Source of the DNA: Enchytraeus crypticus
Taxonomy: Eukaryota > Annelida > Clitellata > Enchytraeida > Enchytraeidae
Assembly (NCBI GenBank): GCA_905160935.1
Contig: CAJHZI010000703.1
Coordinates: forward strand, 33,501 to 97,500
DNA length: 64,000 nt
Reading direction: 5' to 3'
The number at the start of each line of letters is the position of its first letter. Positions within the stretch are counted from its first letter, which is position 1. Shown piece after piece: positions 1-64,000 of the stretch. A program made the translations under genes and the position numbers. The notes under the pieces were generated by a model, which worked only from the letters and a program-made list of their open reading frames with translations, ran no database searches and was not told the DNA's origin.

Positions 1-347
1 ATGAGTAGTCGTTTCTCAGTGTACTACTGTATTATACGGTGGTTCGAATTCTGAGTAGAATTTAACATCACTCGCTGCATTCCCAGCAAAGTTTCAAACT
101 AACATTTTCGCTTAAAAGTCTCCAATCTCAGCGCGTTATAAGCGTGTATTAAATACGATCGGTAGGTTGTAGATTGTTTAACGTCAAGGTTCAGAAGCAC
201 GCGGCTTCTCTTCAAGACAACTCGACACACTCGAGTTACCGTCACAAAGATTACTGTAACAGTTAGTTACATAGTTTCATAGTTACAATAGTTATTAGAT
301 ACCATCCACTAGTTTATATACATATTTATTATATACATCCACTAGCC

Positions 348-480
348 GCGCTGATCTGAGAGTAAAATCTCGGACATTCACTGGACTGGCTACACGGACA
401 ATGGAAAGAAATTGCCTTACGGATTTAACATGCGGTATTAAAAGTGATAGATATGAACGTAGTTGATCATTTCACTATAA
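348..480 (+). mobile_element. SINE family A, 3' part
   Basis: Matches the body of a repeat seen more completely at 11492-11726 and 14447-14669: a GCTGATCTGAGAGTAAAATC segment, then CACTGGACTGGCTAC, and a tail ending GATCATTTCACTATAA. The tRNA-like head is missing here. A TTA microsatellite follows directly. Confidence 0.7.
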
Positions 481-588
481 TGTGTGTTATTATTATTATT
501 ATTATTTAGTAACACTATTATATTATAGTATATATGCATATATATACAGTATATATATATATATATATTCTCTCTCTTAGTGCACTGC

Positions 589-835
589 CTACTGGCAGGT
601 CCATGGTATATAACGCCTCCACTCTTCTCTGTCTTCCGCCTTCCTCTTCATTTCCACATATGAGTGGGTCTTTAAATCATCTAACATACCTAATCTCGGC
701 CTGCCCCTGCCTCTTTTTCCTTCCATTCTACCTTCTATGACCTCTTTTAATAGACCTTCCCCCCTTAGAATGTGTCCTATCCATCTCTTCTTCCTATTTC
801 TTAATACATTTATCAACTGTCTATCAGTGCCAACT
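589..835 (-). mobile_element. LINE reverse-transcriptase C-terminal remnant
   Basis: The minus strand reads through a 75-residue frame with the motif order typical of the C-terminus of non-LTR reverse transcriptases: RRKRWIGHILRGEG-like segment, then GKRGRGRPR, then EDREEWRR. The RGRPR plus R-x-W ending is known from RTE/CR1/Jockey-type elements; the clade is not resolved. No upstream RT core is present, so this is a 5'-truncated copy. A degraded relative lies at 1385-1765 and a short piece at 41217-41280. Confidence 0.7.
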
Positions 836-1140
836 CTCTCCAGGACTTTATTATTTTGTTATATATATATATATAATATTATATTATAGTATATATTATT
901 ATATATTATATTAGTAACACATACAGCTTCTACAGCCTCACATGACTGTTTGATACAAACACCACACGTGCAGCCTACTAACATACAATGGTTTTACGAG
1001 CGCTATAAAGAGCTCAAGGTTGTTCTATCCCTTCATTCTACTGGCGCTACATACCATTTCATTCTTCAGCCGATAGGGGAGAGGGTTTGGGCTGATTTTT
1101 ATTTGAATTCTATTCTTATAGAAAGCTGGTAAAGCAAATG

Positions 1141-1260
1141 TTAACGTTAGTTTCCTCACTCGAAGGCGATGTCAGTGACGGGTGTGCCCAGGATTTGAAC
1201 CCCGCACATTCTGATCCGCAGTCGAGTATCTTACCTACATCGTCACTGGCTCAAGCCAGT
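1141..1260 (-). mobile_element. SINE family B copy
   Basis: Reverse copy of a roughly 125-bp tRNA-derived SINE. On its sense strand it runs GGCGATGTCGGTAAGATACT, then a B-box-like GGTTCAAATCC, then CACTGACATCGC and GAGGAAACTGACGTTAA. At least a dozen related copies lie in the window. Confidence 0.75.
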
Positions 1261-1384
1261 AGCTATGTCGGACTTCTTACGAAAATATGAATGATGACAT
1301 AGTATTATATGTATTATTATATGTCTATATTATTATATATATATTATATATATTGTATTATATTATTATATTATATATTATATG

Positions 1385-1765
1385 TCTTAGCGCATTGCCA
1401 AACAGGTCCATGGCATGTAACTTTTTAAGCTATCTATTTCTGCAGACTTACTTCTCTTCTCTGTAATTATACCAATTTTGTAATCAAGTCCACCAACATT
1501 CCTTGTCTGCCTCTAAATCTCTCTCTTGCATTCTTCTATCCTGCAACAACCATTTCAGAAGTTTTATCACATTTATTAGCTTTGTATCTGCATCAACTCT
1601 CTCCAGAAGTTATTCATTTTTAATTTTGTGAGTCCAACTAACCTTTTCCTTCATGCTCCATGACCAAGTTTCCAATGCCTCTAGTTTCCTGATATCGTCT
1701 TTCTTTAATGTACACGCTTCACAATCATACACAAGTGTCAACCAAACCATTGTTTTTTCAGCCCT
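1385..1765 (-). mobile_element. Degraded LINE remnant
   Basis: Shares the arrangement and many words with the remnant at 589-835 (the CATTGCC...CAGGTCCATGG start, the CAACTCTCTCCAGAAG segment), but the reading frame is broken. It extends further upstream in the element than the first copy. Confidence 0.5.
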
Positions 1766-2258
1766 TCAGTGGAATTTGTGAGTTATGGAACGTTAAATAA
1801 TCTGATCATTTCAAAGTTCGAGATTCAGTTCCCGTTACCTCAGAAAACCCGACTTTTCGTCCTACCAAATTGCTCAACAGCTGAAGGCTGAATTCAACCA
1901 ATCAGAGAAGAGTGTAGGCCTCGTAGGCCTTGCTCATGAATATCTATACGGCGGTATCGTGTTTTAATACTCATCTGTAGAATTTTCCACGATGTTCCCA
2001 ATTAACAGCTGCAGGTTATGCGAGCTAGGGAAATCTAGACTTGGATCAATGCCAACAATGTCTCGCTTCCCCCCCCCCCCCCTCTCTATCTCCCTTAGAG
2101 TTCAAAAACTCTGCTCTTTATTTCTGGGTTAGCCAGAGAACAGAGCTAGAGTTCTTGGCATGGTTGATGGCCTTGCACCGCAATGGATCGCACTTCCTAG
2201 AGTATTGTATACCTGGACTGATAGGTGTCTGAAAGGATACAGCTGATTGAAGACTGGT

Positions 2259-2289
<31 letters not shown>

Positions 2290-2513
2290 GTAATAATAAT
2301 AACCACCGACAATTTCTATAGCGGTGTCATGGCCGGTGTCCGGTCTTCGAGACCGCTTTACAGGTTCCTGGCAGGTTAAAGCATACATTTTCTTTTGTGG
2401 ATCTCAATAAATCTCTGGGCCCCTAAAACTTAATTAGGGCCCCGGATGATCTGACTCCGGGCCCCTATGAGTGGCGTCCTAGCCCCGTATATCACGTGGT
2501 ACTCTGTGAGTCT

Positions 2514-2552
<39 letters not shown>

Positions 2553-2803
2553 GTTTAACGTCCGTTTCCTCATCCAGCCTGATCCAGGGACTCTGCGAGA
2601 CTTCAATAATAATTTGATTTTTTATAATGCACCGACTTAAGATTTCTATCCGGAAGAGAATAAATTGTTTTGGGAACTCCGTACCGGACCATTGTTAAAC
2701 TGGGACTTGAGTGGGGAATCTCATTGCCATCAGAGGCCTTGAGTTACAGACCCCGTATGATGCGCTTCTTTTAATCCATGTATGATACAGCAGACGTGAA
2801 AGA

Positions 2804-2840
<37 letters not shown>

Positions 2841-3280
2841 AAGTGAAAGAGAGAACGAAAGAACGAGAGACAGAGGGAGGCAGTCACTCAGAGTAGGATG
2901 GATAGAGATGGGGAGTGGGGCGTAGGATAGAAGATCTTGTAGAGGAGGAATAATTTATTCCACATCTTCTACTATGGCTTCAGCAATCCCGTTACATTTC
3001 ATTTCCTGAGTTTTTCCTCTCAAAATTTCTGCTACCCCACTACAAACCCACTCTGTACCCCACAATCACCTGTCAATCAACAAGGGCTGAGATGACGTGG
3101 CAGCATTCCATTGGAATATGGCTCGTCAAGTAGGCGGAGTTTAATTAATGGAGCGGGGTTCAATTCACTGGAGGAGTGGACTACATCAATATGGGAGGAG
3201 TCTAATTCAGTCCAGTGCAGATTATCTTCTACTGTTTCACTTGTTTACTCGTCTTACCTGCGATATAGACTCTGATAGCT
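1766..3280. other. No gene recognised; microsatellites and a SINE tail
   Basis: Contains TAA runs at about 2262-2300 and 2516-2550. The second is joined to a reversed SINE-C tail (GTTTAACGTCCGTTTCCTC, 2552-2590). A purine GA tract lies at about 2806-2880. No splice-flanked coding segment could be supported. Confidence 0.6.
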
Positions 3281-3430
3281 TCAGTTATCTTCAGTTATCT
3301 TCAGTTATCTTCAGTTATCTTCAGTTATCTTCAGTTAGCTTAAGTTATCTTCAGTTATCTTCAGTTATCTTCGGTTATCTGCAGTTATCTTCAGTTATCG
3401 TCAGTTATCTGCAGTTTTCTTTAGTAATTA
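3281..3430. repeat. 10-bp tandem repeat (TCAGTTATCT)
   Basis: About fourteen head-to-tail copies of a decamer, with occasional substitutions (AGTTAGCT, GGTTATCT, CGTCAGTT). The apparent reading frame across it (SYLQLSSV repeats) is a by-product of the repeat. Confidence 0.9.
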
Positions 3431-3493
3431 GATATTCTATACAATCTGAACTATCTTTACCAGAATCACTGCATAGCGGTAAGTTACTTTACA

Positions 3494-4954
3494 CTCCTAG
3501 AATGCCCCGTGTTGTGCTCGTGTGTGGTTAGACCACTGCAGAATAGGGCAACCGCACACAATATGTTGCGTGTACGTAAGAGGCGACTAAGGCAGGAGCT
3601 GAGGATGGCAAGAGGGGACCCACCTCATCATGAAATATTTTCCCCAGAATTAAATGTTAGTCAATTGCCATCTAACTTAGGAAGGCAACGGGAAACTACC
3701 ACAGTAGCCATACTTTTTCCAAGCTATAGGCTACATAAGGTAAGGATAAGGCATAGCTTTATAAAGGGATTAACTTGTTGATATAAGGAATGCTCTTATG
3801 GAGCGAGAAAGCAGACTTTGAGTATGAATATGTATCATGAACCTGCCACTTGGCAGTGCTCTGAAGAGAGAGATTGTCATATGAATGATCATTTCAATAT
3901 TCTATATGTTGAATGAGCTCGATGGAGGCCTAGAGTATCGTAGGCCTCTCTCGAGGCCTCTGCATATTTACATAGGCCTCTATGTAGGCCTTTATCGAGA
4001 CCCTTCTCTAGGCCTCTCTCTAGGCCTTTATCTAGACCTCTGTAAGTCACACCGCAGTGTTTTCTATTATATTGTAGTACAGAAAGCTTGCACAGTGTGA
4101 GGCTGCTGGCATTGCAGGGCTATACTTCTCAGACGTTCTATGCTATGAATTAGTGACTGCGTGTACTACCTGTGGAGTATACGTATTGTATAAGTGCAAG
4201 TGTAGCAAAGGCTATCTAGCGCTGTGCCGACAACAGAGCGTCCTAGTAATTAACACTGTAGAAAAGATAATAGCGATAGATTGCGATGAGGACTGAAGTC
4301 AGTTATTAGTAAAGCGCTAGCGTTATTAGTAAAGCGTTAGTTATTTAATGCTGTGTATCTACATGTAGCATTGAGATCATTGACTGGACTTGTGTAGTTG
4401 GTACATCTTCATATCTTGCCGTAGCTCTTCCTGTGAAATGATGTGAATGAGTGTAGTACTATAAAGCTGACGAGGCTGTAGGTCTATACAGCCGATCTTA
4501 TTAGAAATCCGCGAAAACGTTTTGAATTCTTGGAAATATGACATAACAAGCTCAAGATAAAGTTGAGAATAGAAAAGTTTCATAAGATGCAAGACGCAGA
4601 TATCTCGAGGATAAAGTCAAATGGTAGAGATTGATATCGGCGAGTATATCTTTCCGTTTATAAGAGCGGGTTTATAAGTGTAGCTAGATGCACATGTAAG
4701 TCTACAGTATGTGTAGCTGTGTAGTCACTCAGTAGCGCGCTTGTCTGTCACACAAGAGATTAGGGGTTCAACTCTGAATAACCTCGACCATGTTCTAGTA
4801 GTACACTCTATTAGACACTCGCCTTAGAACCTTTTTGAAATATTACTTTGTTAATTATTACAAGTACGACATACGCATGTGTTTACAGATGAAGATGTCG
4901 AGGTGCTCTTGATTAAGCGTAATTTTTCATTAATGATGTTGCTTTTGTTTAATA
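3494..4954. other. Repeat fragments, no gene recognised
   Basis: 3494-3640 resembles a piece of repeat family D (GTGTTGTGCTCG... AGGCGACTAA). 3930-4050 is an irregular AGGCCTCT-rich array. 4718-4790 has a tRNA-like string (GTCACTCAGTAGCGCGCTTG ... GGGGTTCAACTC) consistent with a degraded SINE head rather than a functional tRNA. The VKORC1 promoter should lie near the end of this stretch, but no motif stands out. Confidence 0.5.
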
Positions 4955-7291
4955 ATGCTTGGACACGATGTTAATGGTCTGTTACAATCAGGAGGCGGAG
5001 TCTTGGGCGGAGTCAGCGGTTTGATTGACAGCCTGTGGCAGACGATGGACGGTCACGTGATAGCCTGTGGGGCGGGGCTAGCGCTCAGCTGGTACGCCTA
5101 CCACGTGGAGACACGTAAACAAGCGTATGTATCCGTGCAATACATGCAAATACCTGCAATACAATCAAATACCTGCAATACTATCAAATACCTGCAATAC
5201 AAGCAAATACCTGCAATACTATTAAATATCTGTAATACAATCAAATACCTGCAATATACCATAACCTTATTGTATTATATAAGTAAACACTCGTATGTAT
5301 CTGTGCAATACAATTAAATACCTGCAATACAATTAAATACCTGCAATACAATTAACCTTATTGCATTATATAAGTAATTTGTGAGCCTAAACCTATGGCA
5401 ATGCTTGACATCAGCATTGATGATCATTACACTAAATATTATGCCAAATGCCAATCATCATCAGTTCCGTGCTTTTTGAAGAGAACATAGGGCGTCAACA
5501 TTCCTCCATTCGTTTCTATCGTCAGTAATCTTCACAGCGTCTTCCCATGAAATGTTTAATGCTCTCAAATCCTTGTTGATCGTATTGAGCCAAGAACTTC
5601 TAGGTCTTCCTCGTTTCCTTTTTCCGTGAGTTGGTTTTTCCAGTCAACTGCAGTTAACTGCAGTTATTGTGCCAATACATGTAATTAAAGGCATTACACT
5701 CTGTAAGTCGTTAGTATTACATGTATATATTTAACACAATCCATTGACAGTTATAATGCCTCAGTGTTGTGTGTGTAATTTGTACCAGGAACCCGCAGTA
5801 TGTGGCTGTGTGTGACCTCAGTGAAAACATGAGCTGCTCCAAAGTGCTCACATCGGAGTAAGTATTTCTACTTGAGCCTTGAGGCCCATCTTACGGGCTC
5901 TAGCTAATCTGTGCTGCATAGATTTCTAAAGTATGATGTGTCATTTATGATTCTTTTGTGCCTGACGTATGTTTTGTGTAACCTATATTTTGTGTGATCT
6001 ATATGTGTGTGACCTTTATTTATGTGACCTTATTTTTGTGAGACCTACAAATATATATGTATATATGTATATATGTTATATGTTTATATGTTTATATGTT
6101 TATATGTTTATATGTTTATATATGTTTGCGACCCTTATTAGTGATATATTTGCATGTCTGTGAATGTCTGTTTATGTGTATGTATATATATGTGTAGGCA
6201 TATCAAAGGTTTTGATTCGACTCAACGTATGTGGTGTGAGTATATATGTGTATGTGTTTGTGTGTGTGTGTGTGTGTGTGTATTTGTGAGTATGTATGTA
6301 TCGACATATCAGAGGCTTTGGTTTGACTTGACGTGTGTGGTGTGTGTATGTATGTCTAGGTATGTGTATATGGACATGTATGTGTATATGTGTGTATGTA
6401 TGTGTGTATGTGTATGTGTATATATATATACATGTGTGTATGTATGTGTAGGCATAGCGGAGTATTTGGTTTGCGTGATGTGTGTGTTTGTATGTCTATG
6501 TCTATGTATGTGTATGTGTGTATGCGTATGTGTATATGCATATGTGTATGTATACGTAGGTATAGCAGAGGATTTGGTTTGACTTGACGTGTGTGGTGTG
6601 TGTGTATGTATGTCTATGTCTATGTCTATGTATGTGTATGTGTGTGTATGTGTATGTGTATATGTATGTGTATATGTATGCGTAGGTATAGCAGAGGATT
6701 TGGTTTGACGAGGTACTTGGTGGGAGAGAAAAGCTCATTGAATCTACCTAACTGTATCGCTGGTCTCTGCTTCTACCTCCTACAAATATCACTACGTATG
6801 TCTGCTTATCTCTTTCTCTCTCGCCCTCTCTCTCTCTCTCTCTCTCGCACACTCGCTCTCCAATGGATAGGCGAAAGTGTCTCGTACAGGTCCATCAGTT
6901 TTCCTTTCTTCATTTATCTCAGCTCATCTGTTATCACTGATGGACTGGATGATTGATTGATTGATTGATTTACCGAGTCATTTATTTTAATAATTTATTT
7001 CTTGACTTTTTAAAGACTGAACTGCCTGAGTAACTGACTGCCTTATTGATTAAATATTTTCCTATAGATTGATAAATTGATTGATTTTGCGCAGACATCC
7101 TATTCGGCTCACACAGAGCCTGGGCTGTATATACGCTGTTCTACACAAGTCTTATATCCTGCCTCGGATCCCTCTACCTCGCCTACATTCTCGCATTTGT
7201 TCTCAAGGATCTCTGCATTGTTTGCATATCAACCTACGTCGTTAACATCGCTCTACTCGTGTTTAACTACAACCACTATAGACTGTTGTAG
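4955..7291 (+). CDS. VKORC1: Vitamin K epoxide reductase (VKORC1 family), four exons
   Basis: Exons at 4955-5124, 5789-5857, 6686-6795 and 7095-7291 join in phase (2, 2, 1) to 181 residues. The product is an ER-membrane, four-helix oxidoreductase that recycles vitamin K epoxide to the hydroquinone used in gamma-carboxylation. Visible family marks are the loop cysteines in [10 protein letters not shown] (C65, C73), YSRGFGL, the conserved Asn in LNLPN (N102), and the redox pair in [10 protein letters not shown] (C157, C160) followed by the Tyr that lies in the warfarin-site motif of the human protein (Y164). Human VKORC1 has 163 residues; the extra length is at the N-terminus, where a second in-frame Met (residue 31) could be the real start. 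VKORC1 versus VKORC1L1 orthology is not resolved. Introns 1 and 2 and the 3' end carry duplicated exon edges (see findings). Confidence 0.95.
5125..5360. repeat. VKORC1: 15-bp minisatellite with a copied exon-1 end
   Basis: Begins directly at the VKORC1 exon 1 donor. Units of AATACCTGCAATACA type repeat about twelve times. At 5279-5311 the string GTAAACACTCGTATGTATCT repeats the true exon end and donor (GTAAACAAGCGTATGTATCC, 5115-5134). Confidence 0.8.
5455..5640 (-). mobile_element. LINE reverse-transcriptase C-terminal remnant (second family)
   Basis: Inside VKORC1 intron 1. The minus strand encodes [17 protein letters not shown], then [13 protein letters not shown], then DRNEWRN, the usual C-terminal tail of non-LTR reverse transcriptases. 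It differs from the 589-835 remnant, so two LINE lineages are represented. Confidence 0.7.
6060..6685. repeat. VKORC1: TATG/GTGT-rich minisatellite carrying exon-3 starts
   Basis: VKORC1 intron 2 is a degenerate TATGTGTG array into which four copies of the acceptor and first bases of exon 3 are woven, at about 6193-6222, 6299-6330, 6447-6476 and 6554-6588. The true acceptor is at 6684-6685. Long frames across it (MCVCV-type) are repeat artefacts. Confidence 0.9.
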
Positions 7292-7425
7292 CGTCACTCA
7301 AGAGATCTTAAAGGTCTACGTGTTTCACATCGCTCTTCTCGTGTTTAACTACAACCACTATAGACTGTTATAGCGTCACTCAAGAGATCTTAAAGGTCTA
7401 CGTGTTTCACAGCGCTCTATAAACT
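7245..7425. repeat. VKORC1: 82-bp tandem duplication of the VKORC1 gene end
   Basis: The last fifteen or so codons, the stop and the early 3' UTR (from 7245) recur at 7327 and partly at 7409, exactly 82 bp apart each time. The second copy keeps the NYNHYRLL codons and a TAG. Confidence 0.9.
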
Positions 7426-7570
7426 GCTATAGCCGCGTAATTATTTTGCGTGATGAGTATATTTAAACCTGCGGATGTTGAAGTAGAAATTAAACCTTGT
7501 GATTGTTTTCTTCTACAGTTGTTGTTGTGTTGTTATTGTTGATTTTCTACTGAATTAGGCCTAAAAAAGC

Positions 7571-7691
7571 TAATGTCAGCGTCAGTTTTCTCACTCGAAA
7601 GCGATGTCAGTGACGGGCGAGCCCAGGATTTGAATCCCGCACATACTGATCCGCGGTCGAGTATCTTACCGACATCGCCACTGGCTCCAGC
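7571..7691 (-). mobile_element. SINE family B copy
   Basis: Near full-length reverse copy just downstream of VKORC1. It keeps the family landmarks AACGTCAGTTTCCTC-like, GGATTTGAATCCCGC and GGTCGAGTATCTTACCGACA. Confidence 0.8.
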
Positions 7692-8942
7692 CGAGTATTA
7701 GAAATACTTGTTGGCTAATGCTATTAATTGATATTGAAAGCATCATCTAAAAGTCAGCAACTCAGCATATATTTCTTCTTTTGTAAGAAAACTTTGGAGT
7801 TTAAGGATTGTCGCTAAAGCACAGATATAGCTAAGCAGTGGCGTAGCAAGAGGAGGCAGGAATGGGCATGTGCCTCCCCAAGATATCGTGTACAATTTTT
7901 ATTAAAACTAAAATATAAGTGCACACGTTGTATATCGTTTGTTCCCCAAGATTAAAGTGCCTCCCCAAGATTAAAGTGCCTCCCCAAGATTAAATCCTTG
8001 CTAAGCTACCGTAGCATATATAACATATATAACAACAATTAGAGTTCTAGAGTCATCAATGACAACATCGAGCACTATTGAGACAAAATCAAGCCGGCGA
8101 GCAAAAAATTGTCCAAAAACGGCGCAAATTGCAAAATCCAGATAATCAGTCCAAAGTGTACACGACTAGCTAAGCCTATATGCGCGTACGCCTAGTGGCT
8201 CAGTGGTAGAACCCGCGCCTCTTGAACGAAAGGTCGCGGGTTCGAGACTGCGCGTAGCGACGTGGGTGTTTCTCTTCCGAGGGGCGAATAAAACCTAGTC
8301 GTGTACACTTGAGGGTGTCAGGCCGATGGATAGCCGACCTTTAATTAATTAACGTTCCAGTTACTATCTAGACCCCTATCCCCTTTTCTATGCTACCCCG
8401 TTTAGGGGTTAGGCCTACCAAAAAGGAAGTATTGTAGCGACATCTGCGCGTAGTGGTAAATAGGATTTATATATGCCTACATGTTTTCGAAAACCCGATT
8501 AAATCTGCAATTTCTGTGTTTTTTAATCAAGGCAAAACACGCACACTTAAAAATACATTTCAAAACCGTGAAAATCCAGTATGTAGAAATCCAAAGTGGA
8601 CTTATTAATTGTATTTTCCAGTCATAATAATTTCACCCAGCAATAAACTATATAGTTGATCCAACCAGAAAATATTTAATTAATTAATAATTAATTAATT
8701 AATTAATTAATAATTAATTAATAATTAATTCATTTAACTGCATGGATTCGCATTGGCTACAGATTATGTATCAAGGACCAGTATATCCGTCGAAGGGTCC
8801 TTCTGGGATGTAATTCACTTGGAGTCGAAATGTAGCAATCAATTTAAATGGCATTGAATCCATGTAAATAGCCATGAAACCTTTTGCAAACGACCTTGTC
8901 AATAAGTATTGCGGAAAGAGACAAAACTTGAATTGAGTTTTC

Positions 8943-9015
<73 letters not shown>
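7692..9015. other. Repeat-rich spacer with a tRNA-like SINE head
   Basis: Holds a CCTCCCCAAGATTAAAGTG triplet repeat (about 7940-8000), a reversed family-E repeat (8060-8155), and a tRNA-like box pair at 8191-8262 (TGGCTCAGTGGTAGAA and GGTTCGAGACTGC). The acceptor ends of the tRNA-like unit do not pair, so I read it as a SINE head. A TAAT array (8670-8730) and a TA run (8947-9015) follow. No gene is seen. Confidence 0.6.
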
Positions 9016-9017
<2 letters not shown>

Positions 9018-9160
9018 TTCTCCTCAGCACATTTCTTTCGCAGATTGGTCTGGGTGAATTGATCTGTAGTGATATGTGCTGTTGGGGACGTCCCTGACAT
9101 CATTCCTGGATGAGGAAACGGTCGTTAAACCTTTATTATTATTATTATTATTATAAAAAA
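9016..9160 (+). mobile_element. SINE family C copy
   Basis: Landmarks are GCAGATTGGTCTGGGTGAAT, TGATCTGTAGTGATATGTGC, GACGTCCCTGACATCAT and GAGGAAACGGTCGTTAAACC, ending in (TTA)n. The same order recurs at 25678-25777, 39123-39276 and 54328-54480. Confidence 0.8.
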
Positions 9161-9283
9161 AGCAGTCTATATTATTCTTATTATTATATTATTATTATTA
9201 TTATATAATTAACTAGCGTTATGAACTGGATATATTAAATTAAAGCATTATTTTAACAATGGAAGTGTTTTCCATGTTTCTGG

Positions 9284-11101
9284 TTACGTCAGGACACTAA
9301 CAGCGTCCACATAGTGTTTCTGAACCACATCGCGACCGTCACCTAACACGTCAGTGATCTCATTGTCGAGGTTCAACTGTTCACCAGTAATTTGTTCATT
9401 CAACTCTTCCAATTCAGTGTCCTGCAACTCACCGGGCTCGCTTTCCGCAACGCTATAAATCCTTTCCACGATTCCATTAGCGGATTCTGCATGTTCAGAC
9501 ATAAGTCCCAGCGCCCTTCTCCCTGCCTCCCCTGTCGTATTCCGTGATAAACTCTGCAGGGAATGTCGAGGGGAAGCGTGACTGGGATTGGACGGGGCAT
9601 GCCGCTGATTGCAGGGAGATCTGGACATATGGCTGGGTGAGGAGGGGTAGCCAGCCTGAGTACCAGAGGAGCCACCGCATTCGTCAGGCCTCTGTTCCAT
9701 TGTCCTCTCGTGAGTCCCGTAGTTCTTAGCCTTCACTGTTTTAATGCGCCTCTGGTCGTTGTGATATGTAGCGACCCACGTTCGGTTCGTGAAAATTTCA
9801 TTCATTCTCTTTACCACACTCTCTGACTCTTCAAGCCCTTCGACAGGCTGACTGCTTAAATTTCTCCGAGGATCGACCAATGACAGCCTCGATACCTGCC
9901 TCTTCCTACTCGAATGGAATTTATTCCTACCATCCCTGGAGGCACCCATGAGGGTCTCGGCCTTCGAGCATCTAGGGGATACGGCGTTGGTACGCCGTGG
10001 AGGACAGGGCTGAGAGGCGGCGGAGAAACGCTCCCTGAGGCTGTAGCCCAGGACTCCCTGTTCGAGACGGCGCAGTGAGATGGGCTTATAACCTCGGCAC
10101 ACTGACTGAATAGCCTCTGAGTCACTCTCCAACAAACCTAAGGAGCTCTCTTTGTAGATAGCAGTCACAGTTGGGGTGGAAGTGAAGTCAGAGGTCTTGT
10201 AAGGGTTGTGAGCGTCATATTTGAATAGCGCAGATTGAGGAGGAGAAGCGTCTGTAGATGGACTAGTAGACAAAACTCTCTTAATCACATCACTTTCTTC
10301 CGTTGCATCAGCCTTGGCAAGACCTATGGCAGGTGCCGTAAGTTCGGGTTGAAGTTCATGAAGATCTTCAGAAACTAGTTGATGTGCATGAAGAACTTCA
10401 TTATCAGTCTGACCATGATGATGATATTCCGAACGGAGCTGTGCATGTGGGTAGACTGTTGAAGAATGGCGGGGTGAAATTAAATTCTGAGTGTGAGCCA
10501 AGCTGTTGGAGAGAGAAGTAGAACGAATTAGATAATCAGATGCAAGAGTGTTTTCAGTTGTAACATAGCTATCTGTCCGATTTGCACTAAAGGTCCCCCT
10601 TACACAGATGGCATTATATCTCTGTAGGCAGATTGAGAGTCTCTGTCTCAAGAAGCTGGTTTCGCGCTTATCTCCTGTAGCGGCGGATAAATGATGACCC
10701 AGTGAAGAAATAAATTCGCTTCCTTCCTTATTCATAGGACCTAAAGTCTCGAGAGCAAGTGGTATGAAACAATAGCTACGAGACAATTCATGATATTTGC
10801 TTATTTTTCTGTCGGCGGCTAGTTCAGCAGCTCCACCAGCTGACACCGAAGACACGTTTAAATAAGACTTAGCTACGGTATCTGTTACTGTAACATCCCA
10901 AAGCAGAGATTTGCCACCTTTCCACGGGATCAGAGTAAGACCATCTGGTCTTTTGCCATCTGATCTAGAAATTCCAGTCGGATCTAATTTGGAGGGTATA
11001 TTGGCCTTAATCAGGGCATGCCAAATTATGTGATTTATGTTGTGATTTATGTTATTATTATTATTATTATATAGTATATATATTTTTATATATGGTAACA
11101 C
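9284..11101 (-). CDS. Retrotransposon-type endonuclease domain with long unexplained extension
   Basis: An uninterrupted 605-codon frame. Its first 25 residues translate a TTA microsatellite, so the true start is upstream or lost. Residues about 27-170 resemble the restriction-like (PD-D/E-x-K type) C-terminal domain found in some reverse-transcriptase proteins: GKRPDGLTLIPW (RPD at 51-53), LLWDVTVTDT (68-75), then SAGGAAELAADRK, ALETLGP and FLRQRLS. That region normally ends the protein. Here about 430 further residues follow, rich in Ser, Glu and His with no domain I recognise, ending in an acidic ELQDTELEELNEQ stretch. There is no RT core upstream, so it is a 5'-truncated element, a fusion, or a domesticated gene. 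It lies between VKORC1 and THOC1, opposite in strand to both. Confidence 0.6.
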   Translation of the reverse strand: MLPYIKIYILYNNNNNNINHNINHIIWHALIKANIPSKLDPTGISRSDGKRPDGLTLIPWKGGKSLLWDVTVTDTVAKSYLNVSSVSAGGAAELAADRKISKYHELSRSYCFIPLALETLGPMNKEGSEFISSLGHHLSAATGDKRETSFLRQRLSICLQRYNAICVRGTFSANRTDSYVTTENTLASDYLIRSTSLSNSLAHTQNLISPRHSSTVYPHAQLRSEYHHHGQTDNEVLHAHQLVSEDLHELQPELTAPAIGLAKADATEESDVIKRVLSTSPSTDASPPQSALFKYDAHNPYKTSDFTSTPTVTAIYKESSLGLLESDSEAIQSVCRGYKPISLRRLEQGVLGYSLRERFSAASQPCPPRRTNAVSPRCSKAETLMGASRDGRNKFHSSRKRQVSRLSLVDPRRNLSSQPVEGLEESESVVKRMNEIFTNRTWVATYHNDQRRIKTVKAKNYGTHERTMEQRPDECGGSSGTQAGYPSSPSHMSRSPCNQRHAPSNPSHASPRHSLQSLSRNTTGEAGRRALGLMSEHAESANGIVERIYSVAESEPGELQDTELEELNEQITGEQLNLDNEITDVLGDGRDVVQKHYVDAVSVLT

Positions 11102-11212
11102 TGTCTGTTTACAGTTGTGGTAGCGATATTAGAGGATTATCGAGGATTTCTAAATTATTAGATTTGTCAGTTTAATATTTAATTTCTTGTCAAATCCGTA
11201 TGAGAAAGAACG

Positions 11213-12218
11213 ATGAATTACGAAGAAGAACGTAAAAAGTTTGCGGTAAGTTTGGTAGCTGGTACCGATAATGAGATGTCTGATAACGATGATTAGATAT
11301 GGTCTGATAGTGTTTATATAACTAATTGTGGATATTAACAAAAGGCATGCATAAAATAATATAGACTTGTTTAATAGAAAATTACTAAAAGTATGTTAGG
11401 CATGCATTAAGAAAGTAGTTTCTCTGCAAGTTTGTAGCATTTCGAAGTATTGATCAGATACATTCGAATGCATGCCTAAATATTTCACAATAGTGTCTCA
11501 ATAGCGCTTTGATTAACAGCGTCAGGTAACGTCATGAAGTTTTAAATGACAGATCCTGAGGTGAATTGAACTCTCGTGGGTTCGAATCCCAGCCCCGCTG
11601 ATCTGAAAGTAAAATCTTGAACAGTCACTGGACTGGCTACATGGTAAATGGACTAAGTTGCCTAACGGTTTAAACATATGGCATTAAAAGTGATAGATAT
11701 CAACATATTTGATCATTTCACTATAAAGCTTGTTTACTTTTGCATACTGATATCTAGTTCATTAGGCATTGTAAATTTGATCTGTACTATACTTTGTAAT
11801 AATAGATATAAACATTATACGTATGTACGTAAGACAGAACAGGCAATTAATGATGATTTCTATTGATTGATCGTTAGGATGGACTGGATGGTCTGACGAA
11901 CAAGAAGATGTTAGCAGAAGATTTCAAATCTTTATATGACAGCGCTGCCGGCAGGTTAGTTAACGGAGAAACTACGATTTGATAAGAACATGTTTTGATT
12001 TAAATATCAGGAATGCTCTGCATAAGTTGAATCTTCTGTAATTAGCTGGTTCCGATGGCGATGTCGGTAAGATATTCAACCACGGATCACTATGTGCAGA
12101 ATTTAATTCTGGGCTTGCCCATCACTGACCAATCATTTTCTAAATAGTATTTATTTATTTTGTCAATGTCCCATTTCTCTGTGGGATAACTAGTTATCAT
12201 TAATTTCATAGTTCTGCT

Positions 12219-12270
<52 letters not shown>

Positions 12271-13554
12271 ATTGATTGAAGTGATGCTGATAAGAAGATG
12301 GCGTTGGACCAGGCTCTCAGAGACAAACTCTTTGATCTCACGGTACGTAGAGCTCTCATTGTCTGGACTGGCACCACTTTAGATCTCACCGATGCTCTTG
12401 ATGGTTTTGTGAGTGTGTGCTGGCTATATTTAGTGTTGTGAGAGCTTGAGGCGTTGCTGACATCTGCTGAATAACATGATTTTATGAGCTTTAAATCATT
12501 GAATATTTGTAATGTTAGTATTTTATATTACAAATTAGTTCCCATTGTTATGTCCGGGATACCTGAAGAATAGACCTATCGTGTAAATACACATGTGTCG
12601 TAGAAGGCCACATAGAAACAAGATTAAAAGTAATTAAAAGTAGTTAATAATGGTAGCACTGCAGAGCGAGTATAATATTTAATAATGGTAGCACTGCAGT
12701 GCTGATATAGTCTATAGGTGCTATAATTGTGCATGTTGTTATTGTTGTTGTTGTTTATTTTAACTGATATGTTAACAGCTGATGGACACAGAGACGTCTC
12801 AGTTCATTGCACTGCTTGACCTCACAGCCAGCATCGTTCAGATGGGTGAGTCACTGTGTACTTGTAGTCGAGTAAAATATTCTAAGATATTCCAAAATAA
12901 CATAGGATAGCGTAAAATAACATGTTAATGTGTGTAAATCTCTGTTAGTATGTTTGCATATTTCTATGTTTATGTAAGTATATATATGTTTATTTTTGTG
13001 TGTATGTATGGGTATGTATGCATATTTGTATGTGTGTTTATGTGTTTATGCGTGTATATTTACGTGTGTGTGAAAGTGTATTTACGTGTATGGATATTTA
13101 TGTGTGTTTGCATGTGTATGTATGTGTTTTTATCTGTATTTATGTGTGTATGTATGTGTGTTTATGTGTATGTGTGTATTTAAGTGTATTTATGTGTATT
13201 TATAGTTATTCATCATCATCTTCCCTTAAATCCCAATTAACCAGGGTCGGGATATGAATAGACTTTCTTCAGTCCTCCCTGTCCCACACCATATCATCAG
13301 TCAATCCCTATCCATTCGTGTAAGTTTTGTGGCAATTACTGGAGCCTAGGCGCTCACCAACCGAATGCCCTTTCTGACGTTGATATGGATCTTAGTGCGT
13401 TAGTCGCCTTCTACGACACGTGCAGTCACCGGTTGGTCAAATTCTTCAAACGACCCGGGCACAACACGGGGAATGTATTTATAGTTATTAAGGTAACATA
13501 ATATCTAATATACTATTGATAAAATAACATATATATATAATATATGTATAACAT

Positions 13555-13598
<44 letters not shown>

Positions 13599-13613
13599 TA
13601 ATATATTTATATT

Positions 13614-13671
<58 letters not shown>

Positions 13672-16600
13672 GTATTTACATATATATATATGTGTATATA
13701 TATGTATGTATATATATATATACATGTAGATATATGATAACATATGTATAATATATAAATAACATATATTTGATATAATATTTGTAAGATAACATAATAT
13801 GTGTGTGTGTGTTTAGATCTGTGCACAGCAGGCACGCTGTTTGTAATGCTCTCAGACATGTTTGACACGTTAACGTTGGAGAGATGTGATGAGCTATTTG
13901 ATTACGTGGAACAACACATCGCTATGTGGAAACTGGTTTGTAGTCTCCTCTTGTTGCTTCTTCTTGATATCTCATTAGTAAAATTAATAAAGATTTTGTG
14001 TATTTTTATACTAACTGAAATACTTCTTTGTGATACGCTGCATTCATTCACGTATAAATAATTATTAAATATGTATTTACTTGCGTTTAAATTGATGTAT
14101 AGTGATTTGCCTTTTGGCGAGGAATGGACGTTGTGTTCGTATTGATTGATTTGTTTTGTGTTTGACTGTGTTGTAGTGTGTATGTGTGTTATATCTCTTA
14201 AGTTCCCTTGTATGTGTGAGCGGATGTGTAGAAGAGTGTGTAGATATCTGTACGAGTATACGGAAAAGACTTTTTATGTGTATGTGTGTAAAACTGTGTG
14301 TATGTGTGTATGACGCTGTAAGTTTGTGTATATATGTTTGACTGTTGAGGTGTATGTGTTTTTGTATAAAATATTTTTTTTTGTATGTCAGTGTGTGTAT
14401 GTGTGTTTGTCTAGAGGTCTTTAATACTTTTTATATCTTTTGCTTAGACTGTCTAAATAGCGTAGAGGTAACGTCATGAACTTTTAAATGATAGATCCCG
14501 AGGTGAATTGAATCCTCGTGGGTTCGAATCCCAGCCGCACTGATCTGAGAGTAAAATCGCGGACATTCACTGGACTGGCTAAATGGAAAATTGACAAAAT
14601 TGCGTAATGGTTAAATATGTGGTGTTAAAAGTGCTAGATATCAACATAGTTGATCATTTCACTATAATGATTATTTACTTTACTTCTATGGTGTATATGT
14701 TTGTCTAGGAGGTCTTCTACAATGCAGGAAAGAATTACATGCTAAGAGTGAGCAATGGTAAGCTGCTTATCTGTGGCTTTCTCTACCATGGCTTTATCTA
14801 ATTCTTATAGCTACTTATCTATTTCTTATAGCTACTTATCTATTTCTTATCATATTGCGCAGCTCTGCTATCAAAGAGCTAAATCTAAGCTAATTGGTGC
14901 CAGATGTCATTTGATAGAGAAACGTCAGCTCTTGTGCAGGTCATTTTCTTCAGTAAAATAGTTAATTTACTGTCGATTTTTCTTAGTTTGACTGTGCTAG
15001 GAGTAACAATTGTCCTTGTCTATAGAAAGTGTGACTTGGACCTGTCAACCAGCAGAGAATCGTAGAAGAGGCGTGGCCTGTGATCTTGTTTGTTTCTTGT
15101 TTCAGATCTGCTGCGACGACTGTCCAAGTCTCAGAACACAGTGTTCTGTGGGCGTATACAACTCTTCCTAGCCAGGCTCTTTCCTCTCGAGGAGAAATCA
15201 GGTTAGATTGATTGATTGATCAAGTGATTAATGGATTGATTAAGTGATTAAATGATTGAATGTTTGATTGATTGAATGCTTTATTAAAATAGGACAGTGA
15301 TATTTAACGGAAACACATGTTCTAAAAGGAGGAGTATGTAGGCAGAGAATGTAATGGCTGTCTTATAGAGAGTCATTGATAGAGAATCTAACAGCTGAGG
15401 TGTAAGCTTAACTCTAAATGAGGCTCAACTCTAAATGAGGCTCAACTCTAAATGAGGCTCAACTCTAAATGAGGCTCAACTCTAAATGAGGCTCAACTCT
15501 AAATGGAGCTTAACTCTACATGAGACTTAACTCTACATGAGACTTAACTCTACATGAGACTTAACTCTAAATGAGGCTCAACTCTAAATGAGGCTCAACT
15601 CTAAATGAGGCTCAACTCTAAATGAGGCTCAACTCTAAATGAGGCTCAACTCTAAATGGAGCTTAACTCTACATGAGACTTAACTCTACATGAGACTTAA
15701 CTCTACATGAGACTTAACTCTAAATGAGGCTCAACTCTAAATGAGGCTCAACTCTAAATGAGGCTCAACTCTAAATGAGGCTCAACTCTAAATGAGGCTC
15801 AACTCTAAATGGAGCTTAACTCTACGTGAGACTTAACTCTACATGAGACTTAACTCTACATGAGACTTAACTCTAAATGAGGCTCAACTCTAAATGAGGC
15901 TCAACTCTAAATGAGGCTCAACTCTAAATGGAGCTTAACTCTACATGAGACTTAACTCTACATGAGACTTAACTCTACATGAGGCTTAACTCTACATGAG
16001 GCTTAACTCTAAATGAGGCTTAACTCTAAATGAGGCTCAACTCTAAATGATGCTTAACTCTACATGAGGCTTAACTCTACATGAGGCTTAACTCTACATG
16101 AGGCTTAACTTGGGTAGTTTAGCTAACAAAGCATATTACAGAAGAGAAGTTAACCTGTTGTTGTTGTTGTTGTCATAGATGTTGTTGTTGTTGTCATAGA
16201 TGTTGTTGTTGATGTCATAGATGTTGTTGTTGTTGTTGTTGTAGGTCTAAACCTGACGAGTCAGTTTAACCTGGAGAACATAACAACCTACGCCAACAAT
16301 GATCAGCCAATAAGCGAGGTTTGTCTAGATGTATGTGTGCTTAGACCTCTATGTATGTCTAGATGTATGTGTGCTTAGAGCTCTGTGTGTGTCTATATGT
16401 ATCTGTGTATGTAATATGGACCATATGTGTCTGTGTAGTTGAAACTATGTGTGTATGTGTAGCCATCTCTATGTATATGTGTAGTAGTAACTATGTATGT
16501 ATGAGTAGTTGTCTCTGTGTGTATGTGTAATTGTAACTGTGTGTGTATGTGTAGTTGTCGCTATATGTATGTGTAGTTTTCTCTGTGTCTATGTGTAGTT

Positions 16601-18201
16601 GTCTCTGTGTGTATGTGTAGTTGTGTGTGTATGTGTAGGTTAGTGAGGAGGAGAAGAAAGAGAAAGTGATGGAGATGGAAGAAGGAGAGATGACAGAGAC
16701 GAATCAGTATGATCTCTCTACTCTGTCTCCTATATAATCACACACTGTAGACCAGTGTTTACAATATCTAATTAATACTTGTAATTTAAATAATTTGTTT
16801 TAAATATTTATTAAATATTATTTAACACCTGAACAGCAAGTTTATCAGCACACTGTTGAATCATCGTCACAGTCTTATGAACAAAAAGTCATCCAAGCAC
16901 AGCTGTAAATAGCTGTGGTAGATGGAACTATGATGTGAGAAATCACAATTGAGGTGTGTGTGACTGATGGACCAGTGTACTTGTACTCCTGCACTCTACA
17001 AGGCTTGATTGATTGATTGATTGATTGCTGGGTTGATTGATTTATTAATGGATGGATTGATTGATTAATGGATCGGTTGATGGACTGATTGCTTGGTTGA
17101 TTGATTAATGGATTGAATGCTTGGTTGATTGATTAAGTAATGGATGGATTGTTTGATTGTTTGACTGATTAATGGTTTGATTGTTTGATGGATTGATTGA
17201 TTGATTGATGAATGGATTGATTAATGGATGGATTGATTAATGGAATTTTGATTGATTGATTGATATCGCTGCTACAGATCAGTACCCGTGGACTATAACC
17301 TATACAGAAAGTTCTGGGCTCTTCAGGACTTCTTTCGTAAACCCACTCAGTGCTACGACAAGACTGCCTGGAAAACATTCACCGCGGTAACTCTTTCAAC
17401 CCTGTTTAATCTCTAATCTTAATGTTTAATCTCTAATCTTAATGTTTAATCTCTAATCTTAATGTTTAATCTCTAATCTTAATGTTTAATCTCTGTTTTA
17501 ATGGTATCACTGTAATGGATTTTCTGACTACTGACGGTTCTATGAGTTAAGGAATTCTGTAATATTACTATTTAATAGTTGTGGAGTAATCAGTGACCAT
17601 TTATTGAACGTGTTTTATATGAAATGTTCTTAAAATATTGTGCTAATGCTGATTGATTGATTGATTGACTCACTGACTGATTGACTGATTGATTAAGTGA
17701 TTGATTAATTGACTAATTGATTGATTGGTTGACTCACTGACTGATTGACTGACTGACTGAGTGATTGATTGACTGACTGATTGATTGACTGACTGACTGA
17801 TTTATTAACTGATTGATTGATTGATTGATTGATTGACTGATTGATTGATGGACACAGTACACAGAGGAAGTGCTCAGCTGTTTCTCGTCATACAAGCTGG
17901 ATGATTATAACTCATCAGAGCATCTAACAGAGGGTGGCACTAAGCAGATTGACATCAGTGATACCACTGCTGCTGCAAAAACCTCCAGCGCCTACTTCGC
18001 CAAATATCTGACCAGCGAAAAGGTTTGTCTCTGTGTATGCTTGATTGTTAGTGCAGGTCTGTTTAATTGTTTGTCTCTGTGTATGCTTGATTGTTAGTGC
18101 AGGTCTGTCTAATTGTTTGTGTCTATATATCAGTTGTTATGCTGGGTACTCATCAGCTTTAGTTTGGATCTTCTGTTAGTTCAGTAACACATTAATTCTG
18201 C

Positions 18202-18235
<34 letters not shown>

Positions 18236-19094
18236 CAGTTGATTGATTAATTGGTGGGTTGGTTGGTTGGTTGGTTGATTGGCTAGTTGAGTTATTGCTT
18301 GAGATTGATTTATTGGTTGCTTGGTTGGTTGTTTGACTGACCGACTGACTGATTGATTGATTGATTGATTGATGCAGCTACTGGACCTGCAGTTAAGCGA
18401 CAGTGGATTCAGAAGATCAGTGCTGGTTCAACATCTCATTATCTTCCAATATCTCACATCTACAGTCAAGTTCAGAGCGTTAGCACCTCAATTAACACAT
18501 TCTTGCTTGCTCTGTTAGCACATCAGCACATTCTTAATTAACTAATTCTGCTAATCTAATTTTAAAATAATACAATAAAAGTTTCCTGTTTATTAATTGA
18601 ATATTCACTTTACACACTGATAGATATGTTAGCACCACATTCAGGCTTATGTAAATCCATGTGTAAGATAAGTAAGTTATCTATCAGATTGATTGATTTA
18701 TTTGATTTGTTTACTGCTCTTATGACTGGATAGAACCGGTCAGATGTTGACAGACGAGCAGGCCCAGTGGGTCAAGGACACTCAGGACAAGGTGAAGGTC
18801 ATTCTGCGTGAGACTCCGCCCAATGGAGCGAAGTTCACAGAAACAATAGAGGTAATTGAGAATAGCAGCTGTGTCATTATTCTATATAATTTACTGTATT
18901 GCATTATTTTTGAAATTTATTATAATAAGAAAATAATAAAGGTTTAGCGTCCGTTTCCTCATACAAGGATGATGTCAGGGACGTTATTAACAAATTACGT
19001 GAAAAATAGGACATTGACTGACGATATGAGATGGGACTGAGAGGAGTGGAGAAAGTCTATTCGCAACCCAAACGTAGTTTAAATGAGATTTAAG

Positions 19095-19129
<35 letters not shown>

Positions 19130-22100
19130 GTTTTAAATTTATTGTATTTTGATTTATTTCACTTTATTACATTTTTGTGTTATATATTTTATTCATTGCG
19201 CTGTATTTTGTAATTTTGTTATACTAATTTCATTGTATTTTAATGTACAGACTGGGGCAAAAGAAATAATCCCCTAGTGAAATCTCAATAACTTTAAGAA
19301 AACTCAAAATATCTCTACGAAATTTACGGAGCTTCTAGGGGAGAAATTTCTGCGTATATCCTGTAAATTTGATGAAAATCTATTGAGCAAGAAATATATT
19401 ACAGCGTTTCTGTGAGAAAAGTGCTAAAATCAATTTTAACAAGGCTTTTCGAAATGTCAGTCGTTCCTTTTAAAGAAAATAACGACCCTGAAAAGGGACG
19501 TTTACTTAAGTGGTGGAGTTTAAGCCTGCACTACCTTGTTAGCTACTTCAATAAAAGATGCATAAATTTCATTCTTCCGTTAAAATTATTCCTAAATTTT
19601 GAAGAAAATGTTCGGTACTTTCGTTTAAAAAAAGCCTTGTTAAAATTGATTTTAACATTTCTTTCGAAGAAACGCTGTATTTTTGTTATTACTGAATATA
19701 TTTTCACCCAATTTGCAGGATATGTGTAGAAATTCCTCCTCTGGAAGCTACGAAAATTTTGTAAAACTATTTTGAGTTTTGTCCAAGTTATTAAGACTTT
19801 TGTTATAAAAGGCCTTGTTAAAACTGATTTTGCACGTTTTTCATAGAAACGCTGTAATATATTTCTTGCTCAATAGATTTTCATCAAATTTACAGGATAC
19901 ACGTAGAAATTCCTCTCCTAGAAGCTCCGTAAATTTCGTAGAGATATTTTGAGTTTTCTTAAAGTTATTGAGATTTTGCTAGGGGATTGTTTTTTTTTGC
20001 CCCAGTCTGTATATTATTATATGTTGTATAGCTTACTTCATTGTATTTTATCATCCTGCACGTCTTCACCGTATCTTATTGTAACATATAGTACTAAATC
20101 TTGTTGTATTATGCTGTATTGTATTGTATTGCATTGTATTGTATTGCATTGTATTGTATTGTATTGCATTGTATTGTATTGTATTGCATTGTATTGTATT
20201 GTATTGTATTGTATTGACAGCACATGCTAGCTCGTGCAGAGAACTGGAGTGAATGTATTTTATTGCATTGTATTGTATTGTATTGTATTTTATTGTATTG
20301 TATTGTATTGACAGCACATGCTGGCTCGTGAAGAGAACTGGAGTGGATGGAAGAACGAGGGTTGTGCCAGTTTTATAAGACTTCCACCCCCTAGGGGGGC
20401 CAGGACCCCCTCAACCACCCCCCTCAGGTCTGCCACCCCCCCCCCCCCCTCAACTTCTCCTATCTCTCTTACACTGTTTCTTAATCTTTATGATGCCAGC
20501 AGTTCTGCTACAAGATTCTGTCATAAAATTGTGCTGATCAACTTCAGAACAGCGCTGTAGTTCTTTGCTATTATATTATAGACTTTCTTTGTTAGAGGCG
20601 TTATTAATTAATTAAAATTATTTATTATTTATTTTATTATTTATTTATTTATTTAGGTTATTTATTTTAAATAATTAATTATTGACTGAGTAACCGAGTG
20701 TTTGTTGATTCAGTGGTTGATTGATCGTTAGATTTATTTATTGGTTGATTGACTGATAGTTGGTTGATTGATTGATAGATTGTTTGATTGATTGATTAAT
20801 TGATTGATTGAGTGATTGATTTATTGATTGATTGATACACAGATAGATTGTTTGATTGATTGATAGTTTGATAGATTGAATGAGAGATGATTGACTGATT
20901 GATTGATTGACTGATTGATTGATTGATTGATTGACTGATTGATTGATTGATTGATTTTTTTATTGATAGATTGATTGATTGATTGATTGGCACACAGGGC
21001 AGGACGTAAGAGGAGTATGGGGGAGCAGTTGAGAGCAGCAGCTGCTCAGGGGCAGCCACAGGTTAAGATGGGCAGCAGTGAACTCACCAGGCTGTGGAAC
21101 CTAGCCCAGGATAACATGGCTGCCTGTAGAGATAACAAGAGGTTATTGAATAACATTGTTAATGTTAATCTAGCTCAGGATAACATGGCTGCCTGTAGAG
21201 ATAGCAAGTGGTTATTGAATAACAATGTTAATGTTAATGTAGCCCAGGATAACATGGCTGCCTGTAGAGATAATATAAATTATTGTATACATTGTATGTA
21301 TTGTATAATTGTATATTTAAATGTTGTTTGTATTGTATATATAACTAGTGTATAATTGTCTATAAATATTGTATGTATTGTATAGTTGTATATATACAAG
21401 TATTGTATGTATTGTATATATAAGTGTTGTATGTGTTGTATATATAAGTGTTGTATGTGTTGTATATATAAGTGTTGTATGTATTGTATATATAAGTATT
21501 GTATGTATTGTATATATAAGTATTGTATGTATTGTATATATAAGTATTGTATGTGTTGTATATATATGTGTTGTATGTATTGTATATATAAGTGTTGTAT
21601 GTGTTGTATATATAAGTATTGTATGTATTGTATATATAAGTATTGTATGTGTTGTATATATAAGTGTTGTATGTATTGTATAACTGTATATATAAGTATT
21701 GTATGTTTTTATATTTAAGCATTGTATGTATTGTATAAACAAGTATTGTATGTGTGTAGGAAGTTTCTGCCCAGCCTAGAGGATTACTTTGAGGAAGCCA
21801 TAGAGCAGTCTGATCCTGCTGGAGGCATTGAGGATCAGTACAAGTAAGATACAGTGTTACCAGCTATTCCTCTAAAAACAACATCTTATCAATCAATCAA
21901 TAAGAATTTAACGTCCGGTTCCTCGCCGTAAGGCAATGTCAGGGAATTCTCTTGCAGACTCTATACAAACAGGCGCCAAAGCACCACACGATGACGACTG
22001 AGTACACAGAGACCACAAGAGAAAGCGAGATCAAAACAGTTCAAGTCTAGGATCCAAGGCAAGCGGGCCAAATTTAGACCTATGGCGTAAGTTTTAAGTT

Positions 22101-24972
22101 TAATTTCAGTCAAATCTGTGAAATGACATCAGTGATGGTTGAGCTCTATTATTATGAGATTTCTGGGTTTAGTGTGATCTTGATGGGGAATTGAATGATA
22201 ATAAAGCTTATTTGTTGTAACCGTGGCAGCATATAATAACTTAATTTCCTATACTTGATAGTCTACTGATATTCATAGTTCATGATTTTGACGTCATATA
22301 TTCATTTTATTTATTATTTTGATAAAGTTTTGATGAAATTTCTGTAAATTCTAATCAATTACAGCAAATGTAAACTATCACCCGTTACTTGCACATAATC
22401 TATTATTACACTTACTAACCGTTGCTCTACAACACGTTGTAGCTGTGTTGCACAGGTTGGTCACACTTAATAACGGTAGCTCTACTATGCGTTGTTGTCT
22501 CGTTGTTGTGTTGCACAGGTTGGTTAACAACGGACAGTTTGCGTGGAAGTCTCTGCGATTGTTGGCTCGCAAGTCCTCTCTGTTCTTTGCTCAACAACCT
22601 TCAGGCAACGTGGCCCAACAACCAAAACCCCTGCCCAAATACATAGAGACCGTCCTAGGCAAGATAGCCAAGTCCATGGTAGGTCTGCTCTATATGTGAC
22701 AGTAGCTCGAGTGTGTCCTCACGTGTGCTCTAAATGTGACAGTAGCTCGAGTGTGTCCTAGGCAAGATAGCCAAGTCCATGGTACGTGTGCTCTAAATGT
22801 AACAGTAGCTCGAGTGTGTCCTAGGCAAGATAGCCAAGTCCATGGTACGTGTGCTCTAATTCTCACTCTGACTCTACTTTGATTGATTGTTTGTTGAACT
22901 CTGGGGTACCGGTCATTTCCATAGCAAGCCGCATTGTTAATCTAACTTTTGAGAAATGGACAGCATCTAATGGACCAGTTGAACAAATGATCAATAATAT
23001 CCTGCTTTAAGGATATAGAATAAAATAAGAACAAAGATATAGAATAAGAACAAAGATATAGAATAAGAACATAGATATAGAAAAAGATCAAAGATATAGA
23101 ATAAGAACAAAGATATAGAATAAGAACAAAGATATAGAATAAGAACAAAGATATAGAATAAGAACATAGATATAGAATAAGAGCAAAGATATAGAATAAG
23201 AACAAAGATATAGAATAAGAACATAGATATAGAAAAAGAGCAAAGATATAGAATAAGAACTAAGATATAGAATAAGAACAAAGATATAGAATAAGAACAA
23301 AGAGAGCTAAATGTTTATTCAAAAACGTTTGTTGTAAGCTTGTACTTTTATTTCTCTTCTTGTACACTCTGTATGTATGCGACTTTATGCTGAGGTTGTT
23401 GAATAAACATATATCTTTATTGATTGATTGATGATTGATTGATTGACTGACTGACTGATTGATTGACTGACTGAATGATTTGATTAATTGATTGATTGAC
23501 TGATTGATCGACTGATTGATTGATTGACTGATTGATTGACTGATTGATTGATTGATTGATTGACGAGGGCACGGACGCTAGAGCCACGCAGCAGAGCCTG
23601 GACGAGATGGAGACAGGGGGAGGGGCAGAGGAGAACGTGATGACGTCAGCTCACAGTGGCAACACTGTTGAAGAACTGAAACAAGATGGCCTAGAGGCTG
23701 AGGTAACTCAATCTATCTATAGGACAATCATGATTCATCTGAGTCATGTTTTGAGGACAGTGTCAGGCACGTCCCTCACATAGGTCATGTTGTTGTTGTC
23801 CCATACATATGAAGTCAGTGCACAAAGTTCATGTTGTTGTTGTCACATACATAGGTAGTCAGTTCACATAGGTCATGTTGTTGTTGTCACATACATAGGA
23901 GGTCAGTTCACATAGGTCATGTTGTTGTTGTCCCATATATGGGAAGTCAGTTCACATTTATATTAACTAATTTTTTAAAATCATATCTAAGAAATTTTTA
24001 GTTTTATTAATACGTGGTCAGACTTATTAATCGATCCATTGATTAATTCATTGATTGACTGACTGATTGGTCGATTAATTGATTGATTGATTGATTTACT
24101 GCAGGATCAGGGTAGTGCAAACAACGACGACGATGCTGAAGAGAGAACGGATGCAGTGGGCGTGGCTAACGAACAATCCCAGGCCTCTGATTCGCTGCTA
24201 GAGAGACTGTCAGATCTGCTGACGCAAAGTGATTGGTTGAAATTTGCCTCCATAGTGAACTTTACAGCTGATGACATAACAGCCTGGAGATCTTCAAGTT
24301 CTACTGTGCCAGAAGCAGCACTGAAGATGTTGAAAGACTGGAAGGTTTGTGAAGCTTTCAGTCAACATCTAATCTGTGATGAGGGTTTATGATGACGTAT
24401 CGAGTGTCTTACAGACGTCGCCACTGACTGGAGCCTGTGGCGACGTCTGTAAGATGCTCGACTGCGGATCAGTATGTGCGGGGTTCAAATCCTGGTCTCG
24501 CCCGTCACAGACATCGCTTTCGAGTGAGGAAACTGACGTTAACCTTAGCTTTACCTTTACTTTTCTATGATGATGAATGGCATTTGATAGAGTTTGCCCT
24601 GTCGAATACTGTGCAGCAATCATTACTCGTTATTAGCTCCTATTATAATAAACTTTGTTTGATCGATATGTTGATTGATTGATTGATTGAGTTATTTATC
24701 TATTTAATGATTGATTGCTTATTGCTTGATTGATTGATCGATCGATTGATTGATTAATTGATTGATTGATTGTAGAAGATCAATGCTGAGTAGGCCACTT
24801 TGGCAGAGCTCAATGTGACGCTAATTGGTTGATTGATTTATTGATTGATTGATTGCAGGAGATCAATGCTGAGGAGGCCACTGTGGCAGAGCTCAAGGCG
24901 ACCCTGCTCGACTGTGAGCTCAGTCATCTCATACCTCAGCTCTTCACCATAGCAACGCCCTCGTCACCATAG
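11213..24972 (+). CDS. THOC1: THO complex subunit 1 (THOC1/HPR1), 20 exons
   Basis: Exons: 11213-11245, 11878-11954, 12282-12342, 12779-12845, 13817-13935, 14709-14757, 15106-15202, 16245-16318, 16639-16706, 17278-17386, 17858-18022, 18378-18478, 18734-18851, 20315-20427, 20998-21141, 21760-21843, 22519-22678, 23568-23702, 24105-24344, 24859-24972. They join in phase to about 708 residues (human 657), with the single exception of exon 7. THOC1 is a nuclear subunit of THO/TREX, coupling transcription to mRNA export. Family blocks seen include [77 protein letters not shown] and [16 protein letters not shown]. The last two exons form the C-terminal death domain ([18 protein letters not shown] ... 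[20 protein letters not shown]). Exon 7 has one T too many at about 15178-15183. The exon 14 donor and exon 18 acceptor are the least certain boundaries. Confidence 0.96.
11492..11726 (+). mobile_element. SINE family A copy
   Basis: Near full-length copy in THOC1 intron 1. The tRNA-like head starts GTGTCTCAATAGCGC, has a B-box GGTTCGAATCCCAGC at about 11579, and ends GATCATTTCACTATAA. The head resembles a tRNA gene only up to the B box, as expected for a tRNA-derived SINE. Confidence 0.8.
12043..12126 (+). mobile_element. SINE family B, 5' half
   Basis: In THOC1 intron 2. Contains GGCGATGTCGGTAAGATATT and the region up to CTGGGCTTGCCCATCACTGAC, then stops; the 3' GAGGAAACTGACG part is absent. 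Confidence 0.65.
12950..13200. repeat. TATGTGTG-type microsatellite
   Basis: Degenerate purine-pyrimidine alternating array in THOC1 intron 4. Reading frames across it ([10 protein letters not shown] type) are artefacts. Confidence 0.85.
13205..13475 (+). mobile_element. Repeat family D copy
   Basis: In THOC1 intron 4. It starts after CATCATC, continues TTCCCTTAAATCCCAATTAA and ACTTTCTTCAGTCCTCCCTG, then CTGGAGCCTAGGCGCTCACC, GTCGCCTTCTACGACACGTG and CCCGGGCACAACACGGGG. Near full-length relatives are at 55568-55805 (+) and 61375-61640 (-); fragments lie at 18984-19130, 28193-28275, 28905-28960 and 63770-63835. No coding capacity, class unknown. Confidence 0.7.
14447..14669 (+). mobile_element. 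SINE family A copy
   Basis: In THOC1 intron 5, ending 39 bp before exon 6. It shares GTAACGTCATGAA, the B-box GGTTCGAATCCCAGC and the tail GATCATTTCACTATAA with the intron 1 copy. Confidence 0.85.
15405..16115. repeat. 17-bp satellite with 153-bp higher-order unit
   Basis: THOC1 intron 7. The 17-bp monomer (CTCAACTCTAAATGAGG) comes in three variants that recur in a fixed order. The marker variant GGAGCTTAACTCTAC starts at 15505, 15658, 15811 and 15930: spacings of 153, 153 and 119 bp, that is 9, 9 and 7 monomers. Confidence 0.95.
17398..17490. repeat. 21-bp tandem repeat after THOC1 exon 10
   Basis: About five copies of a TTTAATCTCTAATCTTAATG unit starting twelve bases after the exon 10 end. 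Confidence 0.85.
17650..17855. repeat. GATT/GACT tetranucleotide array
   Basis: Array of TGAT and TGAC units running up to the exon 11 acceptor. Comparable TGAT arrays abut the acceptors of exons 3, 10, 12, 15, 18, 19 and 20 of THOC1. Confidence 0.9.
18925..19130 (-). mobile_element. SINE C tail fused to a family D fragment
   Basis: THOC1 intron 13. AATAATAAAGGTTTAGCGTC and CGTTTCCTCATACAAGGATG (reverse SINE C end) run into a reversed family D piece ending in a GAT microsatellite. Confidence 0.6.
19248..20009. mobile_element. Foldback MITE flanked by TA
   Basis: A 762-bp element in THOC1 intron 13 with ends CAGACTGGGGCAAAA and TTTTGCCCCAGTCTG, flanked by TA on both sides, as in Tc1/mariner-type insertions. 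The inverted repeats are long: the first roughly 200 bp (to the TTTTAACAAGGC region near 19445) are matched in reverse by 19810-20009. A third, diverged copy of the right arm lies at 19633-19802, so the inside contains a nested or duplicated end. No transposase is visible. Confidence 0.85.
20110..20310. repeat. THOC1: TGTAT pentamer array with copied exon 14 start
   Basis: Two blocks of (TGTAT/TGCAT)n. Between them at 20216-20254 sits a copy of the exon 14 acceptor and first bases (GACAGCACATGCTAGCTCGT). The true one follows the second block at 20310. Confidence 0.9.
21104..21310. repeat. THOC1: 69-bp triplication of THOC1 exon 15 end
   Basis: Units start at 21104, 21173 and 21242. The first contains the coding end of exon 15 ([15 protein letters not shown]) and its donor AG/GTTATT. 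The second repeats it with a TG/GTTATT donor. The third loses the donor. 69 is a multiple of three and the frame stays open throughout. Confidence 0.9.
21360..21755. repeat. 24-bp TATTGTATGTATTGTATATA array
   Basis: THOC1 intron 15. About sixteen units with GTGTTGTATG variants. Open frames on both strands ([16 protein letters not shown]) are repeat artefacts. Confidence 0.95.
21889..22040 (-). mobile_element. SINE-like element with the shared C-type tail
   Basis: THOC1 intron 16. Reverse copy carrying TTTAACGTCCGGTTCCTCGC, GGCGCCAAAGCACCAC and GAGACCACAAGAGAAAGC. Its sense counterpart is at 32795-32930. The head is unlike SINE A, B or C but the 3' core is the same. Confidence 0.6.
22940..23310. 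repeat. 18-bp AGATATAGAATAAGAACA array
   Basis: THOC1 intron 17, about eighteen units. Minus-strand frames ([10 protein letters not shown]) are artefacts. Confidence 0.95.
24399..24555 (+). mobile_element. SINE family B with inverted 5' end
   Basis: Full copy at 24432-24555 in THOC1 intron 19, preceded by an inverted copy of its own first 26 bp or so. Both arms carry the private variant GACGTCTG in place of GATGTCGG. Confidence 0.85.
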
Positions 24973-25072
24973 CAACTGAAAATCTCCATAGCAACTGCTT
25001 CATCTCCATAACAACACCGGACGTGTGATCTTAGCTGCAACGAGTGTAGGGTTTTACTGCACCAGCAGTGTA

Positions 25073-25078
25073 AATAAA
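25073..25078 (+). terminator. THOC1: Probable THOC1 polyadenylation signal
   Basis: AATAAA about 100 bases after the THOC1 stop codon at 24970-24972. Confidence 0.6.
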
Positions 25079-26279
25079 CTCGAGACTGTATCGTTATCTG
25101 ATGTTATTAGATTCTGTCTCTCTGTCTCTCTCTCTCTCTCTCTCTCAGTCTCTTCCTCTTTCTCTCTCTATTTCTCTGCCTATCGAGCTTTATGTTAAAA
25201 AGCAGAGCCTAGGTACATATTCCCTTTAAGGTTTACCTTGTCATTAAATAAACTTAGGGCAGTTACACATTTTATTGAAATTATGACTTACGTTTCAACA
25301 TTTATGACTTACGTTTCAAAATTTGGCAGTTTAAACCATTATCCAAGCTACCAGTCCTGTGAATGTTCGGGATTTTACTCTCTGATCAACTCTACCGGGA
25401 ATTGATCTCAGGGCCTCAGGAACAGCCACTTGATAGTTTATAAAGTTACCTAACGCTCTAGTACACTGAGCTATTGAGACATTCTGAAGACACGTTATAT
25501 ATACGTGTTGTTGTCTATCCTTTCATTGATGTACGAGATACTCTGTTTATGATCTTCCTAAACCGCGACTTAGATGTAGCCTTAAGCTTTTTAAAACACT
25601 AGGTTCTGAGATGGTTTTCCATTGAATTTCACTTGAATAAGGTACACTAATAACTAGACATTAAATCTGTGTATCTAATGAACTGATCTGTAGTGATGTG
25701 TGCTGTGGGGACGTTCCTGACATCATCGATGGATTAGGAATCGGACGTTAAACCTTTATTATTATTATTATTATTAATGTACAGAATAACAGCGTAAACA
25801 GAAAGAAATAATTCTCTATCAATTCTTCACAGTTATATTAAAGCGATATCAAAAGCAACAATCAGCTATAACAACCTTAGCAACAACAACAACCAGTGAA
25901 TAGCGGTAACCATAGAAACAGATTCATAGCAACCAGAACTGCTCTGGCTGCTCAGCATAGCAACGTAGGCCTATGACGTAGATGACTGGACCTTAGCTAA
26001 TATATCTGCGGTCTCTGTGGGAAATATTATTATCAGATTCAATAAATTTAATTTAATAGAAAAATAGCAATTCTTAGCATAGAGAGGCGACCGTAGTAAC
26101 AAGGCAATAGTATCAACAAGACTCTTCTTGTCTCCAATATCAACTTTGAACGAGAAAACGACGTTAAATTGACATCAGGCTTAGCAAGCTTCAGGCATTA
26201 GTGACTGTCGTTGAAACATATGTGGCAATGTAGGTGGAGCTACACCAGCAGAGAGCCTTATATGGTGATATGGGCGGGT
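25079..26279. other. Intergenic spacer between THOC1 and the tetraspanin
   Basis: Holds a CT microsatellite (25115-25165), a reversed SINE A (about 25300-25486, B box read in reverse as GGGAATTGATCTCAGGG) and a SINE C end (25678-25777, GACGTTAAACC plus TTA run). The remainder up to 26279 shows no gene and should include the tetraspanin 3' UTR. THOC1 and the tetraspanin converge here. Confidence 0.6.
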
Positions 26280-29200
26280 CTAATCACTCGTGGAGGAGGA
26301 GCAATCAGTACTGACAGCTGATCTTAGACAGAGAGCCGCCAAAACACCAAACACCTGTGCAAACACACACATATAAATACGCATATAGATACAGGTATAT
26401 AAACGCATATACACACGTATACACACATAGATGCACATACAAACACGTAAGCACTTTCATGACCCGATATTTAAATATGAGACTTAGGACTACTATTGTT
26501 TGAAGATTAGCTATCATCGCAATTTACCTTCTGACCTTTTACCATTAATATAATAGCTTACCTGCAGTGTTACCATTAATATAGCTTACCTCAGTGTTAC
26601 CACTAGTATAATCTTACCTCCAGTGTTACCACTAGTATGGCTAATACAGAGATGACCAGCATATTGGTGTGAAACCAAGTTTCCAAGGCCTCGTAGCAAC
26701 CCTGTTAAATCAATCAATCATTCATTCGTTCAATCACTTATTCACTTAATCATTCATTCTATCAATCATCCATTCACTCAATCTATCAATCAATCATTCA
26801 TTCACTTAATCATTCATTCTATCAATCATCCATTCACTCAATCTATCAATCAATCATTCATTCACTTAATCATTCATTCTATCAATCATCCATTCACTCA
26901 ATCTATCAATCAATCATTCATTCACTTAATCAATTACTCATTCGTTCATTCAATCAATCATTCAGCCATTCATTCAATCAATCGCACCTTACACGCATTT
27001 TATAAAATAAACCAAAATAGAACCAATCAGTTTGTTAACCATACAGTATGACCTCAATAGAAACAACCAGACAGTGGTTTTACCCTGGTATGAATGAATT
27101 GGCTATCAGTAGGCTGGTACTCAAGCCCTCTTCCTATCATCTGACACTTGTCCTTATCCACGTATTCCTTGTCGTCGTCTCTAGCACAGCACGTCAGTGG
27201 GACTTGATCCGAGGTGTCCTATAATAATAGTAATCAGCGTCATCCACGACAACACTGTAGATCTAGCAGTTCACTAATGTGTCGTTAACTGCATGTGTCG
27301 CAAGAGGGGGCTAAGCAAGAACAGAAGAAAATAAGGGGAAATCACCTCAGGAGTCGTATTTTTCGAAGCTATAGGCTAGGAACTGTACGATAAGGGATTG
27401 AAAGCAGACTTGGTAATAATGTTTGCCCACTGGCTGGAGCCAATGGGGATATCGGTAAGATACTCGATCGCGGATCAGTATGTGCGGGGTTCAAATCCTG
27501 GGCTCGCCCGTCACTGACATCGCTTTCAAGTGAGGAAACTGACGATAACATTGGCTTTACCAGCTTTTTGTCATGGAGCTGACACATAGCAGGACACTAA
27601 AAGCGAAAGCTAAAAAAGCTAAGGTTAACGTCAGTTTCCTCACTCGAAAGCGATGTCAGTGACGGGCGAGCCCAGGATTTGAACCCACACCTACTGATCC
27701 GCGGTCGAGTATCTTACCGACTTCGTCACTGGATCCAGCCAGTACTAGAGAAACTAGAGAGAGAGAGAGAAAAAAAGAGAGAGAGAAAGATAGAGAGAGA
27801 GAGAGAGAAACAAAGAGACATACACGTGAAGAGTTCCACCAGATGGAACCTCTAAAGTCCGTGTGGTTGTTCACGCCACAGCATTTCATCTGTGTCAATA
27901 TAGTGTCAGTATAATGTCAGTATAATGTCAGTATAATGTCAGTGTAATGTCAGTATAATGTCAGTATAATGTCAGTATAGTGTCAGTATAATGTCAGTAT
28001 AATGTCAGTATAGTGTCATTATGCTGACATTATACTGACATTATACTGACATTATACTGACATTGTGCTGGTCTACATATTAATGATAACTAAGCTTAAT
28101 TTTGCAGACTTATCTATCGATTAATTAATTGATTGATAGAAAGATCCGTTGACTGACTCATCGATTATAATGAACTACAATAGTAGAATAATCATCATCG
28201 TCATCATCGTTGTCGTCATCATCATCATCATCCCGTGAATCACAGTTTAACTAGGGTCGGGATACAAATAGACTGTCTCAAATCTATAATAGTAAAATAA
28301 ATTGTTTGATTGATTGAGTGAATTTTTATGATGATTAAATTAATTGACTGTTCGGCCGTTAATATAATAGTCTGATGAATTAATCAAATGATTGATTGAT
28401 TGTCTGATGGATTAATTAATTGATTGATTGACTAACGACTTGCTGTTGATTGTCTGATGGATTAATTAATTGATTGATTGACTAACGACTTGCTGTTGAT
28501 TGTCTGATCGATCAAATAATTGATTGATTGTCTGATGGATTAATTAATTGTTTGATTGACTAACCACTTGCTGTTGATTGTCTGATATCTTAATTGATTG
28601 ATTGATTGACTAACGGCTTGCTGGAGTTGGTTCCACTTGTGATAGTATGTTTTGACATTGGGTGAGTACTTGAGCCTCAAATGTTTGAGCATAGGCTCCC
28701 GCACTGCGGGCCCAACCTACCACATCATCCAATAACCGTTCCATTAGTACAAACAATCATCAATGATTATATCTAGTATAAACTAGTATAAACATGATAT
28801 TTTCTATTAAATAATAAACTAGTATAAACATGATATTTTCTATTATGATCATCATGATGATCATCATGATGATCATCATGATGATCATCATGATGATCAT
28901 CATCACCAACTTCATCTTTCCTTGAATCCAGTTTAACTAGGTTCGTAATACAAGTATGTTTAATGTATGTAAATACTAAACATGATATTCTGCATAAAGC
29001 ATTAAACATTGGCTCATGTTGTTGTTGTTGTCACTTACCTTGTTCTTGTAGACTATTATGAGAGTGGCCGCAGAGATCTCAACCATCATAATGAATATCA
29101 GCATCAGGGCGTACTGCGTAACAACAACAACAGTCAGCCATTATATCAACCAATCGGCCAATCAATCTGCCAATCAAATTGTTGTTGTTGTTGTTACGCA

Positions 29201-30095
29201 GTAACAACAACAACAACATCTCAATCAACATAATGTATATCAGCATCAGGGCGAACTGTGTAACAACAACAACAACAGTCAGTCAGTCAATATATCAACC
29301 AATCGGTCAATTAATCTGCCAATCAATCAATCAATTGATAAATTTAAAAACTAAAGCTTAATAGCTAAGGCTAACGTCAGTTTCCTCACTGGAAAGCGAT
29401 GTCAGTGACGGGAGAGCCCAGGATTTGAACCCCGCAAATACTGATCCGCGGTCGAGTATCATACCGCCGTCGTCACTGGCTCCAGCCAGTGATGACGGCG
29501 TATGATACTCGACTTGATTGATTGATTGATTTATTTATTGATTGATTGATTGACTGATTGAGTGATTGAATGATTGATTGTTTGATTGATTGATAAATCA
29601 ATCAATCAATCGATGAATCAATCAGTCGATCGATCGATAAATCAATCCAGCAATCAATCAATCCATAAATCCATCACTCAGTCAATCAATCAATCGATAA
29701 ATCAATTAATATTCACTAACTCAATCAATCAATGTATGTGAACACATACGGTACACAGTACATAGATCAATGTGAACACATAACTCCTATGTGAACACAT
29801 AACTCCTATGAGAACACATACAGCACATAACTCCTATGTGAACACATACGATACACAGCAGGGCTCTATGCTCGTTGTGGGCCCCACAGAACCCTGCTAG
29901 TCCCACTAGGAAGGCCACGCCCCCCACCACGATGAAGATGACTGCAGCATAGCGCACGAGGGGGTCTGTACCTCCCTCCCCCATAGACCCCCCCTCTTCC
30001 TCCTCCAGGCTCATCTCCACCAGGCTGAAGTTGTTCACCATGGTGGGGTCCACCAGCATCCATACACCTATACCTAGCAGAGTACCGCCTCCTAG
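26280..30095 (-). CDS. Tetraspanin, first exon not found
   Basis: Minus-strand exons in gene order: 30095-29850, 29113-29039, about 28695-28615, 27889-27824, 27218-27084, 26701-26618, 26354-26280 (stop). All junctions are phase 0, giving about 253 residues. Visible features: the end of membrane helix 1 (LGGGTLLGIGVWMLVD), helix 2 (YAAVIFIVVGGVAFLVG then GFCGAHNEHRALL), helix 3 (YALMLIFIMMVEISAATLII), the large-loop CCG motif (MKCCGVNNHTDF), QVPLTCC, the closing GC (GCYEALETWFH) and helix 4 (NMLVISVLAILVVTLE/VFGVLAALCL). Tetraspanins organise membrane microdomains; the loop resembles CD63/CD151-type members, but the subfamily is uncertain. The start of the third listed exon is the weakest boundary. 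The exon with the cytoplasmic N-terminus and most of helix 1 must lie upstream (above 30240) and I could not find it. Confidence 0.9.
26545..26640. repeat. Repeated donor of tetraspanin helix-4 exon
   Basis: On the minus strand the string GGTAACACTG(G)AGGTAAG occurs three to four times in a row. The first carries the coding frame and donor at 26617-26612; the others lie inside the intron. Confidence 0.8.
26705..26990. repeat. 70-bp ATTC/ATCA tandem array
   Basis: Three long units made of CATTCATTCTATCAATCATC segments, in the intron directly upstream (minus sense) of the helix-4 exon. Confidence 0.85.
27430..27738. mobile_element. Two SINE B copies in opposite orientation
   Basis: A + copy at 27430-27560 and a - copy at 27611-27738, 3' ends facing each other, in a tetraspanin intron. 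Together they can form a long imperfect hairpin. Confidence 0.8.
27897..28070. repeat. 11-bp array with an inverted half
   Basis: About eleven copies of GTCAGTATAAT run forward to about 28018, then CTGACATTATA units run in the opposite sense to about 28067. Together they form a long potential hairpin. Confidence 0.9.
28415..28620. repeat. Repeated exon-end unit next to the tetraspanin EC2 exon
   Basis: GATTGACTAACGACTTGCTG occurs at about 28428, 28482 and (variant) 28554. It copies the true exon end and donor at 28607-28625 (read on the minus strand as CCAGCAAGCC/GTTAGTC). Confidence 0.75.
29135..29300. repeat. Copied helix-3 exon start
   Basis: About 29229-29275 repeats the first roughly 36 coding bases of the exon at 29039-29113 and its GTTGTTGTTAC lead-in, but its acceptor reads ACAG instead of GCAG. 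Between the copies an inverted CAA/TTG segment makes a small palindrome. Confidence 0.75.
29366..29513 (-). mobile_element. SINE family B with inverted 5' end
   Basis: Reverse copy whose 5' end continues into its own inverted copy. The arms at 29451-29479 and 29486-29513 share private variants (ATCATAC, CGCCGTC) not found in other copies. Confidence 0.85.
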
Positions 30096-30235
30096 CTGTC
30101 AATCAATCAATCAATCAATCAATACACCTATACCTAGTAGGTAGAATGCCGCCACCTAGCTGTTAATCAATCAATCAATCAATCAATTGATTACCCCTAT
30201 ACCTAGCAGAGTACCGCCTCCTAGCTGTCAATCAA
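30096..30235. repeat. Copied tetraspanin exon start (two extra copies)
   Basis: CACCTATACCTAGTAGG...CACCTAGCTG at 30124-30164 and CCCTATACCTAGCAGAGTAC...CTAGCTG at 30194-30229 repeat the acceptor and first 33 or so coding bases of the exon starting at 30095, separated by CAAT runs. Confidence 0.85.
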
Positions 30236-30307
30236 TCAATCACTCAATCACTCATTTAGTCCACCTTATCTCTTTCTAATGTAATGTGAAGTATTGTAGA
30301 GATAGAA

Positions 30308-30340
<33 letters not shown>

Positions 30341-30887
30341 TGGAGATAGATAGAGAGAGATAGAGATAGAGCTAGACGCCTGTATGTGCTATATATGTGT
30401 TTCTTTATGACTGGAACCAGTAGCGATATCGATATGATGTTCGACCGCGGATCAGAATATGCGGGGTTAAAATCCTGGGCTCGCCCGTCACTGACATCGC
30501 CTTCGAGTGAGGAAACTGACGTTAACATTAGCTTTACCGGCTTTTAGATATATATACACTGACATCGCTTTCGAGTAAGGAAACTGACGTTAACATTAGG
30601 TTTAGCAGCTGTTAGATATATCTAGCGCCTGTGTGTGTATAGGTTATATACACAGAACAGCTGATGATGAAGATAGCACCACTCGCTCTGTCCCAAGTGT
30701 ATTACATCTACTTCCTAATAATCCTCTCGATGAAATCATAACAAGCACCCGGGTGTAGCAGGCTGGGTGTTCAGTAGTCAGGGTGTACAAGCAAACCGGA
30801 TTATACCGGATTATACCGGACTATACCGGACTATACCGGGTTATATGGGGATTAGGATTCCTGGTTATTATTAGATTGATTGCTTAG

Positions 30888-30919
<32 letters not shown>

Positions 30920-31845
30920 CTGACTGACTGACTGACTGACTGACTGACTGATATGTTAGTGTGATGATGTATTGGTAGACTGAATGTCTTTAAATTACCT
31001 TATGTGGTTGCTTTTAATAAGAAGAAGAGAAGTTTGAGCCGAACAAAATATTTATGTTCGTTTGTATATGTCAATGTCGTTACACACACGACATACGCAC
31101 ATGTTTACTGAATTCCCTTGATTAATTTAGATTTTCTAGTTTTCGTTGTTTTCCTATTCGTCTTCCTGATCGGTTGTGTTATTAGTAATCGTAGCTTTTT
31201 GATAGCACATCTATTGCTGCTAGCGCAAATTTATGAATAACATTTATGGTTGCAACATCCTTGGGTTTTACATTTAGGCCTAATATTATTTAATTTTATA
31301 ACCACGACCTTCTCCCCATCCCAACCAAGCATCCCAAGCACCCCCTCCCAATTCTGGAGACTTTGAATTGTGTCAGGAGGATTTGTTGTTAATGATACAA
31401 CCACCAGTTATCCACTCACCACTCCACTCCACCTCTCATGCTTTGCTACTGCAATCAACCTGAGTGTAGCGATGTGAGAGCAGGACGTACACATACATAC
31501 ACACATACATATACATATATACATATAAATACACACATACACACATACATACACATATATATATATATACATATATACACACATACATACATAGCCTACA
31601 CACACTTTCATACAAACATACACATACACACATAAACAAATACGCACATACACACACGTTCATACACACTTACACACATTATGTAACACATACACGTATG
31701 CACGCATATAGACATACATACTTTGGACTGGTTTTATGGAATTTGGAATTTGCACCGTTTTTGGACCTTCTTTTTGCTCGCTGGCTTGATTTTGTCTCAA
31801 TTGTGCTCGATGTTGTCATTGATGACTGTAGCACTCTAATTGTTG

Positions 31846-31888
<43 letters not shown>

Positions 31889-33600
31889 ACACATACATAC
31901 ATACACTCATACACATATGTTCATACACACATACATATACCACTCCATTAATTAAAAAGCTTCATGTGCAACACGCTAACGGCTTGATTGATTGATTGCT
32001 TAAATGACTGATGTATTGATTGATTTTTGATGACTTCAGTTGTTAAAGAGCTTGTTTAGACTAACCCAGAATAGAATATTGAATGATATGAGCAAAGCTT
32101 TGAATCCTTTTCGTCCGCAACTCATTTTTTGACTTTATTTCTAGGTTTAAATTTATATTAACTGTCAGATAGCGTCAATCTGTTTGATGCTTTACCTAGT
32201 CGAGCACAAACCACACCAGTTAATTAGACCAATATGAGTAATAAGTTAATAACATAATTAATCCGACTAATTATAATAAATCTATTGCAAATATTACTAC
32301 TTAATTAATCAATTGATATAATTAATGGGTTTATTTACCAGCTGCTAGTATGGCTAGTTTATCAGCTACGACTAATAATTAACTTGCTAATGTGACTATG
32401 GTTGACTAACTATAGCTTGAGATGATGGTCGCCACTCGGCTCTCCACACACTGAAGATTCTCTTGTGAAAATGTGTCAACCTCACTTCAACATCTCTCTG
32501 ATACCACATCACTCTCTTTCTACCTCTCTCCGTCTTTCTCTCGCTCTCTATCTCTTTCAATTTCCCCCCCCCCCCTCAATGTTATCGTTGACACGGTGGT
32601 TGAACCAGCAGAATTCACGTTAAGGGAGACAGAGTTGGTATAGTGGAATTAATAACTTAAATGGAAACAACACCATCAAGAGACCATACAATACTACGAT
32701 AAAGTAATATTAAATACAAACTCTCTCAGTTAGGAGCAATCCAAAGATCAACGAGCAACACAATAAAATCGTAAATGGACTTGCACTGTTTTGATCGCGG
32801 TTTCTCTTGTGGTCTCTATGTACTCAGTCGTCATCGTGTGGTGCTTTGGCGCCTGTTTGTATAGAGTCTGCAAGAGACGTCCCTGACATTGCCAAACGGC
32901 GAGGAACCAGACGTTAAGTTCTTATTGATTAGACATAATGAGGGGTGATTGACAGCTCCTAAGCCACACCCACCTCTCGGCTCTTTTATGACGCTCTCGT
33001 ACTATTCGTACGACCATCAGTGCAGCCCCACCCCCTATCCTACTCCGCCTCCCCTTTTCAATGCCTGCTGACTCCACGAAACTACTGATAACAGCTCTCT
33101 CTCTATCTTTGTCTCTCTCTCTCTCTCTCTATCTCTACCTCTCTCGCTCTCTCTCTCTCTGTCCCTCTCTTTCTCTCTCAACCTCAGGTGCTCTAACAAA
33201 CGACAAGTCCACGCTAAATAGCGGTGATGGTGGTCAGCTAGATAAGATACTTTGTATATTCCCTGACGCACATTTTCTAGCTTTAGATATTGATATTGAT
33301 GTTTATGCATTTTGTGTTGCTTCTGCATTTGATGTGAAAATAAACATATTGTATAGTCTATTGGCTGGAGCCAGTAGTGAAGTCGGTAAGATAATCGACC
33401 GCGGATCAGTATTGCGAGTTCAAATCCTGGGCTCTCCCATCACTGACATCGCTTTTGAGTGAGGAAACTGACGCTAATATTAGCTCTAACAGCTTGTTTA
33501 GGTACAACTGCAACATAAGAAATAACACAAAACCCGTTCAACTGCACAGAAGCATTTTACTATTGTTAGTCGTAGAAACACAAACACACAAGAAAAACAA
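30236..33600. other. Spacer with SINEs and microsatellites; tetraspanin 5' end expected here
   Basis: Holds SINE B (30412-30540) followed by a second partial copy of its 3' end (30553-30610), an 11-bp CCGGATTATA array (30790-30840), TGAT/TGAC arrays (30885-30950), CACATACA arrays (31480-31700), a family E repeat (31722-31870), C and CT tracts (32510-32575, 33100-33180), a SINE-like element (32795-32930) and SINE B (33362-33495). I could not identify a tetraspanin first exon in this interval. Confidence 0.6.
31722..31870 (+). mobile_element. Repeat family E copy
   Basis: Runs CTTTGGACTGGTTTTATGG, TTGCACCGTTTTTGGACCTT, CTCGATGTTGTCATTGATGA, CTGTAGCACTCTAATTGTTG, then TTA repeats. Relatives are at 59918-60025 (+) and 8060-8155 (-), with pieces at 46640-46690 and 59015-59085. 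Confidence 0.7.
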
Positions 33601-33641
33601 TAAAAAAATTGTTTATCGTTCATTTCGTCACTTGCACTGTG

Positions 33642-33714
33642 CACGTGACGCTTAAAGAATTAACAGAGATGATGACAGTCACGTGACAGAGTACTAACAA
33701 TGCAGTCACGTGAC
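33642..33714. promoter_or_regulatory. Cluster of CACGTG sites
   Basis: Two perfect 10-bp palindromes GTCACGTGAC at 33678-33687 and 33705-33714, plus CACGTGAC at 33642-33649. This motif is the known target of TFEB/MITF/USF-type bHLH factors and marks promoters of lysosomal genes in vertebrates. The cluster lies upstream of the tetraspanin and downstream of CHORDC1, so it could belong to the tetraspanin promoter. That assignment is inference. Confidence 0.4.
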
Positions 33715-34010
33715 ACATTAGTTCATATCCTATGAACTAATCTCATCCCATCTAGAGCGTCTCCTACATCGGCTGAACCAAATCACAAACAAAAATATTC
33801 AGTAGTTACCATTAAACCAACGATTCGTCGAATCTTATACTAGCTCATCATCATCATCATCTCTCTCTCTCTGCGGTATTAGGACCCGCGCTAACTGAAT
33901 GTGATCACAGGGTTACACTAATGTGCCTCTAGAGACAGGCTAAGCAATATTATAGACTGAGAACACATTTGATCAGAACCCTGATGTTCATATTGCACAA
34001 AGCATCGTGA

Positions 34011-34055
<45 letters not shown>

Positions 34056-34217
34056 CACAAATTAACAATGGCTCAACAAAGCTCTTTTCGATTTCCTACA
34101 TTCACTATTCACTAAGTAATTCTATATAATTCCAGAGTATTGACTATTAATGTCATCTGTCAATCAACGGCCGCTCAGACGTGAAGGCGTGGCTATCTCA
34201 GACAGAGTGGGCGTGGC

Positions 34218-37200
34218 TTAACTTTGATTGGCAGACTGAAGCTCCAGCCTCGCCCAGCTGCCTGGCTCCAACTTCTTCATATTGATTTCCACCTTAGTGC
34301 CCAGCATCTTAACTGAGCTCTTCTCTGGGTCTATGATCTGATCAATCAATCAATCAATCAAGCAATCGATCAATCAATCAATCAGTCAATCAATCAGCCA
34401 ATCAATCAATCAGTCAATCAATCAGTCAATCAATCAATCAATTAATCAGTCAGTCAATCAGTCAGTGAGTCAATTAATCGGTCAATCAGTCAATCAATCA
34501 ACTAATAGGTCAATCAATCAACTTACATACCACCCAAACAATTACAGCAAAGATTCAATGGAACAAACAACTAAAGCTCTTTATAAAAGTGCATTAGCCT
34601 GTTTATCAGGGTTGATAGAAAACAAAAAGTGCTTTACATTACAAATATTGAGTGACTTTTTAAATTAATTACTGAAATTTAGAAAATCAGTAACTTTATT
34701 ACCTTCATTAGCATAGTTTCTACTTATTATTATTATTATAAATTTTTTATTTTTGTAGTTTATATTTAAAGTATATTTTAAAAACTTACTGTATTTATGG
34801 TACACAAGACTACAAACCCCGTGTAGCACAAAGAACTTGTCGAACTTCCCCCCGTCGAACACAACGCTGACTCTGAGCGACACCTTGTTTGCCTCCACCA
34901 CAGTCTTGAGCGGCTGAGCCAGCTTAGCGAATATAGACACCGTCACGAATGAGCCGGTCTGGTGCCAATCAAACCTACAGACCGCCTTCTTCTCTCCTAA
35001 TTCCTCCTCCTGCATCAGTCAATCAGTCAGTGGTCAGTGAGTCAGTCAGTGAATCAGTCAGTGGTCAGTGAGTCAGTCAGTGAATCAGTCAGTCACTCAG
35101 TCAGTCAGCCAGTCAGTCAGTCAGTCAATGAGTCAGTCAGTCAGTCAATCAGTCAGTCAGTCAGCCAGCCAGTCAGTCAATCAGTCAGTCAGTGAGTTAG
35201 TGAGTGAGTGAGTGAGTCAGTCAGTCAATCAGTCAGTCAGTCAATGAGTCAGTAAGTCAGTCAATCAGTCAGTCAATCAAATCAATAAATCAATCAATCA
35301 TCTAATTAATAGGATATTCAATTAATGAGTTATTCATTCTTCAGTCAAGCAATCAATTAATCGATTAGTAGATCAGTACTTTTACTAAATTCATATCAGC
35401 ATACAGTAGGTAACACGTAAGATTTATCACGAGTGGACGAGGAAATGGAAGTAAAATGTCAGATTGGTTGAGAGCTAGAAACCTTTTTCTTCCACAGATG
35501 TTTGCCACTGGCACAGCCTGCCTGTGAGAGAAAAGTGTTGAAGTCTGTTGTCTTCATCTCACAGCACGACCAATACTTCATTCTACACAATACATACACA
35601 CATACATACACACTTACATACACATAGCACGACCAGTACTTCATTCCACACATACATACACACATACGTACACATAGAATAAACAGTACTTCATTCTACA
35701 CATACAAACACCCATACATACATATACATACACACATAGTATGAGCAGTACTTCATTTTACGCTTACATAGACACATTCTTCTAAGACATTTTTGTTTAA
35801 AGCAGTTCATATATACTGGTAGAGTATTTATTATTACACACATAAACGTATAGAAATAATATAAATTAATAACATTAATTACTATTAATTAATAATATAA
35901 ATTAATAGTCATTAATGATAAATGATTGATAACAGAACAGATAGTTAGCTGATAAGACCAACCCTTCATGGAACACGGGTACACCGGGGTGATAACAACA
36001 ACACTCCTTCAAGCTTCTCTCTCCTTCATACGTCTATCATCACAACAACAACAACAACACAATCAATCGTTTGATAACAACAACACTCCTTCAAGCTTCT
36101 CTCTCCCTCGTACGTCTCTCAGCACAACAACAACAACAACAACACAATCAATCGTTTGATAACAACAACACTCCTTCATGCTTCTCTCTCCCTCGTACGT
36201 CTATCAGCACAACAACAACAACAACACAGTCAATCAATGAATGAATTAGCCCTTGTAGTGAACAAGAATTGGTTAAAGAAACGATTATCAGAAACTATTA
36301 TACTCTTAGAGAAACGATTATCTGAAACCATTATACTCTTAGAGAAACGATTATCTGAAACCATTATACTCTTAGAGAAACGATTATCTGAAACTATTAT
36401 ACACTTAGAGAAACGATTATCTGAAACCATTATACTCTTAGAGAAACGATTATCTGAAACCATTATACTCTTCATAAGTCATGCCAAGAGCTGGAGTAGA
36501 GACAGAGAGATAGAGCAGAGATACTAAAACATAGACAGAGATGTATAGAGAGATACACACAGCAGCATAGAGAGACATAGAGGTATAGACAGAGAGATAT
36601 AGAGAGATACATACAGCAGTACAGTTATTGTTCTTGAGATACTAAAGCAAACTCAGAGAGGTATAGAGATGCATACAGCAGTACAGCTGTTGTTCTTGAG
36701 ATACTAAAGCATACTCTGAGAGGTACAGAGAGATACATACAGCAGTACAGCTGTTGTTCTTGAGATACTAAAGCAGACTCAGAGAGGTATAGAGAGATAC
36801 ATACAGCAGTACAGCTGTTGTTCTTGCAGGAAGTTCCCAGTGTTATCTCATTTGTCGCTGACTCTGTTATCAAATAACGTCAAACATCATACTATAAACA
36901 TTCATCATCATTCAGTAAACATTCAGTAAACATTCATCATCATTAGCATCATTCAGTAAACATTCAGCATCATTCAGTAAACATTCATCATCATTCAGTA
37001 AACATTCAGCATCATTCAGTAAACATTCTTCATCATTCAGTAACATTCATCATCATTCAATAAACATTCATCATCATTCAGTAACATTCATCATCATTCA
37101 GTAAACATTCATCATCATTCAGTAAACATTCATCATCATTCAGTAAACATTCATCATCATTCAGTAAACATTCAGTTAACAGTTAACAGTTGACCATGGA

Positions 37201-38554
37201 TCAGCATGTGCGGGGTTCAAATCCTGGGCTCGCCCATCACTGACATCGCTTCCGAGTGAGAAAACTAACGTTAACATTAGTTTCACCCCAGGTGTGCTGT
37301 CAGTGCAGAGTCTTAACACAGCCTCAGAAGCACATTCAAGAGACTTCCTATACCTGTACTCTGCTGGGCTGCGCTGGTAGAGGTCAAGCTCATGTCACTC
37401 ATCTGCTTCTCCAGGGCTTGCTTAAGGCTGTCACCAACCGTCACCGACAGTCTGCTCAGAGGCTCATCAGCACTGGGTCGAGCCATCGGCTGTGGCGGCT
37501 TTACGATCACCTCAGTCGCCTGCCAGGATCAATCAATCAATCAGTCAATTAATCCACCAATCAATCAACAGATATTTTGTGATGTCACGTGTTTGTAAAG
37601 CTTTGTCTAGTCTGCGCTCATTAGAGAGAGGACAGTGAGTAGGAATTTGTGCCAACAACTGCCTAGAAAGAGAGAGAGAGAGGGAGATAGAGGGAGAGAA
37701 AGAGAGGGAGGGAGACAGAAGGAGAGGGTGACAAAGGTATGTATAGAACTAGTAGAAGGTAATCTTAGAAACTGTCTCTCTGAATACACACAATACAACA
37801 GTTTCTTCAAGATATGAAATTTGTTTCGATGTAACTGGAATAAAGTCGTAATGAATTACCGCACAAGAAAACCCAGAAACTAACCGTAGGATTTTCCACA
37901 TCTCCATTGCTGCTGCCATTCGACGGAGCGGGTTTTTCCGGCTCAGGGGGTTTTACGTTGGAGTGGGGGCCGCGGGTGCAGCCGGGTATAGAGAGGAACT
38001 CGGAGAAGTCCGTGCTTCTCTTCTTACAACACGACCAGCCCTTGAGTGCATCGTGGAATATAGGTCCACCTGGGTGGTACTGGCATGAGTCTATAGGATC
38101 AATCAATCAATCAATCAATCAATCAGTCAGTCAGTCAATCAATCAGTCAATCAATCAATCAATCGATCAATCATCACGGATCACAGGCCCACTTGGATGA
38201 TACTGGCAAGAGTCTACACCCAGTGTCCCAGCAGTGATCTATATTAAAACTCACTTCATCATCTGATTAGTGAGGCCGGCCTAGCAGTCATATAATAACT
38301 AATGAATTAATTGATTGATATCTATAGGCCATTCACAGTGATACTAACATCTAAATGCTAAACGGTCAAACAATTTCAGGCGTTTGCAGTAAATGTGGAA
38401 TATACTTATTGCTTTTAGTCGTTCATTAACAGTGAATTGATAATTGAAATTATTAACATAATCTCACAGAGAAATACAAACCTTCTTTGTTATCGGCTGG
38501 GTTAAACTTCTGTCCGCAGCCCTTGTTGTAGCACAGCACTAAACCCTCGGACAT
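34218..38554 (-). CDS. CHORDC1: CHORD domain-containing protein 1 (morgana), eight exons
   Basis: Minus-strand exons in order: 38554-38482, 38090-37885, 37519-37354, 36863-36805, 36033-35963, 35582-35483, 35009-34818, 34337-34218. All phases agree (1,0,1,0,2,0,0), giving 328 residues (human 332). CHORDC1 is an HSP90 co-chaperone. CHORD-I spans exons 1-2 ([44 protein letters not shown]). The linker is in exon 3. CHORD-II spans exons 4-6 ([43 protein letters not shown]). The CS domain is in exons 7-8 ([20 protein letters not shown] ... [20 protein letters not shown]). The start ATG at 38554-38552 gives the family N-terminus. At least four exon edges, and the start-codon region, have neighbouring copies. 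A 12-codon upstream frame precedes the start. Confidence 0.97.
34345..34510. repeat. CAAT/CAGT tetranucleotide array
   Basis: Directly beside the acceptor of CHORDC1 exon 8 (minus sense), the usual TGAT-array-next-to-acceptor arrangement. Confidence 0.9.
35020..35290. repeat. CAGT tetranucleotide array
   Basis: Long CAGT/CAAT array next to the acceptor of CHORDC1 exon 7. Confidence 0.9.
35583..35770. repeat. CHORDC1: Copied CHORDC1 exon 6 start
   Basis: GCACGACCAGTACTTCATTC and variants at about 35628, 35683 and 35743 repeat the exon 6 acceptor region (true site 35582-35584) within a CACATACA microsatellite. The first copy keeps the reading GAATGAAGTACTGGTCGTGC on the minus strand. Confidence 0.85.
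36034..36210. repeat. CHORDC1: Two extra CHORDC1 exon 5 starts
   Basis: Copies at about 36072-36120 and 36156-36206 repeat acceptor plus codons [14 protein letters not shown] (third copy SMKE), then diverge. Both keep an AG acceptor and an open frame to the divergence point. Confidence 0.9.
36276..36472. repeat. 33-bp tandem repeat
   Basis: Six units of AACGATTATCTGAAACCATT plus 13 bases, in CHORDC1 intron 4. The length is a multiple of three, so both strands stay open ([22 protein letters not shown]), but there is no start context or splice evidence for a gene. Confidence 0.9.
36600..36830. repeat. CHORDC1: Repeated CHORDC1 exon 4 end and donor
   Basis: The exon 4 end, read on the minus strand as AACAACAGCTGTACTGCT/GTATGT (36805 boundary), recurs at about 36733-36763, 36671-36700 and 36608-36638 with spacing of roughly 63-65 bp. 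Confidence 0.9.
36895..37175. repeat. 21-bp CATTCAGTAAACATTCATCA array
   Basis: About thirteen units in CHORDC1 intron 3, followed by a 5'-truncated SINE B (37193-37290). Confidence 0.9.
38165..38220. repeat. CHORDC1: Copied CHORDC1 exon 2 start
   Basis: A diverged copy of the exon 2 acceptor and first 30 or so bases. On the minus strand it reads TAG/ACTCTTGCCAGTATCATCC, which would encode [10 protein letters not shown], against the true [10 protein letters not shown]. Confidence 0.85.
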
Positions 38555-38568
38555 CCTGCCCAACACAG

Positions 38569-38604
38569 CTACAACAACAACAACAGTAGTAAACACTCTA
38601 ACAT
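38569..38604 (-). promoter_or_regulatory. CHORDC1: Upstream reading frame before CHORDC1
   Basis: Twelve codons, ATG to TAG (MLECLLLLLLL), ending 15 bases before the CHORDC1 start. It arose in a partial copy of the start-codon region (AGGATGTTAGAG against the true AGGATGTCCGAG). Whether the transcript includes it is unknown. Confidence 0.4.
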
Positions 38605-39242
38605 CCTTCCCAACACAACAATAACAACAACAAAAATCAAAATATAGGTCAAATGTCCATCTTTTAATCCAGAGATAATGTCAAGGAATTCCCCACTACA
38701 CTACACAGCTAATGCCACTCAAACCAATTTTAAATAAACATATGAGAAAAAAGTCATCATGGATGCTGACGATAATAAATAATGATGGACATTTACTGGA
38801 TGAATTAAGCAGCCATAGTCTAGTAAAAATTTACGTTGCGACTTTTTGTTATTAAAGGTACAGTAGTTTAATTATTTAAATAAAAATATCATAAGAGGAA
38901 TATTTCTTTTAAAAAATAACAGTTCTAGTAAAATCTTCTCTTCTTCATTAGAATACAGGCTCTGGTTATAATAACATTTTTATCAGATATGACAAAAGAG
39001 AAGATTTCCGTCTCCTTCCCATCAGGCCATCAGGGTGTTAAAAAACCTAACCCTAACCACACCGTAGATCTAATCCATCTACCCTGACCATTTTGATCAC
39101 CGGACCGGCTTTCGTTTAGGACCTTACTTCTCCTCAGCTCATTTCTTTTGCAGATTGATTTGGGTGAATTGATCTGCAGTGATGTGTGCTGTGGGGACGT
39201 CCCTGGCATCGTCATTGGATGAGAAAACGGACGTTAAACCTC

Positions 39243-39277
<35 letters not shown>

Positions 39278-40357
39278 GCATATATGGCCTAAAATATTTG
39301 TAAATGAGAAGTTCTAACGATATATAACATCACGTAAAAACGGTAAGATCATTTCTTAAAGTGTTCGCTTTTTGACTAATTCGGCTGCCTAACCTTTCAA
39401 CATGTGATTTTTATTGTGATAGATATGAGCATGGATGATAATTTCGTTAAGGAGTTTAAGTTTAAAAATGTGTCATAGTTAAATATATAAAAATGTACAA
39501 CGCTTACTAACCTAACGACGACGATGAGGATAAATTAAAATTTTTGACCAAAATATAAATGTAAACAAAGACCCATGTGCTGAATCTGCGTCACTGCCGC
39601 GCTCGGCCACCCGTTAAATGAACTCTATGAAAGTGGGGCCAGTTACCAGATTACAGTATTCCAAGCGATTTCAGGAAATTTCTAGAATTTTATTTATTTT
39701 TTAGCTTAAATAAAAGCAACGTCTAGAGCCAAATATAAAATTGTGTAAGCTACTGCTAACAGTTGATTCATAAGGTATTCCAGAGAAAAGGGATGTCCAA
39801 ATTAATAGTACTGGATCAGAAAGCAATTACATAAAATTATGATATATAATATTCGTATCCCTGAAATTCAATTAGTTACTTTTGTTTTCTACTTGATCCA
39901 TAAATATATTATGCAATTCAGAGTATTCAATGACGGCACTAAAACTCTAAAAAATGTTGAAAATATAATAGATCTATTAAGACTAAATTTTAATGTAAAA
40001 TATTTCAAGTTGGGCATCGAGGATTTTCGTAACAAATGGTAAATAGAAAATGTAAACAAAGTGAACGATAAAATGAGAATTAAAGTAGTAACAGAGCTTA
40101 GAGATCTTAAATAGCTATAAAAATATCATCCTACTTTGTAGCATCAACGGTAAAGGTAGTGTGTGTATTCGATGATCTGTTTATTCTTTAATTTTTTATA
40201 ATTCGATTTAGAGAATCCTTTGGAAATAATTATAAGAACATTTTATTATCTTGTTTAATGAAATATCTGATTGAATGCTACTGGTTTTCAGATATCATCA
40301 ACGTAGTTATCGTTGAATTAAGTATATAGTTGAAGAAACTTTACGAATATTTTTATC
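38605..40357. other. Spacer between divergent CHORDC1 and ZNF511
   Basis: Contains a SINE C copy (39123-39276, ending in a TTA run) and otherwise unique AT-rich sequence. The two genes diverge from this 1.8-kb interval, so both promoters should be here. No clear TATA or other core element could be assigned. Confidence 0.6.
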
Positions 40358-43300
40358 ATGGAAATCGAAATTCTTCCTACGCCACAGGGCTTTATTGATT
40401 GGAAGCCACGATGTCGCAGAATATCATCCGGAAATAAATTCTTTGAGGAGGGTAACCTTGCATGCAGAATGAGCTCCCTCAAGTATTCCTGCATAGGTGT
40501 CGATAGCCGTGAAAGTAAAAGGTAAATTATGAGTTTGTTTCAATCTTATATCTTTGTGCATTTTATTTGCCGCTATTTTCATTTTATTTGACATTGAATT
40601 GCTTAATGTTAATTAATGCTAATTCACTGCTCAATTGATTGATTAAATTATTTATTGAATGGTTTAGGGATTGATTTTTGTTGTATTGATGGGTAAATAA
40701 ATGAGTGTATGTAAAGAGTGTATGAGTGTAAATATGTATATTGATATTCCGCGCTACTTTGGCATTTGGCATATAGCGGCGCTTTATGGATATACTAATT
40801 ATAATAATAGTAATAATAATAATAATTATTATTATTATTATTATTATTGATATAAATGTATATTGATATTGTACCAGATTGACGGACGTACAGTGTGAGA
40901 TAGGCGGTTGCTGTAAATCATTCACCTCTCTATTGGCGTGAGTCGTCGGCTTCTAACAATATAATTCTATATTGACATTGCCTTTATTGTCCTTTAGTTT
41001 ACCCTTTTCATCCTCTACTGTAATCATTTCATCATCCTCTAAAAATGCTCTAATATTATAGTCATTTCTTCATCCTGTAATAGCCTTTCATTGTACCCTA
41101 TAGAACATTATACTCATGCCAATAGCTCTCATACTGTGATCAGCACAACTTAATACAAAATGTATAGCATGACTCAGTGATTCTCTAACCATCAGTCATG
41201 GAGTAATGACTCTCACTCTTAGTGCACTGCCTACTGGTAGGTCCATGGTATATAAAGCCTCCACTCTTCTCTGTCATGGAGTAATGACCAGCACTGAATA
41301 TATGACATGACTCGATGATACTGTAACCCTTGGTCATAATGTCATGGTCCTCTAAGATTGGACACACAGCTGAGTCCACGTTAAATCCTCTGCAGTGATT
41401 GTCACACTCATTTAACATAATTAATTGATGATCTAGTAGACTGATTGATTAATTAATTGATTGATTGATTGATTGATTGATGGATCGACCGACCGACTGA
41501 TTGATTGACTGATTGATTGATTGATTGATGCAGATATGAGATGCACTATGCTGCACTGCACCGCTACGTCTGCACAGAATGTCACCATTGTTTCCCCACA
41601 CAACATCTACTGGACCTTCACCTCACCGAGTGGCACAGCTCTCTCTTCTCTCTTCAGTCCATCACCACTCCCATGGTATCAATCAATCAATCTATCAATA
41701 GTTCTCTCTTCTCTCTTCAGTCCATCATCACTCCCATGGTATCAATCAATCAATCTATCAATAGTTCTCTCTTCTCTCTTCAGTCCATCACCACTCCCAT
41801 GGTATCAATCAATCAATCTATCAATTAATCCATCAATCATTCAGTGTTGGGCACGTAACTGAAAAAGAGTAGTTAAGCTAAACTATTTTTTAAAGTAAAA
41901 AATTAGTTAAACTAAACTATTTTGAGCTAAAATAATAGTTATACTTAACTTTTATATTAATTACCATTTCATTAATACGCAATTGCATCATAAGTGTTAA
42001 AGTATTACAGTAAGTAAACAGTTTGTTCATGGCTTTAATTGCTAGTTTTGTACAAATGATAAAAATCACTACTCTCATCTGTATCAGCTCTCAATATCAT
42101 GTCTGGAGCTTATTGGCTAAATATTATAAATATCAGAATGGGGTCAGAATTCTTATTTATTAATTATTTATTATTTTAGTTTATTTTATTCTATGTGTTT
42201 TGTGGCACAGTACATTCTATTCGTAAAATTAGACATAAGCTTAAACCCATTATTTTATAACGCACAGTGCTGGATGTTGTCATGTGTTATACATAGTACC
42301 GCTGTGCTGTAGAGAGTTTTGTTCATGACCCAAAGTGCTGGATGTTGTCATGTATGTGTTTAGTACCGCTGTCCTGTAGAGAGCTGTGCTGAATTGTTCT
42401 TCACCCACTCGCTGCGTCGCTCTCACCTCATCACTCTGCACAAGTATCCGCCCAACTATCGCTTCCTCAAGAACAGGGATCAAGCCTGCAGCGTGGTCAC
42501 TGAAACAACGACAGAGGCAGCGGCAGAGGCAGACTTGTCTGCAGGCAGCTGTTGTAGAGGGGACTGCCCTACTGATGGGTCTGATGTAATAGCGACCACA
42601 AGTCTAGGCGTGACTTCCACATCTACCACTCCATCAGCCTGTGCCACAGCTGAGTGTGGGGCCAGTCAACCACTGGAGGATTCTGTGACCCCTGCGCTAC
42701 GCTTCACCTATAGGTAAATCTTTAAGTACTCGTGTGTTATACGGGTAAACCTTTTCGTACTCGTGTGTCTTGCAGGTAAATCTTTAAGTACTCATGTGTT
42801 GTACAGGTAAACCTTTTTAAGTACTCCTATGTCATGCAGATAAATCTTTAAGTATTCGTATGTTGTGCATATAAACCTTTTCGCACTCGTGTGTCGTACG
42901 TGACGTATGTCGTATGTCACGAGTACTTAAAGGTGTACCTGCACTCGTGTGTCGTGCAGGTAAACCTTTAAGTACTTGTGTTTATTTGTTGACTTCTTCA
43001 CTTGTGTATAGAATCGAGATGAATAGAATATAACTGGCACAATTTTTCTTATTTTCCTTGGACTGTAATTGTGGAATGTATTGTTCATTTCCTGCTGCTA
43101 TTTAGTACACCAGTTGATCAATTGATCAACTGATTGATTGATCAATTGATTGATTGATCAATTGATTGACTTATTGATTGATCAATTGTTTGATTGATCA
43201 ATTGATTGATTGATTGATCAATTGATTGATTGATCAATTGATTGATTGATCAATTGATTGACTTATTGATTGATCAATTTATTGATTGATTGATTGATTG

Positions 43301-43478
43301 ATTATCTAGGGTACCAGAGAACATATGTTTCGGCCAGGGCTCCACTAAGGCTTTCTCGAGGAAGACTGCTAGGGGCAGTGACTCAGTGTCAGTGAAGAAC
43401 AAGAACAAGTCTAGAGCCAAATCAAAGCAGTCAGGGAACCAGTCTAACAGCGTTGCTATGGAAACTGAACTGTCTTGA
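40358..43478 (+). CDS. ZNF511: ZNF511-type C2H2 zinc-finger protein, five exons
   Basis: Exons at 40358-40521, 40878-40937, 41534-41675, 42364-42713 and 43310-43478 join in phase (2, 2, 0, 2) to 294 residues (human about 250). Order: N-terminal segment with NKFFEEGNLACRM; finger 1 split over exons 2-3 (CEIGGCCKSFTSLLAYEMHY); finger 2 (CTECHHCFPTQHLLDLHLTEWH); finger 3 in exon 4 (CPVESCAELFFTHSLRRSHL then HKYPPNYRF); a Thr/Ala/Cys-rich linker longer than in vertebrates; and the family C-terminus VPENICFGQGSTKAF followed by a basic tail. ZNF511 is a poorly characterised conserved protein; a nuclear, nucleic-acid-binding role is inferred from the fingers. Exon 3 and 4 edges are duplicated in the introns. 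Confidence 0.92.
41637..41826. repeat. ZNF511: 63-bp triplication of ZNF511 exon 3 end
   Basis: CCATGGTATC, which spans the exon 3 donor, occurs at 41671, 41734 and 41797, exactly 63 bp apart. The upstream SLFSLQSITTP codons are copied too. The frame is open through all three units, so intron retention or use of a later donor would only lengthen the protein. Confidence 0.9.
41842..41960. mobile_element. Possible hAT-type MITE end
   Basis: CAGTGTTGGGCACGTAACTG followed by AAAAAGAGTAGTTAAGC resembles the terminal sequence of many hAT-type MITEs in animals. The matching far end was not found, so this is tentative. Confidence 0.3.
42280..42390. repeat. ZNF511: Copied ZNF511 exon 4 start
   Basis: CATAGTACCGCTGTGCTGTAG (about 42293-42313) duplicates the true acceptor and first codons TTTAGTACCGCTGTCCTGTAG (42359-42379), with the CTGGATGTTGTCATGT lead-in also repeated. 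Confidence 0.85.
42711..42970. repeat. ZNF511: Donor-derived minisatellite in ZNF511 intron 4
   Basis: The true donor AG/GTAAATCTTTAAGTACTCG (42712) begins a run of about eight units (CAGGTAAACCTTTTCG, CAGGTAAATCTTTAAG, CAGATAAATC), several keeping AG/GTAAA. Confidence 0.85.
43085..43305. repeat. TGATCAATTGAT array
   Basis: TGATCAATTGATTGAT units, many self-complementary (ATTGATCAAT), up to the ZNF511 exon 5 acceptor. Confidence 0.9.
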
Positions 43479-43515
43479 TGAATGTCTGCCTGGAATTAGG
43501 AAATGGACGTAAAGA

Positions 43516-44127
43516 ACAATTGCTTTGTGAAACAATTGCTTTGTGAAACAATTGCTTTGTGAAACAATTGCTTTATGAAACAATTGCTTTGTGAAACAAT
43601 TGCTTTATGAAACAATTGCTTTGTGAAACAATTGCTTTGTGAAACAATTGCTTTATGAAACAATTGCTTTATGAAACAATTGCTTTGTGAAACAATTGCT
43701 TTGTGAAACAATTGCTTTGTGAAACAATTGCTTTGTGAAACAATTGCTTTATGAAACAATTGCTTTATGAAACAATTGCTTTATGAAACAATTGCTTTAT
43801 GAAACAATTGCTTTATGAAACAATTGCTTTATGAAACAATTGCTTTATGAAACAATTGCTTTGTGAAACAATTGCTTTGTGAAACAATTGCTTTGTGAAA
43901 CAATTGCTTTGTGAAACAATTGCTTTGTGAAACAATTGCTTTATGAAACAATTGCTTTATGAAACAATTGCTTTATGAAACAATTGCTTTATGAAACAAT
44001 TGCTTTGTGAAACAATTGCTTTGTGAAACAATTGCTTTGTGAAACAATTGCTTTGTGAAACAATTGCTTTGTGAAACAATTGCTTTATGAAACAATTGCT
44101 TTGTGAAACAATTGCTTTATGAAACAA
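43516..44127. repeat. 16-bp minisatellite, about 38 copies
   Basis: ACAATTGCTTTGTGAA units in perfect register, starting 38 bp after the ZNF511 stop codon and thus probably in its 3' UTR. Two variants (TTTGTG and TTTATG) are grouped in blocks, a sign of block-wise amplification. An AATAAA at 44231-44236 follows. Confidence 0.95.
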
Positions 44128-44230
44128 TAACTAAGTCGTAGGAATCAGAAAAATTTCTTCTGTGATACTGGAAAGCTTAGAATTTCTTCCCTATTTGTGT
44201 ATTTTTAAGACTTTTATAGTTTTGAGTTAA

Positions 44231-44236
44231 AATAAA
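44231..44236 (+). terminator. ZNF511: Possible ZNF511 polyadenylation signal
   Basis: AATAAA about 750 bases after the ZNF511 stop, just beyond the 16-bp array. It is the first clear signal in that direction. Confidence 0.4.
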
Positions 44237-44299
44237 AGAAAGCTAGAAGGTGAATGCAGAATTTGTGTTTAGACTATACAGTACGATTTGAGATCTAGA

Positions 44300-44760
44300 C
44301 GAATTGTATCCTACTGTATTGTATTGTATCCTATTGTATTGTATATTGTATTGTATTGTATTGTCTCTTTCATCCACTGAAAACGACAGAAGCAGCTGAT
44401 GTTAAAACAAACAAATATTTCTTAGTTTCTTATGTAAACCTCTACATGACTCAATTTTCTCTCTCCTTTCTAGATCACTCAATCAACATCAATCAATATC
44501 TAGCAATCAATCATGATCTCTGTTACTCGATCAATCATCAATATCTAGCAATCAATCATGATCTCTGTTACTCGATCAATCATCAATATCTAGCAATCAA
44601 TCATGATCTCTGTTACTCGATCAATCAATCTTGATCAATCAATCTTGATCAATCAATCTTGATCAATCCATCTTGATACTCGATCAATCAATCTTGATCA
44701 ATCAATCTTGATCAATCAATCGTGATCAATCAATCTTGATCATTCATTCACGTTCAGTTA
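44300..44760. repeat. TGTAT pentamers and 45-bp ATCA-rich tandem repeat
   Basis: A CTATTGTATTG run at 44310-44365. From 44480, three units of about 45 bp (ATCTAGCAATCAATCATGAT ... TTACTCG), then CTTGATCAATCAAT units. No gene. Confidence 0.85.
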
Positions 44761-44934
44761 ATCTCTATCAATCAATCGCGATAAAAATATTAATCTGTCA
44801 CATAGCAAAATATTATTTCTATATTTACATGTATTGTTTGCCGTATTTACACGTATTACCGTATTTACACGTATTTCAGTATTTACACATATTGCTGTTT
44901 TTACACGTATTGCAGTATTTCTTATTTACAAAAG

Positions 44935-45066
44935 CTGTTAAAGCTAAGGTTAACGTCAGTTTCATCACTCGAAAGCGATGTCAGTGACGGGCGATCCCAG
45001 AATTTGAACCCCGCAAATATTGATCCGCGGTCGAGTATCTTACCGACGTCGCCACTCACTCCAGCC
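44935..45066 (-). mobile_element. SINE family B copy
   Basis: Full reverse copy with all family landmarks. Its neighbour at 46320-46447 is in the same orientation. Confidence 0.8.
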
Positions 45067-45258
45067 TCATTTCATTTCTACAGACTCGCTTCAGCTTCTA
45101 ATGAGTTTATGCTCGTCCATTTCATTAAGATATTCTCTGGCTCGTTTCCAATCCAAGATCTCTCTTACCACTGAAGATGAGGATAGAATCGTTTCTTGTT
45201 TCATTTATCTTTATAACTGTTAGTGATATTGTGGCACAGTGCTAGAACGGTGCCATGT

Positions 45259-46223
45259 TTAGAACGACGAGGGGGACAGTACATTCATCTCTTTTTTCCT
45301 CACGCTCATTCTGTCCGGCAGATGTAACAAACCCTTCCTGCTCCCACCAGGACTTCCTGCCCCGCCCCCTGTCCTCGCCGCCTCCCTCTCCTGCATGGCC
45401 GTCACCGCCCCCAGCAGGCTCGTCCCCGGCCCCGCGGTGTGGACCCCCTGCACCCTAGACCTCTGACTTCCCGTTTCCTCAGTCACCGCTGACTCTCGGT
45501 TCATCTCGACGACTCGGTGGGCGGAGCTACGCCAGAGCCCCGCCCACGAGGAGGAGGTGGAGTCAGTGGAGCTAGGAGACGTGGTGGAGGAGGCGTGGCT
45601 AGTTGTAGAGGCTGTGAGACCCTGGGCCTGGATCAGTCTGCCCAGGCTGTGATCTGTGACAACAACAACAACAGAGTGCTACTGTCGTTCATGACAAGAT
45701 TTAGCATTACTTATATGAAATCAGAATCAGCTGAAGGCCTACATCTTCAGCCGAGGTCTATAATGTAGTGGTTATGGTGGCAATTCAGAGCTAGGGGATC
45801 GGTCAGAATGTGTCGAGCCCCAGGAGATAATATTGAGTGTAGAGGTGGAGTTAATATTAGGGCAAAGTATCGAGGCAGAGTTAAACTTTGGACGGTCGTT
45901 AGAACATGACATTGGCTTTTATCCTATACGGGTGAAGAAATTGGAGTTAAACTCTGATTACTATCAGAATTTAACTCCCATTTCTTCACCTATATTATCT
46001 AGTATATATTTTCCACTCACCTGTGGCGCCACCTCCCGTTTCTTCAGGAATTTCTTTAATCCCGCCCACTGTGCTAGCACTCAGCTGTGATTGGTTGCTG
46101 ATAATCAGGCCCCTCAGCATATCTGTCAGCCTCCGCCCACGCTGTAGCGGAGGCCTATCAGGAGCCACGCCTCCTGTATGTGCAGCCACGCCCACAGAAC
46201 CTGTCCTATCCATTGAGATATTA
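45259..46223 (-). CDS. Two linked exons of an unrecognised protein (C-terminus)
   Basis: Exon 46223-46021 has good sites (TTACCAG acceptor, GTGAGT donor) and encodes NISMDRTGSV ... RRLTDMLRGLIISNQSQL ... KEIPEETGGGAT. It ends in phase 1 and joins exactly to exon 45653-45259 (TTGTCACAG acceptor), which continues DHSLGRLIQAQGL, a Ser/Thr-rich stretch, WAGLWRSSAHRVVEMNRESA, a Gly/Arg-rich stretch and LLHLPDRMSVRKKEMN to a stop. Base composition is far more GC-rich than the surroundings. No domain is recognised; most of it looks disordered. A 34-bp hairpin lies in the intron just after the first exon. Confidence 0.6.
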
Positions 46224-46319
46224 CTGGTAAATTGTTCAAATTAGTCGGAGAGAATTCGAGAATTTAGACTGAGACTCTAAACTGAACATAAGAAAGCATT
46301 TCTTGTGAATGAGCAGAAA

Positions 46320-46447
46320 TTGTAAAGCTAATGTTAACGTCAGTTTCCTCACTAGAAAGCGATGTCAGTGACGGGTGAGCCCAGGATTTTAACTCCGCAC
46401 ATACTGATCCGCAGTCGAGTATCTTACCGACATCGCCACTGGTCCAG
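46320..46447 (-). mobile_element. SINE family B copy
   Basis: Reverse copy with ACGTCAGTTTCCTCACTAG, CAGGATTTTAACTCCGC and CGAGTATCTTACCGACATCG. Confidence 0.8.
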
Positions 46448-46839
46448 CCACAAAACTTATATCTGTTATGGTTTATCGACTGAAAGTTAAACAAATGGTC
46501 AACTAGGACTATCTTACAGTTTTATAAATCTTCAGTCACTGACATATTCCTAGACTAGTGTGCTGCAATTAGAAAATAGCAAATACACAACAGACTCTAT
46601 TAACCTAATGCATTTCAGTAAAGTGAATACTTGAGCCTACGATATTGTCATTGATGACTGTAGCACTCTAATTATTACTTTTTATATATTATTTTTGTTA
46701 AATACCCGGGGTGTAGGCCTAAAGAACTCGAAGTTTGATATTAACGATTAGAGCAATATGAGCTGAATCGCCGCCCGGCTACTCGAGGCCTTCTAGCTGC
46801 TTAAAAGAATAGCTGAAGCAGACTGAATTAGTAATATGA

Positions 46840-46876
46840 TTATATTATTATTATTATTATGATTATTATTATTATG

Positions 46877-46917
<41 letters not shown>

Positions 46918-47168
46918 GACTTGTGTTTATAACGCTACGTTTAATTTTAACTGCTCTGCTATATCTTACCACTGTTAATTTTTTATATATAAATAGGCTA
47001 CTAGGCCTACTTGTGAGATCACTTAATTAAATAGACAATCGTATTTGAGCTATCCCTTAACATATGGTTAATTAGGCCTATTGTAATTAAATGATGATTA
47101 ATCATTAAATAATATTAATTATTTAATTATTATTTTTAATTATTATTGCATTTATTATTTAATAATAT

Positions 47169-47210
<42 letters not shown>

Positions 47211-47215
47211 TTATT
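46840..47215. repeat. TTA microsatellites and AT-rich spacer
   Basis: TTA/TTATGA runs at 46840-46918 and 47160-47215 with unique AT-rich DNA between them. Confidence 0.85.
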
Positions 47216-47469
47216 AACCATCATGTAATTGAATGATGGTTAATTGATTGTAACGTTACAGCCGTTGTGTATGCTATAGATCAGATGATATATTGTATGT
47301 AGATAGACCTACAATAGGCAACTGTTGCCACTTGATAGTGCCTGCGCCTATTTGAAGCCTAGGACTTAGCCTACATGTGTGAGAACTGTAGAATGTGTGG
47401 CGGTCGATCTGTAAACTGATTGTGAGAGTATGACAATAGCTAATACCTTTGATCTCTCTGTCTCTGTCT

Positions 47470-47470
47470 G

Positions 47471-47525
<55 letters not shown>

Positions 47526-47530
47526 CCTCT
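47470..47530. repeat. CT microsatellite
   Basis: Pure CT run with short interruptions, adjacent to the candidate exon. Confidence 0.9.
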
Positions 47531-47605
47531 CTCTCTCTCTCGCCTCGCTCTCTATCACTCTCTCTATCTCTCTGTTTCTCTCTGATGCTAAATACATATT
47601 CTAAC

Positions 47606-47723
47606 AGAACCCATGTCCTATGATCTCCTTGAACCCGCTGATTAGCGATGAGCGACTCGACCTCTCGACTTTGTTCTTCATTTATTTCTTCCGTGAAAGA
47701 TCTGACGCTCCACCGAGCAGAGC
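47606..47723 (-). CDS. Candidate exon of an unrecognised gene
   Basis: The minus-strand frame SARWSVRSFTEEINEEQSR, then EVESLIANQR and VQGDHRTWVL, lies between an AG (CATAG, at 47724-47725) and a GT (CT/GTTAGA). It enters in phase 1 and leaves in phase 2, which fits the exons on either side (53321-53015 and 46223-46021). Amino-acid make-up looks like a real charged helical segment. The acceptor lies inside a 55-bp palindrome. No homologue is recognised. Confidence 0.4.
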
Positions 47724-47874
47724 CTATGTTGTCTTTATGTCGAGTCATGACATAAAGACAGCATAGGCTCTGAGGCACAGAGACCAGATTAATCAATCGA
47801 TGGAGTCAAAGACTGACTGATGTGTAGAGAGCTTACAGCGTTACCACATGTTACATTGGTATCATTATAATTAT

Positions 47875-49135
47875 ACATGTACTATTATATAAGCCTACAT
47901 GTACTATTATATACATGTACTACTATATACAAGTATTATTATATACATGTACTATTATATACATGTACTATTATATACATGTACTATTATATATATGTAC
48001 TATTATATACATGTACTATTATATACATGTACTATTATATGTATGTACTATTATATACATGTACTATTATATACATGTACTATTATATATATGTACTATT
48101 ATAAACATGTACTATTATATAGGCCTACATGTACTATTATATACCAGTATTATTATATACATGTACTATTATATACATGTACAATTATATACATGTACTA
48201 TTATATGTATGTACTATTATATACATGTACTATTATATACATGTACTATTATATGTATGTACTATTATATACATGTACTATTATATACATGTACTATTAT
48301 ATATATGTACTATTATAAACATGTACTATTATATAGGCCTACATGTACTATTATATACATGTATTATTATATACATGTACTATTATATACATGTACAATT
48401 ATATACATGCACTATTATATACATGTACTATTATATACATGTACTATTATATACATGTACTATTATATAGGCCTACATGTACTATTATATACATGTACTA
48501 TTATATACAAGTATTATTATATACATGTATTATTATATACATGTACTATTATATACAAGTACTATTATATACATGTACTATTATATAAATGTACTATTAT
48601 AAACATGTACTATTATATAGGCCTACATGTACTATTATATACATGTATTATTATATACATGTACTATTATATACATGTACAATTATATACATGCACTATT
48701 ATATACATGTACTATTATATACATGTACTATTATATACATGTACTATTATATAGGCCTACATGTACTATTATATACATGTACTATTATATACAAGTATTA
48801 TTATATACATGTATTATTATATACATGTACTATTATATACAAGTACTATTATATACATGTACTATTATATAAATGTACTATTATATACATGTACTATTAT
48901 ATAGGCCTACATGTACTATTATAGACATGTACTATTATATACATGTACTATATATGCATATATAGTACATGTATATATATTATATACATATATTATATAC
49001 ATGTACTATTATATACATGTATTATATAGGCCTACATGTACTATTATATAGGCCGACATGTACTATTATATACATGTACTATTATATAGGCCTACATGTA
49101 CTATTATATGCATAGGCCTACATGTACTATTATAT
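47875..49135. repeat. 16-bp TACTATTATATACATG satellite with higher-order units
   Basis: About 78 units. The variant unit bearing AGGCCTACATG recurs at about 48121, 48336, 48469, 48619, 48753 and 48903; the later spacings alternate near 133 and 150 bp, giving a higher-order period of about 283 bp. The long open frame on the + strand (MYYYIHVLLYTCTII repeats) is an artefact. Confidence 0.95.
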
Positions 49136-49189
49136 ACAGCATACGTCCTGAGTTTTTACCTACTAGTGTAGCCTATATTTAAGTCTGAT

Positions 49190-49204
49190 CTAAGAGAGAG
49201 AGAA

Positions 49205-49237
<33 letters not shown>

Positions 49238-50211
49238 TCACTGTTTCTGTTAGAATGTTTTATAGAGGTCAAACTCTAACAGGTTGTATAACTTCGTGTT
49301 TTATTATCTTCTGCTGCACAAGCGAATAACAACATTAAATTCTATTTAGACTTCAAAAGTAAAGCGCATCTCATTCCCTGAAACTCTATTAAACGTTAAA
49401 CTTTGGACGTAACTGTTTAATGTGCTACTAGAGCTTGAACTATATTTTTGTGTTGTTTAATTTTACTATGTACACGAATTTATGCTGTTTGAATTGAACC
49501 TAAAGTTCCTGAATCATTTGATGCCAGAATTTGCTCCATTTCCCGTTAGAATGTACATTTAAATAAAAATAATACTACATTTTGTACTACAATTCTTAGC
49601 TCTACTACTAAATTGTTTTAAAAAATTAAATAATTGTACTACAAAGATTTGTACTACATTACAGAATATTTCTAGTTCACAAGAACGGCATGTCACTAAG
49701 TGGATTACTGCAGAGTCTGCATTACCTACTGTATATATCACTGTACATAACTTTATCCTGTACTTATGCTGACTAAGCTCATACTCATCGACCGCAGATC
49801 AGTATGTGCGGGGTTCAAATCCTGGGCTCGCGCGTCACTGATATCGCTTTTGAGTGAGGAAACTGACGTTAACATTGGCTTTACCAACTTAGCTTATAAA
49901 GTTAAAGCGACAGTGATTTCATCAGATTTGAACCATCCAATGGAATGAGCGCAATCTCTTTAGGCACGAGGTAAGGCCGCTAACCAATGCGCCACAAATG
50001 GTTTAGCTGGATGAAAACATCTGAGTTACACATGTAAATGTAGGCAGAGAGATTTTATGTGTTGTCATAAAGTAGAGAACAAAGTTCATATGACTTAAAT
50101 ACACGCGCAGCGTCTTATCAAAGGGTTCATAGTGGTAGAGGTGAATGACTCTCTCTCTCTGTCTCTAAACTATTCTCTCTCTCTCCTCACTCTCTCTACT
50201 CTTCTCTCCTA

Positions 50212-50249
<38 letters not shown>

Positions 50250-50299
50250 TCTTCTACTCTTCTCTTCTCTCTCTATTCTTCTGTCTTATTCTATTCTTC

Positions 50300-50347
<48 letters not shown>

Positions 50348-50640
50348 AACGTAGGCTGCGTTTTGTCGTAAGAATTGCTTCAGCACAGGCAGAGGAAGGC
50401 AAAGAGAAATCACCTAAAAATATATATTCCCTCAGTTAAACGCATCTCGTGACCTCTGACACGGTAGTGAGGTCCTCTAACCTCCAGGCTACTGGCGACA
50501 ACAACTGAGAGAAATAATCGTAAACAGTTTTATTTCATTCAAATAAGGTGACGTCAAGTGAACAGTAACAAGCGATAAAACAAGATCAGGGTATAAGTGA
50601 TCAACATTCAGAGCTTGAGATGTGGAGATTAAATACGGTC
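49190..50640. other. Spacer, no gene recognised
   Basis: GA tract (49192-49240), SINE B (49778-49895), a reverse tRNA-like piece (about 49925-49998, GGTTAGCGGCC and GGTTCAAATC when reversed), and CT arrays (50150-50345). No coding segment could be supported. Confidence 0.6.
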
Positions 50641-50649
50641 AGGTTATAA

Positions 50650-50955
50650 CATTATGTCATTTGTCATAAACCAGTCATTTGTCATAAAACCAGTCATTTG
50701 TCATAAAACCTGTCATTAGTCACAAAACCTGTCATTAGTCATAAAACCAGTCATTTGTCATAAACTAGTCATTAGTCATAAAAAACAGTCATTAGTCATA
50801 AAACCTGTCATTAGTCACAAAACCTGTCATTAGTCATAAAACCAGTCATTTGTCATAAAACCTGTCTTTTGTCATAAACCAGTCATTTGTCATAAAACCA
50901 GTCATTTGTCATAAAACCAGTCATTTGTCATAAAACCAATCATTAGTCATAAAGA
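50650..50955. repeat. 20-bp GTCATAAAACCAGTCATTTG array
   Basis: About fifteen units alternating CATTTG and CATTAG variants. Confidence 0.9.
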
Positions 50956-51840
50956 CACATCATACGTTATACACAATTATCTCTTTGAAATTACGAATAA
51001 AAATATCATTAGCGTGAAATTATAACTAAAATATGAAAAGAAGCAAAAGGAGCAAAACAAAGCAACAATAAATACTGTAAAGGTAAAGGGCTAAAGAAAA
51101 ATACAGGCAATATCTAAACCAATACCGTGTGAAAGCAACTCAAAGCAATAGAAAACAATAAAACTATAACAAAACAACTGATAACAAGAAAACAACCCAA
51201 TTGATAACAAGTTGATAAGTGATATGGCATGGACATATAGCTAATCTACACAGCACTAATACAGTAAATAATCCAAATAGTGTGATGACATATATCAGAT
51301 AAGGCACTAATAGCATAAAGAACTGATAAGGCACTAATAGCATAAATAACTGATAAGGCACTGATAAAGTAGATAACTGATAAGGCACTGATAACATAGA
51401 TAAATGCACTGATTAAAACTCAATGACGTTACCTGACGCCTCTAACCACTGAGCTATTGAGACACTTTTGATAAGATTAATTTATAGATAAGATGTAACT
51501 ATGGCAAATCAGTCACACACGATGTTTGTACAGGATCCGGTTAGAGGCAAATCAGTATGGCGTCTAAACTACCAATATTTCCAGCTCAACCAGTCACCAA
51601 TGCTATAAATGAATCAATGAGAAACATGGGCAAACTACACAGCAAATATGACCTACACATTGTAAACACGGCAAACATGATCTACACATTGAGAAACTTG
51701 AGCTACTAGAGAATGAGACAGCAGTTGATACGTTGTAATGCAATAAAATGGATGTAATATACATGTAATACTGTTAGTAATAGCTTACACATCAAAACAA
51801 CAAATAAAATATAGTTTAACGTCTGCTTCCTCAGCAGCGT
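50956..51840. other. AT-rich spacer with short repeats
   Basis: A GATAAGGCACTAATAGCATA repeat (about 51298-51400) and a reversed fragment of SINE A head (51425-51472, ends GAGCTATTGAGACAC). No gene seen. Confidence 0.6.
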
Positions 51841-51842
51841 GA

Positions 51843-52160
51843 TGATAGAGACTTCTTCACCAGCAAGCAGCTCAGCCAATCACCTCAGCTCTAAAAACAG
51901 CTACCAGCAGCTCAGCCAATCACCTCAGCTCTAACAACAGCAGCTATCAGCAGCTCAGCCAATCACCTCAGCTCTAACAACAGAAGCTACCAGCAGCTCA
52001 GCCAATCACCTCAGCTCTAACAACAGCAGCTATCAGCAGCTCAGCCAATCACCTCAGCTCTAACAACAGCAGCTACCAGCAGCTCAGCCAATCACCTCAG
52101 CTCTAACAACAGCAGCTATCAGCAGCTCAGCCAATCACCTCAGCTCTAACAACAGCTACT
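51843..52160. repeat. CAGCAGCTCAGCCAATCACC tandem repeat
   Basis: Seven units of about 40 bp, each with GCTCAGCCAATCACCTCAGC. Each contains CCAAT and E-box-like CAGCTC words. Confidence 0.9.
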
Positions 52161-52675
52161 GGTCAAGTAATAACTGAGCAAAACTTTAATGTGCACATTG
52201 TGACATGATTATTATAATTCTGATATACACCTAGAATATCACTAAAACGAACACACACACGCACACACACACATGCACGCACGCGCGCACACATACACAC
52301 GCACACACACAAGCAGACAGGAGACACTAGGGACTAGCAAGAAGGAATTAGAGCTGTCACTGAATACTGCGTTAATACAAATCAATGGGGTGAGAGACTC
52401 AACGTAAAATATCAATACATAGAACCACGAAGCAATGAGAAACAAATAAATTATGACATTCATTTCGTTAACTAGAGGCTTTAACAAAGAAAGAACCAGT
52501 GACTTGCTGTGGACGTAGCAAGTGTGCTAACCATCAAGCCATCAGTGCTTACACACAGGGTTATTTCATTATATTATTATTTCATTATCGTTATTCTTCA
52601 AGTGAGAAACTATCTAGAGTGGTAACACTGCAGGCATTTCAGGTGAGCGGGGAGGTTAACAGTCGATAAGAGGAC

Positions 52676-52925
52676 AGCTGCTGTCGGCACAGCTGCTGTC
52701 TACACAGCTGCTGTCTCCACAGCTGCTGTCTGCACAGCTGCTGTCTACACAGCTGCTGTCTACACAGCTGCTGTCTAGACAGCTGCTGTCTACACAGCTG
52801 CTGTCTACACAGCTGTTGCAGACAGCAGCTGTGTAGTCAGCAGCTGTGTAGACATCAGCTGTGCAGACAGCAGCTGTGTAGACAGCAGCTGTGTAGACAT
52901 CAGCTGTGCAGACAGCAGCTGAGGG
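52676..52925. repeat. 15-bp CAGCTG array folded into an inverted repeat
   Basis: Nine or so ACAGCTGCTGTCTAC units run one way to about 52812, then GACAGCAGCTGTGTA units run the other way to 52920. Each unit also contains the palindrome CAGCTG. Confidence 0.95.
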
Positions 52926-52931
52926 AGATTC

Positions 52932-53323
52932 CTACAGTCGTTTGTAAATGGTCATCCTGGAAGAAGTGGGAGTGACCACATAAGTAGTGGCCACAGCAGC
53001 TGTAGCAGCAGCACCTGTAGCAGCAGCAGCTATAGTAGCAGCAGCTGTAGCAGCAGCAGCTGTAGCAGCAGCAGCTGTAGTAGCAGAAGCTGTAGCACGT
53101 GTAGCAGCTGCAACAGCTGTGGCACGTGTAGTAGTAGCAGCAGCTGTAACAGGTGTAGTAGCTGCTGCAGCAGCTGTGAATGAAGATCTTGTAAGCCAGG
53201 ATGACTTGAGCTCAGCTGCTGTAGCTGATTTAGCTGCTGATGCAGCTGGCGTTGTCATGGTAACATTCGAAATCTCTGAGTCACGCCCTCCCGTTAGATA
53301 CAGCTCAGCATCCCTACCATCCT

Positions 53324-53362
<39 letters not shown>

Positions 53363-53571
53363 CAATCAATCGATCAAACAATCAATCAAACAATCAATCA
53401 AACAATCAATCAATCAATCAAACAAATAATCAATCAGGCAATCAATACAACGCAGACTCAATGAGGATTCCTGATTAAGAACAGAGGGAGCAAGTGGAGA
53501 TAAGATATTTCTACGTATCATCTCCATGAATGTTTAATATTTAAACATACACGTAACTTTATTTAAACGTT

Positions 53572-53610
<39 letters not shown>

Positions 53611-54862
53611 GTCTCCCTCTCTCCAGTGCTCAGCCAAGTGGCAGGTCCACGGTAAATCTTCATACTCACAGTCCACTTTCACATCATCTTTATAAAGCAC
53701 TCCATAGATCAACAAGTTAATCCATTCACCGAAGGAAATGCCTTACCCATACCTTACGCAGCCTACTGCTTGAAAAAAAAGGTTTTTGAGATGAACCTGC
53801 GGTCGAGCATCTTACCGACCTCCAGCTCTGTCTGGAGTCAGCGGCGATGTCGGTAAGATACTCGACTGCGGATCAGTATGTGCGGGGTTCAAATCCTGGG
53901 CTCTCACGTCACTGACATCGCTTTCGAGTGAGGAAACTGATGTAAACCTTAGCTTTACCAGCTTTTACCGACAGTCATGAAGTAAATAACTGCTGAGTTG
54001 GTAGCTTGTTGGCTTGTTGTTCGACAGCGGATCAGTAGGTGCAGGGTTCAAATCCAGAGCTTTCCCCGTCACTCGCATGACGTTAAACTTGGCTTTAGCC
54101 TGTTTTTAAAATGATTTATAATTTGAGTAGAACTGAGCGTTTACCTGAACACATTGACGATGTTTTAAACGAGCAAATGAACTGACGGGAGATTCTTCTG
54201 TAGTTAGACACAGAAAACAAGAGAGAGATATATATCATCAGAATACTGCAGCACTCAACTACTTAGTCTACTACAGTACTAGTACAGTACATCAACAGAC
54301 ACACATGTTTACCAGTTTTTCTTTCTTTCTCATCAGCACATGTTTGAGCTGTTATTGCACAAATAATATCGTTTGGGTGAATCGATTTGTGGTGACATGT
54401 GCTGTGGGAACGTCCCTGACATCATCCTTGTATAAGGAAACGGACGTTAAACCTTTATTATTATTATTATTATTATATTGAAATATTCTTAGGAAGAAAC
54501 AAGAAATAGATAGTATTATAAATAGTAACTTCTGAGACATGACTGTTTTATAAGAGAAACCTTTAGTATCTATTAGTGTACGACAGTTAACAAACAGCAG
54601 TTAAATGTAACAGTGCAAGCTCTACACACCCTCAACCTGTTGTTGTTGCTGTTGTTGTTGTTGAGGTCCATGCAGGCCTCGTTGTCTAAGAAGCTCCTGA
54701 TTGGCCAGCAGTTCTCTATCCAATGCCTCCAGGTGCTCATTACCACGCAAGTCCCGCCTCCTCATTAGCATATCAGCTCCGCCTCTTGTTATGATGTGCT
54801 GGCTCACTGCCAAGTCCCGCCTCCTAACTAACATTTGACTTCCCTCCAAATCCTGCCTATAT
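52932..54862 (-). CDS. Two linked exons of an unrecognised Gln- and Ala/Thr-rich protein
   Basis: Exon 54862-54637 (acceptor TTTAG, donor GTTGAG) encodes YRQDLEGSQMLVRRRDLAVS ... MLMRRRDLRGNEHLEALDRE, then LLANQELLRQRGLHG and a run of about nine Gln. It joins in phase 0 to the exon beginning at 53321 (DGRDAELYLTGGRDSEISNV, then TPAASAAKSATAAELKSSWL). That frame runs through a GCT/ACA repeat coding Ala/Thr to a stop at 52932. Alternatively a donor inside the repeat (53015) could splice in phase to the candidate exon at 47723. The repeated RRRDL motifs suggest a charged helical or coiled-coil region. No family is recognised, and the upstream exon (phase 2) was not found. Confidence 0.5.
53325..53450. 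repeat. CAAT tetranucleotide array
   Basis: Adjacent to the acceptor of the Ala/Thr exon (minus sense), matching the pattern at THOC1 and CHORDC1 acceptors. Confidence 0.9.
53801..54110 (+). mobile_element. SINE B with partial inverted head, then a second SINE B
   Basis: A copy at 53833-53970 is preceded by an inverted head fragment (GGTCGAGCATCTTACCGACC, 53801-53820). A shorter related copy follows at 54008-54105. Confidence 0.75.
54328..54480 (+). mobile_element. SINE family C copy
   Basis: Between the Gln-rich and Ala/Thr-rich candidate exons. It carries GTGGTGACATGTGCTGTGGG, GACATCATCCTTGTATAAGG and GACGTTAAACC, with a TTA tail. Confidence 0.8.
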
Positions 54863-54899
54863 CTAAACAATCCATGATGACATTTGTTTGTTTGTTCTC

Positions 54900-55858
54900 A
54901 TATTTATCTTATTATTAGATATTATATGATATTGTTAGTATTATTATTATTATTATTATTATTATTTATTATTAATATTTGTCCTCATATTTATCTTATT
55001 ACTATTTTAATGATAATTTTCATACAGTAGACGATATCTAATATAATAATATTATAATATGCTCACATTTTTAAAACTTGTAGACCTAAGCCAAATCCAC
55101 AAAGATAACAAAAGTTGAAAAGTTGAACATAACCCAAAGATTAAACATAAACAGAGGTTAAACATACCCCAAAGGTTAAAGATAAATCAAAGGTTAAGCA
55201 CACCTCAAAGGTTAAATAAATCCTAAGGTTAAACATTACCCAGTCCAAAAACCATCCGAAAGCTAAAAAGCCCCAAAGCAAACAATATTAAAACTTGACA
55301 CACTTAGCTGACATTTTATTTATCAAACCATACAACTACAGTAAACACAAGTATGGGTTAGGAATCCATATTCTATTCAGATTTCATTTTGCATTAATGA
55401 TTTTCACAAACAGTTTTCTCGAAGCCAAGTGAAATGAATATCGACCAATAAAGAAAAAATGATCGAAAGAAAAGAAGATCACTATGATCATTGTCTGCAT
55501 AAACGTTCTATTGTTTGTATTATCTGTGCTGAGATCAAAGAATAAATGCTATGAAACAGAAAATAAAATCATCATCACCATCATCTTCCCTTGAATCCTA
55601 GTTTAACCAGGATCGAGATACCAACAGACTTTCTCAAATCCTCTCTGTCCTACATCATATCATCAGCCAATCCCCTACTTGAGACTTTTCCATTCATTTA
55701 ATTTTTCTAGTAATTTCTGGAGCCTTGGCGTTCACCAACCGAATGCACTTTCTGACTTTGGTATGGATCTTAGGGCTTTAGTCGCCTTCTACAACACGTG
55801 CAGTCACGATACAGAAAATAAAATAAGTTCCAGTGCAGCAGAATTGTAGCAGAAAGTT
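54900..55858. other. AT-rich spacer with a family D repeat
   Basis: TTA runs (54940-54970), a loose AAAGGTTAAACATA array (55135-55240), unique AT-rich DNA, and a family D copy at 55568-55805. The REEP 3' UTR should overlap the right end. Confidence 0.6.
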
Positions 55859-56164
55859 CTAGAACCTCTCATTCTCTTCCTCAGAGTCGCTGTCCTCACT
55901 GCGCAGGCTCTGAGTGCGAGCAAACCTGCGATAACTTGTGGCTCCATCTGTCGACAAGTCTGAGAGACTCAAACTCCTGCGTACCTGTGCCGAGCCCTGT
56001 CAAACAATCAATCATCCAGTCAATCAGTAAATCAGTCAATCAATCAATCAATCGATCAATCAATCAATCAGTAAATCAATCAATCAATCGATCAATCAAT
56101 CAATCAATCAGTAAATCAGTGAATCAATCAATCAGTCAGTCAATCAATCAACTCAATCAATCAG

Positions 56165-56205
<41 letters not shown>

Positions 56206-58103
56206 GAGTAAACCTATGAGTCAGTCAATCAATCAACTCAAACAATCAGTCAATCAATCAATAAAATCAATCAATCAATAAATCAATCAATCAGTCAGTC
56301 AATCAATCAATCAGTCAATTAATCAGTCAGTAAACTAAGAAGAACAAATAAATTCTTATCTAAATATGTGAGAAAAATAGAAATAAATTTACATCAGCAT
56401 ACATATACTACGACAAATGGTGGTTAAACTATATAATATAATACATAACATTATTATTGTATATGTAATACTGTTATTATAATTATGTATGTTGTGAGTG
56501 TGTGTGAGTGTGTGTTTGTGTGTGTATGTGTGTGTGGCATGTATCAGTGTGTGTGTGAGTGTACCTTTATGGCAGTGGTTAGAACAATGTCAGTAGCGAA
56601 GCTGAAGCCTCTAGAGCCCAGAGCAATGAGAGCTTGATAACCCTGTTCTCTTACCTGATCCATGTACCCATCTATATCCTACATAAAAAAGTAAACACAC
56701 ATTATAGTGAAATTATCAACTATGTTGATATCTATCACTTTTTAACACCACATATTTAAACCGTTAGGCAATTTAATCCATTTTCCATATAACCCGTCCG
56801 GTGAATGTCCGAGATTTTACTCTCAGATCAGCACAGCTGGGATTCGAACTCACGAATGTTCAATTCACCTCAGGATCTGTCATTTAAAATTTCACGACGT
56901 TACCTCTAAGCTATTGAGACATACATACTCATACACACATACATATACATACATACAAACATACATACACATACACACATACATATACATACATACAAAC
57001 ATACATACACATACATACACCTATACATACATACACATATACATACACACACATACATACACACATACACGCACACACACACGTACCCTCTCATGTCTGA
57101 CTAGCTGGGGGTGAATGATCTTTCTATACAGAAGACTGGAGCCTCGTGTCAACGGTGCCATTAACCATATCAAAAACACCAGCTTCAGCTCCACATAGAA
57201 TGGTAACCTGCAGCAGTAACAACAACAACACAATCATCGTCCATGACAACACTGAGTTTATATGGAAATAATAATCAAGTGAGTGGAAAAATTTACATAT
57301 TTAGATAACTTATATTTTATATAACTTAGATAACTTATAATTTATACAGTATATTAAGATAACTTATAATTTATATATTAAGATAACTTATAATTTTGTA
57401 TAACTTAGATAACTTATAATTTACATTATAACTTAGATAACTTAAAATTTATATAACTTAGACAACTTATAATTTATATCTTTAGATAACTTATAATTCA
57501 CATAACTTAGATAACTTATAATTTATGTATTTTAATGACTTATACACACACAGAGAGAGAGGTGCTAAATGCACTAATTGATCGAAAGAATTATCGATTG
57601 ATTGAAGGAATGATTGATAGATTGATTGAAGGAATGATTGATTGATTGAGAAATTATTTGTCAATGGACAGACCAGGGACATATGAGATCTGTGAGAGAC
57701 TCCACGAAGAGAAAGAAAGCAAATACTATCCAATACATCATCCACTTCACCTGAAATAAGAATTAGAATTTTTTAGAAATTAAATTCCAAATAGTGAATA
57801 CTCTTAAATGACAGAATATAGCAACTAGAGCTCACTTTACAGAAGATAAATAACAATATTCTCACGTGTGTCTAGTTTCAGCCATTAAATTATGAGCCAA
57901 TAAATAATATTAATAAATTAAGTCAAAGAAGTTAGTCATACTTCACAGATTACAAAGCAATATCAACCACGCAGACAAAATCAACCACCACGATGACTTA
58001 CGTATTCTTTAACATTCTTGGTGTGCACTGCTTTGAATGAGGAGTAGGCGGGATAGAGAAGTCCCACGACCATCTTGGCACTCTGGTAGATCAGAGTAGT
58101 CAT
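55859..58103 (-). CDS. Receptor expression-enhancing protein (REEP1-4 type), five exons
   Basis: Minus-strand exons: 58103-58002, 57750-57674, 57207-57087, 56678-56565, 55996-55859, phases 0, 2, 0, 0, giving 183 residues. REEP proteins are ER membrane proteins with a TB2/DP1/HVA22 domain that shape ER tubules and, in the REEP1-4 group, bind microtubules. Seen: YPAYSSFKAVHTKNVKEYVK, the hydrophobic hairpins (WMMYWIVFAFFLFVESLTDL and PFYVELKLVFLIWLM), APLTRGSSLLYRK, IDGYMDQVREQGYQALI, and the C-terminal RRSLSLSDL that matches the RSFSMHDL motif of the REEP1-4 subgroup, ending acidic. A frame continuing past the exon 2 donor (GTCTGT) would stop after three codons, so the splice is needed. Which of REEP1-4 it equals cannot be told. 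Confidence 0.95.
56000..56345. repeat. CAAT/CAGT tetranucleotide array
   Basis: Lies directly beside the acceptor of the last REEP exon (minus sense). Confidence 0.9.
56711..56925 (-). mobile_element. SINE family A copy
   Basis: Full reverse copy in REEP intron 3. TTATAGTGAAATTATCAACT start, GCTGGGATTCGAACTCACGA (reverse B box), GAGCTATTGAGAC... end. A CATACACA microsatellite is attached to the head side. Confidence 0.85.
57295..57540. repeat. About 20-bp ATAACTTATAATTTATAT array
   Basis: REEP intron 2, about ten irregular units. Confidence 0.9.
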
Positions 58104-58188
58104 TGTGTATCTATTGACAGCTCAGTTGATCTAGAGAGTCTGGACTCAACCTATTCTACGTCAGGGGTTGACTGCAACAACTCCAGGG

Positions 58189-58536
58189 GGTAGGAAACAG
58201 ACTAGATTCTAGAGGAGCAGGAAACAGGCTAGATCCTAGAGGGGCAGGTAACAGGCTAGATCCTAGAGGGGCAGGAAACAGGCTAGATCCTAGAGGGGCA
58301 GGAAACAGGCTAGATCCTAGAGGGGCAGGAAACAGGCTAGATCCTAAAGGGGCACGAAACAGGCTAGATCCTAAAGGGGCAGGTAACAGGCTAGATCCTA
58401 GAGGGGCAAGTAACAGGCTAGATCCTAGAGGGGTAGGAAACAGACTAGATCATAGAGGGGTAGGAAACAGGCTAGATCCTAGGGGGCAGGAACCAGTCTA
58501 GATCCTATAGGGGCAGGAAACAGGCTAGATTCTGTC
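58189..58536. repeat. 27-bp minisatellite upstream of REEP
   Basis: Thirteen units of AGGCTAGATCCTAGAGGGGC plus AGGAAAC, beginning about 85 bp upstream of the REEP start codon, so it occupies the 5' UTR or promoter region. The unit holds an AGGGGC box (GCCCCT on the REEP strand), so Sp-like sites may be multiplied. Confidence 0.9.
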
Positions 58537-60231
58537 TAGAACAGTGAAATAGATCAGCGTAGACGATGAACTATGGCAACACTGTAGGAAACTTTCATAG
58601 TGATGGCAGCAGTGTAATTTTGAAATAAATCTGCAATGCAACAAAAACTAAGATTTCTACAGAAATTCTACAGAACTTTGCTATAAATCTCTTATTTTAT
58701 TATATGTACATAGCCTGTGCGCTCTTTGATATCACACATTATGAAATTATTATTAATCGACGTTATTATTCTTCAAAAACTAAGAGCGTTTTAGCTGCAG
58801 AGTCTTTAAATCTGGCACACATGTTACTATTTTTTTACACACGTTACTATTTTCAGTCAGTACATACCAGTACAATTTTGTTAAAATCGTACTAACGGAT
58901 CACAGAGAGGGGCGTTATCACAGGAGCCCACGTTAGACAGGGTCATCTGATAGTCATAAATTAGGCAGAGTGGAATAGGGTGAAAACATTCGCTAGGAGT
59001 CTCTCTTATGTTGTCAATGATTTGACTTTAGCTCCATAGTGCTCGATGTTATCATGGACATCAGCCAGCACTCTAATTAACTGTTTAGATACTGCAGAGT
59101 TAATCTTTATAAATTTAAGATTGTAGAGACAATAAGCGTCGTTGAAAGTGTTCGTGTCTTTGTGCAAAACATTAACAGATGTCGCGATTGCAATTTAATC
59201 AACAAAAACTTGTCCAGGATTATATAACAGATTGTTTTCATGATAACATTTAGAAATAACAAAAATTAGTCTTAAATTACGCCTAATTGTTATCTGCATA
59301 TAAATAACAACAATATTCTATAAAAATTTATTAAAATTCATCCATAACGAATTAAACTATATTTGATTATCTAAATATTTATTACATATTTAATATTATT
59401 AAATATTTTATTACAGATTTTAATTGAGAATTTTTTAAAGTTTTAAAGTCTGAAAAAGTTTTATTTTTATTTTTGTTAACTTTAGGCCTACCTCAAGGAG
59501 GATGGATAGGTATTGTTGACACTTTAGCTGCTAAATGCAGTAGTAATCCCATACTTTAATGAATGGATTCTCATAATATTTTACAACTATACTCACTCGA
59601 ATCGCCCCGTATAAATGGTTTAATTACGAAGGCTGGTATTTTAAAACAAAATTCTCATCGCTTTGTCTCAATTTTGAACTTAGAAATATGGTGTAGAAAT
59701 TATAGATGCTATGCGAATGTTGTTTATTGTATTGTTATTGCTGTTTTTCATTATAATGTTCTTTATTAAATTTAATTGCTAAATTGCTTAATTTAATATA
59801 AATTAAATTGGGTTCGAATCTCAGCCGGGCAGATCTATGAGCAAAATCTCGGACATTCACTGGACTGCATGGTTATACGGAAACTGGTCTAAAATGCCTA
59901 TCTGTTTATGCATGTTTATACTTTGGACAGATTTTTTGGAATTTGCACCCTTTTTGGACCTTCTTGTTGTTCGCCAGCTTGACTTTAACTCAATAGCTCT
60001 CGATGTTGTCATTAATATTATGTAGTCATTCGCTCTTGTTTCGCATTCTAGCTACGACCATATTTGAACTCGGATCAAGAGCAAAATACAAAAACAAATA
60101 AATTAATTCCAAATTTTTTGATATTTAAACAATTTCTTCTTGATCTTTATTTACGACGCTGACACAAACTTCCCTCTCTCGTTGATTAGTGCATCGTCAT
60201 TTTTCTCTCGTCTTATTTGATAGGATTGCCT
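58537..60231. other. AT-rich spacer between REEP and RYBP
   Basis: Two divergent genes flank this 1.7-kb interval. It holds a partial family E piece (59015-59085) and a SINE A body joined to a family E 3' part (59808-60025). Otherwise it is AT-rich unique DNA, with no gene or clear core promoter. Confidence 0.6.
59808..60025 (+). mobile_element. Chimeric SINE (A head, E tail)
   Basis: Begins with the SINE A B-box GGGTTCGAATCTCAGCCGGG and body (CTCGGACATTCACTGGACTG). Instead of the A tail it continues with the family E sequence (CTTTGGACAGATTTTTTGG, CTCGATGTTGTCATTAATAT). Confidence 0.75.
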
Positions 60232-62685
60232 ATGGATAAGAAAAGGTGTGTGCGTCTATTCTCTAGCAATATGTTTGCTATAATTAATGAAAGTAATCTA
60301 GTTTACTCTAAATCAAATATTTGGCTTGCATTGTTATGTCTGATGGCATGATTAAGAGAGGACATTACCAGTTAACTCATTAATTTATGTTGCGCATTTA
60401 AGTGCATTATGGAAGCTGATATAATGCTCATATATTGATATCACTTTAAGCTGTATTTAAAGCGTTAAACTTTTGGTCCCTTACAAACCGAATTGATCGT
60501 ATTACTTCAGTAAATAGGGACTGTGCAGTGACACCTCATACTGTATATTATTACACATTTCTATCATTTTATTTAGATTGAAACTGAATTAAGCATTTAA
60601 TTTTTAAGTGTCTAAAATAATTTAGGCAGAATTTGCCTTAGAACTGCTTGAGAAAGTGTAGTAGTATGGTAATTTTGTATACGTTAAAGTCTGTCTAAAT
60701 TGATCACTAAGCTTTTGTTGAAACCTACAGTAGCGTTGCTTTTTGTCGCAGAATGAAGCGATCTAAGACTGGAGGTAACGATGAGGACGGAATGTGGGAT
60801 TGCTCTGTGTGCACCTATAAAAACTCTACAGAGGCGTTTAAGTGTGCAATGTGTGATGTGCGTAAAGGAACGTCTACCAGGTAATAAATCATTTCTGTTG
60901 TTGGCATCTCGACGTAACACATGTTCTGTAATTTATTTCCTGTTGTCTTTGTTGCATTTAAGCACGATGCATTTTTACTTACAATCTGGTAACATAGTAC
61001 TGCGAGTAATTATCGTAAATAGAAATCATGCTATTACTTAATGAAACTCAAACGGTTACATTGCTGTTAGAGATATTATGTAATGGTTTATGCAGATTGA
61101 ATGTAGAGTGAAAAATTGAATCTATTAAAGATTGAAAATGGTTTTCGTTGGATCGTCACATTGGTGCATCTGTAACACACTTGCCTGAAAAGCTTGAAGC
61201 TGTAGATTTGAATCCTGACTGTATTAAGTGATAATCACATATCTGCTCAGTGTTTATAGCGGCAAGGCTAGGATGATCTATGGATATTGCACTTATTAAT
61301 GAATATGACTGATATTCTGAATATTACAATTTACTGAATGTACTATATAAGCGCAGGTACACGTTTTGTGTCGGTGTTGCTTGAAGAATCGACCAACCAG
61401 TGACTAAAGCACTAAGATCTAAACCAACGTGAGAAAGGGCATTCTGGTGTCCTTTCTGCCTAGGCCCCAGAAATTACTGCAATATTTCTTAAAACGAATG
61501 TAAGAGATTGTAGGGGATTGACTGATGATATGGTGAGAGACAGAGAGAGGTGGAGAAGGTCTATTCATATCCTGACCCTAGTTGAGCTGGGAATAAAGAG
61601 ATGATGATGACGATGATGATGATGAAGATTGATGACTAAGCACTGACTACACTGTGATTATTTCTTGCAGGAAGCCCAAGCCCAACCCGCAGCAGCTGGT
61701 GGCTCAGCAGGTGGCCCAGCAGCAGCAGCTAGCAGCTGCCAGTGCTGCCGCTACAGCAGCCAAGCGCGAGCGACTGCACAGTGCTACCAGCTCTAAGAAA
61801 CACTCCACCGCAGCGAGCGCCGCTGGAGACTCTACAGCGGGTGAGACGGACACGTCGTTGGACTCTACAGACGCAGCGCTGCATAGAAACTCTCGCTCGT
61901 TGACTCCGCCCACTTCTGCTGGCCACACCTCCCGGTCACACCCCCATCCTGTATCTACGTCGACCCCCGCAATAGTGCCGCCAAAAAATAAAAGCGACGT
62001 CAGTAAAAAGTGAGTTAAAGATTACAAGCCATTTGTAATATAGTAATTTGTTACAGTATATATAACTATTTGTATTGTTTTTGATTTTTTGTTTTGTATT
62101 ACTATTGAACATTCCACTTATCTGTTTAATATTTCACTTAATAATTATAATAGTCAATTTTTTAATCATTTTCTTATTGAACTAATTGTAATCTTCACAG
62201 TTGATATACTCTGTAATGCTTATTTCATTTTGTTGTGTTTGTGTAGAGGACACAAGTCTGCTACCACGCCCCACACAGCTGCACATAACACTGGTGGGGC
62301 GGGGAAGCGTACCATTGCTGACCTTTCTCTAGAGGTCACTGTGGGTGACGTCACCGTCATTATCACTGAATGCACGCCTAAGAGAGCAAAGAAATATCAC
62401 GCCAGCGACTGCCAATCACAGACCCAGGATTCTCTCAACCAATCACAGCACAAGGATTGTTTGGGGGGTGGAGTCAAGCAGGAGAATGCTAACGGCTCAT
62501 TGGTCAACCACACAAGCGGCGGCAGCTCATTGGCTGATGATTCTGCACGTGACCACTCCCACCAAGGTGACAGTTCCTCTAACGCTGCTTCCTCGCCCTC
62601 CAATACAGCAAATAATATCTCGTCTTCTTCCGTAGCGTCGTCAGACTGTGACACCGCTCCCATAGAGAGCAGGGCAGCAGAGTAG
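60232..62685 (+). CDS. RYBP: RING1/YY1-binding protein (RYBP/YAF2), four exons
   Basis: Exons at 60232-60245, 60752-60880, 61671-62009 and 62247-62685, all phase 2 junctions, giving 306 residues (human RYBP 228). RYBP/YAF2 are subunits of variant PRC1 that bind RING1 and ubiquitinated H2A in the nucleus. Seen: the RanBP2-type zinc finger [20 protein letters not shown] (W20; C22, C25, C36, C39) followed by [11 protein letters not shown] and the [11 protein letters not shown] segment typical of the family. A Ser/Thr/Ala-rich linker follows, then the C-terminal beta segment [16 protein letters not shown] that contacts RING1B and CBX in the known complex, and a disordered Ser-rich tail. The tiny first exon (MDKKR) fits the family's MGDKK start and its phase. 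Only one such gene is visible, so I cannot separate RYBP from YAF2. Confidence 0.94.
61375..61640 (-). mobile_element. RYBP: Repeat family D copy
   Basis: Reverse copy in RYBP intron 2, with AGTGACTAAAGCACTAAGAT, GAAAGGGCATTCTGGTGTCC and GGAGAAGGTCTATTCATATC, ending in a GAT microsatellite that stops 30 bp before exon 3. Confidence 0.75.
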
Positions 62686-62711
62686 AGTCTGAGTCACTGA
62701 ACTTGATTCTA

Positions 62712-62717
62712 AATAAA
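62712..62717 (+). terminator. RYBP: Probable RYBP polyadenylation signal
   Basis: AATAAA 27 bases after the stop codon. Confidence 0.55.
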
Positions 62718-62884
62718 GCGGAATATAATCAAACTACTTATGCAAAGTTTAAAATGCAATTGACAGTGTATTGTTGCTAGAGGATTGAGCTTGTAGCATA
62801 TTTCACTGACTACAATTTTCAGACTGACTGAGTATTTAAGATGATTGACTACAAGTCAGTAGTTGCAGGGATCTAGTGCTTGAT

Positions 62885-63165
62885 GCGTCTAGACGCTCAA
62901 CCGATATCATGATAACGACTGATGCTAGATTGTATGTGTATAGACTGGCGTGTCAAGGTCTAGACGCTCAACTGATGTCATGATAACGACTGCTGCTAGA
63001 TTGTGTGTGTATAGACTGGCGTGTCAAGGTCTAGATGTTCAACTGATGTCATGATAACGACTGATGCTAGATTGTGTGTGTATAGACTGGCGTGTCAAGG
63101 TCTAGACGCTCAACTGATGTCATGATAACGACTGATGCTAGCTTGTATGTGTATAGACTGTGGCG
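62885..63165. repeat. About 70-bp tandem repeat, four copies
   Basis: Units run TCTAGACGCTCAACTGATGT, CATGATAACGACTGATGCTA, then TAGACTGGCGTGTCAAGG. Four copies downstream of RYBP with few substitutions. Confidence 0.9.
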
Positions 63166-64000
63166 TGTGTGTGGTTGAACAATTGATAGTGTACTTGTGT
63201 GTCTCAGACTAACATTTAAGAATTTGTTACTTGTGGTGTCTAAAATATGTGAATCATTTCCTGGAGATTTGAATATACTTACAGTTGTCAACTGTTACAA
63301 CTTATAATAGGAATCTATGACATGTTAGTGTTAGAAATGAAGTAGAATGAGTAGAGTTATATCAGCGTCAGGTTGTTGTTGTTGTTCATCTAGCCGTGAT
63401 GCTGGTATCTTTGATGTTCTTGTTGAAAGAGGTTGTGTGGAAGAAACGTATGATTTTTACGGATTCACAGTTAGTTTCGTCATCTTACGATAACATCAGG
63501 GGCCGCCTTCGAAAACCAAAGAGAACAAAATGAAAGAGAGTAATGTCTGAGGCAGAACAGAAATTTTAATACACAGCTCATTAGCGAGGACATCGGCACT
63601 ATCATAAATATTATAATTTACTTTCAGTTCTAATTAAAGCACGTCTGGGAATTTCCATGCACAAGAATATTTACACAATGTGATCAAAATATATTAACCT
63701 GAGTGGCGCTATTCAGCAGTTAGCTTGTAAACATTCTCACACATTTGACTCATACATTACTATATCAGTATCAATGTTAGTCGCCCTCTACGAGCACATG
63801 CAGCCATGGACGAGTCAGTTCCTCAAGTATCGCTAATCTATATTACAATTACAATTACAATCATCTTAAATACTCAATATATACAAAGAACTACGAAAAT
63901 ATAGTAAAAGTCACACAGAAGTGTTTACGTTTGGTATGTGTACTGTATACATTCTGCGTGTTATAAGTAGTGTACAGTATGTGCAGTATCTATGTGTAGT
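63166..64000. other. AT-rich flank, no gene recognised
   Basis: Includes a GTT microsatellite (63370-63386) and a family D fragment (63770-63835, GTCGCCCTCTACGAGCACAT). No splice-flanked coding segment could be supported. Confidence 0.5.

Follow-up and report, generated by a model that had tools for sequence, protein, structure and literature searches.

In the potato RdRp gene, an intron was gained through a tandem duplication over an intron-exon boundary (PMC4974935), and in Drosophila introns were gained through duplicated exonic proto-splice sites (PMC2891723). AG exclusion zones of great length, together with distant branch points, have been described for human exons (PMC1431707), and a spurious AG in the polypyrimidine tract is selected against (PMC10946897). 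Intronic repeats have also been linked to splicing, both in C. elegans (CeRep25B, PMC4039745) and, as a 7-bp repeat, in intron 5 of dog LHX3 (PMC3223203).

The window, by which we mean the whole 64,000-nucleotide stretch of Enchytraeus crypticus DNA analysed here, contains copied units that carry splice signals and cross exon edges, as in intron gain. Introners are near-identical introns dispersed over many genes; the copies here match their own exon edge. In the potato gene the unit likewise spans the intron-exon boundary, taking along the exon head as well as the AG, the polypyrimidine tract, and the branch site; however, that case concerns one gene with a new intron detected (PMC4974935), whereas here many genes are involved, with up to about ten copies, and any use of a new intron would be hypothetical. 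Drosophila shares the generation of new splice sites by tandem duplication and the stop codons in copies, although the units described there lie in coding sequence with AG/GY motifs and those here straddle existing junctions (PMC2891723). Introns with TTGA arrays resemble the human exclusion zones in that their ends stay free of AG over a long distance (median 94 nt across the 11 with strong arrays versus 39 nt across 25 others), but in the part of that report cited the human zones are not described as microsatellites, whereas the zone here is a tandem repeat that may hold the branch site (PMC1431707). The tract before the acceptor is AG-free where a TTGA array is present, in line with the selection outlined in PMC10946897, yet complete rows of decoy acceptors just upstream are tolerated, contrary to what such selection leads one to expect. 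With CeRep25B and LHX3 the common element is that intronic tandem repeats are tied to splicing outcome; the sections cited describe no acceptor-anchored, strand-specific arrays or units with exon heads (PMC4039745, PMC3223203). Our searches of open-licence papers turned up neither TTGA arrays anchored at acceptors nor the cassettes described below.

Seven genes with 52 exons and 91 splice junctions were mapped in the window, and all seven spliced frames are unbroken. The first five listed contribute 79 junctions; the REEP-like and RYBP-like genes, which were absent from the first-pass annotation, contribute the other 12.

4955..7291, plus strand: VKORC1, 4 exons (4955-5124, 5789-5857, 6686-6795, 7095-7291); Pfam VKOR
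11878..24972, plus strand: THOC1, 19 mapped coding exons, exon 14 being 20998-21141; match to PDB 7znk (E 5.5e-157)
26280..32125, minus strand: tetraspanin, 8 exons; Pfam Tetraspanin
34218..38554, minus strand: CHORDC1, 8 exons; Pfam CHORD and CS
40358..43478, plus strand: ZNF511-like gene, 5 exons; product without a Pfam family match
55859..58103, minus strand: REEP-like gene, 5 exons; Pfam TB2/DP1/HVA22 family
60753..62685, plus strand: RYBP-like gene, 3 exons; Pfam RYBP family

The name ZNF511 is taken over from the first-pass annotation together with a homology that we assume. The 5' end of THOC1 was looked for in the mapping and not found. Neither tRNA genes nor Rfam matches at gathering scores were found in the window, and a search of prokaryote and viral contigs for the window's SINE-like core gave no match.

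To locate junction copies, 30 exon and 8 intron bases were compared with 900 bp on each side, a copy being at least 14 exon bases. Local copies, 27 in all, were present at 15 of the 91 junctions, that is, at 15 of the 79 in the five genes (VKORC1 1, THOC1 4, CHORDC1 4, ZNF511 2, tetraspanin 4) and at 0 of the 12 in the REEP-like and RYBP-like genes, and the same search in distant regions returned 0/91 in each of 20 trials. This bears out the first-pass annotation, which had reported about fifteen exon ends in these five genes with one to four copies per site, at acceptors and donors, on both strands. Median identity of the 27 copies is 92% (range, 78-100%), the nearest copy lies 28-142 bp from the true site, and TRF arrays cover many of the copied sites.

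6185..6710, plus strand: VKORC1 exon-3 acceptor; decoy heads near 6198, 6452, and 6560 (AG kept) and one decoy without an aligned AG; true exon at 6686
20160..20349, plus strand: THOC1 exon-13 acceptor, one copy; the true exon begins at 20315, the head of its decoy at 20221
21101..21273, plus strand: THOC1 exon-14 donor region, 69-bp unit in 2.5 copies; true donor after 21141, decoy donor after 21210 in frame with GT kept, third copy without GT
22721..22859, plus strand: THOC1 exon-16 donor, true site after 22678; the decoys after 22781 and 22844 both keep GT
24655..24858, plus strand: last acceptor of THOC1, with the true exon from 24859; before it, in order, a TTGA array, a decoy acceptor with exon head from 24776 (stop in frame), and another TTGA array
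30058..30250, minus strand: tetraspanin exon-2 acceptor, true exon start 30095; decoy cassettes, two in number and composed of TTGA tract, CAG/AACAG, and exon head, have their heads at 30224 and 30159
29114..29280, minus strand: tetraspanin exon-3 acceptor decoy, head at 29255; true exon start 29113
26539..26638, minus strand: tetraspanin penultimate-exon donor; copies that keep GT lie 28 and 56 bp inside the intron
36562..36827, minus strand: CHORDC1 exon-4 donor; three decoys, all keeping GT, lie 64, 128, and 190 bp inside the intron
36034..36230, minus strand: CHORDC1 exon-5 acceptor, two decoys, heads at 36200 and 36115, AG kept
35583..35700, minus strand: CHORDC1 exon-6 acceptor, two scored decoys, one with GG and one with AG
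38091..38225, minus strand: CHORDC1 exon-2 acceptor decoy, head at 38213, AG kept; TTGA array 38098-38173 between decoy and true acceptor
41646..41801, plus strand: ZNF511 exon-3 donor, two copies of a 63-bp unit open in frame; donors after 41675, 41738, and 41801, GT kept
42285..42363, plus strand: ZNF511 exon-4 acceptor with one decoy that keeps AG, head from 42297

A longer THOC1 exon 14, with its donor in the second 69-bp copy, was discarded; it gave a 23-residue insertion relative to human THOC1. Because the phase fits and the insertion disappears, the donor was set in the first copy. Junction-copy counts, null trials, AG/GT retention, and the count of acceptor-anchored arrays in the window use this corrected donor. 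The earlier donor, at that one site, underlies the copy distances, the unit-crossing and frame checks, the lengths of AG-free ends, the share of antisense (TCAA)n, and the 2.1-fold YTGAY enrichment in the window, as well as a laxer 36-mer scan that flagged 20/91 junctions. When 23 decoys were checked for frame, two (ZNF511 +63 and +126) were in frame and stop-free; the THOC1 +69 decoy, found after the exon correction, is a third such case.

Copying was not confined to junctions. Among random points in the window, 100/300 in introns were copied (54 more were simple or dispersed repeats), compared with 47/300 in intergenic DNA and 11/300 in exon interiors. For comparison with the rest of the genome, 90 of 266 exon matches were sampled (30/128 kinesin, 30/57 chaperonin, and 30/81 myosin; 24 synthetase matches yielded no loci). 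From L001-L092, self matches (L001, L002) and long uninterrupted matches or frames (L003, L004, L033, L051, L052) were dropped, leaving 85 held-out loci, several of which come from the same genes and overlap, so that not all are independent. With the nearest [CT]AG taken as acceptor and a simple GT rule for donors, sites were found in 83 and 49 loci, some of them probably wrong, and copies were present at 15/83 acceptors and 6/49 donors. Control rates at these loci were 75/500 for flank points (16 more simple) and 4/648 for exon-interior points, and inverted copies were seen at 2/83 acceptors. An earlier run with 55 loci and another donor rule gave 11/53 and 5/43, against 75/400 flank points (22 more simple). 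AG was kept in 26 of 30 aligned held-out acceptor copies. A TTGA tract is not needed for copying, as it lay just upstream in only 5 of these 30 and other tails occur at L042, L056, L057, and L058. Cassettes were seen at L009, L035, L042, L054, L058, L059, and L085.

The acceptor-side positional signal of (TTGA)n, absent from the first-pass annotation, is real. In the window, 15 of 27 sense arrays end at most 10 nt from an acceptor (0.8 expected), and the corresponding count for antisense arrays is 0/6. Elsewhere, acceptor anchoring was found at 17 versus 1 of 85 held-out loci, with 17/85 passing the array criterion; the 46/48 arrays include arrays from one cluster and are not all independent. 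Repeats of short period, chiefly sense (TTGA)n, are concentrated at the 3' ends of introns, compared with 2-8% at donors.

17005..17277, plus strand: one of many TTGA arrays in sense orientation, here upstream of a THOC1 acceptor
12281, 17857, 18377, 20997, 23567, 24104, 24858, 41533, 43309, plus strand: acceptors with other TTGA arrays ending 2-8 nt before them
38090, 37519, 34337, 30095, 26701, minus strand: acceptors with other TTGA arrays ending 2-8 nt before them
56000-56236, minus strand: TTGA array abutting the last acceptor of the REEP-like gene
27893..28064, minus strand: array of 11-bp period that contains TACTGACAT words and precedes the tetraspanin acceptor at 27889, far end partly inverted

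The idea that sense repeats close to acceptors pair with antisense repeats close to donors was dropped, since both occur in 2/45 introns.

The reading we favor, at a probability of roughly two in three, is that the decoys arise as a by-product of tandem duplication, frequent and untargeted, in non-coding DNA and that splicing tolerates them. Local duplication covers about one third of intron points in the window, and its units of tens of bases spill over exon edges. At a minority of acceptors, AG-free T-rich sense repeats, above all (TTGA)n, fill the expected branch-site and polypyrimidine zone, stopping a few bases short of the acceptor AG. In a subset, the duplicated unit is a full cassette, made up of an intron tail or repeat tract, the acceptor AG, and some 20-64 bases of exon head; it occurs up to about ten times in a row, with the last copy continuing into the exon. 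The copying step is likely to be slippage or unequal exchange anchored in the repeats. Decoys would persist because splicing mostly takes the copy joined to the exon body and the downstream donor, and decay would remove stray products. No frame of sense (TTGA)n is free of stops, whereas the antisense repeat has none, so a decoy read into the sense repeat would meet a stop every 12 nt in every frame and its product would therefore be a target for decay. A version in which selection weakens the spill-over agrees better with the window than with the loci sampled elsewhere in the genome, the misfit with the latter arising because held-out acceptor edges are copied as often as flanks.

Duplication targeted to exon-intron boundaries, for instance by splicing-coupled breaks or R-loops, could account for the excess of copies at exon edges over exon interiors (15/83 versus 4/648) and for the gathering of short-period repeats before acceptors. 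That repeat concentration is, however, on the acceptor side, with few repeats at donors. Intron interiors in the window are copied twice as often as junctions (100/300 versus 15/91, Fisher p = 0.0016), tandem units cross 13/91 junctions where 31.9 would be expected at random intron points, and flanks elsewhere are copied as often as acceptors (p = 0.51); we regard targeting as highly improbable. The copies are direct and head-to-tail with no boundary preference, as in both minisatellites and tandem duplications. The first-pass annotation had seen an unusual density at boundaries and had itself reasoned that equal copying of intron-internal segments would reduce the pattern to ascertainment. 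Because such segments are copied more often, the boundary focus is ascertainment. Its proposal that repeat expansion drags exon sequence along stands, without the special start at intron edges. Assembly of tandem repeats is error-prone, but the chance that the copies are assembly artefacts is close to negligible, given that they are diverged (78-100%) and present on many contigs, and that the assembly, with 524 Mb spread over 802 contigs and several of these at megabase scale, suggests long reads.

It is also improbable, if less so, that the copied sites function and are kept as alternative splice sites that make exons longer or shorter. In its favor, AG or GT is intact in 24 of the 26 window copies in which that dinucleotide is aligned, as the first-pass annotation had noted for many copies, and in most of the held-out acceptor copies, and the ZNF511 +63, ZNF511 +126, and THOC1 +69 decoys would lengthen their exons in frame. 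Retention is nevertheless not above that of neighboring bases (background 648/781, 83%; p = 0.16), which removes selection for AG/GT as an explanation; 21/23 checked decoys are out of frame or contain stops, and decoys followed by sense (TTGA)n hit a stop within 12 nt. The earlier suggestion that extra exon ends may be tolerated or used thus is supported in its first half, with copies occurring genome-wide, and not in its second. For the TTGA arrays themselves, the odds fall just short of even that they are tolerated filler only, any AG-free T-rich repeat being sufficient and none carrying a branch site. TG, GTT, and TTGTA repeats precede acceptors too, TGTG, GTGT, and TGTT rank next after the TTGA words in enrichment, and YTGAY stands at 0.8x in 68 held-out acceptors without arrays. 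On the other hand, antisense (TCAA)n is AG-free yet nearly absent before acceptors (0.3%), and therefore freedom from AG alone is insufficient; the rotations of TTGA take the top four places in tetramer enrichment; and YTGAY is 2.1-fold enriched in 25 window introns without strong arrays (p = 3.6e-4). The difference between these two YTGAY values weakened TTGAT as a general branch-site word of the genome. The TTGA unit does match a branch-site-like word on the transcribed strand in the expected place before acceptors, and we take TTGAT to fit the branch-site word yUnAy. It is conceivable, though doubtful, that (TTGA)n, as a branch-site-like microsatellite, took over the branch-site and polypyrimidine zone in a sizeable minority of introns, where it can grow harmlessly and, being unstable, goes on producing complete decoy acceptors with exon heads. 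Array growth would then be harmless to splicing because the units are all free of AG and any of them can act as a branch site, and the spliceosome would have to pick the last from as many as about ten near-identical copies.

A series of almost identical acceptors that ends in the true one constitutes a natural experiment on 3' splice site choice, and the same series gauges how strongly selection opposes decoys. If TTGA tracts hold branch sites, a microsatellite could lengthen within an essential signal and leave it working, and if cassettes are ever used, they would let exons lengthen or new introns form by a repeatable route, open to observation within one genome.

Acceptor anchoring is also supported over the 524 Mb, where one TTGA-array word is followed by CAG 523 times and by CAH (A, C, and T together) 194 times. 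By eye, a same-strand neighbor within 400 bp was present at 26 of the 100 listed CAG places versus 5 of the 100 listed CAH places (p = 2.7e-5). The control words for the other flank of the arrays were CAATCAATCAATCAACAG for the CAG half and CAATCAATCAATCAACAH for the CAH half; the latter occurs 590 times genome-wide, and no ratio is claimed. Since about 30 of the 100 listed CAATCAATCAATCAACAH places are clustered too, clustering is weakened as a mark of CAG-ended arrays and is not specific to the acceptor-like end.

Exon-by-exon mapping covered VKORC1, THOC1, the tetraspanin, CHORDC1 and the ZNF511-like gene, together with REEP-like and RYBP-like genes absent from the first-pass annotation. 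The seven genes comprise 52 exons, 45 introns, 46 acceptors and 45 donors, and all seven have a continuous reading frame. Pfam supported five of the families and PDB supported THOC1; in these checks of the mapped gene products, the name ZNF511 found no database support.

A junction was scored as copied if at least one copy with at least 14 exon bases lay within 900 bp. This was the case for 15 of 91 junctions (27 copies altogether; median identity 92%, range 78-100%); when these query sequences were instead searched for in remote regions of the window, all 20 trials returned 0/91. Every one of the 15 belongs to the five genes for which some fifteen copied exon ends had been reported (15/79 junctions), in agreement with that count; none of the 12 REEP and RYBP junctions was copied. 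At 7234-7419, an 82-bp unit present 2.3 times carries the VKORC1 coding end and stop codon into the 3' flank, the same spill-over as at splice sites, here at a coding end.

The first-pass annotation had suggested that repeat expansion may begin in intron edges, and had called the density of these copies unusual. For comparison, 300 randomly chosen points of each class were put through the copy test. Intron-internal points were copied in 100/300 cases (54 more were simple or dispersed), intergenic points in 47/300 (15 more simple or dispersed) and exon-internal points in 11/300. Tandem units of 13-130 bp crossed 13 of 91 junctions, the equivalents being 31.9 for random intron points, 15.0 for intergenic points and 5.9 for exon points. 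Because intron-internal copying exceeds that at junctions, the boundary pattern is reduced, by a comparison fixed beforehand, to ascertainment: copying is not aimed at exon-intron boundaries. Tandemly duplicated bases make up 41.6% of introns versus 19.9% of intergenic sequence, a class that may be diluted by unrecognised genes or old transposons.

The density is not peculiar to the window either. Within its assembly (524 Mb, 802 contigs), loci were taken from 90 of 266 exon matches to kinesin, chaperonin and myosin families, and 85 of 92 were kept. At these held-out loci, copies were found at 15/83 acceptors and 6/49 donors, compared with 75/500 flank points (16 more simple) and 4/648 exon-interior points; inverted copies occurred at 2/83 acceptors. 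The window is typical of the genome for exon-edge copying.

The most clear-cut examples of copying are cassettes, which we counted by eye. At locus L054, the last chaperonin exon follows at least six copies of a TTGA tract, acceptor and ~58 exon bases, and the penultimate exon follows two cassette copies. A downstream exon of L059 is preceded by eight complete decoys and one shortened; L042 and L085 have four each, and L058 and L009 three each. TTGA lay directly upstream in 5 of 30 aligned held-out copies, and the tails in L042, L056, L057 and L058 are T/G sequence other than TTGA, indicating that TTGA is dispensable for copying.

In line with the earlier statement that many copies do so, 24/26 window copies keep their AG or GT, although not significantly above the other dinucleotides of the same copies (648/781; p = 0.16). 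Only two of 23 decoys checked for frame, the ZNF511 decoy donors at +63 and +126, were in frame and stop-free; THOC1 +69 is a further such decoy.

In the 60 nt that precede window acceptors, short-period repeats occupy 26-36% of the sequence; the figure is 12.7% for introns overall and 2-8% for the 60 nt following donors. TTGA, read on the transcribed strand, is the principal unit of these repeats. Sense TTGA words fall from 27% of the last 25 nt to ~3% beyond 300 nt; antisense words make up 0.3% of those 25 nt. Fifteen of 27 sense intron arrays end within 10 nt of an acceptor (expected 0.8; maximum 7 in 200,000 simulations), one of them in REEP, while 0/6 antisense intron arrays do so. Circular intron shifts gave at most 12, against 16/45 observed. 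On the - strand at 53324-53446, in an unannotated stretch, a TTGA array with a terminal TTAG precedes a long open frame; this is a predicted acceptor of an unnamed gene.

The same strand bias was seen at the 85 held-out loci, where TTGA words made up 11.5% (sense) and 1.2% (antisense) of the 25 nt upstream of matches, and ~3% for both downstream. Arrays lay within 100 nt upstream at 17/85 loci in sense and 1/85 in antisense (paired test, p = 1.8e-8); the myosin loci alone, fetched last, gave a weaker result (4/30 versus 1/30, p = 0.0026). The kinesin and chaperonin loci, 55 in number, contained 48 arrays, 46 of them on the sense strand and some sharing one cluster. When tetramers preceding the 83 assigned acceptors were ranked by enrichment, the four TTGA rotations came first. 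In an annotation-free count of the genome, the base after TTGATTGATTGATTGCA was G in 523 occurrences, compared with 194 for A, C and T combined; the corresponding control for the arrays' other flank covered its CAH half, with 590 occurrences. Clustering was not specific to CAG-ended arrays, and we consequently rate slightly lower the reading in which TTGA arrays have taken over the branch-site zone and spawn decoy acceptors. Before window acceptors and the 83 held-out acceptors, the tract at -25 to -4 is T-rich and C-poor (T 44%, C 12%, G 20%), differing from a C/T polypyrimidine tract.

Direct tandem duplication is thus frequent in non-coding DNA and overruns exon edges, strand-specific TTGA arrays are anchored at a minority of acceptors, and cassettes occur in repeated copies. 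Copying probably proceeds by slippage or unequal exchange, with repeats serving as one end. The last acceptor would be picked owing to its attachment to the exon body, and stray products would be lost via stops; sense (TTGA)n has stop codons in every frame. In introns whose arrays take up the stretch that normally contains the branch site, the adenosine used for branching would be either within one of the TTGAT units or at an unusually large distance upstream. YTGAY is enriched 2.1x in 25 window introns; it is not enriched at 68 held-out acceptors lacking arrays (0.8x), which counts against a general branch-site reading.

Published work describes a potato intron made by tandem duplication across an intron-exon boundary (PMC4974935), Drosophila introns that originate from exon duplication (PMC2891723), human AG exclusion zones (PMC1431707) and selection that disfavours spurious AG upstream of acceptors (PMC10946897). 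In the literature searched, we found no account of acceptor-anchored TTGA arrays or acceptor/exon-head cassettes.

The window also holds a dispersed element with core TCAAATCCTGGGCTCGCCCGTCACTGACATCGC (13 matches with at most 3 mismatches, 0 expected), which we take to be SINE-like, and a long stop-free frame that resembles part of a retroelement.

1166-1198, match to the dispersed element core
7601-7633, match to the dispersed element core
24485-24517, match to the dispersed element core
27491-27523, match to the dispersed element core
27650-27682, match to the dispersed element core, with eight more elsewhere in the window
9287-11128, - strand, stop-free frame of 614 codons in the VKORC1-THOC1 interval
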